Assembly: GCA_030280995.1 (NCBI GenBank)
Contig: JASXTE010000013.1
Coordinates: forward strand, 15,830,001 to 15,894,000
DNA from: Hemileia vastatrix
Taxonomy: Eukaryota; Basidiomycota; Pucciniomycetes; Pucciniales; Zaghouaniaceae
DNA: 64,000 nucleotides
Direction: 5' to 3'
In this document: piece after piece, positions 1 through 64,000 of the stretch
Position numbering within the stretch: position 1 is the first letter of the stretch
Layout: each line of letters begins with the position of its first letter
The notes under the pieces: generated by a model
Told to the model about the DNA's origin: nothing
Database searches by the model: none
Seen by the model: the letters and a program-made list of their open reading frames with translations, nothing else
Position numbers and translations under genes: made by a program

Positions 1-285
1 TGAGGAGTAGGAAGAGTGAAAGTGCAAGGCCTGCACATGTTGATGCACTGTTTACAAGCATAGTCCCTTGGAACAGTGAAACAGGGAAGGTCAAATGGGT
101 CAAAATCTGGGGATCCAGTCATGATCTATGAAGGAACAATAATGAAGAGAAATGAGATGAATGAAAATTTTATCAGTGATGTGTAGATGATGAAGAAAGA
201 GTGGAAGTTCAGCAGGCTGGTTGCAGAGCATTGTGCATGAAGGTTATTTTCTGTTATATGCGAAATGTATTATGCAGAATCTATT

Positions 286-960
286 AGTCCATCAAGACTT
301 TAAATAAACACTGGTAGTCCTCAAAGACTTTAAACTGGCTGATTTCAATTTTATTTCAAGAATTTGAATCCTCTAAGGGTTCTGTAGTCCCTCAAGACTT
401 TAAACTGAACACTGGTAGTCCTCCAAGACCTGAAACTGGCGGGTTTTTTTTAGATTGTTTCAAGATTTTTATTTTTTGTTACTAATGTTGATCTGTTAGT
501 CGGTCAAGATTTTAAACTGAACACAGGGTTATTCCGTCAAGACATTAAAATGAACACTGTGGTCAGTCCATCAAGACTGTAAACTGAAGAATGGTATAGT
601 CCCCCAAGACTATAAACTGAGGATAATTTAATGGTTGACTCCTTCAGGACTATAAACTGATAATGGGAGTTGGTGTGATTCTGGCAGAGGGCATCCAAGG
701 GGGAGTCTCTGAATTTTGTTAAGGCAACTGTGGGGGTAACTGATGAGCTGGCTTCTCTGTAGAACAGTTACCCCAGAATGTCAGTTTTTTTCTTTGGTCT
801 TTAATGTTTTGATCTCTGGTTCTGTCTTTTTGATTTAGGTTTTGAGTCCCCCAAGACTATAAACTGAGGGTTTTTGAGTCCGCCAAGACTATAAAATGAG
901 GGCTGTTAGTCCCCCATGACTTAAAACTGAGGATTAGTCCACCAAGACTGTAATCTGAGG
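286..960 (+). repeat. Array of about 13 stem-loop/TAAACTG units
   Basis: Units of about 22 nt follow the pattern AGTCC-NCCAA-GACTNTAAACTG, irregularly spaced (near 286, 316, 381, 415, 498, 527, 563, 596, 638, 845, 877, 906 and 934). In each, AGTC pairs with GACT around a loop containing CCAA, followed by TAAACTG. The unit near 638 has a longer stem (AGTCC with GGACT). The same array occupies the same place in elements 1 and 2. Confidence 0.85.
733..774 (+). other. Conserved hairpin, 10-bp perfect stem
   Basis: GGGGTAACTG (733-742) and CAGTTACCCC (765-774) pair perfectly around a 22-nt loop. Related hairpins stand downstream of pol in element 1 (18329-18369) and element 2 (42368-42409, 42627-42667). 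In element 1 one stem pair changes on both sides, which supports a selected RNA structure. Confidence 0.75.
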
Positions 961-1323
961 AACTCTTTTTTTGTGTTTGGCTACATTCAGGAAGTGTGGA
1001 GAAGTCAAGAATTGTTTTTATTTCTAAGTCAAGAGATTAATCAAGAGTCAAGAGGCAGAAGAGAATCAAGAGATGTAACAAAATGTTCAGCATTGGCTTT
1101 GAACTGGTGAATGACGCTCTTCCTTTTCTCAAGGTCCTGTGTATTCCTTGCAGGAGTGGATTGGAAGTAATTTAGAATGAGATGCTTATATTGAGAAGAA
1201 TGTTTTTGGAATTTGTCTCTAATGGTGGTAATGGATTAGGTGTGGGGTGTTTTAATGATTCCTACATTGTCATCATCACTGTCTGGATGGAAATGAGCTG
1301 GAAATTTTTCAAATTGAATTTCA

Positions 1324-1740
1324 CTATAAAGATGTATTGAGCTTACCATCAGAAGGACCAAGGATGGTAGAGCTAGTGGTAGTAGTGGGTTTGGCACTCA
1401 TTTTCAAAGGGTTTAATTTGTTGACCAGTCTGGGGATCAGGATGGATTGTCTGTTTCTTTTGGTGCTGGTAGAAGGTGGATAAGGTTGTGGAGGAGAAGA
1501 AGATGTTGAAGAGGACAATGGACCAGGTCTGAAACAAGTCTTCTTCCTACAGTGAAAGGCATCACAGAAGGTTCTGTAGGGATGAGCCAGTGGTGTGATG
1601 GTACAGATGAGATTGTTTTCAATGAAGTATTGGCAAGGACCCATGTCAGTAGCAGATTTGGAAAGAAAGATAAACATGGTAGTTTTATTGAAGGAGAATG
1701 TGACATTCTCTATTGGAGGGAGGATGTGGTCTTCCAACAT
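1324..1740 (-). pseudogene. Antisense cysteine-motif frame, degenerate copy
   Basis: This frame reads opposite to the retrotransposon and starts at the LTR edge. It matches the frame at 37889-38287 in element 2 along its length (GPCQY, ICTITP, AHPYRT, RKK-C, then a Ser/Thr/Pro-rich tail and LVNKLNPLK). Element 2 shows two C-x2-C-x6-C halves; here the second cysteine of each half is phenylalanine, so the presumed zinc site is lost. A further cysteine-rich antisense segment (CKQC-x3-C) lies at the window start, around 1-60. No function is known. Confidence 0.45.
1715..1724 (+). promoter_or_regulatory. Polypurine tract
   Basis: GGAGGGAGGA lies directly before the 3' LTR, where plus-strand DNA synthesis of an LTR element is primed. 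The identical tract precedes the 3' LTR of element 1 (21207-21216), and its complement abuts the 3' LTR of element 2 at 37871. Confidence 0.85.
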
Positions 1741-2816
1741 TGGAGGAGCCCTTAAGTGTTTGGCTTGTTTTGATATGTCTTAAATGGCATTATTTAATAA
1801 TTGGGTGAATTTCTGGAATTATTCAGCAAATATTGGGACTGCAGGGACTTGGGTACTACCATTGGATATCCCCGGGTTTTCTCTATATTTTAGGTCTTGT
1901 TGACATTTTTCAGATTATAAGTATTAAGGGGATAATTTCTCATTTTTCATTTTAAAAGATAGCTGTTTAATTTTCTTTTTTTTGTTTTACAGGCTAACCT
2001 TAAGTTTTATGGTTATGTACTTAGTACCATTAGAATGAGTTAATTTTTCTCTACATTTTATGTCACAATTTTTTTATAGCCTAATTATGTTTTTTAAAGG
2101 TTTTAGTAGTTGTAGTAGATTTTTCTAAGTATTTTGGGTATTTTTGAAGGTTTTTGGTGGTTTTCTGGCTTCAGAATGGTCTGGTGCCTCAGGAAGGCCT
2201 GCAGATGTTGGGAGGACTGCCCGCCTTGGTGCTAGAAGGCTGAAAAGCGTTTCTAGAGGGGTTTTATGCAATTTGGCACTCAAGAACGCCAAATTTGTTG
2301 GTTTGAATGAGCTTTTAGATAGTGGTTTGTGTTTACATAGTGAAGAAGACAGTTTGGGGAAACTTTAATTATCATACAACCATCTGGAGGTGATATCATT
2401 GTTCCTCACTCAGTTTTCACTGTTTTTTGGCCACAATTGGCTGTGTTTCTTGCAAGTTGAGTTCCTCATTTAAATTAACTTGGCAACTGGTTTCTCTGGT
2501 ATAGTCTTGAAAGCTATATCAAGTATTATTGCTGTCTCTGGTGTGGATTTGCAGCCTACATCAAGTATCATTGCTTTCTCTGGTTTGGACATTGGTCTAT
2601 TTTCAGTTCTTTGGTTTGTTAGTATGTCTGGAGACTACTGTCTTGGCTAATCAGGCAGGCAAGTGTGTTGGAAAAGGGGATTTAGCAAACAGGAACCAAT
2701 TTAGTGTAGCAGGTAAATCTCACTTTATTTTTCTAAAGGGACAGGGGATTTTCTCTCTGGGTTTTCTCCAACTCCCTTTGTCAAGGCCTATAGCTAGTAC
2801 TATAGGATTTTCTACA
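1725..2816 (+). repeat. 3' LTR of element 0
   Basis: It begins TGTGGTCTTCCAACATTGG and ends GGATTTTCTACA (TG...CA), 1,092 bp. Related LTRs in reverse orientation lie at 36776-37870, at 49964-50221 plus 55324-56146, and as a solo LTR at 56440-57532. Short frames inside it are not supported as genes. Confidence 0.85.
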
Positions 2817-3276
2817 ATGTGCAGAAAAGTAGAAGAAAAAAGGTAAAAAGGATGAAGAATTGATTCAGTGTGCATACAAAAATTCTTAAGAAAGGTTACT
2901 GATACAATTTGATAAAAGCTCAGTGCAACACAACTTTTAACAATTCTTTATGTATTTGATAGATATAATAGGGGGTATCAATGGTGAGCAATCCTCAATT
3001 AAATTAATTGCAGATAAAAATATTTATACCCCAATTATTTTCTACAATTATTTTTGCTAATAATTGGGCTATTAGACCTTTTACAGGTAAATGTTTACCT
3101 CTATCCCAATTTTTTATCCTCAATTTTTCATCACCACATCTTGGATAACTTTCTGGATATCCTAGGCTTCCTGCCTTTCTGCGCACTCCCATCATGTCTA
3201 TTCATTCTATCTGCTCAGAACCACTCATCATATAATCTGTTTTTTTCTTCTCCTTTTCATCTTCAAATATCCCAAC

Positions 3277-4640
3277 ATGCCTCATTGTCATAGATCTTCT
3301 CAATGGCAGGCTTCCACCAGTTGTTCATCAAATCCCATTACTCCCTTTTTCCTCTGCTCAACTGAAGAATCAAAGACCATTCAACTAAAAAAAGATGATA
3401 ATCTCATACTTATCAACTGGCTAAAAATAAAAACTAATTATGTTCTTGTTCTGGTACTAAAAATTCAACTAAAGTAGGATGGCCCACTGCATCAAAAGTT
3501 AATGGCTATATTCTAATGGCAAATGAATTACAAAATAAGTCAAAGGGAAGTATTTATCTTTTTCCTAAAAAGATGTCTGAAGTTTTCAAGAATTACCAAG
3601 CCAAATGCAAGAAGGCAAAGACACTTTCATTTTCTACTGGTTTTGGTATTACTGACATTGATATCAGTAAGGGCATAAAATACATAGATGATAAACTTGA
3701 ATCTCTATGCCCATAGTTCAAAGTGATGAATGCTATTTTTGTAGAGCAAGATGATGTTAATCCTGAAAACATGTTGGATGGTGAAGATGCTATCTCCAAA
3801 CATGATTTTGAAACCAATATTTTCCCATCCTCTTCCTCCACTCAAGTCTCTTATGCTCTAAAATCAACAAATCTAGATATCTTTCCAATAGATCCTTATG
3901 GTGATATAAACCAACTTTACGCCACTCCAATAAGTTTTTATTTCTTTTCTAGTTGTTTTATTTTTTTATTTATAAAAAGGCTTATGAGCAAGCCCAGGAT
4001 CCTCAATAAAGTGAGTCTGAAGGTAGCATCAATGATGAAGTGGAAAATTTTACTTATATAAAAAAGCAAAGACCATCAACTACTTTGAATTTCAAAAGTC
4101 AAATACAGCAAAACAGAGATTGTTTTTTCCAAACCCCTTTTTCTTCCATTGATAATTTGCTGGAGAAACGTGAATATGGTAAGTGATATCATACCTCTTA
4201 ATAATTAAGTGAGCTTTTTTTTTCTTTTGTTAATATTCATTCTCACTCTAGGTAAAGTTGAAGTTGCAAGAGATATTCTCAACTTTCAAAAGAAACAATA
4301 CAAGCTCTCTTTACAAAGGGATGATAGGGCACAAGACTTGGAGGAGAAGAAATTTGAGCTTTCTTTACAAAGGGATAAAAGGTTACAAGACTTGGAGAAG
4401 AAGAAATTCAAGGTTTCTTTAAAAGGGATGAGAGGGCACATGAATTGGAGGAGAAGAAATTTGAGATAAAGGAAGAGGAGAATGCTCTTGAGTACAATTT
4501 CAAATTGGATTAAAAGAAACTCAAGTATCAACTTGAAGATAGTTTAAAATAGAAAGATTTCTTGAGAGAATGTGTTAAAGCTAATAAATCTATTGAGGAA
4601 TTTGAATTCTTAATGAAAATATTTGATAACTATTTTTTTT
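3277..4640 (+). pseudogene. SANT/Myb-like coiled-coil protein of Harbinger-type element A
   Basis: It starts at the ATG of MPHCHRSS. An N-terminal domain (INWLK, NY, GWP, then NGYILMANELQNK, PKKMSEVFKNYQAK, STGFGIT, KLESLCP) resembles the Myb/SANT-like proteins abundant in rust genomes and linked to Harbinger elements. A likely intron lies near 3930-3975 (the C copy has a GTGAGC donor there). The C-terminal half is a coiled coil with three ~18-residue repeats around SLQRD...DLEEKKFE, then FLRECVKANKSIEEFEFLMK. Frameshifts near 3430 and 4425 and stops near 3714 and 4510 make it non-functional. Other copies are at 61930-62318 (-) and 62731-63930 (+). In Harbinger elements such a partner usually helps DNA binding or nuclear import of the transposase; that role is inferred. 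Confidence 0.6.
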
Positions 4641-4929
4641 ATTTTGTTTAGAAAGTTTTCATGATAGAATGCATTTAAGCTAATAATAAATCCTTGGGAC
4701 ACACTCCTCACTGAAATGTGAAACTTTTTATTGCAACATTTTAAAATATTTGCTTGTTTGGTTAAATAAATATTGTTTTACTTCTTTTTGGTGATAATTT
4801 CATATGTGCTGACTTTTTAAAGTCTTGATTCTAGATAATTTATTTTTACAAAAATTTGAAAAACTCATACATTTTTTCTTCTTTACATTCAAACCATTAA
4901 ATTTGCTTTTCTAAATACAGCTAAGTCAA

Positions 4930-5070
4930 CAAAACTCTACATCTATTTTAAAAAATTGGCAATACCCTCCCCTGAATTTTATTGAAGCAAGGGGTGGCTA
5001 TCACCAAACTTGTTCTAAGTCATCAATTTCACATGTCAGATTTGAAAATTGGGCAAGACCCTCCCCTTCA
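4930..5070. repeat. Dispersed repeat R, copy 1
   Basis: About 140 bp containing TTTTATTGAAGCAAGGGGTG and ATCAATTTCACATGTCAGAT recur at 6036-6165, with a third partial copy at about 6150-6205. Copy 1 lies just outside the left end of element A2 and the others just inside it, so the repeats may mark a duplication made during rearrangement. No coding potential seen. Confidence 0.65.
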
Positions 5071-5366
5071 TTAGGGGGTGTCAGTTCTGGCAAATCCGCA
5101 CTTAAATTTGACCAAATCCGCACTTAAATAAGTGCGGATTTCCAAAACACACTAGCCCCAATACTGGTGGATTTCAAAATAAAATAAGTCACTTATTTCA
5201 CTCAAATTTGCACTTTCTCAACCAAAAGTGCTGATTTCACCATCAAGTCCCATTTCACTGATTTGTCAGCATCATCCCATTCATACGCAGCACTCCGCAG
5301 CATAACACTTCATAACTCAAAACATCATACATCACTTACATCTTCATATCATATCATATAAGAGTT

Positions 5367-6005
5367 ATGCCTTCCTCACTTTCAAATCGTGATAAATTAC
5401 ATAAAGCAATGACTTTCATGGCTCTTGAACTGCTCTTGGACTCTGATTTAAATTCTGATTCTGATCTAGAAGAAGATTTTGTCTTTTTATCAAAAAGGCC
5501 ACTAAATGTTACCTTCTTCCCAGAAAGCCTCAAGTACTTCATACCCCCAAGTACACCATCCAAACACCTCTTAAACTATTTACACCCAGTTTTAGAGAGC
5601 TTTTCAGGAATTCTCAGGAATGTTTCCTTAAATTGCTTGAGCTTATTCAGGATCATCCCATATTTCACAATAATTCTCAAAAAGAACAACAACATCCTTC
5701 AATTCAATTGGCCATCACACTATGTCATTTGGGTTCAAATGGTAATGGAGCTGCTTTGAAACGTTTAGAAAATGTCTTTGATTTAGGGTATGGTTCAGTT
5801 AACACTTATACCAAACAATGTATCACTGCCATCAACTCCTTGTAATCTCAACTTCTCACCTGGCCAACAAAAGAAGAGCGACTTGAATCATCTCAGGTTA
5901 TGCAAGCAGAGGGCTTCCCAGGATGTATTGGTTTTGTTGATGGTACTGCTATTCCTTTGAGCCAGAAACCTGCTCAAGGTGGAAACAATTACTTTCACAT
6001 TCTCG
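5367..6005 (+). pseudogene. Harbinger-type (DDE_Tnp_4) transposase, truncated
   Basis: The N-terminal third of a transposase related to the B copy. From MPSSLSN it runs through FVFLSKR, a frameshift near 5600, then a region matching B (LAITLCHLGSNGNGAALKRL, GYGSVNTYTKQCI), a stop at about 5843 and SSQVMQAEGFPG. FVDGTAIPLSQKP carries the first catalytic aspartate of the DDE triad. Coding similarity stops near 6005, close to where B has its intron, so the second Asp and the Glu are absent. It reads towards the TET/JBP-like gene, which is on the other strand. It cannot have moved this element on its own. Confidence 0.75.
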
Positions 6006-6035
6006 TCAAAAATTTTCACCAAAATATTTACAAGT

Positions 6036-6205
6036 CAAAAAAAATTCTATATCTGTTTTAAAAAATTGGCAATAATCTCCCCTGCATTTTATTGAAGCAA
6101 GGGGTGGATATCACCAAAATTTTTCTAAGTAATCAATTTCACATGTCAGATTTGAAAATTTGGCAATACCCCCCCCCTGCATTTTATTGAAGTAAGTGGT
6201 GGAAG
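6036..6205. repeat. Dispersed repeat R, copies 2 and 3
   Basis: Two partly overlapping copies of the repeat described at 4930-5070, lying between the truncated transposase and the TET/JBP-like gene. They start about where the transposase coding sequence is lost. Confidence 0.6.
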
Positions 6206-6502
6206 TCATCTAAATTTAATATAATTACGTAAATTATTAAATAAATATCTAATATATATCAATTTCCCTAGTTTAAAGTAATGACAATCCCTTAAGCCAA
6301 AATGCAGATCAAATCTAGAAACAAAAGTTTGGGACTTTCCACAAGTATAGGCTAGAGGAACCCCATGAAACAAATAAATGTTATCATGATTACCATTTAT
6401 ACAACACAAGGTCGTGAGCCCATTACTTTAGTTGAGGAAATTGATACATAAAAATTATTTATTAAAAATTTACGAAAAAATATAAAATTTTCAATGACAA
6501 CT

Positions 6503-7134
6503 CTAATCCCCATACTTTTTGGATCTAAATAAAGTTTTTTTAAATTGATTAACTTTACCTTCTTTCATTACCTTATTGATTCTTTGAATCAACTTATGAC
6601 TGATTTGAAATGAGCAACCAAAATGTGTTAAATGTTGACAGGATTCCAAACCAGGAAGAGCTTTGGTCATTTGATGATTATCCTTAGAAGAATTCCAAAT
6701 AGTTTTGATGATACCATTTCCCAAACCAAAATCAATGATGCACCGGTGATCTGGAAAATATAAACCATGTCATTTGATTTTAGCTGGAGATGGTATTGGT
6801 TGGCCAGTAATCAGTTTGATATATGAGAATATACCAAAAGTAAGAAAATTGGTGTCCTTGGTATCAGTGTGAATTTTATTGTGAAATCCAGAATGAGTGA
6901 TAATAAAATTAGAAAATAAAAGATATTTGTGGCTGATATCTTCCCATTCGGAGTCACACCAATTTGGTATTCCAACTTTGGTTGCAAGTTCATGATTTTT
7001 TTCAAATGCTTTATTACAGTGCTTTTTGAGTCGAAGAGCAAGAAAAGAGTTAAAGGAAGGTAGAGTGTCCCATAAGCAAAAATCTTCATCTTTTTGAGCT
7101 TTAGTGATATTCTTGAGCAACGAATATATGCCTA
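6503..7134 (-). pseudogene. TET/JBP-like 2OG-Fe(II) dioxygenase, A2 copy
   Basis: The coding part runs in one frame from a splice acceptor at about 7134 to the TAG at 6503, broken only by a TGA at 6770-6772. Features of the fungal Tet-like 2OG-Fe(II) oxygenase domain: GFHNKIHTD with the iron-binding H-x-D; LTFGIFSYI; YFPDH; GIIKTIWNSS with a downstream His in DNHQMT as the likely third iron ligand; and HFGCSFQISHKLIQRI near the C-terminus. Family members oxidise 5-methylcytosine or related bases in nuclear DNA. The copy at 60705-61471 matches throughout, including the intron position. Upstream exons are not clear, and a tandem repeat (7227-7580) lies there. Family assignment is from motif memory; activity is not implied. 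Confidence 0.7.
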
Positions 7135-7226
7135 TATAATTGAAATGCCTAGATAATAATCATATAAGAGTTTCAGAATCCTTATCCTCTAAATATGCAA
7201 TATAAAAATGTGAAGTAAGACAAGTG

Positions 7227-7580
7227 AAATTTGAAAAAAAGGCTCAACTTCAAAGGTCAAAATCTCAGCAACCACTGAACCTAATTAAAACCTGTTTGAG
7301 GGAAATGAAAGATATGCTTTAGTAGAATCTTCAGTTAAAGGACATGTGATTTAAATAAACCTAACCCTAATTTGTTACATAAAAAAATGAAATAAAAATT
7401 TAAATTGGGAAAAAAAAGGCTCAACTTTAATGGTCAATATCTCAGCAACCACTGAATCAAATTCAAATCTGTTTGTGGGAAATGAAAGGTAGCCTTCAGG
7501 AGAATCTTCAGTAAAAAGAAAATTAGATTTGAATAAACCTAACCCTAATTCCGAGTCTGATTTTCAAAATTTTACAAAAA
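7227..7580. repeat. Two tandem ~175-bp units
   Basis: Both units share GGCTCAACTT, ATCTCAGCAACCACTGAA, a GGGAAATGAAAG core and a final AAACCTAACCCTAATT. They lie upstream of the TET/JBP-like coding exon, where an earlier exon would be expected, and may have disrupted it. Confidence 0.7.
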
Positions 7581-7699
7581 CTTGAAAAGTGGTAATGAAG
7601 ATGATATCAAAAGGAGTTTTATAAGTTCACTGTTATCCAGATAAGAGTCATACATATATTTAAGTATGAACTTTTCATAAATGGAATGAGATATCATAT

Positions 7700-8530
7700 A
7701 GGCATGAAAAAAAGGAGATGAAACTTACCTTGATTGAAAAGTAGGAAAAATAGAGTGAGAAAGATTGATGTTGGAATTGTGGGGAAATTGAATATGGAGT
7801 AAGTGAAATGCATAAAGAATGTGCAATGTATGTGTTTCAATGAAATGGAGCCAAAAAAAAGTGAAATAAGGGAAAGGGGGGATAGTGACCATGCCAAGGA
7901 GGGATGAAGAGTAGCGTGATGGAGCTAAAAAAGAAAGTAAAGAGGGAGAGAAAAAAAGGTTAATTATACCATTGAAATCCAAAATAACCACTTACAAAAA
8001 AAATTTAGATAAAAAAAATAAAATAAACAGAAAAAAACAAAAAAAATTATAATTAGTGATCAAAAAATCAAAAAAAAAGAATAAAGTGACTTACCTGGAG
8101 AGATGAGATGACAAAATGAATGAAAACAAATTGTTTGAGGGATGTTGGAGGAGAATAGGAAAAGGATATGAGGGATGAATGAAAAAAAAAATCACTGACA
8201 AAATATGTGATTTCAGAAAATATGTGATTTCATGTTGAGCAGGTGAAAGAAAACCAATGAGCCATCCAAAAAAAAAATTTTCACCGTAAATTCCAAATAA
8301 AATGAATATGCAACAAACCAAAAAACCAACCCAAGTGAATGAAGTACACAAAGAGGACATTTGGAGAGTACAAAATGGTATAGGAAAGAAAGGGATGATG
8401 TGGCCAACATGTGGTTTTGAAAAAAAAAAATCACAAAAAAAGTGCTGATTTGAGGTCAGAACTGACACCCATAGAAAAAAGATTAAGAAGTAGAAAAAAT
8501 AAGTAAAAAATAATGTAAACATGCCTGGTC
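7700..8530 (-). other. Conserved upstream/5' UTR segment of the TET/JBP-like gene
   Basis: On the minus strand, 8250-8090 matches 58530-58690 of element B: CTGCTCAACATGAAA..., then TCTCTCCAGGTAAGTC. In both places the segment precedes a TET/JBP-like gene and ends in a good 5' splice site (GGTAAGTC). I read it as a leader exon followed by a T-rich intron. Long minus-strand frames through it are low-complexity (Phe/Ser/Leu-rich) and not trusted. An ~110-bp direct duplication (about 8350-8470 and 8580-8712) ends in AACTGACACCC, like the element terminus. Confidence 0.5.
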
Positions 8531-8810
8531 AAAATATTGAAAATGTCAGGAAGGGGTGTGTGCCGAGGATTGATGGATAGGTAGCGAGGAAGGTCAGTGT
8601 GTCACATGTGACAGGGATGGGGTAAGAAAGGAAGGGATGTTTTGTGGCCAAAATGTGGTTGTGAAAAAAAACGGGAAAAAAGTGCTGATTTGAGGTCATA
8701 ACTGACACCCTTTTTTGAAATAAGTGACTTTTTTGCAAAATTTAAGTGCTGATTTGGTTTGAAATCCGCACTTAAGTTAAGTGCGGATTTGCCAGAACTG
8801 ACACCCCCTA

Positions 8811-8975
8811 ATTATTGGTCCTGTTCCTAATCTTTTTGGATGGATTAAGTATGTTCCTTCATTTAGATTCTTGTAATCTTGTGGGTTTAATGCTTCATAG
8901 GGTGCGTTGTTTATGGATTTAACTTTCAATTGTCTACCATACATTGAATTTCCATCTATTATTCTAATTCCCAGT
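8811..8975 (-). pseudogene. Coding-like exon fragment next to element A2
   Basis: On the minus strand an acceptor-like CAG at about 8985 is followed by about 55 open codons (EEELGIRI, GNSMYGRQLKVKS, YLIHPKRLGTGPII) that run straight into the A2 terminus. Composition looks like protein, not AT-rich noise. I do not recognise the family. It may be the remains of a gene that A2 entered; no continuation is visible left of 5073. Confidence 0.25.
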
Positions 8976-9226
8976 TCTTCTTCTGCTTAACTTACCTTGA
9001 TATTTATGCTTTATTGGTTGTTAATACATTTTTTCTTCTCTGCCCTTCTCCCTCAATGTTTTCTATTACTATACTTTCTCTGCAGGTCTTCTACTGAATC
9101 ACACATTGGTTACTTCACCAAAAATTGGATTCAGATACAAGTTAATGGTCAGTATATGAAACTTTTCAATCATTTAAATCGCATTAATTAAATTTTAGAA
9201 TAAAAATAAAATTATTCAGTGTTTAA

Positions 9227-9868
9227 GAGGAGAAATAACACTCTAAAAACATGCTTGCTGGAATAAACTTCAATCATGTAACTTTATACTAAACAAACAC
9301 TAGAAAATTATTAGTGATAAAAATATGATACTTTGAAATACATTTATTTATTTTAAACCAAAAAATTTTCAACCACCTATTTTTTAACCAAAATCAAAAA
9401 AACAAAATCAAAAATTTATTAAACCTCAAATGAAATTTTATACTATTCAATAACCATTACATGAATGAGTAAATAAGAGGGAAAATAACACTCTAATGAT
9501 ATGTTTACTGAATTAGTCATCAATCATATAATATTTACTATTCCCACAATTTGAAGAGAAAATTTTTTAAAAAAAATTGACATACTTTCTTTAATATTCC
9601 AGTTGTTGTGCACAGAAAAAAATCTGTAATACACAAATAAAATTAGTATAAATAAAGTATTAGTAAAAACAATTACTATATCTTATAAATCTCTTGTATA
9701 TATATTTTGTGATTGAATAACTAATAGCAATAATATTAAACTCCCAAAAACATTGCTGCATCAGTCATCAATCTTATAACTTATCACCCAAATTAAAAAT
9801 TAAATGTGAAAAAAATAAGATTAATTTCAAAAATTTTTAAAACATCTGATTTTCCCTACTAGAAAAGA
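9227..9868. repeat. Degenerate ~250-bp tandem repeat, left part
   Basis: A diverged unit recurs near 9227, 9474 and 9728: AAGAGG.GAAATAACACTCTAA, then an ACAT.CTTGCT block, then ATCAATCATGTAAC. Further copies stand at 22449 and 31155. Removing element 1 and element 3 makes these one continuous old satellite. No gene seen. Confidence 0.5.
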
Positions 9869-9872
9869 ACGT

Positions 9873-11005
9873 TGTGGTAGCCTAAAGTTTAGTATGGCAC
9901 CTAAGTACGTAAATGGAGTTATTACGGCGTGCAAGATTGGCGTTATTATTTTTTTTATAAAAGGGTTTTATTTAATTTATTTGAGTTTTAAATATGAAGA
10001 AATTGGTCACGAGCAAATGCCTACACAAAAACAATTTATTTTATGGAGAAAACTTATTTTTACTGTCTGAAAAGTTTATCAGTATTAAGTCGAGTCACTC
10101 AAGAACCTTGGGAAATTTTTCCAGAATTTTTACTATTTTTCTTATATTTTTAAATGAATTTTAAAGTTTTATAGAAATATTTACGTTTTCAGAAATTACT
10201 TAACTTTGATGAATTTTTACGGGGTAATTAGAGCTGCGCAGACTACGCAAATTAGTTTGGAATGTAAAGGGGAGGTGGCTCAATCATGTGTAATTTTTCT
10301 AGATTTTTTATTATAGTTTTAAAGGTTCTAATTGAGTCCTGAAGTCCGGACGGACTCTGCTTCGACTCTGTTTGGACTCCGTACGGACTCCGCTTTGACT
10401 CCGTACGGGCTCCGGATTGACTCTGGGAGAGCTCTGGAGGGGAAAACTTAGGCACGTGACTAGGAATACTTAAGCGCCTCTCAAACTCGAAATTGGGGGG
10501 GGATCATCATACAGCTTAATCTTTAACCACCACGGTCTCATTTTTTTTATTACTCAACAAGTTAAATAAAATTGTAATACCCTTATAACTTTATATTTTA
10601 TATATTACACTTTAGAAATACTACTCAACAATTTAAATAACACTTCATACAGGGTATCTTTAGAAAGGTCTTCATCACTGGGACTTGATTATTGCTGTCT
10701 CATAAAAACTCAAATTATTATAAAAACATAAAAGTCAATCTTTTCAGATCTTTCACTGGTACACCTTAATTGTTGTTATCAGTATTTCTTTTATCAACAG
10801 CCACTTTCTTTAAATCTCAATAAGCGTTAATTATTTTAGAGTTTCATTATTTTCATCAATCAGATCCAAGTAGATTGGTTAGCTTAGTGATTTAGAATTC
10901 CCATTTTGTTATTTTTATTCGAAGGACGGGGTTTTCAGCTAAATCCACACATCTCCTGCGGATTTTGCTTACAGCAAGGCGACTGTAAGAGTTTACCTTA
11001 CCATA
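9873..11005 (+). repeat. 5' LTR of element 1
   Basis: It starts TGTGGTAGCC and ends TTACCATA. The ends form an imperfect inverted repeat (TGTGGTA/TACCATA). A block rich in GACTCCG and CCGTACGG lies near 10340-10440. The ACTCAACAAGTTAAATAA tract near 10550 and an ACTCAACAATTTAAATAA copy near 10623 form a short internal direct repeat. The promoter is expected here, but no clear TATA box could be assigned. Confidence 0.9.
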
Positions 11006-11007
11006 GT

Positions 11008-11024
11008 TGGCGCCCAATGTGGGG
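11008..11024 (+). promoter_or_regulatory. tRNA primer-binding site
   Basis: TGGCGCCCAATGTGGGG lies 2 nt after the 5' LTR and fits the CCA-ended 3' terminus of a tRNA. Element 2 has TGGCGCCCAATATGGGGG in the same place (49959-49942), so the two families use the same or a closely related primer. The tRNA itself was not identified. Confidence 0.8.
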
Positions 11025-11182
11025 TTTGAATTCTCTAGCTTTCTTTAAAAGACTTACTTGGATCAAGAACGTTCTTAGCCTGCAAGAGGCTTATTTTCTG
11101 GAACTCTAATTGGATTTTTGTTATTGGCCTGCAAGAGGCTTGTTATTTTATCGATTGTTAACGCTTTTCATTACTTATTGGG
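11025..11182 (+). other. Leader with two small stem-loops
   Basis: The untranslated leader before gag holds AGCCTGCAAGAGGCT (11077-11091) and a second GCCTGCAAGAGGC (about 11128-11140). Both are perfect 4-5 bp stems with a GCAAG loop, followed by TTATTTTCTG and TTGTTATTTT. They look like members of the stem-loop family found in the coding and 3' regions. Confidence 0.55.
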
Positions 11183-13792
11183 ATGTCTTCTTCTGCTGTT
11201 GCTTCTGGATCTTCTAAACCTCTTACTCCCTCAGTTAGAATTGTTTCTTGGGATGGCCCAAATTTTGATGGGGAGGAGGTTAAATGGTTCATTAGCAGGT
11301 ATGAAGCTGCTTCTGCTGTTGATGGTGCTTCTCATGTGGATATGGTGAAGCAAGTTAGGTTTTTTATTGCTGATAGGGAGGTGGAAAAAGAGGTTATTGC
11401 TATGCAGGCATTCAAGGACAAGGATTGGGTTAAGCTTTCTAAAGCTATGGTTGATAGATGGGGTGTTAGGTTTACTATGATGGACCTCAATAAAATTGTT
11501 GGAGACTGGCAAGCAAAAGGTGGAGTTTCTTCTATGGCTGACTTCAAAAAGCTCTGTGTTCAGCTTGATGAAGTGGTGGAATATCTCATACTGGTGGACG
11601 AGTTAGTGCATGAGAACCAAGCAAAAGATTTGTTTTGGACAGCATGCAGCAGGGATATTTGTATGGACGTCTTGAAGGATCTTTCAAGAAAAGATTTGAT
11701 GAAGGAAATGCCTAATGGTGAGCAGAAACTGCCCGCTCTGGAGGTTATCAAGGACAACATTCAAGCCCATCTAAAGTTATTGGCGTTGGACAAATATCAA
11801 GAGTCATGCACTCAATATGTTAGCAAGGTCAGCGAAGTTTTGGCTGAAAACAATGATATTATGATTAAAGCCCAGGAGGCCAAGAAGGCACAAATGGGAT
11901 TACCTGCTGCTAAAGTTGAGGGCAATGTGGATAATAAGATGGTCAATCACTTGGCCGATTTAACGAAACAATTAAAAATATTTGTTCAAGAAACCCAGAA
12001 GGCCAATAAGGCCCCAATCGCTTCTTAGTCGACGTCGACTTCTTATCAGTCCAGAGGTTATGAACGTCGAAATTATAATGGCAATAATAACGGTAACCGC
12101 TTCCCAGGCAATGGGAGAAATGGTGGGAATGGTGGTAGTAGTTATAGAGGTGGCTATGATGAGCCAAAGGTGTGCTCCTATTGTAATAGGAGGGGGCACA
12201 GAGCAACAGTTTGTTTTGCTCTTGATAAGGATATGGATGCTGGGCGAGTTTTATTTGATGGTAAAGTTTATAAATTTCCTGATGGTTCGTTCATCAAGCC
12301 CAGTGATGGACAGTCTCCTTCTGATTTGGTCAGAAGAAGTTTAACGGCTGAAAGGAGAGCCAGATTTGAAGAGGTGACGGATGAAGATGTTAATGCCAAG
12401 GGTGGCAAAAATGGTAATGGTAATGGTGGTAAAGCTGACAAGGGCAAGGAGAAAGAGGTAAGTAAAGCCACATTTTCCACTTCTTTTGGAGTTTTGGAGC
12501 TGGCGACAGTTGCCCAGGTGGAAGGTAGCTGTATGGCCGGAGAATACGATGTTAATGCTGCTAGAAGAGCAGCTGCTACTAAGGCAAAGAGTAGCATTCA
12601 GAGCCAATTGAGGGCTAATCCTGGCAAGGCCAATAACAAAGTGAACCCTTACTCTAAGGACAAGAATTCTAGTGCTCAAACTGCTGCCAACAAATTGAAC
12701 CCTTACTCTAAGGACGAATTATATAAAATGCAGAAGGGGATTGCCGATATGGGGCCCCCTAGTTATGGCAAGTTTGATTTAAATGGTGAGCCTATGCCAG
12801 AGGATTATTTGGATTCTGAGGAGGACGTACCGTTGGCGTCTCTACCCAGACCAAGTTTCAGCGGTCCCATCCCAATGGAGGGTGTAAGAAGGACTAGCGA
12901 TGGATCAGGATTAGTGCAAGAAGCTGGTGACGGAGTTAGGGTTATAGAAAGTGAAGATGTTATTATGGGGGGTGAAGATGGCTCGGTTGGACCTCAAGAG
13001 GTACCCAGGGCCAAGGTTGTTAAATCAAAGGTCCAGTATGAGCGGCCAGTAGTTTCTGGTCAAGCTAATGCGATGGACGCAGTTTTGAATAGGGTGAATC
13101 AACTGCAGATTCCCTTATCTTTGGGGGAGTTATTTACGATTAGTCCGGCGCTTGCTGAAAAGCAAAAGAAGCATTGGAAGAGGCGTCAGGTTTCCACTGG
13201 AGAGGTGGAATATATTTGTGAAAATGCTGAAAAGTTTGGGGAAGATGTAGATACACATTTTTCCGCTCTCCTGGGTTACCTGGTGGTAACTCTTAACGGT
13301 AAAGAAGTAAAGGCCTTGGTCGATTCAGGGTCTCAAATTAATTTAATTTCATTGGAGCAAGCAACGAGTATAGACTTGCCAATCAAAAGTGGAACTGGGG
13401 GAAACCTCAGAGGCATCGGAGGGCATGCAACAGAGCTGATGGGTACAGCTGAGCATGTCAGGTTAGGCATTGGTGGATCTGTTGGTAAGGTTCACTTTTA
13501 TGTGGCCAGAGGAGCAGTCAAAACTGTTCTTGGTGGTCCTTTTTTGATGGATTTTGAGGCCAGGATAGGGTATCAAGCTGGCATGGGGATTAGTTTGGAG
13601 ATCACTGGTGAAGATATGCGGAGGTTACATATGCGGTTAGCGCCTCCAGGAGATGAAGGTTGGGAAACACGGCCAGGGATTACTACTCTGTGCCAGTGTT
13701 GTGTTTGCACCAAGAAGCGGCATATAAAACGGACGGCTTCTGGTGAATTATGTTTGTTGGAAAAGGATGAATGCCCTCATTTTTTGGGGTAG
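11183..13792 (+). pseudogene. gag-pro: Gag-protease polyprotein of element 1
   Basis: One frame from MSSSAVASG to the TAG at 13790-13792, interrupted only by TAG at 12026-12028. The first 281 residues are the capsid-like part (VKWFISRYEAA, MVKQVRFF, WGVRFTMMDLNK, VDELVHENQAKDLFW). After the stop the frame continues through a Gly/Asn/Arg-rich stretch to a CCHC knuckle, C-x2-C-x4-H-x4-C (CSYC-NRRGH-RATVC), the nucleic-acid-binding nucleocapsid motif. A long linker follows, then the aspartic protease core LVDSGSQINLIS with catalytic DSG and a TVLGGPFLMDF region. Its product packages the RNA and cleaves the polyprotein. The internal TAG lies exactly between capsid and nucleocapsid; a mutation is likelier than readthrough. 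Confidence 0.85.
13780..13786 (+). promoter_or_regulatory. Candidate -1 ribosomal frameshift site
   Basis: The heptamer T TTT TTG sits in phase with the gag-pro codons (CAT TTT TTG GGG TAG), two codons before the stop, and fits X-XXY-YYZ. Slipping back one base continues into the RT frame (TTT TTT GGG GTA GCT). Element 2 has T TTT TTA at the homologous place. CTGGG and CCCAG some 45 nt apart downstream could pair, but a pseudoknot was not tested. Confidence 0.75.
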
Positions 13793-16700
13793 CTGGGGCT
13801 GATCACTCTAATGTTGTAATCTTTCCTCAGGATGAGATCCCAGATTGCAATAGGTCAGCTCACTTGGAGATGATTCAAGTGGATTCTCAATTATTTTCTG
13901 TTAATATTACTTTGGAGTGCAAATACATTTTGGACTTTTCTATATGTTTATTGGATTTACCCAGTTTTTCTATTAAATTTAAAAACGGTGAAAAAGGCAA
14001 AATGGGCCAAATTAGGTTGGATAAAAATTGGAAGGGTATGTTTGATGACTTCCAGCAAGAGGGAAAACTGCGAAAATCTCATCAAAATACAATTAAAAAT
14101 CTCAGTATAATTAAAACACAAAAAAATAATTTATGTGAAAATGTTATTCCGGACCTCCAGCAAGAGGTTAAACTGCAAGTATCTCCTTCTATTTTGGACC
14201 TCCAGCAAGAGGGAAAACTGCAATTATCTCATCAAAAACCGATAAAAAATCTCAGTATAATTAAAACACAAAAAAATAATTTTTGTGAAAATTCAATTCC
14301 GGTTCTCCAGCAAGAGGTTAAACTGCCAACTTTCTTTACGGGTGATTTACTGTTGGACAAGGGAAGCAAAGGTGTTGGAAAATCTGTTTATAAATTAGAC
14401 GAGGGAAAGGAGAAAAGGGTAAAATTTAAAAATGAAATAAAATATTTTTCTAATTTTTCTTATTCTGATTCTGGCGATGAAGAAGATTCATTTGATGAAA
14501 TTTTTAATGGCAATACAAAAGTAAAAGTTTTACCTCAAGTTTATTTAGATGTGGAGGCAGCCAAATATAAGAAAGTAGCAAATAAAGTTCGACCTATTAA
14601 TGAACTGCTACCTGCTGAATTAAATCCACCTTTGAGAAGAACAAGGTTATCAAGAGATCCTTATGAAAGTCCCTTGGTAAAGATTCTGCCTGAATTTTCT
14701 GAGACGTCAAGAATCACTTTTGAGAGACTGGGTGTTGTTAATTTTGGACCTGATGGTTGGTTGTCTGGAGAAGAGAAGAAGTTGTTGTTGGATGTGATGG
14801 TCAAGCGAGAGAAGGCCATTGCTTTTGTAGAAGAGGAGAGGGGTGTGTTGAAGCATTCCTATGGGGAGCCTTACAAGATTCCTGTGGTATGTCATGAACC
14901 ATGGCAGCAGAAACCGATTCCTATTCCGGCTGCATTAAAAGAAGCCTATATTGAAGTTGTCAGAGAACGGATACGCACTGGACTGTATGAGCAATCAACA
15001 TCAAGTTATTCTAGTCCGGTATTTTGTATCAAGAAACCGAATGGCAAGCTTAGAGTTGTTCATGATCTTAGGGAATTAAATAGGGTTACAATAAAGGATG
15101 CTGGGATACCGCCTAGTGCTGAGGAGTTTGTTGAAGTGTTTGCAGGGAGAGTGTGTTATGGTTTGGGAGATATTATGGGTGGATATGATGAGAGAGAGTT
15201 ACATCCGGACTCAAGGCCTCTCACTACATTCGATACACCACTTGGACGTTTACAGTTAACAAGATTACCTCAAGGAGCAAAAAATTCGGTTGCAGTTTAT
15301 CAAGCTCAGATGGCTTGGATCCTTCAAGACAAAATTCCACAATATGCTGGAATCTTTATAGATGATGGAGGAACTAAGGGACCAACAACCGACTATGATA
15401 ACCAGGTGTTGGAAGAGAATCCCGGGATACGCAAATTCATTTGGGAGTTTGCAATTACTTTAGAAAGAATCTTGTTTTGAATTGAAGAGGCTGGTTTAAC
15501 TTTTTCAGGTTCAAAATTTTCATGTTGTGTTCTAGCCTTAGAAATATTAGGCCATGTGGTATGTAGAGAGGGTAGGATTATGTCCAAGAAGAAAGTTAAC
15601 AAAATTCAGTCCTGGCCAAGACCCAAGAATACGACCGAACTTAGAGGGTTTTTAGGCGTTTGCGTATATGTTAGAATGTTTATCAAGGACTTTTCTTCAT
15701 TGGCAGCTCCATTGAGACGGTTAACGAGAAAGGATGCAGACTGGGAGTGGGATGAAGAGTGTGAGAAGGCATTTGTGAAGTTGAAGGAGGTTGTGGGGAA
15801 GGATTTAGTCCTGCACAAGTTGGATTATGGAAAAGATGCTGGCAGAATTTATTTAGCAGTTGATTCAAGTCAGGTTGCAGCTGGGGCGGTTTTGTCTCAG
15901 ATGGATAAAGCTGGTTACATCAGGCCAGTTAGGTATGAATCTGTAGTATTTACTGAGGTCGAATCAAGATATTCTCAACCAAAATTGGAATTATGTGGTG
16001 TGGTGAAAATACTGAAGAAACTTCAGCATATTTTGTGGGGGCAACATTTTGAGTTGAAAGTGGATGCAAAATAGTTAATCCAGATGATTAATTCCCCAAG
16101 TTTACCAAATGCACCCATGACGAGATGGGTAGCTTTTATTCAACATTTTTTGTTCGATTTAGTTCATAAGCCTGGCAAGACTTTTACTATGCCAGATGGT
16201 TTATCAAGGAGACCACCCACTGAAGAAGATTCAGATTCAGAAGAGTTCAATGAAGATATACCTATTATCAAAGCCAGCACTAAAGGAGCTGAAGACATTC
16301 CATACCTCCCCCATGAGGTTAAACTGGCAGGACTATTGTGTTTAGATTATGGTGATGATGACCTCCACCAAGAGGATAAACTGGAAAATAGTTTTTATGT
16401 TAATAAAGGTGTTGGAAAAGGTGTAGATAAATTTGGTAGAAAGGAAGTAGAAGAAGATGTGGTGTATGTAGAGGAAGATGGATTGGTAGTGTGGGATAGT
16501 AGTAAGTTAAGGAATGGTGTATATGTTGGAGAATTAGAGAATTTAAATAAAAGGGTGGATAAAGGGAAAGAGGTATTTTCAAATACGGTTTACGAAGGAT
16601 CCAAAGGTTCAGAAGAAAAACGTTGACATAGCTCAATTAAAGACTTATTTAGGGGTCAACGATTATTGGCTCATTCATGTGCAGGTGATATTGGTAATAG

Positions 16701-18042
16701 AGAAGTCCCTTTTGATGTTATATTAATCGATTTTCAAGATGAAGTCTGGGGTGAGACTGGATTTTATTTTTTGTTAGTCAAATATTTGTTGACTTTAGAG
16801 AGGCCAGAAGAGTGTGAAGACGATGAATGGGTGGCTATCAAGAGGAAGTCATCTACGTTTTACCTATCTGGTCGACGTTTAATGAGGAGGAGGTATCCAA
16901 ATCCTCAAGTAGTTATAACTCAACAGAAGGGGCAAGAATTAGTTTTGAAATCACTGCATGAAGATCTCAGGCATAGAGGCGTTGGAGAAACTTTTAGAAG
17001 AATTTCTGATTGATTTTGGTGGCCTGGCATGAAGATGGCTGTTAAACAGTGGGTTCAGTCATGCGAAGAATGTCAAAGACGAAGTTATTTAAGGCCAAAA
17101 GAACCTGGACGTGCGACTGGTGAATATACGCTCTTTGGGAGAGTTAGTTTAGATGCCGTTCATATAAAAGAGGGACGGTATAAATATTTAATTGTGGCCA
17201 GAGATGATTTATCTGGTTGGGTAGAGGCAGCGCCTCTTATTAATTTAACTGCCAAAAATGTGGCAGAATTTTTTTTGAATAATTGGGTATATAGGTATGG
17301 GGTGATGAAGTTGGTAATGGTAGATGGAGGTCCTGAATTTGGGACAGAGTTTAAAGAGGCCGTATTGAAAGTTGGATCAAAGGTTAGGGTAGCAACCCCA
17401 TATTATCCTGAAGCTGAAGGCATGGTTGAAAGAGGGCATCAAGTTATTAAGGATGCTTTAGTTAAAATGTGTGGGACAAGTGCCAAAAAGTGGAGGCACT
17501 ATTTACCTTTAGTTTTATTTGCTGATTGAATCACTGCCAAAAGGACGACCGGATTTTCACCTTATGAACTTGTTTTTGGACAGAAAGCAGTTTTACTGGT
17601 TGATTTAGAAGCTGAATCATATCTTGGAGTTGACTGGGACACGGTCAAAACTACTGAAGAATTATTGTGTGCAAGAATGATGCAGCTAGAAAAGAAAGAA
17701 GAATATTTAGAAAAGGCATATTCACGGATGATGAAGATCAGAAATCAATCAGTTAGATATTGGGATGAGCGGTTGGCACATTGATTAAGGAAAACTTTGA
17801 ACCCAGGTGATATGGTCTTGGTGTATAATAGGAGTTTGGAAATTTAGTGGGGAAAAATTTTTGCAGATAGGAGGAATGGACCGTATAAAGTTAAGGAGCA
17901 AGTTTCTGGCGGTTCATATATGTTAGAAGAGTTGGATGGTGTAGTATTGAAGAAGAGGTTAGCGGCCGATCAAGTGAAACGGTTCTATCCTAGAGGCACC
18001 AGGAGTGCCGAAGTCTACCTCCGCAATGAGGATGAACTGTGA
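13786..18042 (+). pseudogene. pol: Reverse transcriptase-RNase H-integrase of element 1
   Basis: One frame, -1 to gag-pro, broken by seven stops (15478, 16072, 16624, 17011, 17527, 17782, 17845) without frameshift. A linker with four ~20-residue repeats around LQQEVKL precedes RT (SSPVFCIKKPNGKLRVVHDLR; active-site FIDD in place of YxDD; LPQGAKNS). RNase H follows (YLAVDSS, ESRYSQPKLEL). The spacer again carries HEVKL/HQEDKL units. Integrase has an H-H-C-C zinc motif (HEDLRHRG...CEECQRRS) and the DDE residues in SLDAVH, MVDGGPEF and PEAEGMVERGHQ. These would copy RNA into DNA and insert it into the nuclear genome. Four of the five TGA stops align with Arg in element 2, and all five are preceded by T. 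Confidence 0.88.
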
Positions 18043-18185
18043 TATTGATGAAATTTTATGGAACCTCCGCAATGAGGATAAACTATGACATTTATGAAAT
18101 TATATGGATTCCTCTGCAATGAGGATAAACTATGATGTTTATAAAAAAACCTTATCGACCTCCGCAACGAGGATAAACTATCTTC
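18016..18185 (+). repeat. Four ~57-bp repeats overlapping the pol stop
   Basis: CTCCGCAATGAGGATAAACTATGA recurs four times with AT-rich spacers; the first copy reads GATGAACTGTGA and supplies the pol stop codon. CTC pairs with GAG around a GCAA-containing loop, followed by ATAAACT, so these are variants of the element's stem-loop/TAAACTG unit. Confidence 0.75.
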
Positions 18186-18328
18186 TTTTTTATCAAAAAT
18201 ACTTTCCTATCGTTACACTGTATATGGGCGATGAAATTATGATGAAACTTGTTGGAAATTTTTTTTTTTAAATTTATTGGAAGAAGTGTTCACAGGGGAA
18301 CCTTCTTAATTTAATATTTACAAGTGTG

Positions 18329-18369
18329 GGGGTAATTGATGGGCCGGCTGCTCTATACACAATTACCCC
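18329..18369 (+). other. Conserved hairpin, 10-bp stem, element 1
   Basis: GGGGTAATTG (18329-18338) pairs with CAATTACCCC (18360-18369) around a 21-nt loop similar to that at 743-764 (GGGCCGGCTGCTCTATACA against GAGCTGGCTTCTCTGTAGA). The C-G pair of elements 0 and 2 is T-A here. Confidence 0.75.
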
Positions 18370-18904
18370 ATAATGTTCGTTTCCAAAATTTTCCCTATTT
18401 CTAGTTGAATCCTGGCTTTGTCTTTTAATTATAGGAAGTCCACTAAGACTGTAAACTGGAACGAATCAAGAGACACTGCTCTCAACGCAGGATTAAAGAT
18501 TCTTTTTATTTTATTTTGTTTTTGATTTTTTTATGTTAGATTGTGATTTCTTTTCTTAATATATATTATGAATTATTGTAAAGGTGATGCTCACTGGTGG
18601 TCTCTAATCATTTTTATAAATTGGAGGGAGCCCACTCAGTGATCATCATTATAAAAATTATCTTCTTAAAACTTTCATTTATTTTCTTTTCTTTTCAATT
18701 TCTCAAAATTGTGTAACCACATCAAGTTGCACTTGGATGTGGGTATGATGTCGAGGGTACAGCTCATCAAATGGCCGGGGGGCATCTTTTAAAATTTCAC
18801 CTTTTAAATTTTTTTTATTATTATTACTTTTTTTTATCTTTCTTTAAAAATTAAATTTTAACTTTTATTTCAAAATTATCTTTTCTAAAATCTTTTATTT
18901 TAAA

Positions 18905-18958
18905 TTAAAAACAAAATTAAAATTAAAAATAAATAAAAATAAATAAAAATAAAATAAA

Positions 18959-18989
<31 letters not shown>

Positions 18990-19580
18990 TAAAAATAAAA
19001 ATAAAAATAAAAATAAAAATAAAAATAAAAATAAAAATAAAAATAAAAATAAAAATAAAAATAAAAATAAAAATAAAAATAAAAATAAAAATAAAAATAA
19101 AAATAAAAATAAAAATAAAAATAAAAATAAAAATAAAAATAAAAATAAAAATAAAAATAAAAATAAAAATAAAAATAAAAATAAAAATAAAAATAAAAAT
19201 AAAAATAAAAATAAAAATAAAAATAAAAATAAAAATAAAAATAAAAATAAAAATAAAAATAAAAATAAAAATAAAAATAAAAATAAAAATAAAAATAAAA
19301 ATAAAAATAAAAATAAAAATAAAAATAAAAATAAAAATAAAAATAAAAATAAAAATAAAAATAAAAATAAAAATAAAAATAAAAATAAAAAATAAAAAAA
19401 TAAAAAAATAAAAAAATAAAAAAATAAAAAAATAAAAAAATAAAAAAATAAAAAAATAAAAAAATAAAAAAATAAAAAAATAAAAAAATAAAAAAATAAA
19501 AAAATAAAAAAATAATAAAAATAATAAAAATAAAATAAAAATAAATAAATAAATAAAAATAAAATAATAAAATAAAAAAA
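18905..19580 (+). repeat. A-rich microsatellite (AAAAAT)n
   Basis: A long run of AAAAAT hexamers (about 18960-19385) passes into AAAAAAAT octamers (about 19390-19515) and then mixed shorter units. The same hexamer, in the same sense orientation and place relative to pol and LTR, occurs in element 2 (40715-41610). No gene. Confidence 0.9.
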
Positions 19581-19734
19581 AATTGATTAATTAATTAATT
19601 AAATCAAAAATATTATTATATTTCTTAGTTTTATTTTTCAGTCTTCATTCTATTTTTTAGTTTTATTTGTTTAGTTTAGACAAGAAACAGGGTCTAGGGG
19701 AACTCAATACCTATGGGATTTTACTTCAAGATAT

Positions 19735-20560
19735 CTGTTAGTCCTCCAAGACTTTAAACTGGCTACTGTTCAAGACGATCTTTAAGGTTTTTTATACGTA
19801 TTTTGGATCTGTTAGTCCTCCAAGACTTTAAACTGGCTAATTTTCAAGACTGTCATTAAAGATTTTATATTGGAGCTGTTAGTCCTCCAAGACTTTAAAC
19901 TGGCTAATTTTCGAGACTTTCATTAAAGATTTTATATTCGAGCTGTTAGTCCTTCAAGACTTTAAACTGAATTTCAAGGATGTTCAAGATTTTATGGATA
20001 TTTTTGGAGACGGATTTTTTTTTATTTTTTTTATCAATCAAATGTTAGGTCCACCAAGACCTTAAACTGGAGTGTTATCAAATGTTAGGCCCACCAAGAC
20101 CTTAAACTGGAGTGTTATCAAATGTTAGGTCCTCCAAGACCTTAAACTGGGCTGTTATCAAGCTGTTGGGTCCACCATGACCTTAAACTGGATTTCTTAT
20201 CAATCAAATGTTTGGTCCACCATGACTTTAAACTGGTAGTTCATTCATTGTTTAGTCCACTATGACTTTAAACTGGAAAATTAATATCTGCAGGATAATT
20301 CAACATTCATTGGTCCACTATGACATTAAACTGGATTATCAAATTTATTCAATCTTTGGTCAAGCCTAGGCCTTATTTAGGGATTTATCAAGTTATTTAT
20401 GCACCTAAACAATCTTTGGTCCACCAAGACCATAAACTGGCAATCGATTATATGTTTGGTCCACCAAGACTTTAAACTGGAATGTCAATCTTGTTTTGAT
20501 AACTCAATTCAATCTTTTAATTTATCACTGTCCACTAAGACTCTAAACTAGTTATTCAAT
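19735..20560 (+). repeat. Array of about 14 stem-loop/TAAACTG units, element 1
   Basis: Units start near 19737, 19808, 19878, 19944, 20046, 20086, 20126, 20166, 20212, 20253, 20310, 20417, 20456 and 20528, with an isolated one at 18434. The first four have AGTC...GACT stems; those from 20046 have GGTC...GACC. The paired bases change together while CCAA in the loop and TAAACTGG after the stem stay fixed. Confidence 0.88.
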
Positions 20561-21206
20561 TATTTCTGGAATTGGGTGCTGATAAACTTTAGGAGGTTAA
20601 AATTTTAGGTGGTGATGATGCTAAGGAAAGCATAATGGTTAATTATGTGAAATTTGTGGCGCTTTAACATGGTCTAAAGTTAATATTATTATTGGAAGCC
20701 TGGCAAAAGTATTTTATGGGTTTGCTGTATAGCAAAGTTTGAAAATTGTGATGAAGGAATCAGAAGTTAGGATGGTAGTTGGATTTTAGGGAATGATTTT
20801 TTTAGTGCCTCATTGTTAGGCCATTTTTGGTTTGAAGCTTGGAGGACCTTATGGCGAGATTGGAATCATAGAATTCGGCTCAGTGGGGGCCCTATAAGGT
20901 TGGAATCAGGAGTATTCGGCTCATAGGAAGATCCACTCTCTCAATGCTGTGACAAGAAGGAAGACTGGATAATGGGAGTCTGAAGGGATTCAAACCTTGC
21001 TCTTGAAGTGGAATCATCACAAGATTTATTTTATTTTATTTTATGTTATATCAAGCCAGAGAAGAAGAAACAACGTTTTTTATTATAAAGAATTAAAAGA
21101 AGACCAGCTAAAACAAATTTATCAAATTATTTTATTAGAAAAGATAATTCTTTTGGAATTGCTCAATCACTTATGCAAAGTTTTACGAATGGGGACATTC
21201 TCAATT
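20561..21206 (+). other. Non-coding 3' region of element 1
   Basis: No gene supported. It holds AGCCTGG and GGCTCA stretches near 20830-20930, including ATTCGGCTCA twice (20873, 20914). No antisense cysteine-motif frame like that in elements 0 and 2 is present here. Confidence 0.6.
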
Positions 21207-21216
21207 GGAGGGAGGA
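21207..21216 (+). promoter_or_regulatory. Polypurine tract of element 1
   Basis: GGAGGGAGGA lies immediately before the 3' LTR and is identical to the tract of element 0. Confidence 0.85.
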
Positions 21217-22349
21217 TGTGGTAGCCTAAAGTTTAGTATGGCACCTAAGTACATAAATGGAGTTGTTACGGAGTGCAAGATTGGCGTTATTATTTTTTTT
21301 ATAAAAGGGTTTTATTTAATTTATTTGAGTTTTAAATATGAAGAAATTGGTCACGAGCAAAAGCCTACACAAAAACAATTTATATTACGGAGAAAACTTA
21401 TTTTTACGGTCTTAAAAGTCTATCAGTATCAAGTAGAGTCACTCAAGAACCTTGAGAAATTTTTCCAGAATTTTTACTATTTTTCTTATATTTTTAAATG
21501 AATTTTAAAGTTTTATAGAAATATTTACGTTTTCAGAAATTACTTAACTTTGATGAATTTTTACGGGGTAATTAGAGCTGCGCAGACTACGAAAATTAGT
21601 TTGAAATGTAAAGGGGAAGTGGCTCTATCATGTGTAATTTTTCTAGATTTTTTATTATAGTTTTAAAGGTTCTAATTGAGTCCTGAAGTCCGGACAGACT
21701 CCGCTTCGACTCCGTACGGAGTCCATACGGACTCCGCTTTGACTCCGTACGGGCTCCGGATTGACTCTGGGAGAGCTCTGGAGGGGAAAACTTAGGCACG
21801 TGACTAGGAATACTTAAGCGCCTCTCAAACTCGAAATTGGGGGGGGATCATCATACAGCTTAATCTTTAACCACCACGGTCTCATTTTTTTTATTACTCA
21901 ACAAGTTAAATAAAATTGTAATACCCTTATAACTTTATATTTTATATATTACACTTTAGAAATACTACTCAACAATTTAAATAACACTTCATACAGGGTA
22001 TCTTTATAAAGTTCTTCATCACTGGGACTTGATTATTGCTGTCTCATAAAAACTCAAATTATTATAAAAACATAAAAGTCAATCTTTTCAGATCTTTCAC
22101 TGGTACACCTTAATTGTTGTTATCAGTATTTCTTTTATCAACAGCCACTTTCTTTAAATCTCAATAAGCGTTAATTATTTTAGAGTTTCATTATTTTCAT
22201 CAATCAGATCCAAGTAGATTGGTTAGCTTAGTGATTTAGAATTCCCATTTTGTTATTTTTATTCGAAGGACGGGGTTTTCAGCTAAATCCACACATCTCC
22301 TCTGGATTCTGCTTACAGCAAGGCGACTGTAAGAGTTTACCTTACCATA
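21217..22349 (+). repeat. 3' LTR of element 1
   Basis: It has the same length (1,133 bp) as the 5' LTR. Differences cluster in the first 250 bp and in the GACTCCG-rich block. It is followed by ACGT (22350-22353), the second copy of the target duplication. Confidence 0.92.
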
Positions 22350-22353
22350 ACGT

Positions 22354-22491
22354 AAATTAAACAAATGCCATCCAAAATTCATATATTAGTAAAAATATCC
22401 ATTAGGTTATGAAAATCTGTCTGTTAAAAATTACATGATTGAGGATACTAAGAGGGGAAATAATGCTCTAAGAACATTCTTGCATAATTAT
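22354..22491. repeat. Degenerate tandem repeat, middle part
   Basis: A short stretch between elements 1 and 3. It contains ACTAAGAGGGGAAATAATGC, a unit start of the satellite at 9227-9868, and stops at CATAATTAT, where element 3 begins. Confidence 0.5.
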
Positions 22492-23281
22492 TGTTGATGG
22501 GTCTCTTGGTCTAGAAGATTTATCTGGAGGTTCTACAAGGATTTTAAGTGTATTATTGGACTTTCAAAGGCAATTTACTTATTTCTTTATCCTTCTGATT
22601 ATTTTACTTAAAATAAAGAGGTAAGAATATAAAGTTATTATTATAATTAATGAGTTAGAAGTACATGAATGTAAATACTAAAACAATAATAAATAGTAAT
22701 AAATATTTAAGTATAGTAAGTAATTTGGTAATATAAGTAAGTAATGAATGAAAAAAAACTAGAAAGGAAGGCCTTATATAGGTTAAGGAGAGACAAGGCA
22801 CGGTGTTGAAATCCTAAATAAAGTAGTCTTAGAGAAGAAAAAAATATTCCAGAAAAATATTTCCAATTTAATAAGGTTGTTCCAAAAAGAGGGTGTCAGA
22901 AAAGAGTATTTACTGTATATGACAGAAATAAATTAATGTATTTAAAATTTACTGTAAATGCCAATTTGAAATAAGTAATTTGAATTTTTGGTAGGTAGTT
23001 AATTTTATTTGAATATTAAATTTTTATTTTTATTTATTTTAATATTAATCTCTATTTCTTTTAACCTGTCATTGAGCACGGTGTTAGACAATAGAAATAT
23101 AAGGGAAAATTAATATTAATTTTAATTATTCACTAACTTTACCATTTTTAATTAGTTAATTTGTTATAGGTAAATTTAATTTAAATAAATTATAATTAAT
23201 AAAATTAAAATAATAAGGTGCAGCTTCATCCCAGTAAATAATTAATTATTTTACTGGGTAAGTCCAGCAACCTGACTGACA
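22492..23281 (-). repeat. 3' LTR of element 3
   Basis: 790 bp, TG...CA in element sense, against 770 bp for its partner at 30187-30956. The two share GGTCTAGAAGATTTATCTGGAG-like starts and the TTAACCTGTCATTGAGCACG region, with many substitutions and small gaps. Confidence 0.85.
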
Positions 23282-23293
23282 CTCCCTCACTCT
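23282..23293 (-). promoter_or_regulatory. Polypurine tract of element 3
   Basis: In element sense AGAGTGAGGGAG directly precedes the 3' LTR. Confidence 0.7.
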
Positions 23294-23484
23294 AAAAAAA
23301 CAATAAAAAAAATGCTATGATTTTTTCTTTTTCTATTTCTTTAGCAGAGTAGGAAGATTAGATATATCCTTCACATGTTCCAAGAATCATATTCAGAAGA
23401 TTTATTCTTGAATTTCAATAAGTATTCTGTATATTTTTCAGAAGTAACTATTCTTTCATTTAGAATCTTATCAATTTCTGCTGT

Positions 23485-26400
23485 CTAAGTGATTTCATTA
23501 GGGGTCTTTTTTGGTCTTCCCCTCTTTTTGGGAAATAAATCACTATTGGATGTGTGAGGTTTCAAAAGAGATATTGGAAAAACAAGATGTTTTCTGTCAT
23601 ATAAAGAATACAAAATAACTTCAACTGTATTATCAACAACCATACTTCTGACAACAAATGGACCAACAAATGGGTCTCTCAATTCGTTATTACCTTGTAA
23701 ACTGAAGTGGACTGTAGAAATCAACACTTCATCACCCTTTTTGAAAGTGTATCCTTTATCAGATTTTTCCCATCTCTTCTTCTCATATTCAAAGGATTTT
23801 TCAATACATTTTTGAGCATGACTTCTGCAAAGTTTTTGCATTTGAAGAAAAGACTTTACACCAGGGTGTAAATCCAAATTAGATATTTTATTATTGGGAA
23901 TTTGGGCAGGAGTATTTGGAGCATATCCAAGCCAGAGCTCAAAAGGCTTTCTTTGAGTAACAGAATGAACAGTGCTATTATAAGCAAATTCTAACCCAGG
24001 AAGTAAGGTAACCCAATCATGAATGAATCTGTCATTGTCTTGATACTCAAGGCCAAAGACACAATACCTTCTTATCATTTCCTCTAAATTTTGAATAATT
24101 ATTTCAGCTAATCCATCAGTCTGAGGGCAATGGGCAGTAGAAAGTTTCAGATCACAACCACAAACATCCATCAGAGACATCCAAAATTCAGAAGTAAATT
24201 TAGGGTCTCTGTCAGAGATTATGGCTTTAGGAAAGTCAGCAGTATTAAACATATGAGACCACCATAAGAAAGCTAATTCTTTAGTGGAAACATCCTTGTG
24301 AGTAGGGATAAATTTACACATTTTTGTGAGTCTTTCCACAATAACCCAACAAGAGTTATAACTGTCTTTTCCAGAAATGGGTAATCCTGTTACAAAATCC
24401 ATGTTTATTATCTGCCATGATGCATCAGGAGGTTCTATATGTTGCATTAATCCAGCTCTCTTACCAGTCAATCTTTTTGATTTTTGGCAAGAATCACAAG
24501 ATTCAACATATAATTTGGTGTATTCAGACATATTAACCCACCAAGCAGTGTTTTTAATTCTGATCATTGTTTTTTAAAGATCAAATTTCCAGCTAATATG
24601 TCATCATGACAAATTTTCAAGATGATTTCTTTCATAAAAGGAGGAATAACAATGACATTACTCAACTTTCTTCTATAATATAGATATCCTTCATCAATTG
24701 AAAATTTACCTTTCTCCAAAGCCTTCTGGTACTTTGTGGGAAGGGTTTAACTAATGCTTGTATTGAAGCATTCTTTGGATCATTTAATATAGTGCATAAC
24801 TTTTTTAAGTCAGTGCCCTTATCATATGAATCCAGAATTAGCTGTAATAGCTCTTCCTCCATATCAACCACATATATTCCATGAATATGAATAATATCAT
24901 CCTCAGGATCATAAGCAGGATTAGAGTCATCATTTGGTAAAGGCAACCTTGATAACATATCCACATTTGAGTGAACAATACCAGCCCTATGAATAATTGT
25001 CATTCTCCCTCTGTATTCCTAAACAGCTAACTGGCATCTGAACATATGTCTGTTAGTTGTTTTAAAGTTTAAAAGGGATTTAACTACACTTCAGTCAGTG
25101 AAAAGTTCAAATTTCTGGTCATCTAGAAAATAATGTAGCTTTTATAGATCCCACACTATGGCTAAACATTCAAGCTGAGTGACACCATATGTCTATTCAC
25201 TATTTCTCAAGGTTCTTGAATTATAACAAATTAATACTTCTGATACTTTATCATTCATCACTTGTTTTTGATGGAGGGAAGCACCAAGACCAATAAAACT
25301 GGCATCAGTGTACAACACAAATGTTTGATTAAAGTCAGGTAAAGAAAGGATTGGTGCTGAAATCAAACAGTGTTTCATAGCTTCAAAAGCTCTCTGTCTT
25401 TCACTATTCCAGACAAAAGCAACATCCTTTCTAGTCGATTGGGTAAGGGGTAAAGCTATGACTTGGAAATTTCTAATATACTTTCTATAGTATCCACACA
25501 TTGCCAAAAAACTCTGGAGCTGTCTAACTGTGGTAAAGGCCTTCACCTGTTGTATGGCTGCCACTTTGTTTTGCTAAACACATATCTGTAACCCTGAAAC
25601 AACATGACCAAGTACTTTTAAAGAATGAAAACCAAATGTACATTTCTTCAAAGCAAGTGTCATATTTATTTAATCCATTTTGTGAAACACTTTACACAGG
25701 TGGTTAAGATGGTCCTCAAATGTTTTTTAGAATATAATGATATCATCAATATAAACCATCAGCCATCCTTCAGTTATCTCTTGATGGAATGTGTTATCCA
25801 TAACTTTTTGAAAAACTGAAGGGGCATTTTTAGGGTCAAATGGCATCCTAACATACTTACAAATGCCAATATGAGTAGCAATCATCAGAAAATTGTTGGA
25901 ATTCTTCTTAACAGGTATCTGGTGATATCCCTTGTTACCATCCAGACAGCTGATATATTTAGCACCTTGTAAGGTAGCATGTATAAAGCTAATTCTAGGT
26001 AAGTGATAGATATCATCAACAGTATAAGTATTTAATGCTCTATAATCACCACATAACCTGGCTTTATCTTTCTCATACATATTTAGGACAGGTGAGATAA
26101 CACAATATTTAGGTGTTTTAACTACCTTTTCAATAATATTCATTTTTAAAAGTGCAGAGATATTGTCTTCAATATCTTTTCTCTTTGTGGGAGAAGCAGG
26201 ATAAGGCTTCTTCTTTAAACTAGGTGGTATGTCAGTTAATGGACAAGATAATGAAAGTTTCATTTCCTCTTTAACTAATCCCAGTTCATGTGACCCATGA
26301 GCAAAGGCCATAGGAAAAGACTTTATCAAGTTAATGATGGAATCTTTATCCTCACTAGAAAGTTGTTCTCCAAAAGAAGCATTGTCAATTTCAGACATAA

Positions 26401-27150
26401 GGGCAAGAATTTATTTTGTAGATCTTCCTTTATATTTAACCACAGAATTAAATGTGTTCAATTATAATTTTAATAATTTTTTTGGGGATGAAATCTTAAA
26501 ATTTCTCTTCCCATTCATCCCCATAGTGAAACATTGGTTTGAAGGATCCAATTTTATGCCATACTTGGTTAAAATATCATTTCCTATAATAAACCAACTA
26601 CTTAAAATATCATTTTTCATGACAACAAAATTACATACAGCTCTTACAAAACTATGGTTATATTTGAAAAACACTGTGGCTTTTTATTTACCAATTGGGG
26701 ACAAAACAGAGCCATAACCTCTTTCATTTTCAGAAATGATAGCCATAGGTTTTGATTTATAGTCTTTATCCGTTGAAGTGAGTGATTTTTCAGATACTAC
26801 ACTTCCACCAGCTCCAGAATCCAGAACAACTTCAATGCTGGTTCCATTGATCAAGACTGGTGCCTTGAGAGGGGAAATAACAATTGAGCTATCCTCAATG
26901 TTCTTTATGATATCAGCATCCTCAATGGTAGATAAATCATTGTGATCAATATAAATAGTTTTTAAATAATAAATATCTTCTTCCAGCATCAAGATTTCTT
27001 GTTGAGATTCATATGAAATATTGCTAGCACAATCACTTGAAGTATCATCCAGTACTATTGTGTCATCAGAATGCTCCTCAGTTTTTTCAACAAGATTTAT
27101 CTTCTTTTCACAAACATGGCCTTTCTTTCAGGGCTTGTTGCACTTGAAGC
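23485..27150 (-). pseudogene. pol: Protease-RT-RNase H-integrase of element 3
   Basis: It continues the gag frame. Order in element sense: protease with VVLDSGAGGSVVS (26850-26800); RT with VISPVLNMYEKDKARLCGDYR and active-site YIDD (about 25745); RNase H with LYTDASFIGLGA; and integrase (24567-23485) after a frameshift in a T run near 24575. Integrase shows WWVNMSEY...C-x2-C zinc half, MDFVTGLP, SDRDPKF and TDGLAE with the D, D and E residues, and a C-terminal GPF.V module. The protein ends in KKRGRPKK, an AT-hook-like motif, and no chromodomain is visible. In-frame stops lie near 26683, 26462, 26410, 25727, 25190, 25020 and 24660. No activity is possible. Confidence 0.85.
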
Positions 27151-29344
27151 AAGTGTTTGTTTCATACTTTTAAGGTGCAACAGGGGCAGAAGTTTTACCA
27201 ACCTTTTCCAGAGGTTTCTTTTGGTAAGTGGAGGGTTTCTCCAAAGAAGTTATAGGAATGAATCTTCTGGAATCATACTTGTTGTATAGAAGGATCTCAT
27301 TACAAGTATTAATGAAAGAAGAAGGTTCTCTGGAGAACTCAGTCCTAGCCACTATCAAGTCTCTCAAAGACATTGGTAATTTATTAAGGATCCTGTCCTT
27401 CCATAGCTCAAAATCCATATTTGAGTCCATTGCCCTCAAGATTTTTACAAGTTTCATTAAGAGCTCAATAGGTTTATCAGTAGAAGAGCTATATCTAGTT
27501 TCCTCATACTTCCTTTGTTGAGACATCCTAAATTTGGAGCCATTAAATTGTGCTTTAATCAATTTATTCCAATCTTCCCATGAGTAGTCATTCCTATCCA
27601 AGAGAACAGATTCATAGCACATTAGGGCTACATTGGTAAACAAAGAAATTAATTTAGACACAGTTTCCTCATCTGGGAGTTTGTAAGAACTTTTCAAGTT
27701 ATCAATTCTGCAAATGAATTGCTGCTAATCAGAAGAAGAGTCACCATAAAATGTTGGATACTGGTCAAGTTTTGGCCAATTCTTTTGATTTGAAGGAATC
27801 TCCTTAGTATTAGCTTGTTTCTGAGTAAGAAGCAGCTGTAAATTCTCCAATTGTGCATTAATATCATTGTTCAATCCTTCTGTTGAAGATCCTGGTGCAT
27901 CATCAATTTTTGATGGAAACTCAGTGGTATCAACAGGAATTTCTGAATCTAATTTTACTTTAGATGAACTAGCAACTGGTAAATTTGGAGCATCATGTAT
28001 CATATTTTCCTTCACAGAAATTTCAGAATATTTTTGATCATTAAACAAAGAATTCAATTTCTCTTCAATTTTTGTTAGTCTGGTTTTCACTCTTGGAAGA
28101 CTAGATGAACTCTCATTTATTTTTGCAAAAAATAACTGGGTTTTATTTTGAAAATATGAATGATGATCACTCAATCTTTTCAGGTTCATTTTATCTACCT
28201 CTAGCTCCTGGAAACAGATAGACACAGTATCTTGTAGTTTAGACAAAACCTTTTTGATATTTTGCCATAAAGCAACTTTTTTTTCATGAGTTACTTTGTA
28301 ATGAAACAAAGCATCAGAAACTCTCTAGAACTCACTCCTCAATGCTTGATAGCCCTGTTCAGTTAACAAACTATTTTATTTCTGAGTCAATTGCATGTTG
28401 TTCATTATATGATTTTGTTTAGCAATAATATCCCTCAAATATTCATCATTAATTTTTGCTACATCTGGAGTGCTTCTCAATAAAGAAAAAGAGTAACTTT
28501 CCAGATTCTCATAAAACTCAGGATCAAGTGTTTCATAAATAATAGCCATATAAGGATTTATCATTGAAGTAGCAATCAAAACCATAGGATTAGATACATT
28601 AGAATATTGAGCAATTTGACTACTACTCTCAGCCTCTACTGGTCTCATAGTTTCATCTCCTCTTCCAGAATTACCTGAAGGAACTGAATCAGCAACAAGA
28701 GATGGTACTTGAGATTCAATAGAGGGGCTTACCAAGGCTTGGGTAAGATCTGAATATTTTTTTCTTTTTCTGCCTCCTTGATAAGGGTGAGGATGTGTGG
28801 GGTTGAATTAACTGGGTTTAGATGGACCTGCCTGAGGCATTTGAGGCTGCTGATGTTGAGACAGATAGTCCCACTGGGTGCTTAACCAATCCCACTTCCA
28901 CTTTGATACTTCCATCTTTTCTGGTTGCTGGGGAGCCAATTTTTGAAGATCCCTGGGGGGAGGAGGTCTTCTCTTCTCTTGAAAAAGGCATCTATTTTTC
29001 TTACGTTTTCTTCTAGCAAGTCTGTTCTTGCTCTCAGTCTTAAGTTCTCTGTCCTCAGTTCCTTTATGTGGGTGGAGAGATTCTTTACTTGCTGAGTTAA
29101 AGGCATTTTTTTTATTTTGAAGCATTTGGGAAGTCCTTCTAGGGGGTTGATTGAAGGCTTTTGCTCCTGAGCATTTGTCTCCACTAGTATTTCCACTTCC
29201 TCCATTTCAACATCCTGATTGGTCCAATGATTGATTAATTTGAGCCAATTTTGTAGTCAAGGGAGAACTTACAGAAGTAGCTTCATCATAATCAATCAGA
29301 TCCAATTCCTCTTCATGAGTAGCATAAACACCTTGATCAGTCAT
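27110..29344 (-). pseudogene. gag: Gag polyprotein of element 3
   Basis: It starts at the ATG at 29344 (MTDQGVYATHEEELDLIDYD). Two compensating frameshifts (near 29225 and 28890) enclose a coiled-coil segment (ELRTENLRLRARTDLLEENVRKI, FKRREDLLPPG). A long Ser/Gln-rich middle and a second coiled coil (DALFHYKVTHEKK to KLNSLFNDQ) follow, then the capsid domain (WPKLDQYPTFYGDSSSD, DYSWEDWNKLIKAQF, LWKDRILNKLP). A degenerate zinc knuckle near 27170-27110 (CFKCNKP-stop-KKGHVC) has a stop inside it. Further stops lie near 28805, 28374, 28325 and 27725. The length and the coiled-coil N-terminus fit the large Gag proteins of rust Ty3 elements. The product would form the virus-like particle. Confidence 0.75.
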
Positions 29345-29439
29345 TTTTTTAAATTTAACCTGAACTGAGGGAAGGAAATATTAAGATGTATTAGTTTTAT
29401 TTTTGCTTTTATTAAAAGAAAAATAAATAAAAAATTAAA

Positions 29440-29830
29440 AATCTTCAGGAAAAAAAATCAACTGAAATAATAATCACAATTTTTTTTAATTCAAAATAAT
29501 TTATAACCAGGATTAAAAGAAATTAACTGAAGAAACAAAATTAATTTTTAATCAACAAATTAAATTTTGATAATTATCAGGATTAAAATCAACTGAAGGA
29601 TATTTAATTACCAGGACTTGATGTCAACTGAAATAATTTTAATATAATTTTTTTTTATAATTTTTTTAATATTTTATTGTCAGGACAATTTGTCAACTGG
29701 AACAATAATATTATTTTAACTTATCAGGACAAATTCAACTGAAAAAAAATAATATAATATAATAATAATAAAAATATTTTATATTACTTCTAGGACTAAG
29801 AAAACTATAGTTCTATCTTTGTCAACTAGG
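29440..29830 (-). repeat. About seven dispersed leader repeats of element 3
   Basis: On the plus strand CAGGA(C/T)..., then TCAACTG(A/G)A, recurs near 29446, 29508, 29577, 29612, 29680, 29723 and 29792, 35-70 bp apart. In element sense the unit is TTCAGTTGA...TCCTG. It lies between the primer site and gag, where RNA packaging signals are usual. Function unknown. Confidence 0.65.
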
Positions 29831-30169
29831 AAAAAAAATAAAAATTCCAAGTTACCAGACACCTCCCCCTGTAATATGAGCAAATTAATGCCACTTACAG
29901 AGTGCTGAGTAAAAGGAAATACATAGAGTATGAAGAGTGCAAAGTGAACCACAAGTAGTAATCAGTATACTTACCACAAATGTATATGACTATAGTCAAT
30001 AGATAAACTTAAGTTTTGGACCGCAGTTCAATTCCCGTTCACAGCAAAAAAATAAGTCATGTGACTGATGACATTTGTGCTTTTCTTTGTCCACTTTGTC
30101 CTTATAGGTACCTCAATGGAGATGGTTCCATGGTCTCCGGCCTCAAGATATCAATGCGCAGTCAATTAT

Positions 30170-30184
30170 TTGGAACAGGTCCCA
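30170..30184 (-). promoter_or_regulatory. Candidate primer-binding site of element 3
   Basis: In element sense TGGGACCTGTTCCAA begins 2 nt inside the 5' LTR border. It starts with TGG as expected for pairing with a tRNA CCA end. It differs from the site of elements 1 and 2. Confidence 0.55.
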
Positions 30185-30186
30185 AC

Positions 30187-30956
30187 TGTCAATGTGTCTC
30201 TTTGTCTAGAAGATTTATCTGGAGGTTCCACAAGGATTTTAAGTGAATTATTGGACTTTCAAAGGCAATTTACGTATTTCTTTATCCTCTTGATTATTTT
30301 ACTCAAAATAAAGAGTTAAGAATATAAAATTATTATTGTAATTAATGAGTTAGAAGTATGTGAATGTAAATACTAAAACAATAATAAATAGTAAATTTTT
30401 TGGTAATATAAGTAAGTAATGAATGAAAAACAACCAGAAAGGAAGGCCTTATATAGGAAAAGGAGAGACAAGGAACAGTGTTAATATCCTAAATACAGTA
30501 GTCTGAGAATAGAAAAGAATATTCCAGAAAAATATTTCCTATTTAATAAGGTTGTTCCAAAAAGAAGGTGTCAGAAAAGAGTATTTACTGTATATGACAG
30601 AAATAAATTAATGTATTTAAAATTTACTGTAAATGTCAATTATAAATAAGTAATTTGAATTTTTTTCAGGTATTTAATTTTATTTTACTATTAAATTTTT
30701 ATTTTAATTTATTTTAATATTAATTTTTATTTCTTTTAACCTGTCATTGAGCACTGTGTTAGACAATAGAAATATAAGGGACAATTAATATTAATTTTAA
30801 TTATTCACTAACTTTACCATTTTGTAATTAGTTAATTTGTTATAGGTAAATTTAATGTAAATAAATTATAATTATTAAAGTTAAATAACAAGGTGTGGCT
30901 TTATCTCAGTAAATAATTAATTATTTTACTGGGTAAGTCTAGCAGCCTGGCTTACA
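30187..30956 (-). repeat. 5' LTR of element 3
   Basis: 770 bp. It ends on the right with TAGCAGCCTGGCTTACA and is followed by ATTAG. It is the partner of 22492-23281. Confidence 0.85.
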
Positions 30957-31480
30957 ATTAGCCCCCAATCATTTATTATTCTCCCATTGTGACAAATATA
31001 AAATAATTCTTTTAAAAATTATAACCATTTACATATTTTTTGTACTATGCACCTTCAGTTTCCAGATAAGATTTTGTAAATGAGAATTTTAAAAAAATTA
31101 GCAATTTCATTCATTTATTTAAAACATTTTTGGTATATATAACCTTATTGAGTTACTAAGAGGACAAATAATTCTCTAATGACATTATCTCTGCTTTAAT
31201 ACTCAATCATGTAATAATACAACAAATTTAATAGTATTTTTTATAAGGAAAATTTTTTTTCTGCAGACCTTTATTTATGCAATTATTTAATTTTTATTCA
31301 ATAGGTATTCTCCAATAGATATGAGTGTAACAGAACCTAAAGAAAACCATCAAAGTCAATATTTGAATGACTCATACTAAGTTTAATCATTTTTAATGCA
31401 ACATTAATTCACTTATTCACTAAAATTATTTGTAATATTTACATACTTCATCAGGCCCCATATAAAAAAAATTTTTTTTC
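30957..31480. repeat. Degenerate tandem repeat, right part
   Basis: It continues the satellite of 9227-9868: AGTTACTAAGAGGACAAATA near 31153, then CTCAATCATGTAAT near 31200. No gene. Confidence 0.45.
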
Positions 31481-34400
31481 CTGAATTGAATGATCAAACC
31501 TTTTCAACAGTAGATGGCTTTTTTTTCACAAAATATCTTCAAGAAATCCAGGTAGATGTTTTCTGGATGGTGGGCAGAAAAAGAAAGATGGGATTCTAGA
31601 AAATTTCTCTCAGCTTGCAATTTTGCATGAGCAAATAGTAACTGAAGTTGAAGAAGAATATAATTTCCTACTAGTCAGATAAAAAAAACTTTTCACATAA
31701 TGGCAGGAAGTATGAAAGCAATAATCAATACACCACTAGCCAGAAATTTAATTGTAAGACCTCTGAAAAAGTCAAATTTCTTTTGGGTTCAAGATTTTCT
31801 GCTATCAAATACATGTCAGAGAACCAGCCAGTCAAAAATTTACTTGATTGTAAGCTAAAAAAAACAATATACACATATTTTTTACCTCCCAGGCATCAAA
31901 TCAGGTTTAGCTGGCTGGAACATAATACAAAAATACTTTTTGTAAAGGGAATTCACACTTCTAGAAAATTCCTTTCAGAGAGCCAATAATGGCTTTACTG
32001 TAAAATCACATTCTAAATTGGCATGTATTTATATTGTTTTCCCGCCATTGGTTCAATATTTTTATGGAAAGCAAACCAAACATAGATTTTCATACTTTCC
32101 ATCCAGAAATTCACTTTTTAGCTGGAAGGTTAAGTTTTTTATTCCTTAAACATGATCAATGCATGCAATAAATTTTCTTTCAGCATGCCATCCAGCTTAA
32201 CAGTGTATTGCTGGCTGAAAAGCATAAATAAATTGAAGTGTGAGTTTGACATCATTATTTTTCTTTCAGCCAGAAGAAAATAAATAACTTTCTGGCTTTC
32301 AGGTTAATGTAGAAATTGACTTGCATGCTGCCTGTCAGAAAGCTATACAGAAGTTTTCTGGCTGGAAAACATAAATATACAACTTTTATCACTTCAATTA
32401 GAATATATCCATAGATCTTTCTAGCTAGCTAAGAGGAAATTTAGTTGCTGGCTGGCAGGGTCTCTTGAAAAATTTTATAGCTGCATGTGAGACATCTAGA
32501 GTGCAAGTTTTTGTCTGGAATACAGAAAGTGATTAAAATTTTAAGGTAGGTATTTCCAGAAAAGGCTAGCATAATCCTGGAAACACTTTCACATGCCTTC
32601 CAGCTAGCAGAATTGTAATTGGTATGCTGGCTTGTAGGTTCAGGATAGGAGAATGTTTGAAAATGCTAGCCAGATAGCAATTAACACTCTAACTGTCTGG
32701 CTGGAAATAAGTAAGACATAATGTTAAGAGACTGAATATAAAAGTATAAAAGAAGTAAAAAATAAAAAGAGGGATCAAAAACTATGAAATAAAAATACAT
32801 ACCAAAAACTGAAAAATGACAGAGTGAAACAATATGAAAAAAAAGAATTAAAAATAGAATAATAAGAGAGAAAAAGTCATTGATGGGCCACAAAACAAAA
32901 CTTACTAATTAATTAATTACTGACAGGCTCTTTAGAAAAGGATTGGAAGCAAGTTAAGGGGTTGAAGAGTTTGTTGGAGGAAGTGTAGGTAGTGTGATTT
33001 GGATGAGTAATGACAAATTGGAAATATCAACTTAATATTGAGTCAAAGATATAAGTAAGTCGAAGCAAAAGAAATGAGCAAACTTCAGAGATAAATAATA
33101 TGCAACTTTTAACATCAAATAACATTTTTCAAGTAAATAGGCTTATTTTTTTAAAAACCAAAATCCATACAAAGTACTTAAAACTTTAATTTCAAATAAA
33201 ATATTCAATATTTCTAAATTCAATTTTAATGGCCTACTATTCAATTTCTAACTATATTTTTTTCAATGTTTTGGATTTTTTACAATAGATTGTAGGCTAC
33301 TAACTAAAAAAGTGTTGAAAAATGAAAAACAAATATTGAATAAAATAATTTAGTGTAAAATTTATGATAACCATTGGTAAGTCAATAATTAATTTCAATT
33401 ATCTATATGAATTTTTTGTATAGCACAAATTTCTTCTTTTAACTTACTAAATTCACAAACAGAATGGGGTATGAATGATATGTTGAAGTGAAGTGTAAAT
33501 AAATAATGAGAAACGTAGCAAGTAGAAAAAAAAGAAGGTAAACCCCAGAAACAAGTATTATTGCATGAGATGAGCATTATTTGGGAATATACCAGATTGA
33601 ACAAAAAATGCACCAACTAATGGGACAGTGGGAGAGTTGGAGATAAGAATCGTATTGTTAAAGGGATCTTTTAGTTTTTGAGCAGCTTTCAGATGGGCAC
33701 AGGAGTGTTTTGGTGGTCAGGACGGGAGGGGAGGACACATTCTAAAGTATTTTTGGTCCATAAGGGGCATAGGTGCTAGTTTGGAGAAGTTGAAGCATTG
33801 AATTAATTAAGGTAAATTTATGGGAGATTTTCCTGATAAAAATTGAATAAACTCCATAGCTTGAGATCAGGTTAATCTTTTCAAGAATTTATACATGCTG
33901 GGTGGGTCAAAATTTCCCCTTAATTTCCTGAGTGGATTAGAGTAAGGGGCAGTTAGGGGTGAGGAGATAAAAACTTTTTCAAGTACTATAAAAATATTTT
34001 CACTTTCTTCCTGTTTTTTTAAATGTTTTACAGATTATTTCTCCTCTTAATTATTATTCATTTGCCAAACTTTATTCATATTATTTAGAATTTTACTTGT
34101 CTATCACTAATCATTTTTGTAGATTAGCTATTGTAAACAACTCCTGCTCTATTTAATATTGAGAAAAATGATATATCACAAGGATATTTTGAATGAGGAG
34201 ATATCATTAGTAAGAATGTTTATTATTCCTTTTTTACAATCTATTTTTATTTTTTTTCTTTGAGCAGAATTGGATTATTTTCTTTTTTTCTGGTTAACAA
34301 CTTTTATATAACAATAATCTGGAAAGTTGAAAATCTCAACTTGAAAATTTAATTGGACTGTCTAAGGTTAAACTTTGTTTCAATTATTAATAATGTGATA

Positions 34401-34550
34401 TAAACATGTTCTCAACAGATAATCATTTACACATCAGCAAATTTTCACATGAGCTTCAAAATGTGTTTAAAGTAAATTCAAAAATTCTTCATGATGGTTT
34501 CATTACTGACTTGATTAGTGCTCAATCAGATATGAGTTAGGGTTCAAGGT
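31481..34550. other. AT-rich region with a CTGGCTGG-rich block
   Basis: Between about 31780 and 32710 short motifs such as CTGGCTGGAA, CAGCCAGAA and GCTGGCTG recur on both strands at irregular spacing, without a clear unit. The rest is AT-rich. Short frames here lack motifs or conservation within the window, and none is reported as a gene. Confidence 0.4.
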
Positions 34551-34554
34551 TGCG

Positions 34555-34570
34555 GACTTGCTAGCAAGTC
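34555..34570. other. 16-bp perfect palindrome
   Basis: GACTTGCTAGCAAGTC is self-complementary and sits in an otherwise AT-rich stretch, followed by TTCCCCCCATAC. It could be a protein-binding site or chance. Confidence 0.35.
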
Positions 34571-35394
34571 TTCCCCCCATACTTCATGGTGTATATTGAA
34601 TAATATTTTAATACTTAGTTATATTTGGACAACAATATTCATACTGGATCATTAAAAACTTCTAACCAACTGACTAATCAAGCTGTTCATGTATCTGTAC
34701 TTGAACTCAGCCTGAAATTTGTAGCCTTTCCTCAGTAATTTTGTTGTTTTATCTTTCAGTAAGTAAAAAATCAATAAATACTACAGTAAATAAAATTCCT
34801 ATAAAACTATTTGGATTAATTAAAAAAGGCTGGGTCACTACATATAATGATATCAGAAAAAGAATCCCAGTTATATAAATATTTTGATATCACAATCAAC
34901 AACTTTACAACTATTTGAGCAAATTTCTCTTGGTAAATATCTGTCAATAGACCAATTAAATTTTAAATCTCTGCAGATAATAAACCAAATAATAATACTG
35001 ATTAATTAATTTATTTAATAGGACTTTTAATACTTTTTCCTTGCATTTTCTATATTTTTCAATATTAAAAAAGAAATTCACTGACATGATTCTTTTTTAA
35101 ATATAAAACCCAGCTACATTGGTAGACCTATTGCATTAAGTGATCACATCATAGCGTATTTGACTTTTGGAACATATAAATTCACTTTAAAACCTACTAG
35201 TAAACTATATTTTGAGTAAATAATTGTTATATTATACTTATAATACTATTTCTTGAAGTTTCAATACTTTTATCTTGATTTCTTGACAAATTTCCAACTT
35301 GTAATTTATTAAAAACATTGAAAATATCAGTAAGGAGGTATATCCTTAAAATATAAGACCAAGAGCTGATAAACCATTTACAGATAATTCAAAT

Positions 35395-35855
35395 GGAGGA
35401 TAAAGGATCTCCAACTCAGCCAATCAGCAGCAATGCTCCTCAAACGAAAATAGAAGAAAAAGAAATTTTTTTAAACAAAATAGCAATATAGAAATAAAAA
35501 AATACATTTCAAAATAAAAATTCATTCCTTCTCAGCTACTAAACAATTTAACAGTCAAGATAAAAATTATGGTAGAACAGATTAACAACTTAGAAAAGAG
35601 GGAAGCTCAGGGCTATGTAGAATTCAATCAAGCTTTTATAAGCCTTAATGCTTAACTTACTTCAGTGTTAAACAACCCCTCCACCAATTCACTAGAACCA
35701 GCTCCAAAAGAGGAAATAAATAACAGTAAGAAAGTGGAAATTAGTTTGGTATGCACAGAATTATAGATAATTAACTCATCAGAGCTCCAGCAATCACCCT
35801 TACAAGGAAAAGTGAGAGAGGAAGGGGAAATGGAACAAGACCCTGGTAAGTCATG
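35395..35855 (+). pseudogene. Coding-like remnant, possibly a gag coiled coil
   Basis: A first frame starts MEDKGSPTQPISSN and includes KIEEKE. A second, after a shift, reads MVEQINNLEKREAQGYVEFNQAF and later NSLEPAPKEEINNSKKVE, with stops. It ends at a GGTAAGTC splice-donor-like site. The Glu/Lys-rich character resembles the N-terminal coiled coils of Ty3 Gag proteins, but no domain can be named. Confidence 0.3.
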
Positions 35856-36255
35856 AATCAAACCAATATCAATTATATGAAACCAACAAAGAATTATTGC
35901 AGATAATTAAATTGATAAAGATGTATTAGTAATTTTTGATAAGTGTCTTAAGAATTGTTCATTTGATAATAATTTTTGGATATATCTTTAAATAATAACA
36001 CTGTAAATCAATTCATTAGGGGGTATCAATGTTGACCAATCAGCAATTAAATTACCTGAAGATAAAATTCATTATACCCCCATTATCTTCAGAAATTATT
36101 TTCGCTAATAATTGGGTTATTAGAACATTTACACGTAAATTTTCACCTCAAACTGACATTTTTATCCTCAATTTTTCATGACCACATCTTGAATAACTTT
36201 CTGGATGTGCCTGCCTCCCTACCTTTCTGTGCACTCACTTCCTGTCTATTCATTA

Positions 36256-36280
36256 GGGGGTATCAAAGTTGACCAATCTG
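36256..36280 (+). repeat. Left terminal inverted repeat of element B
   Basis: GGGGGTATCAAAGTTGACCA and five further bases. It pairs with 62632-62656 with three mismatches in 25. Confidence 0.8.
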
Positions 36281-36678
36281 CGATTAGGGATCAATAATTT
36301 TTTTCTCAGGATAAGACATTATTAATTGCAGAAGATTCTTATCCACAAGCCCCAGGGCTAGTGGATAAGGAATCCACAATAATGCATTATCCCGCCTCTT
36401 ATACACCTTTTTCCATTCCTAATTAGTGATCCCAAGCTCATCACATCCATGATGGATTTTTAAGAAAGTCAAATGACTTATAATTGCTGATTCCATCCTT
36501 AAGTATTTCCTTACTCTATGCTACTTAATTTTGGTGGCAAACACTTAAAGTTTTTTTCTATCTACACACCCCAACTGCACATTTGGCAGTGAATTCCCAC
36601 TTCCCTCATCACATAAACATTCCAACAACAAAAATGAAGCACCTCTCTACTAGAAAGCTACTTCACTCTTCACTCCAC

Positions 36679-36775
36679 TATGAATTCTATCACTTTACTT
36701 TTAGTTCTCCACTATAAACCTGACTCTGGTTTGGAAGATGCTTTAGAATATATGTCTTTTCTTTCCAAAAAGCAT
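36679..36775 (+). pseudogene. Transposase of element B, segment 1 (N-terminus)
   Basis: It starts MNSITLLLVLHYKPDSG and continues LEDALEYMSFLSKK, comparable to SDLEEDFVFLSKR in the A2 copy. Element 2 then interrupts the codon. Counting one copy of its 4-bp target site (GCAT at 36772-36775, GCGT at 56147-56150), the frame continues without loss into segment 2. Confidence 0.7.
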
Positions 36776-37870
36776 TGTAGACAAACCTATAGTACTAGCT
36801 ATAGGCATTGACCAAGGGAGTGGGAGAAAACCCAGAGGGAAAATCCCCTGTCCCTTTAGAAAAATAAAGTGAGGTTTACCTGCTACATTAAATTGGTTAC
36901 TGTTGCTAAACCCCCTTTTCAAACACATGTGACTGCCTGATCAGCCAAGAAAGTATTCTCCAGACAGACTACAAAACCAAAGAACTGAAATGTAGACCAA
37001 TATCCACACCAGAGAAACAATGATATTTGATGTTGGTTGCAAATACACACCAGAGACAGCAATAATACTTGATATAGCTTGCAAGACTATACCAGAGAAA
37101 CCAATTGCCAAGTTAAGTTAAATGAAGAACTCACCTTGAAACAAACACAGCCAATTGTGGCCAAAAAACAGTGAAAACTTAGTGAGGAACAAGGATATCA
37201 CCTCCAGATGGTTGTATGATAATTAAGGTTGCCACAAACTGTCTTATTAACTATATACACACAGACCACTATCTAAGAGCCCATGCACACCCACAAATTT
37301 GGCATTCTTGAGAGCCAAATTGCATAAACCTCTCTAGAAATACTTCCCAGCCTTCTAGCACCAAGGCCGGTGGTCTGCCCAACATCGGGAGGCCCACCTG
37401 AGGCAGCCTGACCACCCTGAAGCTAGAAAACCACCAAAAACCTCCAAAAATACCCATAATACTTAGAAAAATCTACTACAACAACTAAAACCTTAAAAAC
37501 CCATAATTAGGCTATAAAAACATTGTGACATAAAATGTAGAGAAAAATTAGCTCATTCTAATGGTACTAAGCACTTAACCTTAAGACTAAAGATTAGCCC
37601 ATAAAACACAAAAACAAAATTAAACAGCTATCTTTTTAAATAAAAAATGAGAAAATGAACCCTTGAAACTTGGAATATAAAAATTTCAACTGGACATAAA
37701 ATATAGAGAAAACCTGGGGCTATCCAATAGTAGTAGCCACATCCCTGAAGTCTCAATATTTGCTGAACAATTCCAGAAAAACACCCAAATATTAAATAAT
37801 GTCATTTAAGACATATCAAAACAATGCCAAATAGACCAACAAAAGGCTCCACCAATGTTGGAATACCACA
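36776..37870 (-). repeat. 3' LTR of element 2
   Basis: 1,095 bp. On the plus strand it runs from TGTAGACAAACC to GGAATACCACA, directly followed by the polypurine-tract complement TCCTCCCTCC. Confidence 0.88.
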
Positions 37871-37888
37871 TCCTCCCTCCAATAGAGA

Positions 37889-38287
37889 GTGTCCACATTC
37901 TCCTTCATCACAACTACAATGTTAAGCCTTCTTTCAAAATCTGCTACTGACATGGGTCCTTGCCAATACTGCATTGACAACAATCTCATCTGTACCATAA
38001 CACCAACAGCTCATCCCTACAGAACCTCCTGTGATGCCTGTAACTCTAGGAAGAAGAGTTGTTTTAGACCTGTTCAATTGTCCTCTTCAACATCTTCTCC
38101 TCCTCCACAACTTGATCCATCTTCTACCAGCACCAAAAGATCCAGACCATCCATCCTTATCCCCAGACTGGTCAACAAATTAAACCCTTTGAAAAAGAGT
38201 GCCAACCCCACTACCACCACTAGCTCTACCATCCTTGGTCCTTCTGATAGTAAGCCCAATAATTCTTCTTCCTGTAATTCAATCTAA
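37889..38287 (+). pseudogene. Antisense frame with a Zn2Cys6-like cysteine pattern
   Basis: The frame runs opposite to element 2 and begins at the LTR edge (an ATG gives MGPCQYC). Spacing is C-x2-C-x6-C-x12-C-x2-C-x6-C (CQYCIDNNLIC ... CDACNSRKKSC), which fits the fungal Zn(II)2Cys6 binuclear cluster rule C-x2-C-x6-C-x5-12-C-x2-C-x6-8-C. The basic residues are in the second half, not the first as is usual. A Ser/Pro/Thr-rich tail (TSTKRSRPSILIPRL, LNPLKK) follows. The reading frame is open, but whether it is a complete gene, an exon or a relic is not clear. A regulatory or nucleic-acid-binding role is inference. The degenerate partner in element 0 is at 1324-1740. Confidence 0.5.
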
Positions 38288-38639
38288 CGAATTTCCAGTT
38301 CATTTCCATCCAGACAGTGATGATGACAATTTGGGAGCCATTGAATAACACCCACCTAATCCATTGCCCACCATCAAGGACAAATTCCAAAAAAATTCTT
38401 TTCAAAAGAAGCATCTCATTCTAAATTACTTCAATCCACTCCTGCAAGGAATCCACAGGACCTTGAGAAAAGGAATAACCTCCCTCACCAGTTAAAAGCC
38501 AATGCTGAACATTTTGTTACATCTCTTGATTCTCTTCTGCCTCTTGACTCTTGATTAATCTCTTGACTTAGAAATAAATAAAAATTCTTGACCTCTACAG
38601 ACTTCCTGAATGAAGCCAATCATAAAAATCAAGTGCCTC

Positions 38640-39350
38640 AGTTTTCAGTCTTGGGGGACTAATCCTTTGCTTTAAGTCTTGGGGGTCTAACAGCCCTTAT
38701 TTTAAAGTCTTGGGGGACTCAAAAACCCTCAGTTTATAGTCTTGGGGAACTCAAGACCTAAATCAAAAAGACAGAACCAGATATCAAAACATTAAAGACC
38801 AAAGAGACAAACTAAAATTCTTGGGTGAATGTTCTACAGAGCTTCCAGCTCATCAGTTACCCCCACAGTTGCCTTAACAAAATTCAGAGACTCTCCCTTG
38901 AATGCCCTCTTCCAGAATCACCGTAACTCCCATTATCAGTTTATAGTCCTGAAGGACTCAACCATTAAACAATCATCAGTTTATATTCTTGGGGGACTAT
39001 ACCAATTTTCAGTTTAAAGTCTTGATGGACTGACCACAGTGTTCAGTTCAAAGTCTTGATGGACTATTCCAGTACTCAGTTTAAAGTCTTGATGGACTAA
39101 CAGATCCACAGTAGTAACAAAAAATAAAAATCTTGAAGAAATCTTAAAAAAAACCAGCCAGTTTTAAGTCTTGGAGGACTACCAGCATTCAGTTTAAAGT
39201 CTTGAGGGACTACAGAACCCATAGAGGATTCAAATTCTTGGAATAAAATTGTAATAAGCCAGTTTAAAGTCTTGGAGGACTAAAACCTGTGTTTAGTTTA
39301 AAGTCTTTATGGATTAACCCAGTGTTCAGTTTAAAGTCTTGACGGACTAA
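38640..39350 (-). repeat. Array of about 14 stem-loop/TAAACTG units, element 2
   Basis: On the plus strand the complement CAGTTTAAAGTCTTGGAGGACT recurs near 38640, 38677, 38702, 38731, 38938, 38977, 39010, 39047, 39078, 39160, 39190, 39257, 39295 and 39326. The order and variants match element 0 in mirror image, including the long-stem unit at 38938 (AGTCC-TTCA-GGACT). A broken copy of the 10-bp-stem hairpin lies at about 38831-38872. Confidence 0.85.
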
Positions 39351-39499
39351 CCACATTTTGCATATAAGGGCGGAGCCAGCTCCATGCACAATGCTCTGCA
39401 GCTAACCTGTTTAACTTCCACTCTTTCTTCATCATCTACACATCACTGATAAAATTTTCTTTCATCTCTTTTATTTTCTCTGTTGTTCCTTCAAAGATC

Positions 39500-40641
39500 A
39501 TGGCTGAATCTCCAGACTTTGAACCATCAGAGCTTCCTTGCTTCTCTGCTCCAAAAGACTATACTTGTAAACAGTGCATCCACATGTGCAGGCCTTGGAC
39601 TTTCACTCTTCCTACTCCTTAGGCCAAATTCTTTAACAGAGCCTGTGATTCCTGCAACTCTAAAAATAAAAGATGTGACAGAGACCCCAACTATCCAATA
39701 CCTTTACCTTCACCTTAACATAGATAAATTTCCAGATCTCCTACAAGGTCACCAGAACTTAGACCTGCTTCTTTACTTCAAGAAGAACTAACTTCACTTG
39801 TCCTCTGACCAACAATAATTCCTCTGATAGTTCCATTTCTTCCAGATCATCATCCAGAAGATCACAATCAGCTTTCAGGTCACCTTCTCCTGGTCCTTCT
39901 TTTAACAAACCTGGTACTCCACCACTAGTGTCCAACCCAACTGGGCCAAGCAATAATATCAACAACAACAGCAGCAGCCCTGCTACTCCAACCAGGCTAC
40001 AGGAACTCCCTCTTTATAGTCCATCTTCCCAACACCATTTAGAGAATGATCATGAGAATCCATACCTCCATCTGGTTGATCCTCCTACAACATCTATTCA
40101 GAGTTCTTAAACTGCTCAAATCCCGGCCACTTACAAATTTGATGAGCTCCCAATCTTTAAGTACCAAATTAAAAAATCCAATTTCTTTAACAGAGAACGA
40201 TTACTGATCCTATTCTTCTGTTAAGTTAGAACCCCGCCTCCTGAAACTGAAATTGGGATTGGCCAACCTATAAAATCTACCTTAAAACTAGATTCCGATG
40301 ACTTGAAACAACACCTAAGCATGATTTATTCTAACATGCTTAAGGCCTTTGCTCTCCATGGTCCATTGAATGAGTTTGAAAAGAATCTGAGGAAAGAGCT
40401 CCTTGATGACCACTGGAAAATGTTTAGAATAATCAAGCACACCTTCGAACACTCTATCCCTGCTTTTTCCACTTCTTCCAAAAAATTACCTTCCACTATG
40501 TTCCCTGACCATTACAATCCATATACTCTTTCCATCCGCCTACACCACAAAGAACACAGATCTTCTTCCAATCCTAACAAAAAGCAAAAATGCCACCATA
40601 ATCCGGACCAACCGCTGAAGACTTCTTCTTTGAGACATTAA
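39500..40641 (+). pseudogene. Second antisense cysteine-rich region of element 2
   Basis: Opposite to element 2, a frame starts MAESPDFEPSELPCFSAPKD and continues CKQC-x3-C, PWTFTLPTP, a stop, then NRACDSCNSKNKRCDRDP, again a C-x2-C-x6-C block with basic residues. Later parts are Ser/Pro-rich and in shifted frames. The last part (40303-40641, MKQHLSMIYSNML to QPLKTSSLRH) is one open stretch with charged helices (FEKNLRKELLDDHWKMFRIIKHTF). Position and sense suggest it and 37889-38287 are parts of one antisense gene or two paralogous exons on either side of the repeat array. Stops show decay. I cannot name a family. Confidence 0.4.
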
Positions 40642-40714
40642 AATAAAAACAAAAGAAATTAATAATTCACTAAATAGAGAGAAAAATAATAATTAACAGA
40701 TATATATATAAATT

Positions 40715-40982
40715 TGTTTATTTTTATTTTATTTTATTTTTATTTTTATTTTTATTTTTATTTTTATTTTTATTTTTATTTTTATTTTTATTTTTATTTT
40801 TATTTTTGTTTTTATTTTTATTTTTATTTTTATTTTTATTTTTATTTTTATTTTTATTTTTATTTTTATTTTTATTTTTATTTTTATTTTTATTTTTATT
40901 TTTATTTTTATTTTTATTTTTATTTTTAGTTTTATTTTTATTTTTATTTTTATTTTTATTTTTATTTTTATTTTTATTTTTA

Positions 40983-41013
<31 letters not shown>

Positions 41014-41610
41014 TTTATTTTTATTTTTATTTTTATTTTTATTTTTATTTTTATTTTTATTTTTATTTTTATTTTTATTTTTATTTTTATTTTTATTTTT
41101 ATTTTTATTTTTATTTTTATTTTTATTTTTATTTTTATTTTTATTTTTATTTTTATTTTTATTTTTATTTTTATTTTTATTTTTATTTTTATTTTTATTT
41201 TTATTTTTATTTTTATTTTTATTTTTATTTTTATTTTTATTTTTATTTTTATTTTTATTTTTATTTTTATTTTTATTTTTATTTTTATTTTTATTTTTAT
41301 TTTTATTTTTATTTTTATTTTTATTTTTATTTTTATTTTTATTTTTATTTTTATTTTTATTTTTATTTTTATTTTTATTTTTATTTTTATTTTTATTTTT
41401 ATTTTTATTTTTATTTTTATTTTTATTTTTATTTTTATTTTTATTTTTATTTTTATTTTTATTTTTATTTTTATTTTTATTTTTATTTTTATTTTTATTT
41501 TTATTTTTATTTTTATTTTTATTTTTATTTTTATTTTTATTTTTATTTTTATTTTTATTTTTATTTTTATTTTTATTTTTATTTTTATTCTTATTTTTTT
41601 TATTTTATTT
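40715..41610 (-). repeat. A-rich microsatellite, element 2
   Basis: About 890 bp of TTTTTA hexamers on the plus strand, that is AAAAAT in element sense. The long Phe-Tyr and Phe-Leu frames across it are artefacts. It lies between pol and the antisense region, as in element 1. Confidence 0.9.
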
Positions 41611-42367
41611 AAACTACTAACATACTAAAAAAACTTGAAAATAATTAAACAAAATTACCCAAAAAATATGAGATCTGAAAAATTAAAATGAAATGAATAA
41701 TAATAATAAATTGAGATAAATAATAATTACAAATGGTATCCCCCAGCAAATTGATGAGCTGATCTCCTGATACCTTACCCACATCCAAGTGCACCTTGAT
41801 GTGGATACATATTTAAATAATTTTTAAATTAATTGAGATAAAATTAACTAAGAAAAATAATATAAATAAAGAAAATCTAAAATAAATAGAAATTAAAGTA
41901 AATAATAAAAAATTAGATAGATATCAAAAAGAAAATAGCATTGCCTGGCCAATTGATGAGCCTTTCCCAACCAATGCTTACCCACATCCAGGTGACCCTG
42001 ATGTGGTGACACCATATAATATAATTTTGTGATTTTCCCTCTTTATATCCTAATAACCCCCATTAAAAAAATTAAAAGAAAAAAATCTAAAACTACCTTC
42101 TAACACAACCATAGACACAAAAATTATAGAAAAGAAAAAGACAAAGTCTGGCTCCATAGAAAGTCCAGTTGAAGGTAATGATCACTGGGTGGCCTCCCTC
42201 CAATAAGTAAAAATGATTGGAGACCACCAGTGATCCACCACCAAAACCAAAGAAGCCAGTCTATAACCAGTAAGCCAGTTTAAAGTAACAGTGGACTTAA
42301 AACCTAAATAACAAAACCCAAAACTATGATTCAACTAGGACAAAAAAATAAATGAAACAGACATTAT

Positions 42368-42409
42368 GGGGTAACTGTTCTACAGAGCCACCAGCTCATC
42401 AGTTACCCT
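42368..42409 (-). other. Conserved hairpin, element 2 copy 1
   Basis: GGGGTAACTG (42368-42377) faces CAGTTACCCT (42400-42409); the outermost pair is G-T. The 22-nt loop matches the complement of the loop at 743-764. It is followed by ACACTTGCC, as in the other copies. Confidence 0.7.
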
Positions 42410-42626
42410 CACACTTGCCAAAAGAAAATCTAGAAGCCCTTCCTGGGTACCTTCTAAAAAAAGAACAACATCCACACCATAAACCAAAACCAATAAGCAT
42501 AAAGAGTCTGGCACTTGAAGACCAAAAGAATTTTAAGTGTAAATTCATTGAGGACTAAAACCTGTGAAGAGAAACTGATATTAGGGTTCAACCAAATCAA
42601 GTGAAGGGGTTGGAAACAGAAAATCT

Positions 42627-42667
42627 GGGGTAACTGTTGATAGAGAAGCTAGCCCATCAGTTACCCC
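42627..42667 (-). other. Conserved hairpin, element 2 copy 2
   Basis: GGGGTAACTG (42627-42636) pairs perfectly with CAGTTACCCC (42658-42667), with a loop of the same type. The context CACACTTGCCAAAATAAAAT repeats that of copy 1, so copies 1 and 2 are a tandem duplication of about 260 bp. Confidence 0.75.
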
Positions 42668-45600
42668 CACACTTGCCAAAATAAAATCTAGAAGCCCCAC
42701 TTATGGTTACCTTCTAACAAAAAAAGTTTCACACAGACAGATGCACAGCATCACCAAAATTCAAAATTAAAGAATGGTCCTTTTTTTATCCTCATTGCGG
42801 AGTCAATCATATTTACTTCTAGCTCATCTAGGACAAAATCCCTTCACCTGATCCGCAGCCACCTATTTCTTTAAGACTGAAACATCCAAATCTTCCAAAA
42901 AATTAGAGCCTCCAGAAGCCTGAGATCTGGCTCTATAAGGCCTATTCCATCTGTCAGCAAACATTTTTCCCACTTACTCTCCAAACTTCTATTATACAGA
43001 AAAACCAAAAAACCAGGTTTCAAGAAATTCCTGAGTCTAGGAGGCAAATTCTTGTCACAGTATCTTACTGATTGATTTCTTATCTTCATCATTCTAGAGT
43101 ATTCCTTCTCTTGACATTCCTCTCTACATTCCAACTGTTGCATCCTGGCACGGAGCATATCTTCAGTCAAGCACACATCATCCCAATCAATTTCAAGATA
43201 AGAGACTACCTCCAAATCTACTGGTAGAACAACTTTCTGCCAAAACATTAATTTATAAGGGGAATAGCCAGTTCTCCTTTTCACAGTGACCCTATCAGAA
43301 AATAAAACCAAGGGTAAATAATGCCTCTATTTTTCAGCACTATCCCCACACATCTTCACCAAAGAGTTCTTTATAACTAGATGGCCTATTTCAACCATGC
43401 CTTCAGCTTCAGGATAATAAGGTGTAGACACTCTGACTTTAAAGCCAATACTTGACACAGCTTATTTAAATCCAGCTCCAAACTCTGGCCTACCTTCAAC
43501 AGTCACCAACTTTATCAACCCATATCTAAACACCCATTCTTTCTTCAAAAATTACACCACATTTTTGGAAGTCAAATTAACCAGAGGCACCACCTCAACT
43601 CAGCCAGACAAATCATCCCGGAAAAAATCAAGTATTTATACCAGCCCTCTTTAATATGGACAGAAACAATACTGACTCTTCCAAACGCAGATGATTCACC
43701 AGTAGCACGGCCAACCTCTTTAGGTTTCAAGTGACTTCTTCTTTGACATTCTTCACAAGATTGAACCCAACTCTGTAAATCCAACTTTATACCTGGCCAC
43801 CAAAATCTATCTGCTAATCTCCTATACGTCTCCTTTAAGCCTCTATGAGCAAGATCTTCATGCAAAGACTTCAACACCAACTCTTGACCCTTCTTCTGAG
43901 TCACCATCACTTGAGGATTTGGTTGTATCCTCCTCACCAACCTCCTTCCTGAAACATAGAAGCCAGGACTTTTCTTCCTTATTTCCCCCCAAGTATCATC
44001 ATCACAAATATCTGGCCTCTCCAAGGTTAACAAATATTGAACCATAATAAAAAAAACCCCAGTCTGAACCCAGGTCTCATATTCAATATCCAACAAAACA
44101 AAATCCAAGGTTACAACACTGTCATCAAAATCTCCAGTGTACAGATGAGCAATGCTACCAGCCCATCCAGGAAAAGAATCCCTAAACTTTGGTATATCCT
44201 TTTCCTTCCACTTAATTTTAAGAGAATCCAGTTCACCAATTAAAACACCATTTTCCAATTTTGAGCCATCCAAAAAAACAGCCTCATCTTCATCAAAAAA
44301 AACATCCTGATCACCAGAATCAAGATCAGAACCAGCCAGTTTGACCTCTTGGTGGAGGAGTGAAAAATTATCCAGCTTAGCCTCTTGGGGGAGGAAAGAG
44401 CAATCATCCATTTAATCCTCTTGGGGGAGGAGGGAAAAATTTTCAGCACCCTTTATGCTGGCCCTGACCACTGGAACATCTTCATCAAATTCTTTTGAGC
44501 TTGAATCTTCATCCGTGGGTGGTCTACTTGATAATCCATCTGGCATTATAAAAGTTTTACCTGGCTTGGGTACCTGGTCAAAAGAGAAATTTTGAATAAA
44601 TGTTACCCACCTAGTCATTGGACCATTTGGAAGACTAAGTGTGTTGATCATTTGAACCATAAAATTAGCATCCACCGGCAGCTCAAAATGCTGCCCCCAC
44701 TAAACAGTTTGTATCTTCTTCAAAATTTTCGCTACACCACACAATTCCAACTTTGGCTGGAAATACCTAGATTCCACCTCATTAAAAACCAAAGACTCAT
44801 ACATTACTGGCCTGACCTTCCCAGCTTTATCTTCCTGAGACAAAAAAGCACTAGCAGAAATATAACTTGAGTCCACCTCCGGATAAATTTTTTCAGCTTC
44901 CCTTCTATAATCCAACTTGTGAAGAATAATATCTTCATCCACCACCTTTTTAAACTTCTGAAAAGCAGCTTCACACTCTTCTGTCCATTCCCACTCTTCT
45001 TCTTTCCTGGTAAGCTTCTTTAAAGGTGAAGCCAACAAAGAAAAATTTTTAACAAAAATTCTGAAGTACACAAAAACCCCCAAAAATCCCCTGACTTCAG
45101 TAGTATTTTTAGGCCTTGGCCATGAATGAATTTTATTAACTTTCTTCTTCACCATAATCCTTCCCTCCTTATATACAACATGACCCAGAATTTCCAGAGA
45201 CGGAAAACAATAACAAAACTTTGACCCAGAAATTGTCAAACCAGCCTCTTCAATCCTAAACAATACTCTCTCTAGAGTAATTGCATATTCCCAAATAAAT
45301 CTCCTTATACCAGGGTTCTCCTTCAGCACCTGATTTCTATAATCAGTGGAGGGTCCTTTAATTCCTCAGTCATTGATAAAAATACCAGCATGAGTCAGAA
45401 CCTCATCCTGTAAAATCCAAGCCATTTGCACTTGATATACTTCTACCAAATTAGTTTCTCCTTGAGGCAACCTAGTGAGCTGAAATTATCTTAGTAGAGT
45501 CTCAAATGTTGTAAGTGACTGTGAATCCGTGTGAAGTTCCCTTTCATCATAACCACCCTTAATATCACCCAAACCATAACACACCCTTCCAGCAAAGGCT

Positions 45601-46594
45601 TCCACAAAGTCTTCTGCACTTGGTGGCATCCCTGTATCCTTGATAGTGACTTTATTCATGGCTCCAAGATCATGCACCACCCTCAATATCCCACTCTTCT
45701 TCTTAACACAGAAAACCAGACTTCAGTAACTAGAAGTTGATTGTTCATTCAATCCTTTCCTGACTCTTTCCCCAAAAATCTCCACAAAATCATCCCTGAT
45801 AGCAGCCAAAATTGGAATAGGTTTGATTTGCCAAGGTTCATGACAAACCACAGGAATCAAGTAAGGTTCCCCATAAGAGTGTTTCAGCACACCCCTTTCC
45901 TCTTCAACAAATGCAAACGCTTTCTCCCTGAGCACAATAATGTGCAACAACAACTTCTATTCCTCATTAGACAACCACTCATCTGGACCAAAATTAATAA
46001 CTTTAAACCTTTCCACAGTCACCTGAGAAGTTTCCACAAAATCAGGAGGATTCTTCACCAGCGAAGTACAGTACGGATCTCTTGACAACAGAGGTCTCTT
46101 CAAAGTAGGATTCAAACCTACAGGCATAGGCTCATTGACAGGCCTAATCTTCTGCGCTACCTTCTTATACTTTAAAGCTCCACCTTCAACTTGAGGGATC
46201 TCCAGGATGTCTTCACCACCAGACCTGGAAGAAAAACCAAGGGCTTCCCCATTTCTCACATGTGTGGCCAAAGTAATGTTTTTGAAAGGTGTAGAAGAAA
46301 CCCTAGCAGTGCACAATTGGGGGGACTTTATTTTATTCCCCAATCTCACCACTCCACAACTTTTCTGCAATTCCACATCTTTATCCCCACTTCCATCTTC
46401 CAAATCTTCAAATCTTGATTCATATTCTGAATCACATCTTCTAGAATTGTGCAGTTTATCCTTATGCCGGAGACTCAAAAATTGATTTTAATGATCTTCT
46501 TTCTTCAAAATCTTATGCAGTTTAACCTCATTCTGGAGGCCCAAAAATTGATCTTTATGATCTTCTTTATTCAAAAATTTCTGCAGTTTAATGG

Positions 46595-47003
46595 AAAAAA
46601 GTTTTGCTCGTATCATCACAAATCACGATGAGGGAAGATGTCTCATACACCATAGCGGAGCGGATGCCTTTCTTAGGCAGGATGATAAGATGGTGCCCAT
46701 ACACCAAATTTAGAGAGGAAAATGCCATTTTTTTTGGCTGAGGCAAGAACAGCGCCCATACACTGTTTTGAGAGTAGAATTGAGAATATGGCGCCCATAC
46801 ACCATGAGGAGGAGGGAAATTTCAGTATCGTTGCAATGAACGGGGTTCTACAAAGGGTTCTCCATGAGCGAGACGGCCCATAACCTGTAGAGAATGATGC
46901 CTTGCAGAACCAGGGAAAGGTCTCCGATGTATTCAGAGGCTACACTATATACTGATGAGAGACTAGCTAAGTACATAGTATGGTAACACCATAACAGCTG
47001 GAG
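46595..47003. mobile_element. Unidentified ~410-bp insert in pol of element 2
   Basis: It is less AT-rich than its surroundings and absent from element 1. It begins TGGAAAAAAGTTTTGC and ends CACCATAACA (TG...CA). It carries four CCATACACC-type motifs (46650, 46697, 46756, 46794), three with GCGCCC or TGCCC in front. It splits a copy of the stem-loop unit (AGTTTAA before, CTGGAGGCCC after). No target duplication found. It could be a short non-autonomous LTR-type element; the ends are approximate. Confidence 0.4.
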
Positions 47004-47520
47004 GCCCAAAAATTGATCTTGCTGATCTTCACAAAAATAATTCTTTTCTTCTTTTTTGATTATCTTCAGATTTTTGTTTGCTTTTCTTCAGTTATCTCAA
47101 ACTTTTTATTGTCTTTTCTTCTGTTTTCTTCCATCCAACAAAAATAACCACGGGTTTCCCCAAGGCTCACAGACGTGGCCAAGGTAATGTTTTCTAAAGG
47201 CGTAGAAGAAACCCTAGCGGTGCACAATTGGGAGGACTTACTTTTAGACCCCAATCTCACCACTCCAAATCTTTTCCGCATATCTTTCAATAAAAATATA
47301 TATATAATCTTCTTTTTCTAACTTGAATTAAAAATAATTGAAAATCTTGAGAGAGAGCAGATACTTGACAAAAAACATGAAGAAAACTTGCAGAGAAGAG
47401 AAAAATTAATGAGAGAAAGTTGAAAATCCACATGGTATATCTCCAAGGGAGATGATCTACTACAACCTGGGACCTCCTTATCTTGGGGAGATGTTGTAGC
47501 ACTTGGGAAATCAGCCCTCA

Positions 47521-49920
47521 TCACTCTAAAAAAAACAGACTCTTACTAGTTCCTGAGCCACACTCCAAAAAACCAGAGGCAGAACCCACTTCCCTTCTTC
47601 TCCTACAACAATCAAAGCACTGGCACATTGAAGACAAGCCTGGCCTGGTCTCCCAACCATCATCTCCAGGAGATAATAACTTCATGTGAAGTATCCTTTC
47701 ATCTTTACTGGTCAACTCCAAACTGATTGTCATATCAAAATAATAACCAATTCTTGCTTGAAAATCTATCAAGAATGGTCCATCTAAAACAGCTTTTACA
47801 TTACCTTTGGCAAGGTAAAAATGAACCTTCCCTGAGGCTCCACAAACATCCAGCTTCAAAAATGTAGCTGATCCAATCAACTCAGTGACATGGCCACCAA
47901 TTCCTCTTAAATTTCCACCAATTCTAGTCTTGATGGGGAGGCCCAGATGATTAGCCTCAATCAAATAAATCAGGTTAATCTGAGAACCTTAATCAACCAA
48001 TTACCTAGCCTCTCTGCCATTCAGAGTGACATTGACATAACCCAGAGGTGCAGAAAAATGAGTCTCCAATCCCTCACTAAACCACTCAGTAGAATCACAA
48101 ATGTATTCCACCTCCCCAGATGAAACCCTTCTCTTGGTCAACAACTTTTTCTGTATATCGGCCAACCCAGGACTGATAGCATATAATTCCCCATAAGAAA
48201 GGTAAACCTGACCCTGATTCATCCTTTCCAGAAAAGAGTCCATAACATTAGATTGTCCAGAAACTACTGGCCTCTCAAAGTGAGCCCTTGGCTTTACTAT
48301 CTTGGTCCTAGTAATCTCCTGAGGACCAGAACCACCAACAGATTTACCATCAACAGGAATTAAACCAGATCCCTCACCAGAACCTCTAACTCCAGCAGGC
48401 TTTGGCAATGAATCCAAAGGGACATCCACCTCAGAGTCAGAATCAACATCCATAGGTATTGGCTCATCATTCATTTCCAATGAGCAAAAACAAGCGGGGC
48501 CCATATCAGCAACCTCCTTCTTCATCTTTTACAGCTCCTCTTTGCTTTACTTCTTCCTAGCTGCACTCAGATTAGGATCCACCTTTGAATTTTTAGGCTT
48601 TGGTTGGGCCTGAGAACTTCTCTTAGGCCTTCCCACCTTTCCAGCTTATACATCATAAACACCAGCCAAGCATTCACCACTTGACTCTCCACCACAAGAA
48701 TACAACTAAAATCCACCAAAGGAAGTAGAAAAAGAGACCTTGTTAACCTCCTTTCCTTTTCCCTTGACATCATCATCTGCCTTAGCTGAAGACTTCTTCT
48801 GATCAGAAATCTCCTCAAACCTTGGCCTCTTCTGATTGAGACCACTCCTTCTACTGACCAAATCAACAGGTGCCTGCCCCTCACTGGGCTTCACAAATGA
48901 ACCATCAGGAAACTTGAACACCCTGCCATCAAACTCCAACATTCCCTTTGACACCTCTCTGTTCAAAGCCCAAAAATCATTGGACTTGTGCCCCTTCCTG
49001 CTGCAATAAGAGTAGACCCAAGGATCACTCCTACCAGCCCTCCTATCAAAATCGCTAGGCTGAGCAGGAGCCTTTTTGGCCTTCTTAGCCTCCTAAACAA
49101 AAATATGTAGCTGTTTTGTTAGATAAGCCAACTTCTCCACCACTGGGTCCCTTTCCTGTTTTGAAACCTTCACAATATTCTTCTCTTCCTTCTTCACTCT
49201 ATTCTCCTCTTCAGCCAAAACCTCACTGACTTTTCTGACATATTTGGCACACCCCTCCTGATAAGTGTCCACAATTAATATCTTCAAATGGGCCTCCAAA
49301 GCCTCCTTCACCATGTCCAAGGCAGGAAAATTCTGATCCCCATTGGAAAGAGTCTTCAACAAGTTCTTCCTTGACAGCTCCTTCAACACATCCATCCTGA
49401 CATCTCTAGCCAAGGCAGACCAAAAAACATCCTTGGCAGAATTTTCATGTGCCAGCTCATCCACCTCCACCAAATATTCCACCACAGTATCAAACTGTAG
49501 CAGAAACTTCCTGTAAGTGTGAAAGGTATTAACACCACCATAAGACTGCCATTCAGTGACAACCTTGTTCAGATCCACCATTGTGAACCTGACACCCCAT
49601 CAATCCACCATCTCCCTACACAATAACTTCCAGTCCCTCTTCTTGTAGCCAGACATGGCCACAACCTCCTTCTCCACTGCCCTATCACCAATGAAGAAAA
49701 TAATCTGCTTCACCATGTCCAAGTAAGAAGCATCATCCAAACCAGAAGCAGTTCATACTTCTCCAGAAACCACTTCACATCTACACAATTAAACTTGGTA
49801 CCATCCCAATTTTTGATCCTAACACACTCCCTAACCATCACAGCCTGAGGACCTTCCCCCCCCACTGACATTCACCACAGGAATAGAAGACCCAGAAGCA
49901 ATTAAAAGACAACAGAAACT
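47521..49920 (-). pseudogene. gag-pro: Gag-protease polyprotein of element 2
   Basis: One frame from about 49760 to TGA at 47523-47521, with a further frameshift near the start (about 49750). Capsid part: MVKQIIFF, WGVRFTMVDLNKVVTEWQ, VDELAHENSAKDVFW. The zinc knuckle at about 48990-48950 is degenerate (YSYCSRKGHK...FW; first and last Cys lost). RPVVSGQSNVMD and GELYAISPGLA match the element 1 linker. The protease motif reads LVD-stop-GSQINL, so the catalytic DSG is destroyed. The C-terminal part (LPIKTRIGGNLRGIGGHVTEL, PGDDGWETRPG) aligns with element 1 to the last residues before the shift. A TGA at 49602-49600 replaces Arg of element 1 and is preceded by T. Confidence 0.82.
47527..47533 (-). 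promoter_or_regulatory. Candidate -1 ribosomal frameshift site, element 2
   Basis: In element sense the codons are CTG TTT TTT TTA GAG TGA; T TTT TTA is the X-XXY-YYZ heptamer used at the HIV-1 gag-pol junction. Slipping back one base gives TTT AGA GTG ATG AGG GCT GAT, which continues the reading frame aligned with element 1. Site and phase agree with 13780-13786. Confidence 0.8.
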
Positions 49921-49941
49921 CCAAAGAACTGGCAGGATCTA

Positions 49942-49959
49942 CCCCCATATTGGGCGCCA
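49942..49959 (-). promoter_or_regulatory. tRNA primer-binding site of element 2
   Basis: In element sense TGGCGCCCAATATGGGGG, 4 nt from the 5' LTR. It is nearly identical to that of element 1. Confidence 0.8.
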
Positions 49960-49963
49960 GAAA

Positions 49964-50221
49964 TGAAGACAATCCTATAGTACTAGCTATAGGCCTTGAC
50001 CAAGGGAGTTGGAGAAAATCCAGAGAGAAAATCCCCTGTCCCTTTAGAAAAATAAAGTGAGTTTTACCTGCTACATTAAATTGGTTCCTGTCACAAAAGC
50101 CCCTTTTCAAACACATGTGACTGCCTGATCAGCCAAGAAAGTAGTCTCCAGACAGACTACCAAACCAAAGAACTGAAATGTAGACCAATGTCCACACCAG
50201 AGAAACAATGGTAGTTGATGT
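49964..50221 (-). repeat. 5' LTR of element 2, part 1
   Basis: It begins TGAAGACAATCC and is interrupted after GATGT (50217-50221) by the copia element. Confidence 0.85.
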
Positions 50222-50594
50222 TATTGAAGGAGACAGGTAGTTAGGATGACATGTTCCATGGTATTCTATATGTGCTTAACACATTGATTAGTTTATTTGG
50301 TTTATTGATTTAAGGTGTGATCAATTAATCAGTGTGTATGTTGATAATATAAGATTATATATAGTAGATGATAACTTTCTTGTATCCTTATCCAATCTTA
50401 TACTTTTCCATTACCAAAAGCTGATTGATTGCTTTGCGTTATTTTCTCTTTGTTCTTTTATTTATTATTGATATTTGTTACTATCCCGTGTTGCGCATCA
50501 ATCACTGGGGACAGGTGATTGAATATGTTTACTTCAACGGGGTATTTATTATTTGACTAACAAATAGCTTATATTAAATAAAAGACCTTTGATA
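50222..50594 (+). repeat. 5' LTR of copia element
   Basis: TATTGAAGGAGAC to CCTTTGATA, 373 bp. It contains the ATATAAGATTATATATAG stretch near 50350, a possible TATA region. Confidence 0.9.
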
Positions 50595-50617
50595 GATTAA
50601 AAGTCTGAAGTCTCTGT

Positions 50618-51413
50618 ATGAGTTCGCCAAACAATGAAACATCTACATCTGCATCTGATACTAACTCATCAACTTCAACTTTTCGGCAAGCCGCTGAAAC
50701 TAATACTGCTCCAAATCCTTCACCCCCCCTATATCTTTAGGATGATGTCTGATCAGTCGAATGATAAACTCCTAAGGGTACCAGTACTCACCTCGGGAAA
50801 TGTTTCTCTTTGGAAATCTATGATAGAGTTTTATTTTGACTCTAATGATTTAACTCATCATATTACCTGTCCTACCAAACCGAATGACGCTGATCCTAAT
50901 GACTGGCGAAAAGGCGAGGCCAAGTCCCGACTTATCTTAATCAATGCTGTTGGATCACAGTATTCTTTGTTAATTTCCAAAGCCAAATCTACTTATTTGG
51001 CTTATCAAAAAATTCTTACGGATTACGGCAAAGAAAATGCTTCTACTGTTTCCGATCTTTTGGATCAACTTGTGTGCCTAAAGTGGGATGGTTCTTCTTC
51101 TATAAGGGAACATTTGGGCAAATTTGAAGAAATAGAAAATTTGTTGGTCAACAGTGCATCGAGTGATCCGGAACTGACTATTCCCACAAAAGTTGTTGCA
51201 ATGATTCTCATAAAAAGTGTTCAACATGAAACCATGTTGGGAATAACTCAGAACCTTTTTCAAAACTTTAAGAATCTCACATTGGAACAAGTTTATGACA
51301 GTCTTAAATCTGAAGCAAATCGCAGAATTCGAGATGATAGTGCAAACGAAAATGCTAATGCCCTGAAGGCCCAGTCAAAGAAAAAAAACTGTTCAACGTT
51401 CCAATTCTCCTGA
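50618..51413 (+). pseudogene. gag: Copia Gag
   Basis: The likely start MSSPNNETSTSAS (50618) is one frame away from the main gag frame, which takes over after a C run near 50725 (MMSDQSNDKLLRVPVL). The main part has LTSGNVSLWKSMIEFYFDSND, WRKGEAKSRLILINAVG, TVSDLLDQLVCLKWDG and KNLTLEQVYDSLKSEANRR, typical of copia Gag. After an A run near 51385 a +1 shift leads to a zinc-knuckle remnant (KCKLGHVGHNDENC, one Cys short) and into pol. It would form the particle shell and bind RNA. Confidence 0.8.
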
Positions 51414-54400
51414 GAAAAGGGATAGGAAGAATCTTAAGTGCAAACTAGGTCATGTCGGTCATAATGATGAGAATTGTATTACACAATTACCAGAAGAGTT
51501 AAAAAAATTTGAATTCTCATCACATTCAAAGAATGAAAAAGCTAAACCTTCTGAAGAGATCACTGAGTCAGCATCTTTAGTTGTCGATCATGAGCATGAA
51601 GAATCTGCCTATCTTGCCGGAATGAATAACTTCAACACCTGTTTTTTTCTTGATTCAGGTGCAACCTCTCATATGGTGAAGGAGAAAAGGATTCTCTCAA
51701 ATGTTAAACCACTTGTGTCTCCAGATAAAATCGATACTGCAGGAACTGAAGTTTTAACGGTCAAATATTCTGGAGACCTAGTCATCAATCAACAGCTTAC
51801 CTTACAAAATGTTTTAGTTGTAAATGGTATTTCCGCAAACTTGATTTCAGTCAACAAGTTAAATCATTTGGGTTATAGCATTGTGTTTAATCCAACCGAG
51901 ACTAAGGTTCTGGACAAAAATGGTCAAATTATTGCTAAACTAAATCATAGAGGACAGAAGCAGAACTTGTGGTATGTCAACAATCAGGCTCTCTTATCTT
52001 GTGCAAGGGGTCTGACTCTATATCAATGGCATCAACATTTAGGGCATCTTAATGTAAAATCAACCAGAAAGTTCCTCTCAGATAAGGGTCTGAATTTTGT
52101 TGATGAAGATTATGTCTGTGTTACATGTTTAAAAGGGAAAATGGTTAAACTGCCCTTTTTGTCAACATTTCCGATAGCCACTATTCCTTTGTTCCGTGTT
52201 CATTCAGATGTTATAGGGCCTATCGATCCACCATCTATTAGTGGTTATAAGTACATTGTAAAATTTGTAGATGATTGTTCACGATATTCATCAGTTTATC
52301 TTATGAAATGCAAGTCTGAAGTTTTTTTCCAAATTTCTTATATATCAGGCAGATGTTGAAAACAAACTGGAATGTAAGATTAAATACTTGAAGTGTGATA
52401 GGAGAGGAGAGTATGGTTCTGGTAAATTCATTGATCATTTAAATAAATGTGGAATTACTTGTGAGCAAGCACCAGCAAGGACACCACAACATAACTCAGT
52501 AGCTGAACGGTTTAACAAAACACTCATAGACAAAGTGTGCACTGTAATGGTTGACTCTGAATGTCCGGCTAAACTCTGGGGAGAGTGTGTTATGAGCTGT
52601 GTTTTTCTGTTAAATCTACTCCCACACTCTAAACTTAAATTCAAAACACCTCAAGAAGTCCTTAATAGTTTTCTTCCTTGTGAGGGAAATTATTTAACGT
52701 ACTATTTGTTCCTTAAAAGGTTTGGTTCACTCACCATACGTCATAATGCAAAAGAGGATTGAACGTTTAAAATTCAACCACGAGGATCTGAATGTGCAAT
52801 TGTTGGTTATGAGCCTAATTCTAAAAGTTACCGTCTCTTTGAAAAATCAACATGAAAAATTATTATCTCCCGCAATGTTAAAATCATTGAATCAGAAAAT
52901 TATTTTAATGAAAACTGTCTCTCTTTCAAAGTGCCTGACTATGTTCATTTACCTCTTACCGCTACTAGAATCACGTTGTCTTTGACTCTACCTGAAGAAC
53001 CCTTACAGACATCCCTCTTACCCATAACATCTTCTGGTGTTCCAACTCGTACCACTGTCCCTGGTGATGTTTTGGAGGCATCAGATGATGAAGTGGTGAA
53101 AAAGGGACAACGACTGAGACTTACCTATAAACGTCAAACTCCCGAGCCGCCTTTGAATGAGGCTTCTCTCATACCTGAATCGGGTAATTCTGAAGAGGAT
53201 GAAACATCAACAACAGAAGATATCTCATATCATGGAAGACCTATCAGACAACGAAAACCACCTACTTACTATGGTTATCTTGCTACCTATTCACCAGATA
53301 GTCCAACATATAAACAAGCTCTAAATAGCCCTGATGCAGAATTGTGGCAGGAAGCTATGGATATAGAATATGAATATTTATGTGAACATCAAGTAGGTGA
53401 GCTTGTTAATAAAACAAAGGATATGAAAGTTATCGGGGGTACTTGGGTTTTGACAAAAAAGAAAGATGGATTGGGAAGAGTAATCAGATTCAAAGCACGA
53501 TGGGTAGCTTTGGGGAATCTTCAGAAGGAGGGTGTTGACTACGGTGAAACTTATGCCTCTGTTGGTCGTACTGAAACATTCAGGCTCCTAATGTCTCTCG
53601 TGGCTGCCCGAAATTGGTCTATCTCTCAGTTTGACATATCAACTGCATTTCTTCATGGTATTATGAGGGATAATGTTTATGTAACTCAAGTGAAAGGATA
53701 TGAGATAGGGGGTAAGCACAAGGTTTGGAAATTAAGAAAATCACTCTATGGCACTCGACAGGCGCCCCGTCAGTGAAAAGAGAAGTTTGTTGAAGTCATG
53801 AAACAATTAAACTTCACTGAAGCTGAAGGAGATGAGTCTCTGTTTATTTTTCAAACTTGTGAAGCGTTTCTTTTTGTTCATCTTCATGTAGATGATGGTC
53901 TTGTATTTTCCAATTGTGAAAAAACTGTAAAAAGATTTCATTCTGATTTGCGGGCGCGTTTCAAGGTTAAATGGGTTGAAAATCCCACTTATCATCTTGG
54001 AATCAAGATTTTATATTTGGATGATTGTATTACTTAACCACAAACAGCGTATGTTGATGAGTTAGCAAAAAGATTTGGTTTGAACACTTGTACAAAGCTA
54101 TCCACACCACTTCCTGTCGGATGTCAACTTCTTGATCCCTCACCTGAAGAAACTGAAGCAGGCAAAGACAATCCTTATCAAGAACTCATTGGCTCGCTAA
54201 GTTACCTGGCTGTTTCAACTAGACCGGATATAATTCAAGCTCTCAATTCTCTTTCTAATTACAATGCTAATCATTCTCCCTATCACTGGAAGTTGGCTTT
54301 AAAACTTTTACAGTATGTAGTTACTAATCAAGAAATTGGGATCAGATATCAGCGAAATACGGTTGATGTTGTCTTTAGATCATACAGTGATGCAGACTAC

Positions 54401-54898
54401 GCTAATTTCAAGGTTACCAGATGCTCAATAACTGGTTATGTAATCTTACTCAATGGTAGTCCTATATCGTGGCGTAGTAGGAGACAGAAAGTGGTTACGC
54501 TCTCAGTCACTGAAGCTGAATACATTTCAATGTGTGAATGTGCAAAAATGCTTGTCTGGATCACAAAGCATTTCTTCTCTCTTAACATTGATATGGTTAC
54601 ACCCCAGATCCTCAGCCGCATCAATGAACCTGATCTTTTTTGTGACAATAATGGCGCCATATTTTTGTCTAAAGAGGCTCAAATCAATGAACGCTCAAAG
54701 CATATTGATGTTTGCTATCACTGTTTACGTCAAAAAGTTAAACTCAATGAGATACGAATAGTTTATTTTTCCACTGTGGATATGCTAGCCGATATGTTCA
54801 CTAAACAACAACCTCAAATTTGCTATGATAATGACAAAAAACGCTTGAATCTAATCATGCCTGAAGCAGGGGGGGTATTGAAGGAGACGGGTAGTTAG
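51414..54898 (+). pseudogene. pol: Copia protease-integrase-RT-RNase H
   Basis: Protease: FFLDSGATSHMV. Integrase: pre-integrase WHQHLGHLN...CVTCLKGK zinc motif, then FRVHSDVIGPI, LKCDRRGEYGS and QHNSVAERFNKT with the D, D, E residues. A +1 shift in a T run near 52325 changes frame. RT (RVT_2): GTWVLTKKKDGLGRV, FKARWVALG, FDISTAFLHG, LYGTRQAPRQ, active site HVDDGL (53890). RNase H: GSLSYLAVSTRPDI, YSDADYANFKVTRCSITGY, TEAEYISMCECAKMLVW, FCDNNGAIFLS, RSKHIDV. Stops at 52760, 52853, 53774 and 54035 disable it. The last codons overlap the polypurine tract and LTR start. Confidence 0.88.
54868..54875 (+). promoter_or_regulatory. Polypurine tract of copia element
   Basis: A G-rich run (AGGGGGGG) ends directly at the 3' LTR start TATTGAAGG. 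Confidence 0.75.
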
Positions 54899-55318
54899 GA
54901 TGACATGTTCCATGGTATTCTATACGTGCTTAACACATTGATTAGTTTATATGGTTTATTGATTTAAGGTGTGATTAATCAATCAGTGTTTATGTTGATA
55001 ATATAAGATTATATATAGTAGATGATACCTTTCTTGTATCCTTATCCAATCTTATACTTTTCCATTACCAAAAGCTGATTGATTGCTTTGCGTTATTTTC
55101 TCTTTGTTCTTTTATTTATTATTGATATTTGTTACTATCCCGTGTTGCGCATCAATCACTGGGGACAGGTGATTGAATACGTTTACTTCAACGGGGTATT
55201 TATTATTTGACTAACAAATAGCTTATATTAAATAAAAGGTGATTAAATACGTTTACTTCAATGGGGTATTTATTATTTGACTAACAAATAGCTTATATTA
55301 AATAAAAGACTTTTGATA
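54876..55318 (+). repeat. 3' LTR of copia element with 70-bp tandem duplication
   Basis: The stretch GTGATTGAATACGTTTACTT...AAATAAAAG (70 bp) occurs twice in tandem with two differences, and once in the 5' LTR. This explains the 443 against 373 bp exactly. Confidence 0.9.
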
Positions 55319-55323
55319 GATGT

Positions 55324-56146
55324 AGGTTGCAAATCCACACCAGAGACAGCAATAATACTTGATATAGCTTGCAAGACTATACCAGAGAAACCAGTTGCCA
55401 AGTTAAGTTAAATGAAGAACTCACCTTGCAACAAACACAGCCAATTGTGGCCAAAAAACAGTGAAAACTGAGTGATGAGCAATGATATCACCTCCAGATG
55501 GTTGTATGATAATTAAGGTTTCCTTAAACTATCTTCTTCACTATGTACACACAGACCACTATCTAAAAGGCCATGCAAATTAATGAATTTGGCATTCTTG
55601 AGAGCCAAATTGCATAAAACCCCTCTAGAAATGCTTCCCAGCCTTCTAGCACCAAGGCGGGTGGTCTGCCCGCCTGAGGTGGCCTGACCACCCTGAAGCC
55701 AGAAAACCTCCAAAACCTCCAAAAATACCCAAAATACTTAGAAAAGTCTACTACAACTACTAAAACCTTCAAAATACATAATTAGGCTATATCAACATTG
55801 TGACATAAAATGTAGAGAAAAATTAGCTCATTCTAATGGTACTAAGCACTTAACCCTAAGACTTAAGGTTAGCCCATCAAGCACAAAAAACAAAATTAAA
55901 CAGCTATCTTTTTAAATAAAAAATGAGAAAATGACCCCTTAAAACTTAGAATATAAAAAATGTCAAAAGACATAAAATATAGAGAAAACTTGGGGCTATT
56001 CAATGGTAGTACCCACATCCCGACAGTCCCAATATTCACTGAATAATTCCAGAAAAACACCCAATTATTAAATAATGCCATTTAAGACATATCAAAACAA
56101 CACCAAATAGACTAAAAAAGGGCTCCGCCAATGTTGGGAAACCACA
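55324..56146 (-). repeat. 5' LTR of element 2, part 2
   Basis: It continues from the copia insertion (AGGTTGCAAATCCACACCAG) to GGGAAACCACA, then GCGT, the second target-site copy. Total LTR without copia is 1,081 bp. Confidence 0.85.
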
Positions 56147-56439
56147 GCGTTACACAAACCCAAGGGGGCCAAATCTTCATCATGATCCCAGATATGATCT
56201 CTGCTCCATTCTCAACATTCTTCAACTAAACTTCACTCAACTATTTCGAACTTCTCCTGAATCTTTCTTAAAACTTTATCAACTCATCCCCAAACATCCT
56301 ATAATTCATAACATTTCTTAAAATAAACATCGTGATCCTGCTATTCAACTTGCTGTTGCACTATGTTGCTTTGGCTCAAATGGAAATAGTGCTTCTGTAA
56401 GACATTTGGAAATTCTCTTTACCATAGGATATAGGACGG
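56147..56439 (+). pseudogene. Transposase of element B, segment 2
   Basis: It resumes at RYTNPRGPNLHHDPRYD and runs through QLFRTSPESFLKLYQLIPKHPI, a stop near 56320, then IQLAVALCCFGSNGNSASVRHL and ILFTIGYRT. The last part aligns with FDLGYGSVNTYTKQC of the A2 copy and marks the helical region before the catalytic core. A solo LTR interrupts it after ACGG (56436-56439). Confidence 0.75.
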
Positions 56440-57532
56440 TGTAGACAATCCTATAGTACTAGCTATAGGCCTTGACCAAGGGAGTTGGAGAAAAACCAGA
56501 GAGAAAATCCCCTGTCCCTTTAGAAAAATAGAGTGAGATTTACTTGCTAAAGTAAGTTGGTTCCTGTTTTGCTAAAGCTCCTGTTTAAAACACTTGACTG
56601 CTTGATGAGCCAAGAAAGTAGTCCCCAGATAGACTACCAGACCAAAGAACTGAAATGTAGAACAACGTCCACACCAGAGACAGCAAAGATACTTGATGTA
56701 GGCTGCAAATCCACACCAGAGACAGCAATAAAACTTGCTATAGCTTGCAAGACTATAACAGAGAAAACAGTTGCCAAAGTTAAGTTAAATGAAGAACTTA
56801 CTTGCAACAAACACAGCCAATTGTGGCCAGAAAACATTGAAAAGTGAGTGAGGAACAATGATATCACCTCCGGATGGTTGTATGATGATTAAGGTTGCCC
56901 CAAACTGTCTTATTCACTATGTACACACAGACCACTATCTATGAGCCCATGCGCACCCACCAATCTGGCGCCTGTACCCGCCAAATTGCATAAAAAACCC
57001 TCCTGAAGCACTCCCCAACCTCCTAAAACAGAGGCGGGCAGGCCTTCCGACGTCGGAGATGCCGCCTGAAGCGGCCCAGCCTCCCTGAAGCCAGAAAACC
57101 AATAAAAACCACTAATCTACTTAGAAAAATTAGCTACAACTACTAAAACCTTTAAAACACGGAATTTGACTATAACAACATTGAGACATAAAATATAGAG
57201 AAAAATTAGCTCTATCCAATGGTACTAAGCACTTAACCTTAAGACTTAAGTTTAGCCCGTAAAACACAAAAAACAAAATTAAACAGCAATCTTTTATAAA
57301 TGAAAAATGAGGAAATGACCCTTTAAAACTCAGAATATGAAAAATGTCTTCAAGACATAAAATATAGAGAAAAACCAGGGCTATCCAAAGATAGTACCCA
57401 CATACCCGCAGACCCAATATCCACTGAATAAAACCAGAAAAATACCCAATTCTTTAACAGATGTCAATTAAGACATGCACAAACCACGCCAAATCACACA
57501 ACAAAGGCCCCTGCCAATGTTGGAAGACCACA
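56440..57532 (-). repeat. Solo LTR of the element 2 family
   Basis: TGTAGACAATCC to GGAAGACCACA, 1,093 bp, flanked by perfect ACGG duplications (56436-56439, 57533-57536). No internal sequence remains, as after LTR-LTR recombination. Its middle (about 56950-57085) keeps many CpG sites (TTCCGACGTCGGAG, GAAGCGGCCC) where the LTRs of element 2 have TG or CA. Confidence 0.88.
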
Positions 57533-57536
57533 ACGG

Positions 57537-58300
57537 TGATATTATACACCAAGCACTGTATGATTGCCATCCTTTCCCTTAAGTCTCAAACACTTACTTG
57601 GCCAACTCCACAACTGCAACTTGAATCCTCTCAAGTAATGCAAGCTGAAGGTTTCCCTGAATTTGTATGATTTGTTGATGGTACAACTATACCTTTGAGT
57701 CAAAAGCCTGCTTATGATGGCAACCATTATTTTGATTGCAAAAAAATGTTTTTTTGAAATGTTCTCCAATTTCACATCTTTAATAAACTTACTTTTTACC
57801 TTCTTTCTAGATACTCTATTACTGTTCAACTTGTATGTGATGTCAATAAAAAATTTATTGCTTTTCATAGTGGCTGCCCTGGCTCATGTCATGACTCTTC
57901 CGTCTTCAAAAGAATGAGGATTTCTCAAACTTCTGACTCATACTTTGACAAGTCTCAGTACCTCCTTGAAGACTCAGCATATGCAAGTTGAAAGTACATT
58001 ATACCTGCTTTCTGTGGTACAACTATAGAAAATGACCCCAAAACCATCTTTAATTATCACCTTGCCCAATCAAGAGTACCAATTGAACATGCTATTGGGA
58101 TTTTAAAGGGAAGATTTTCTAGTCTCTGGGAGCTCAGAATCCAATTTCAAAAAAAAATTGGAGATCAAAACTGCAAATCATTGTATCATGACTTGCATTA
58201 TACTCCACAATATTCTAGCTGATCTAAAGGATGAGTGGAATGATCTTTATGAAGAAGAGGAACCTGAACCAGCACCGGCTCTCTTCTCCCTTGAATCACA
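57537..58300 (+). pseudogene. Transposase of element B, segment 3 (catalytic core)
   Basis: Counting one ACGG, the frame continues from segment 2 (ILYTKHCMIAILSLKSQTLTWP, SSQVMQAEGFPE). FVDGTTIPLSQKP gives the first catalytic Asp. A probable intron lies around 57750-57810, ending TTTCTAG. Then SITVQLVCDVNKKFIAFHSGCPGSCHDS is followed by LLEDSAYA (second Asp), FNYHLAQSRVPIEHAIGILKGRFSSL (Glu) and, after a frameshift near 58155, KTANHCIMTCIILHNIL. This is the DDE_Tnp_4/Harbinger pattern. Stops at about 57670 and 57990 and the frameshift inactivate it. In its family it cuts and joins transposon ends in the nucleus. Confidence 0.85.
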
Positions 58301-58339
58301 AAACATTCTTTCAACTGGCATATGTTCTGTCATTATGCC

Positions 58340-58700
58340 TATCACTCTCCAAAATTTCTCTTCACCACCCTATAAAATTATTTTTTTGTACTCTCCCAAT
58401 TTTCAACTTCTTGTTTTTTTCACTTGTGTTATTTTCATGTTCCATGTTTTATTCACTTGTGTTGGTAATTTTTTTTGCATAACTACAATTTTAAATTTGC
58501 TTTCAATTCTCTTTTTTGGATGTCTCATTTGTTTCATTTCATCTGCTCAACATGAAACCACATAATTTTTCACTGTTTCATTTTTTCGTTCATCCCTCAT
58601 ATACATTTCCTCCTCTCCTCAAACATCTGTCAAATATTTTCAATTCCTCTATTTTCTCAATTCATCTCTCCAGGTAAGTCTTTTTTTTTCTTATTTTTAA
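58340..58700 (+). other. Conserved upstream/leader segment of the TET/JBP-like gene, B copy
   Basis: CTCAACATGAAACCACATAA to TCATCTCTCCAGGTAAGTC matches the minus strand at 8250-8090 in element A2. GGTAAGTC is a strong 5' splice site, so a leader exon is likely. What follows is T-rich. Confidence 0.5.
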
Positions 58701-58799
58701 TTTTTTTACTTGCTAATAATTTATTTTTTCTCTTTTTTTTTGTCCTGTAAGTGCTTTTTTTTATTTTCAAGGTTAGGCTAATTTTGTTTTTTTTGTTTT

Positions 58800-59535
58800 A
58801 TCTTTTTTTTTCTTTTTTTTCACCCTCTATCATCCCCCTTTCCACCTTCCTTGTCTGCCTCTATACCCTCCTTTCTCCCCTTCTTGACCACCTCAAGTAC
58901 CCCCCCTTTACCCCCTCCATCATCTTCCTTTCCCCCCTTCTTGTCTTTCTCCTTACCCCTCTTTCTCCCTTTCTTGGCCACCTCAACTCCTCCCTTAAAT
59001 CCCTCCTTGCCCACCTCAATCCCCCCTTTACCCCCCCTTTAATCCACTTTACCCCCCCTTTACCCCCCTTTACCCTCCTTTCACCCCTCCTTTACCCCCC
59101 TTTACCCCCTCCTTTCCCACCTCTAACCCCCCTTCAACCCCCTTTACCCACTCCTTGGCCCCCTCAAGCCCCCCCTTTACCCTTCCTCAAACCCCTTTAC
59201 ACACACACCCCAGTACCTACTTATTGAATTGCTATCGAATTGATAAGTTAATGAATTTTTTCTGATAATTTTTCATTAAATCATCAAATCACTAACAATT
59301 CAATAAGTTAGTGAACAATTGTTAGCCATCATTCACTAACTTATCAAACTGTTACTGATTTGATAAGATAGGTGTAGGGGATTTGTGCAGGGGTTTGAGG
59401 CAGTTCTGAGTGGTTAAAGGGGGGGCTTAAGGAGGCCTAGGAGGGGGTAAATGGGGGGATTTGAGGTGGGAAGGAGGGGTTTAAGGGGGGGTTTGAAGCT
59501 GGAAAGGAAGGATTAAAGGGGGGTGACTTTTTGGG
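58800..59535. repeat. C-rich tract and facing G-rich tract
   Basis: 58800-59215 is pyrimidine-rich with many CCCCCCTTTACC units. 59370-59530 is purine-rich with AAAGGGGGGG-type units. They face each other as an imperfect inverted repeat around a centre (59220-59370) that has its own inverted pieces (CACTAAC...GTTAGTG). Both strands have runs of four or more G blocks, so G-quadruplex or foldback structures are possible. Pro/Leu-rich frames across it are artefacts. Confidence 0.6.
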
Positions 59536-60700
59536 AAGAATAATGAAGCAAGAAAAAAAAGACTAATCTCTGCTTTTTAATTTTTTTTAAAGAATTTTTT
59601 TTCTTTCCCTTATTTCTGGAAATTTCCACCTGCTTCCAAAATAAATCAAGTTATTTGTTTTTTTATTTGTGTTAGTTTTTGCGAATAACTAATTATTCTG
59701 AAATTTACTGAATTCAATTTTTTTTTTAAATTCATTTTAATAAATTTGATTGAATGACATCATGTTGTATTTCCATTAGCAGGTAAGTAATTTTTATTTA
59801 TATATTTTTTATTTATTTTTTTTGAAATTAAATTTACTGAATTTATTTTAATTTTTTTTTTACCCTTTTTTTTTGGTGAATTTGTTTGTTGTTTCAAGAA
59901 CTTTATCTGGTATTTCAAAAACCATTCAGGATTTATTTTGATTTTTATTTTTCTGCAATTTATTTAACTTTTTTTTTTATTATTTTTTGTTTATTTTTTT
60001 TTTTGGAATTTTTTTTTCTAGGATATTACCTGGTATTTCAATCATAATTCAGGTTTTTATTTTGAATTTTTATTTTTTTCAAAAGTTTTACTGTTTTTTT
60101 TGCAATTTTTTTTTTTACTAAAATTTTTTTTTCTTTTCAATTATTTTACTGATAATTTTTTATTTTTAGGTTTTTTATTAATTTATTTTATTTTTTATTT
60201 TTTTTTGTTATATAAATTTTTGTGTCCAGGACATTACTATGGAAAATTGAACTGGCTCATCTTCATTATCATCAATTTCTTCAGAATCATCTTTATCCTC
60301 TCTTTCTTCCTTGTCTACAAATCTTTAAAGCTCCAAGAATAACCATCAAATATATTCAACTTATTATTCTTTATCTTTAATTTTTTTATCTCTTCAATGT
60401 CCTTCAATTCCATTCCTTCTCCCAATCAATCTGAGCTTTCCTTACCAGAAAATAAAACAGAAAATAATTGAACCTACTAATGAATCAAGCAATTCAAAGA
60501 AGAAATTTTATAAAAATAGAAAATTAATTAGGATGAATATATTTTGAAAAACATTCTGTGGACATTTGGACAATCTCAAATTTTATAAGACTTCAATATC
60601 AAATCTTAAGAAAAATTTTTTTTTACAAAAACATCAAAAACCTTACAGAAGGTGGTATAGATCTCATTGTTGCAGTTTTTAATAATGGATAAAAACCTCA
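59536..60700. other. T-rich, low-complexity stretch of element B
   Basis: Long T runs and a GGTATTTCAA motif repeated near 59910 and 60031 (followed by AATTCAGG-like sequence). No motif-bearing frame. It probably represents introns and spacer before the TET/JBP-like coding exons. Confidence 0.4.
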
Positions 60701-60704
60701 ATTA

Positions 60705-61471
60705 ATCTTAGAATTTCATTCATTTAACGGGAAAAAGGATGAAGTTTTTTCCCATATTTCTGATTTAATTTCTACTCTCTATCAAATGGCTTTGGTTTGA
60801 CAACCCTTATCAAAAAAAAATCTGATTTCTAGTGTCATGAAAGGTTTTAGTTAGTGACCATGGGATTATCAATGAGTTTCTCTTGGTATGTAAATATTTT
60901 TTTATTATAAGTAATTTTTAATTTTTTCATATATTTCAGGAATTTATTCTTTATTGAAAAATTTGAAACCAGAGCAAATGGAAGAAGATCTGAAACAATG
61001 AAATTCTTTAGGATCATTTAATATTTTCTTGGTAAATAGATTTAAAAAATTATGTATTCAAGATTTTCAAAAAAAAACCATCAACTTGCTTTGGAATCTG
61101 GTTTACAAAATTTTTCTGATCCTGAATGGGAAGATGAAATAAATGCTTATGTTTTTTGTTCTAATGTTAACATCACTTATATAGGATTCTACAATAATTT
61201 TCATCTAGATAAACATGATATTAATTGTCTAACAATTGGAATTTTCACTTATATTAATACAAAGACTTGTATTCCTACTTCATCACCCTCTTCTGATGAG
61301 GGACATGGCCTTTATTTTCCTGACCATAAATGTATTATTTATTTTGGTAGTGCCAATGGAATAGTTGAGGCTATATGGAATTCTTCTCAAAATCAGCATC
61401 AAACAACTAAAGCACATCCAACTTTAGTTTCTTGTCAAGAATTTACCCATTTGGCTGTTCATTCCAAATAA
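60705..61471 (+). pseudogene. TET/JBP-like 2OG-Fe(II) dioxygenase, B copy
   Basis: Exon 1 (about 60705-60885) reads EFHSFNGKKDEVFSHISDLISTLYQ. A 54-bp intron (60886-60939, GTATGT...TTTCAG) interrupts a Gly codon before IYSLLKNL; the acceptor position matches the A2 copy at 7134. After a stop and a shift in an A run (about 61065), 61070-61471 is open: LESGLQNFSDPEWEDE, GFYNNFHLDKHD with H-x-D, CLTIGIFTYI, LYFPDHKCIIYFG, GIVEAIWNSSQNQHQTTK with the likely third iron ligand His, and THLAVHSK. Here the FGCSFQI...R tail, with the Arg expected to hold 2-oxoglutarate, is missing. It lies between the transposase and the convergent SANT-like gene of the same element. Predicted role: oxidation of methylated bases in nuclear DNA. 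Confidence 0.72.
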
Positions 61472-61925
61472 ATGAAGGTTTTATTAATTGAATTAACAAT
61501 AAAAAAAAATAATAAGAAAAATTGTTCTTAGTAGATCTGTCAAGTATGGTAACTAAAATATTATAAAATTTTGTTCTCTCATTAAATATTTTATTCCAAT
61601 TTTTTTCATTTTTTTCTCTTTTATTAATTTTTTTATTTATTTTATTTTTTATCTTTTTTAATTTTTTTAAATTTTCCTTTTTGTTTTCCTTTTTTTCAAT
61701 TTTATTTTTAATTTTTAATTTTTTTCATTTAACTTTGGATTTGTCTCTTCCAATTTTTTTTTAAAGTTAAATCAAGATAGATTACTATTTTTATATAATG
61801 GTGCATCTGGCCTTAGGTTGTTCTTCTGGCTATTATATAAAATACAAAAAATTGATTGGGAATGGTGAAAATTATTGGTTGTAAAAATTTTCAATTTTTA
61901 ATTTTTTTTTCCATTTGATTTCTTT
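61472..61925. other. Spacer between convergent genes of element B
   Basis: T-rich sequence between the ends of the TET/JBP-like and SANT-like genes. No gene seen. A shared transcription-end region is likely. Confidence 0.35.
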
Positions 61926-61929
61926 AATA

Positions 61930-62318
61930 CTGATATCAAGTTCAGTAATACTAAAACCAGTAGAAGATGAAAGAATCTTTTCCTTCTTGTATTTGGCTCA
62001 ATAATTCTTGAAGTTTTCAGACATCTTTTTAGGTAAAAGATCTTTCTTTCCCTTGGTATTATTCAGTAATTTTTTGGCCATTAGAAGATAACCATTAACT
62101 TTTGATGCTTGGGGCCATCCTAATTTAGTTGAATTTTCGGTACCAAATAAAGAATTATAGTTATTTTTATTTTTCAGCCAGTTTATAAGATTGAGATGAT
62201 CATTTTTTTAATTGAACGGTCTTTGATTTCTCAGCTGAGTGGGGGAAAGAGGGAGTAGTGGGATTTGAAGACAACTGGGGGAAGGCTGCCTTTGAGAATA
62301 TCTATGATGACGTGGCAT
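61930..62318 (-). pseudogene. SANT/Myb-like protein of element B, short copy
   Basis: From MPRHHRYSQRQPSPSC the frame shifts in an A run (about 62205) into LNLINWLKNKNNYNSLFG, KLGWPQASKVNGYLLMAKKL, LLPKKMSENFKNY, a stop, then KYKKEKILSSSTGFSITELDI. It ends after this domain; the coiled-coil half seen in A and C is absent. It points inward from the right terminus, as its homologue does in A and C. Confidence 0.6.
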
Positions 62319-62631
62319 GTTAAGATAATTGAAGATGAAAAGGAGTAAAAACAAGTAGATGAGATGGAAAGGTGTTTTGAATGGAGAGAATAGAAAGGAG
62401 GAGATTAGAATGGGAGATTGCAGCAAGGTAGAAGGCATATCTAGATAGTAGTCAAAGATGTGGTTATGAATAAAAGTAGGCAAAGATAAGGTTATAAAAA
62501 ATTGAGTAGAAAAATGTCGTATAAGAGGTCAACTTTGACATGTGAAATTTCTAATAACCCAATTATTCAAAAAAAATAATTGCAGAAGATAATTGGGGTA
62601 TAAAGATTTTTATCCACAATGAATTTAATTG

Positions 62632-62656
62632 CAGATTCATCAACTTTTATACCCCC
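62632..62656 (-). repeat. Right terminal inverted repeat of element B
   Basis: CAGATTCATCAACTTTTATA followed by CCCCC. It pairs with 36256-36280 (three mismatches in 25) and is followed by TA. Confidence 0.8.
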
Positions 62657-62730
62657 TATTCTATCTATTCAAAATCCCTCCCCATATCATCTGTTTTTTT
62701 CTTCTCCTTTTCATCTTCAAATATCTCAAC

Positions 62731-63930
62731 ATGCCTCATCATCATAGATCTTCTCAAAGGCAGCCATCCCCCAGCTGTTCATCAAATCCCATTACTCTCT
62801 CTTTCCCCTTATCAGCTGAGAAATAAAAGACTGTTCAACTAAAAAAAGGTGATGATATCATACTGATCAACTGGCTGAAAACTAAAACTAATTATGATTC
62901 TTGTTTTGGTACTGATAATGCAATTAAAGTAGGATAGCCCCCTGCATCAAACATCAATGGATATCTTCTAATGGCCAATGAATTATGAAATAAGACAAGT
63001 AGAAGTATTAATCTTTTGCCTAAACAGATTTCTGAATGCTTCAAGTACTATCAAGCCAAATATAAGAAGGCTAAGACTCTTTCATCTTCCATTGGTTTTG
63101 GTATTACTGACCTTGATATCACTAAGTCCAGAAAAACTATAAATAATAAACTTGATTCTTTATGTCCTTACTATAATGAGATGGATTCCATACCTTGAGA
63201 GAAAGCCAATGTTAATCCTGCAAACATGCTGGAAGGAGAAGATGATACCTCCAAACATGATTTTAAAAAAATCTTTTTCCTTCCACTTCTACTCAAGACT
63301 CCTCTCATTTTACTTACATCTATCAAGATATATTTTCAATAGATCCTTTTTGCATTATAAACCAAGCTTATCTAACTCCAGTGAGCTTTTATTTCTTGTC
63401 TAGTTGTTTTATTTTTTTTCACATCTCTTTTTTTTATTTCTAAAAAGGCTTATTAATGAAATGAGGATCCTCAAGCAAACAAGTCTGAAACTAGAATAGG
63501 AGAAGAAATTTGAGATAAAGAAAGCAGAGAAGTCTCTTGAGTAATATTTTTTATTGGATCAAATGAAAATCAAGTATCAACTTGAAGATTTTTTAAAAAA
63601 GAAATTTTTCTTGATTGAATTTGTTAAAGCTAATATACCTGTTGAGGAAAATGAATGCTTAATGAAAATGTGTGATGATTAGTTTTTTTTATTTCATTCA
63701 TATTTAATTCAAAATTTTTTTAGAGAAATTTCTTGATGGAATACATTAAAGCTAATAAATCTGTTGAGGAAATTGACTGCTTAATGAAAATTTTTGATGA
63801 CGACTATTTTTTTTATTTTTGTTGTTCATTTTTCAATCCAATTTTTTTTGAACATTTTGTTGATAAAGTGCATTAAAACTAATAAATCTGTTGATGAAAT
63901 TTACTGCTTAATGAAAATTTTTGATGACTA
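62731..63930 (+). pseudogene. SANT/Myb-like coiled-coil protein of element C
   Basis: It begins MPHHHRSSQRQPSPSCSSN, then (with stops near 62823, 62937 and 62987) INWLKTKTNYDSCFGTDNA, GYLLMANEL, LLPKQISECFKYYQAKYKKAK, SSIGFGITDLDIT, NKLDSLCPYYNEMDSIP and NVNPANMLEGEDD. A GTGAGC donor near 63380 and an AAAAAG acceptor near 63447 bound a likely intron. The C-terminal exon has EIKKAEKSLE and IKYQLEDF. Its last ~85 bp (FV-KAN-PVEE-ECLMK) are present three times in tandem (about 63605-63690, 63725-63810, 63855-63930), as partly in A (4557-4700). Probable transposase partner. Confidence 0.6.
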
Positions 63931-64000
63931 GTTTTTTTTATTTTTTTTCATATTTTTTTCCAAATTTATTTAAAGTCAAAAAATTTACACACCTTATTTG

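What the first reader, a model, noticed from the sequence alone, without database searches (positions are those of the whole stretch)
36256..62656. A Harbinger-type transposon that carries its own TET/JBP-like dioxygenase
Once the LTR insertions are removed, element B is about 5.9 kb with matching ends and TA flanks, and holds transposase, TET/JBP-like 2OG-Fe(II) dioxygenase and SANT-like genes. Fungal TET/JBP genes are known to expand together with KDZ-type transposons; pairing with a Harbinger (DDE_Tnp_4) transposase inside one defined element is, to my knowledge, not a standard description. An element that brings a 5-methylcytosine oxidase could undo methylation-based silencing of itself.
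Basis: partly seen in the sequence, partly recalled or inferred. Interest (0 to 1): 0.9.

Follow-up and report, generated by a model that had tools for sequence, protein, structure and literature searches.

The report
Rust Harbinger transposon carrying TET-like dioxygenase
This is a decayed copy of an abundant jumping gene of a rust-like fungus that carries, besides its transposase, a relative of the enzymes that oxidise methylated DNA; this kind of element was published in December 2025, but here sister copies hold clearly different versions of that enzyme at the same place.

Summary
Largely confirmed: 36256-62656 is one Harbinger-type (DDE_Tnp_4) element with matching ends and TA flanks, interrupted by an LTR retrotransposon (itself holding a copia element) and a solo LTR. 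The H-x-D protein is a Tet-like 2OG-Fe(II) oxygenase (PF20515, 7.5e-22). Of 8 other copies of its right end, taken by rank and not by gene content, 7 have the dioxygenase facing the third gene within 10 kb; 4 hold both termini and all three genes in one order. Not confirmed: 'SANT-like'; a 305-aa third-gene frame has no Pfam match. The window copy is dead.

The novelty claim fails: Kojima (Biology 2025, PMC12730594) describes this kind ('PHISTA': TET+ Harbinger of rusts, TA duplications, third protein without Myb/SANT) and proposes the same anti-silencing role.

Added here: copies alike in termini, transposase and third gene (about 83-88% DNA identity) carry one of two dioxygenase modules (64-68% identical) at the same position. 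One is also found (80%) in another Harbinger family of the window. The dioxygenase was thus replaced as a block; direction unknown. Self-demethylation is untested; the window copy is strongly CpG-depleted.

The parts
36254..36290 (+). left terminus of element B (TA flank 36254-36255, TIR from 36256)
   Evidence: 29/33 match to right end, above the maximum of 200 shuffles
36256..36775 (+). element B, left piece, including the transposase 5' part
   Evidence: 83% to L061 703-1239; L061 transposase ORF starts in that stretch
36776..56146 (-). Gypsy-type LTR retrotransposon inserted in B (coding on -; its 3' LTR is split by a copia element, about 50222-55319)
   Evidence: LTR pairs; flanks GCAT/GCGT, one mismatch; RT_RNaseH and Integrase_H2C2 on -, RVT_2 and copia gag on +
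56147..56439 (+). element B, middle piece (transposase)
   Evidence: 46% aa identity to an A' transposase piece, E 5e-26, with an in-frame stop
56440..57532 (.). solo LTR inserted in the transposase gene of B, ACGG on both sides
57533..58222 (+). transposase 3' part, DDE_Tnp_4
   Evidence: PF13359 9.1e-09 and 2.9e-05 on two pieces
60240..61471 (+). Tet-like 2OG-Fe(II) dioxygenase gene of B, broken; HxD at 61202-61210. The 5' limit is set by likeness to an L061 ORF
   Evidence: PF20515 7.5e-22 on 61046-61471
61911..62390 (-). third gene of B, truncated, with stop and frame changes; no Pfam domain
   Evidence: 67% aa to 3438-3716; about 1.7 kb of this region in L061 is missing here
62480..62658 (-). 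right terminus of B (TIR up to 62656, TA flank 62657-62658)
   Evidence: 3016 first-look candidates in the genome; of the 40 scored, 39 besides itself at 88-91%
36017..36255 (+). left part of an outer related element into which B inserted
   Evidence: 83% to 2969-3206
62657..64000 (+). continuation of that outer element (third gene on +)
   Evidence: 78% to 3204-4029
5074..8808 (+). element A': second Harbinger-type element, other TIR family, TA flanks
   Evidence: 39-nt TIR, 97% complementary; flanks
5465..6061 (+). A' transposase pieces (lack the later catalytic part)
   Evidence: match B transposase pieces, E 5e-26 and 3e-21; no transposase match in Pfam on these pieces
6503..7159 (-). A' Tet-like dioxygenase, one in-frame stop
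   Evidence: PF20515 1.7e-17 and 3.1e-06 on two pieces

Best explanation
Element B is a dead copy of a large family of Harbinger-superfamily DNA transposons (PHISTA-like) in a rust-type fungus. Fuller family members code for a DDE transposase acting on GGGGGT...ACCCCC ends with TA flanks, a Tet-like dioxygenase transcribed in the same direction, and a third protein transcribed towards them from the other end. Shown: architecture, abundance, TA flanks, protein families, conserved gene order, and two alternative dioxygenase modules at one site, so that the dioxygenase was replaced as a block. Inferred: the dioxygenase oxidises 5-methylcytosine on transposon DNA so that CpG methylation silences and mutates the family less; because such an enzyme can act in trans, another working dioxygenase can take its place, which would explain why the module changes while transposase, termini and third gene stay.
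For: Termini and site. Protein families (L061 dioxygenase ORF PF20515 4.5e-31, transposase ORF DDE_Tnp_4 9.7e-13). Copies: of 8 right ends taken by rank (rows 2-9), 7 have the dioxygenase convergent to the third gene within 10 kb, 5 also a transposase upstream on the same strand, 4 also both termini; L061, chosen for a dioxygenase plus third-gene co-hit, has everything. TA on both sides of B, L061, L064, L066, L068 and L069. Two modules at one site. A CpG-directed mutation process: in two young LTR pairs transitions hit 11 of 80 CpG positions against 9 of 418 other G/C positions, Fisher p=4.8e-5. Published parallel: Kojima 2025.
Against: No enzyme activity, expression or methylation data. B is nearly free of CpG (o/e 0.10 over 57533-62656), so it was not visibly protected, though it is dead and its age is unknown. 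L067, one of the 8, has no dioxygenase or transposase in 10 kb; L062 and L065 have no transposase of their own there. Both structure models failed (pLDDT 45 and 34), and no solved TET structure was matched by sequence. Only these 8 copies plus L061 could be read over 10 kb, and they are the closest matches to B's right end, not a random sample.
Confidence: 0.8

Rival explanations
1. The dioxygenase is not a gene of the element but a stray neighbour or a separate TE nested between the two ends.
For: The region is full of nested insertions; L067 has the third-gene end without dioxygenase in 10 kb.
Against: Same order and orientation of all three genes in L061, L063, L064, L066, L068, L069 and B, on seven different contigs; dioxygenase plus third gene also in L062 and L065.
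Confidence: 0.04
2. The dioxygenase serves something other than erasing 5-methylcytosine, for example modifying another base or marking transposon DNA for the transposase.
For: I know of no assayed rust-type (PU) enzyme; Kojima leaves another DNA-modifying activity open.
Against: Pfam places it in a Tet-like superfamily; CpG-directed mutation shows a plausible substrate in this genome.
Confidence: 0.3
3. The two dioxygenase types did not arise by replacement; the middle of the element simply evolves faster.
For: The stretch at about 300-510 of the L064 junction query is variable and partly inverted among copies; a single origin of A-type copies is not rejected in the flanks (p-AU 0.26 and 0.27); A' and B families also share a 75-79% stretch outside the dioxygenase.
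Against: Identity of L064 to B-type copies is 78-92% in bins up to 2 kb, then no alignment apart from a 64-69% stretch in the enzyme domain, then 92-96% at 4.5 kb and 78-92% beyond; A-type L063 aligns throughout and L069 throughout except parts it lacks.
Confidence: 0.08

Closest known systems
PHISTA, TET+ Harbinger families of Pucciniales (Kojima 2025, PMC12730594; abstract, sections 3.1.4 and 3.4, part 1 of 2 of the Discussion, figure legends and search passages seen; supplement not read)
   Same: Harbinger-type DDE transposase, TET/JBP gene, third protein without Myb/SANT, TA target duplications; same proposed role
   Different: Species here unknown, and whether this family is among the 15 could not be tested. 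The paper reports transfers between superfamilies and PHISTA members in clusters P2 and P6; alternative modules in otherwise alike copies of one family in one genome are not in the parts I saw.
KDZ transposons with TET/JBP (Iyer et al. 2014, not held; known here only through Kojima)
   Same: DNA transposon with TET/JBP gene, lineage-specific expansion
   Different: Other transposase superfamily; the Dileera element Zisupton-1_PGr makes 8-bp duplications
Nuwa and canonical PIF/Harbinger elements (as described in Kojima)
   Same: Harbinger-type transposase plus an accessory protein
   Different: 3-bp duplications and, for Nuwa, a Myb/SANT protein; here TA flanks and no Pfam Myb/SANT match above cut-off

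Membership tests
PHISTA (TET+ Harbinger) | PHIS/Harbinger-type DDE transposase | tested here: met
   DDE_Tnp_4: B pieces; L061, 9.7e-13
PHISTA (TET+ Harbinger) | TA target site duplication | tested here: met
   TA on both sides of B and of five fetched copies. At B's own site ATT would also fit the unfilled relative at 3196-3215, and TA as part of the terminus cannot be excluded.
PHISTA (TET+ Harbinger) | TET/JBP dioxygenase gene between the termini | tested here: met
PHISTA (TET+ Harbinger) | third protein without Myb/SANT domain | tested here: met
   no Pfam family for the 305-aa ORF of L061; the fold model is too weak to exclude a divergent helical DNA-binding domain
PHISTA (TET+ Harbinger) | transposase falls in the PHISTA clade | not tested
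   the paper's sequences are in its supplement, which could not be read
PHISTA (TET+ Harbinger) | host in Pucciniales | not testable with these tools
   genome unnamed; 748 Mb, window GC 34%; rust-like by inference
Canonical Harbinger / Nuwa | 3-bp duplication; Myb/SANT second protein in Nuwa | tested here: not met
   no common 3-bp repeat in the flanks of the five fetched copies read as a group (by eye)
TET/JBP dioxygenases | 2OG-Fe(II) oxygenase family with HxD...H | tested here: met
   PF20515 above cut-off; HLD at 61202-61210 and a His in HQTTKA at 61397-61399 in B, HTD and HQMTKA in A'. That this second His is the iron ligand is my reading; the fold was not confirmed.
TET/JBP dioxygenases | oxidises 5-methylcytosine | not testable with these tools
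   no assay

The most novel reading that the evidence does not exclude
Within one Harbinger family of this fungus the dioxygenase is an interchangeable cassette: copies with alike termini, transposase and third gene carry one of two strongly diverged dioxygenase modules at the same site, one of them shared with another Harbinger family of the same genome, as if transposon families change anti-silencing enzymes while the rest of the element stays.
Probability: 0.6. Interest if true: 0.6.

Novelty: new member of a known kind. Interest (0 to 1): 0.42.

Why it matters
It confirms, at copy level in a very large genome, that Harbinger elements of a rust-type fungus carry TET-like enzymes, and it offers a natural experiment: otherwise alike transposons with different dioxygenases in one genome, whose methylation and CpG decay can be compared to ask whether the enzyme protects its own family.

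Tried and rejected
Protein search with the B dioxygenase piece and the third-protein piece: nothing below E 0.001. The transposase piece found one protein, 85% identical, labelled Xanthomonas hawaiiensis, probably a fungal contaminant contig (inference); a scan of genome contigs with it found no relative. Dioxygenase pieces in viral contigs and genome contigs: nothing. Structure models of the dioxygenase piece and the third-protein piece: too weak to use, so no fold search was run. PDB sequence searches: only weak matches to unrelated proteins or none. SANT-like third gene: not supported. 'Conserved spacing' holds for order and orientation; distances vary. My earlier idea that the A-type module was taken from the A' family is not established: A' also shares a 75-79% stretch outside the dioxygenase with both types, so the A-type may be ancestral and the B-type the newcomer. 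The B-type junction search that would mirror one search did not complete, nor was the search with the whole A' element.
Full report
What the finding is.

Anatomy. The two ends match over 29 of 33 bases (score 46; maximum of 200 shuffles 28) and both are flanked by TA. Sequence outside the element on the left (36017-36254) and on the right (from 62658) aligns without interruption to a second copy of an outer, related element at 2969-3206 and 3204-4029, so B entered that outer element as one unit. Inside B lie a Gypsy-type element (36776-56146) whose 3' LTR is split by a copia element, and a solo LTR (56440-57532) with ACGG on both sides. The three pieces left sum to 5937 bp. The outer element has its own third gene on + right of the insertion, which gives the large inverted repeat 61928-62393/62656-63124.

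Genes. Pieces were searched separately. DDE_Tnp_4 is found at 57758-58222 and the Tet-like family PF20515 at 61046-61471. B is dead: stops in transposase, dioxygenase and third-gene pieces and a frame change near 61070 in the dioxygenase, frame changes in the third gene (ORFs against L061), about 1.7 kb of the third-gene region of L061 missing, and the LTR inserts. A second element, A' (5074-8808), has 39-nt TIRs of another family, TA flanks, partial transposase and a PF20515 gene on the opposite strand with one stop.

Is it a unit elsewhere? The assembly has 747.6 Mb. First-look candidates, which are not confirmed matches: 10,849 for PF20515 (150 scored, all above cut-off), 8,172 for the B transposase piece (150 scored), 10,493 for the third-protein piece (150 scored), 3,016 for the 179-bp right end (40 scored, including the window's own). 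I fetched 10 kb inward from rows 2 to 9, in list order, that is by likeness to B's right end and not by gene content, and one further locus (L061) because a dioxygenase and a third-gene hit lay together. Result: dioxygenase convergent to the third gene in 7 of 8 (L062-L066, L068, L069; not L067); transposase upstream on the same strand in 5 of 8 (L063, L064, L066, L068, L069); both termini as well in 4 of 8 (L064, L066, L068, L069). In L063 another element abuts and the first 126 bases of the left end are missing; L062 and L065 show no transposase of their own in the 10 kb. L061 has both termini and all three genes, with open frames of 358 aa (transposase), 209 aa (dioxygenase domain) and 305 aa (third gene): PF20515 4.5e-31, DDE_Tnp_4 9.7e-13, no Pfam match for the third protein.

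Two dioxygenase modules. Compared with L064, the transposase half of L061, L063, L066, L068, L069 and the B pieces is 82.6-87.8% identical (L062 aligns over only 492 of 2000 bases, 80.7%; L065 and L067 show no match of 80 bases or more), and the third-gene half is 83.0-87.1% identical in the eight others that hold it (L061-L063, L065, L066, L068, L069 and B, B over 759 of 1673 bases) and 75.3% in L067. The dioxygenase is 86.6-91.4% identical in L062, L063 and L069 (A-type) but only 63.7-68.2% in L061, L066, L068 and B (B-type); L065 matches the B-type query at 89.5% over 367 bases. Along L064, identity to B-type copies is 78-92% in 250-base bins up to 2 kb, then there is no alignment apart from a 64-69% stretch in the enzyme domain, then 92-96% at 4.5 kb and 78-92% beyond; A-type L063 aligns throughout, L069 throughout except parts it lacks. 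The A-type gene is 79.9% identical to that of A'. Outside the dioxygenase A' is 68.7-70.8% identical to these copies over about 340 bases of transposase, but about 75-79% over a stretch just after the transposase, in A-type and B-type copies alike; so whether the A-type came from the A' family, or was there first and the B-type came in, is open. In a tree of the dioxygenase DNA, A-type copies group with A' with support 100 on a branch of 0.44. The transposase tree joins L066, L068 and B (all B-type) with support 100 but leaves L061 (B-type) apart and the A-type copies unresolved; the third-gene tree does not split by type; a single origin of the A-type copies is not rejected in either flank (p-AU 0.26, 0.27), so one replacement is enough. 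The left A-type junction is multi-copy: of 40 scored places, 31 of the 39 other than L064 itself have flank and module pieces on the same strand close together (my count; the query contains the A-type piece, so this says nothing on the ratio of types). The mirror search for B-type did not complete. Of the 30 best PF20515 places (ranked by Pfam score), 17 are B-type (84.6-90.9% to the L066 gene), 8 are A-type-like (75.9-80.9% to the L064 gene) and 5 are neither (at most 70.3% to either), so there are probably more than two modules in the genome.

Mechanism. In two young LTR pairs of the window, transitions fall on 11 of 80 CpG positions and 9 of 418 other G/C positions (p=4.8e-5): a CpG-directed, probably methylation-dependent, mutation process works here. 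CpG observed/expected ratios: B 0.13, 0.44 and 0.10 for its three pieces, A' 0.24, outer elements 0.04-0.32, the Gypsy in B 0.05 (LTR) and 0.13, 23400-29300 0.02, solo LTR 0.35, copia 0.53, the Gypsy at 9873-22349 0.53. A TET-like enzyme would have something to act on. That it protects its own family is inference; the main piece of B is as depleted as old elements without a known dioxygenase, but B is dead and age is not controlled.

Prior work. Kojima (PMC12730594; seen: outline with abstract, sections 3.1.4 and 3.4, part 1 of 2 of section 4, figure legends and search passages; [quoted passage not shown] Paper searches: (listings); it was the only paper holding Harbinger, dioxygenase and Tet-like. 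I ran no search aimed at exchange of dioxygenase modules inside one Harbinger family, so I do not claim that this is absent from print.

Verdict.

Noticed in passing
window 37886-38287 (+) and about 39500-39720 (+); also 1324-1779 (-): Gypsy-type elements whose pol is on the other strand carry ORFs with a CxxC...CxxC zinc-cluster-like motif (37886-38287: Zn_clus E=0.0059, below cut-off; the other two by eye).
   Followed up: partly
window 40674-41612 and 18895-19594: Long TTTTTA-type arrays of about 0.7-0.9 kb at matching places in two related Gypsy-type elements.
   Followed up: no
window 4923-5066 and 6032-6176: Short repeat, 90% identical, one copy just left of A' and one inside it where its transposase breaks off; related stretches occur in L061 7027-7559.
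   Followed up: no
P0001: A transposase fragment labelled Xanthomonas hawaiiensis is 85% identical to B's; most likely a fungal contaminant in a bacterial assembly.
   Followed up: partly
G000: More than 10,000 first-look candidates for PF20515 in one 748-Mb genome; by my hand count about 88 of the 150 scored show no stop inside the match.
   Followed up: partly
L002, L009, L012, L023, L024: Dioxygenase genes that fit neither module (at most about 70% to either); the one of L012 lies about 2.9 kb from a third-gene hit on the opposite strand, so a third module may exist in the same kind of element.
   Followed up: no
window 5074-8808: A' has its dioxygenase and the segment 8027-8343 in the opposite orientation to its transposase, unlike B, and extra partial TIR copies at its right end (8440-8470, 8681-8710; by eye).
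   Followed up: partly
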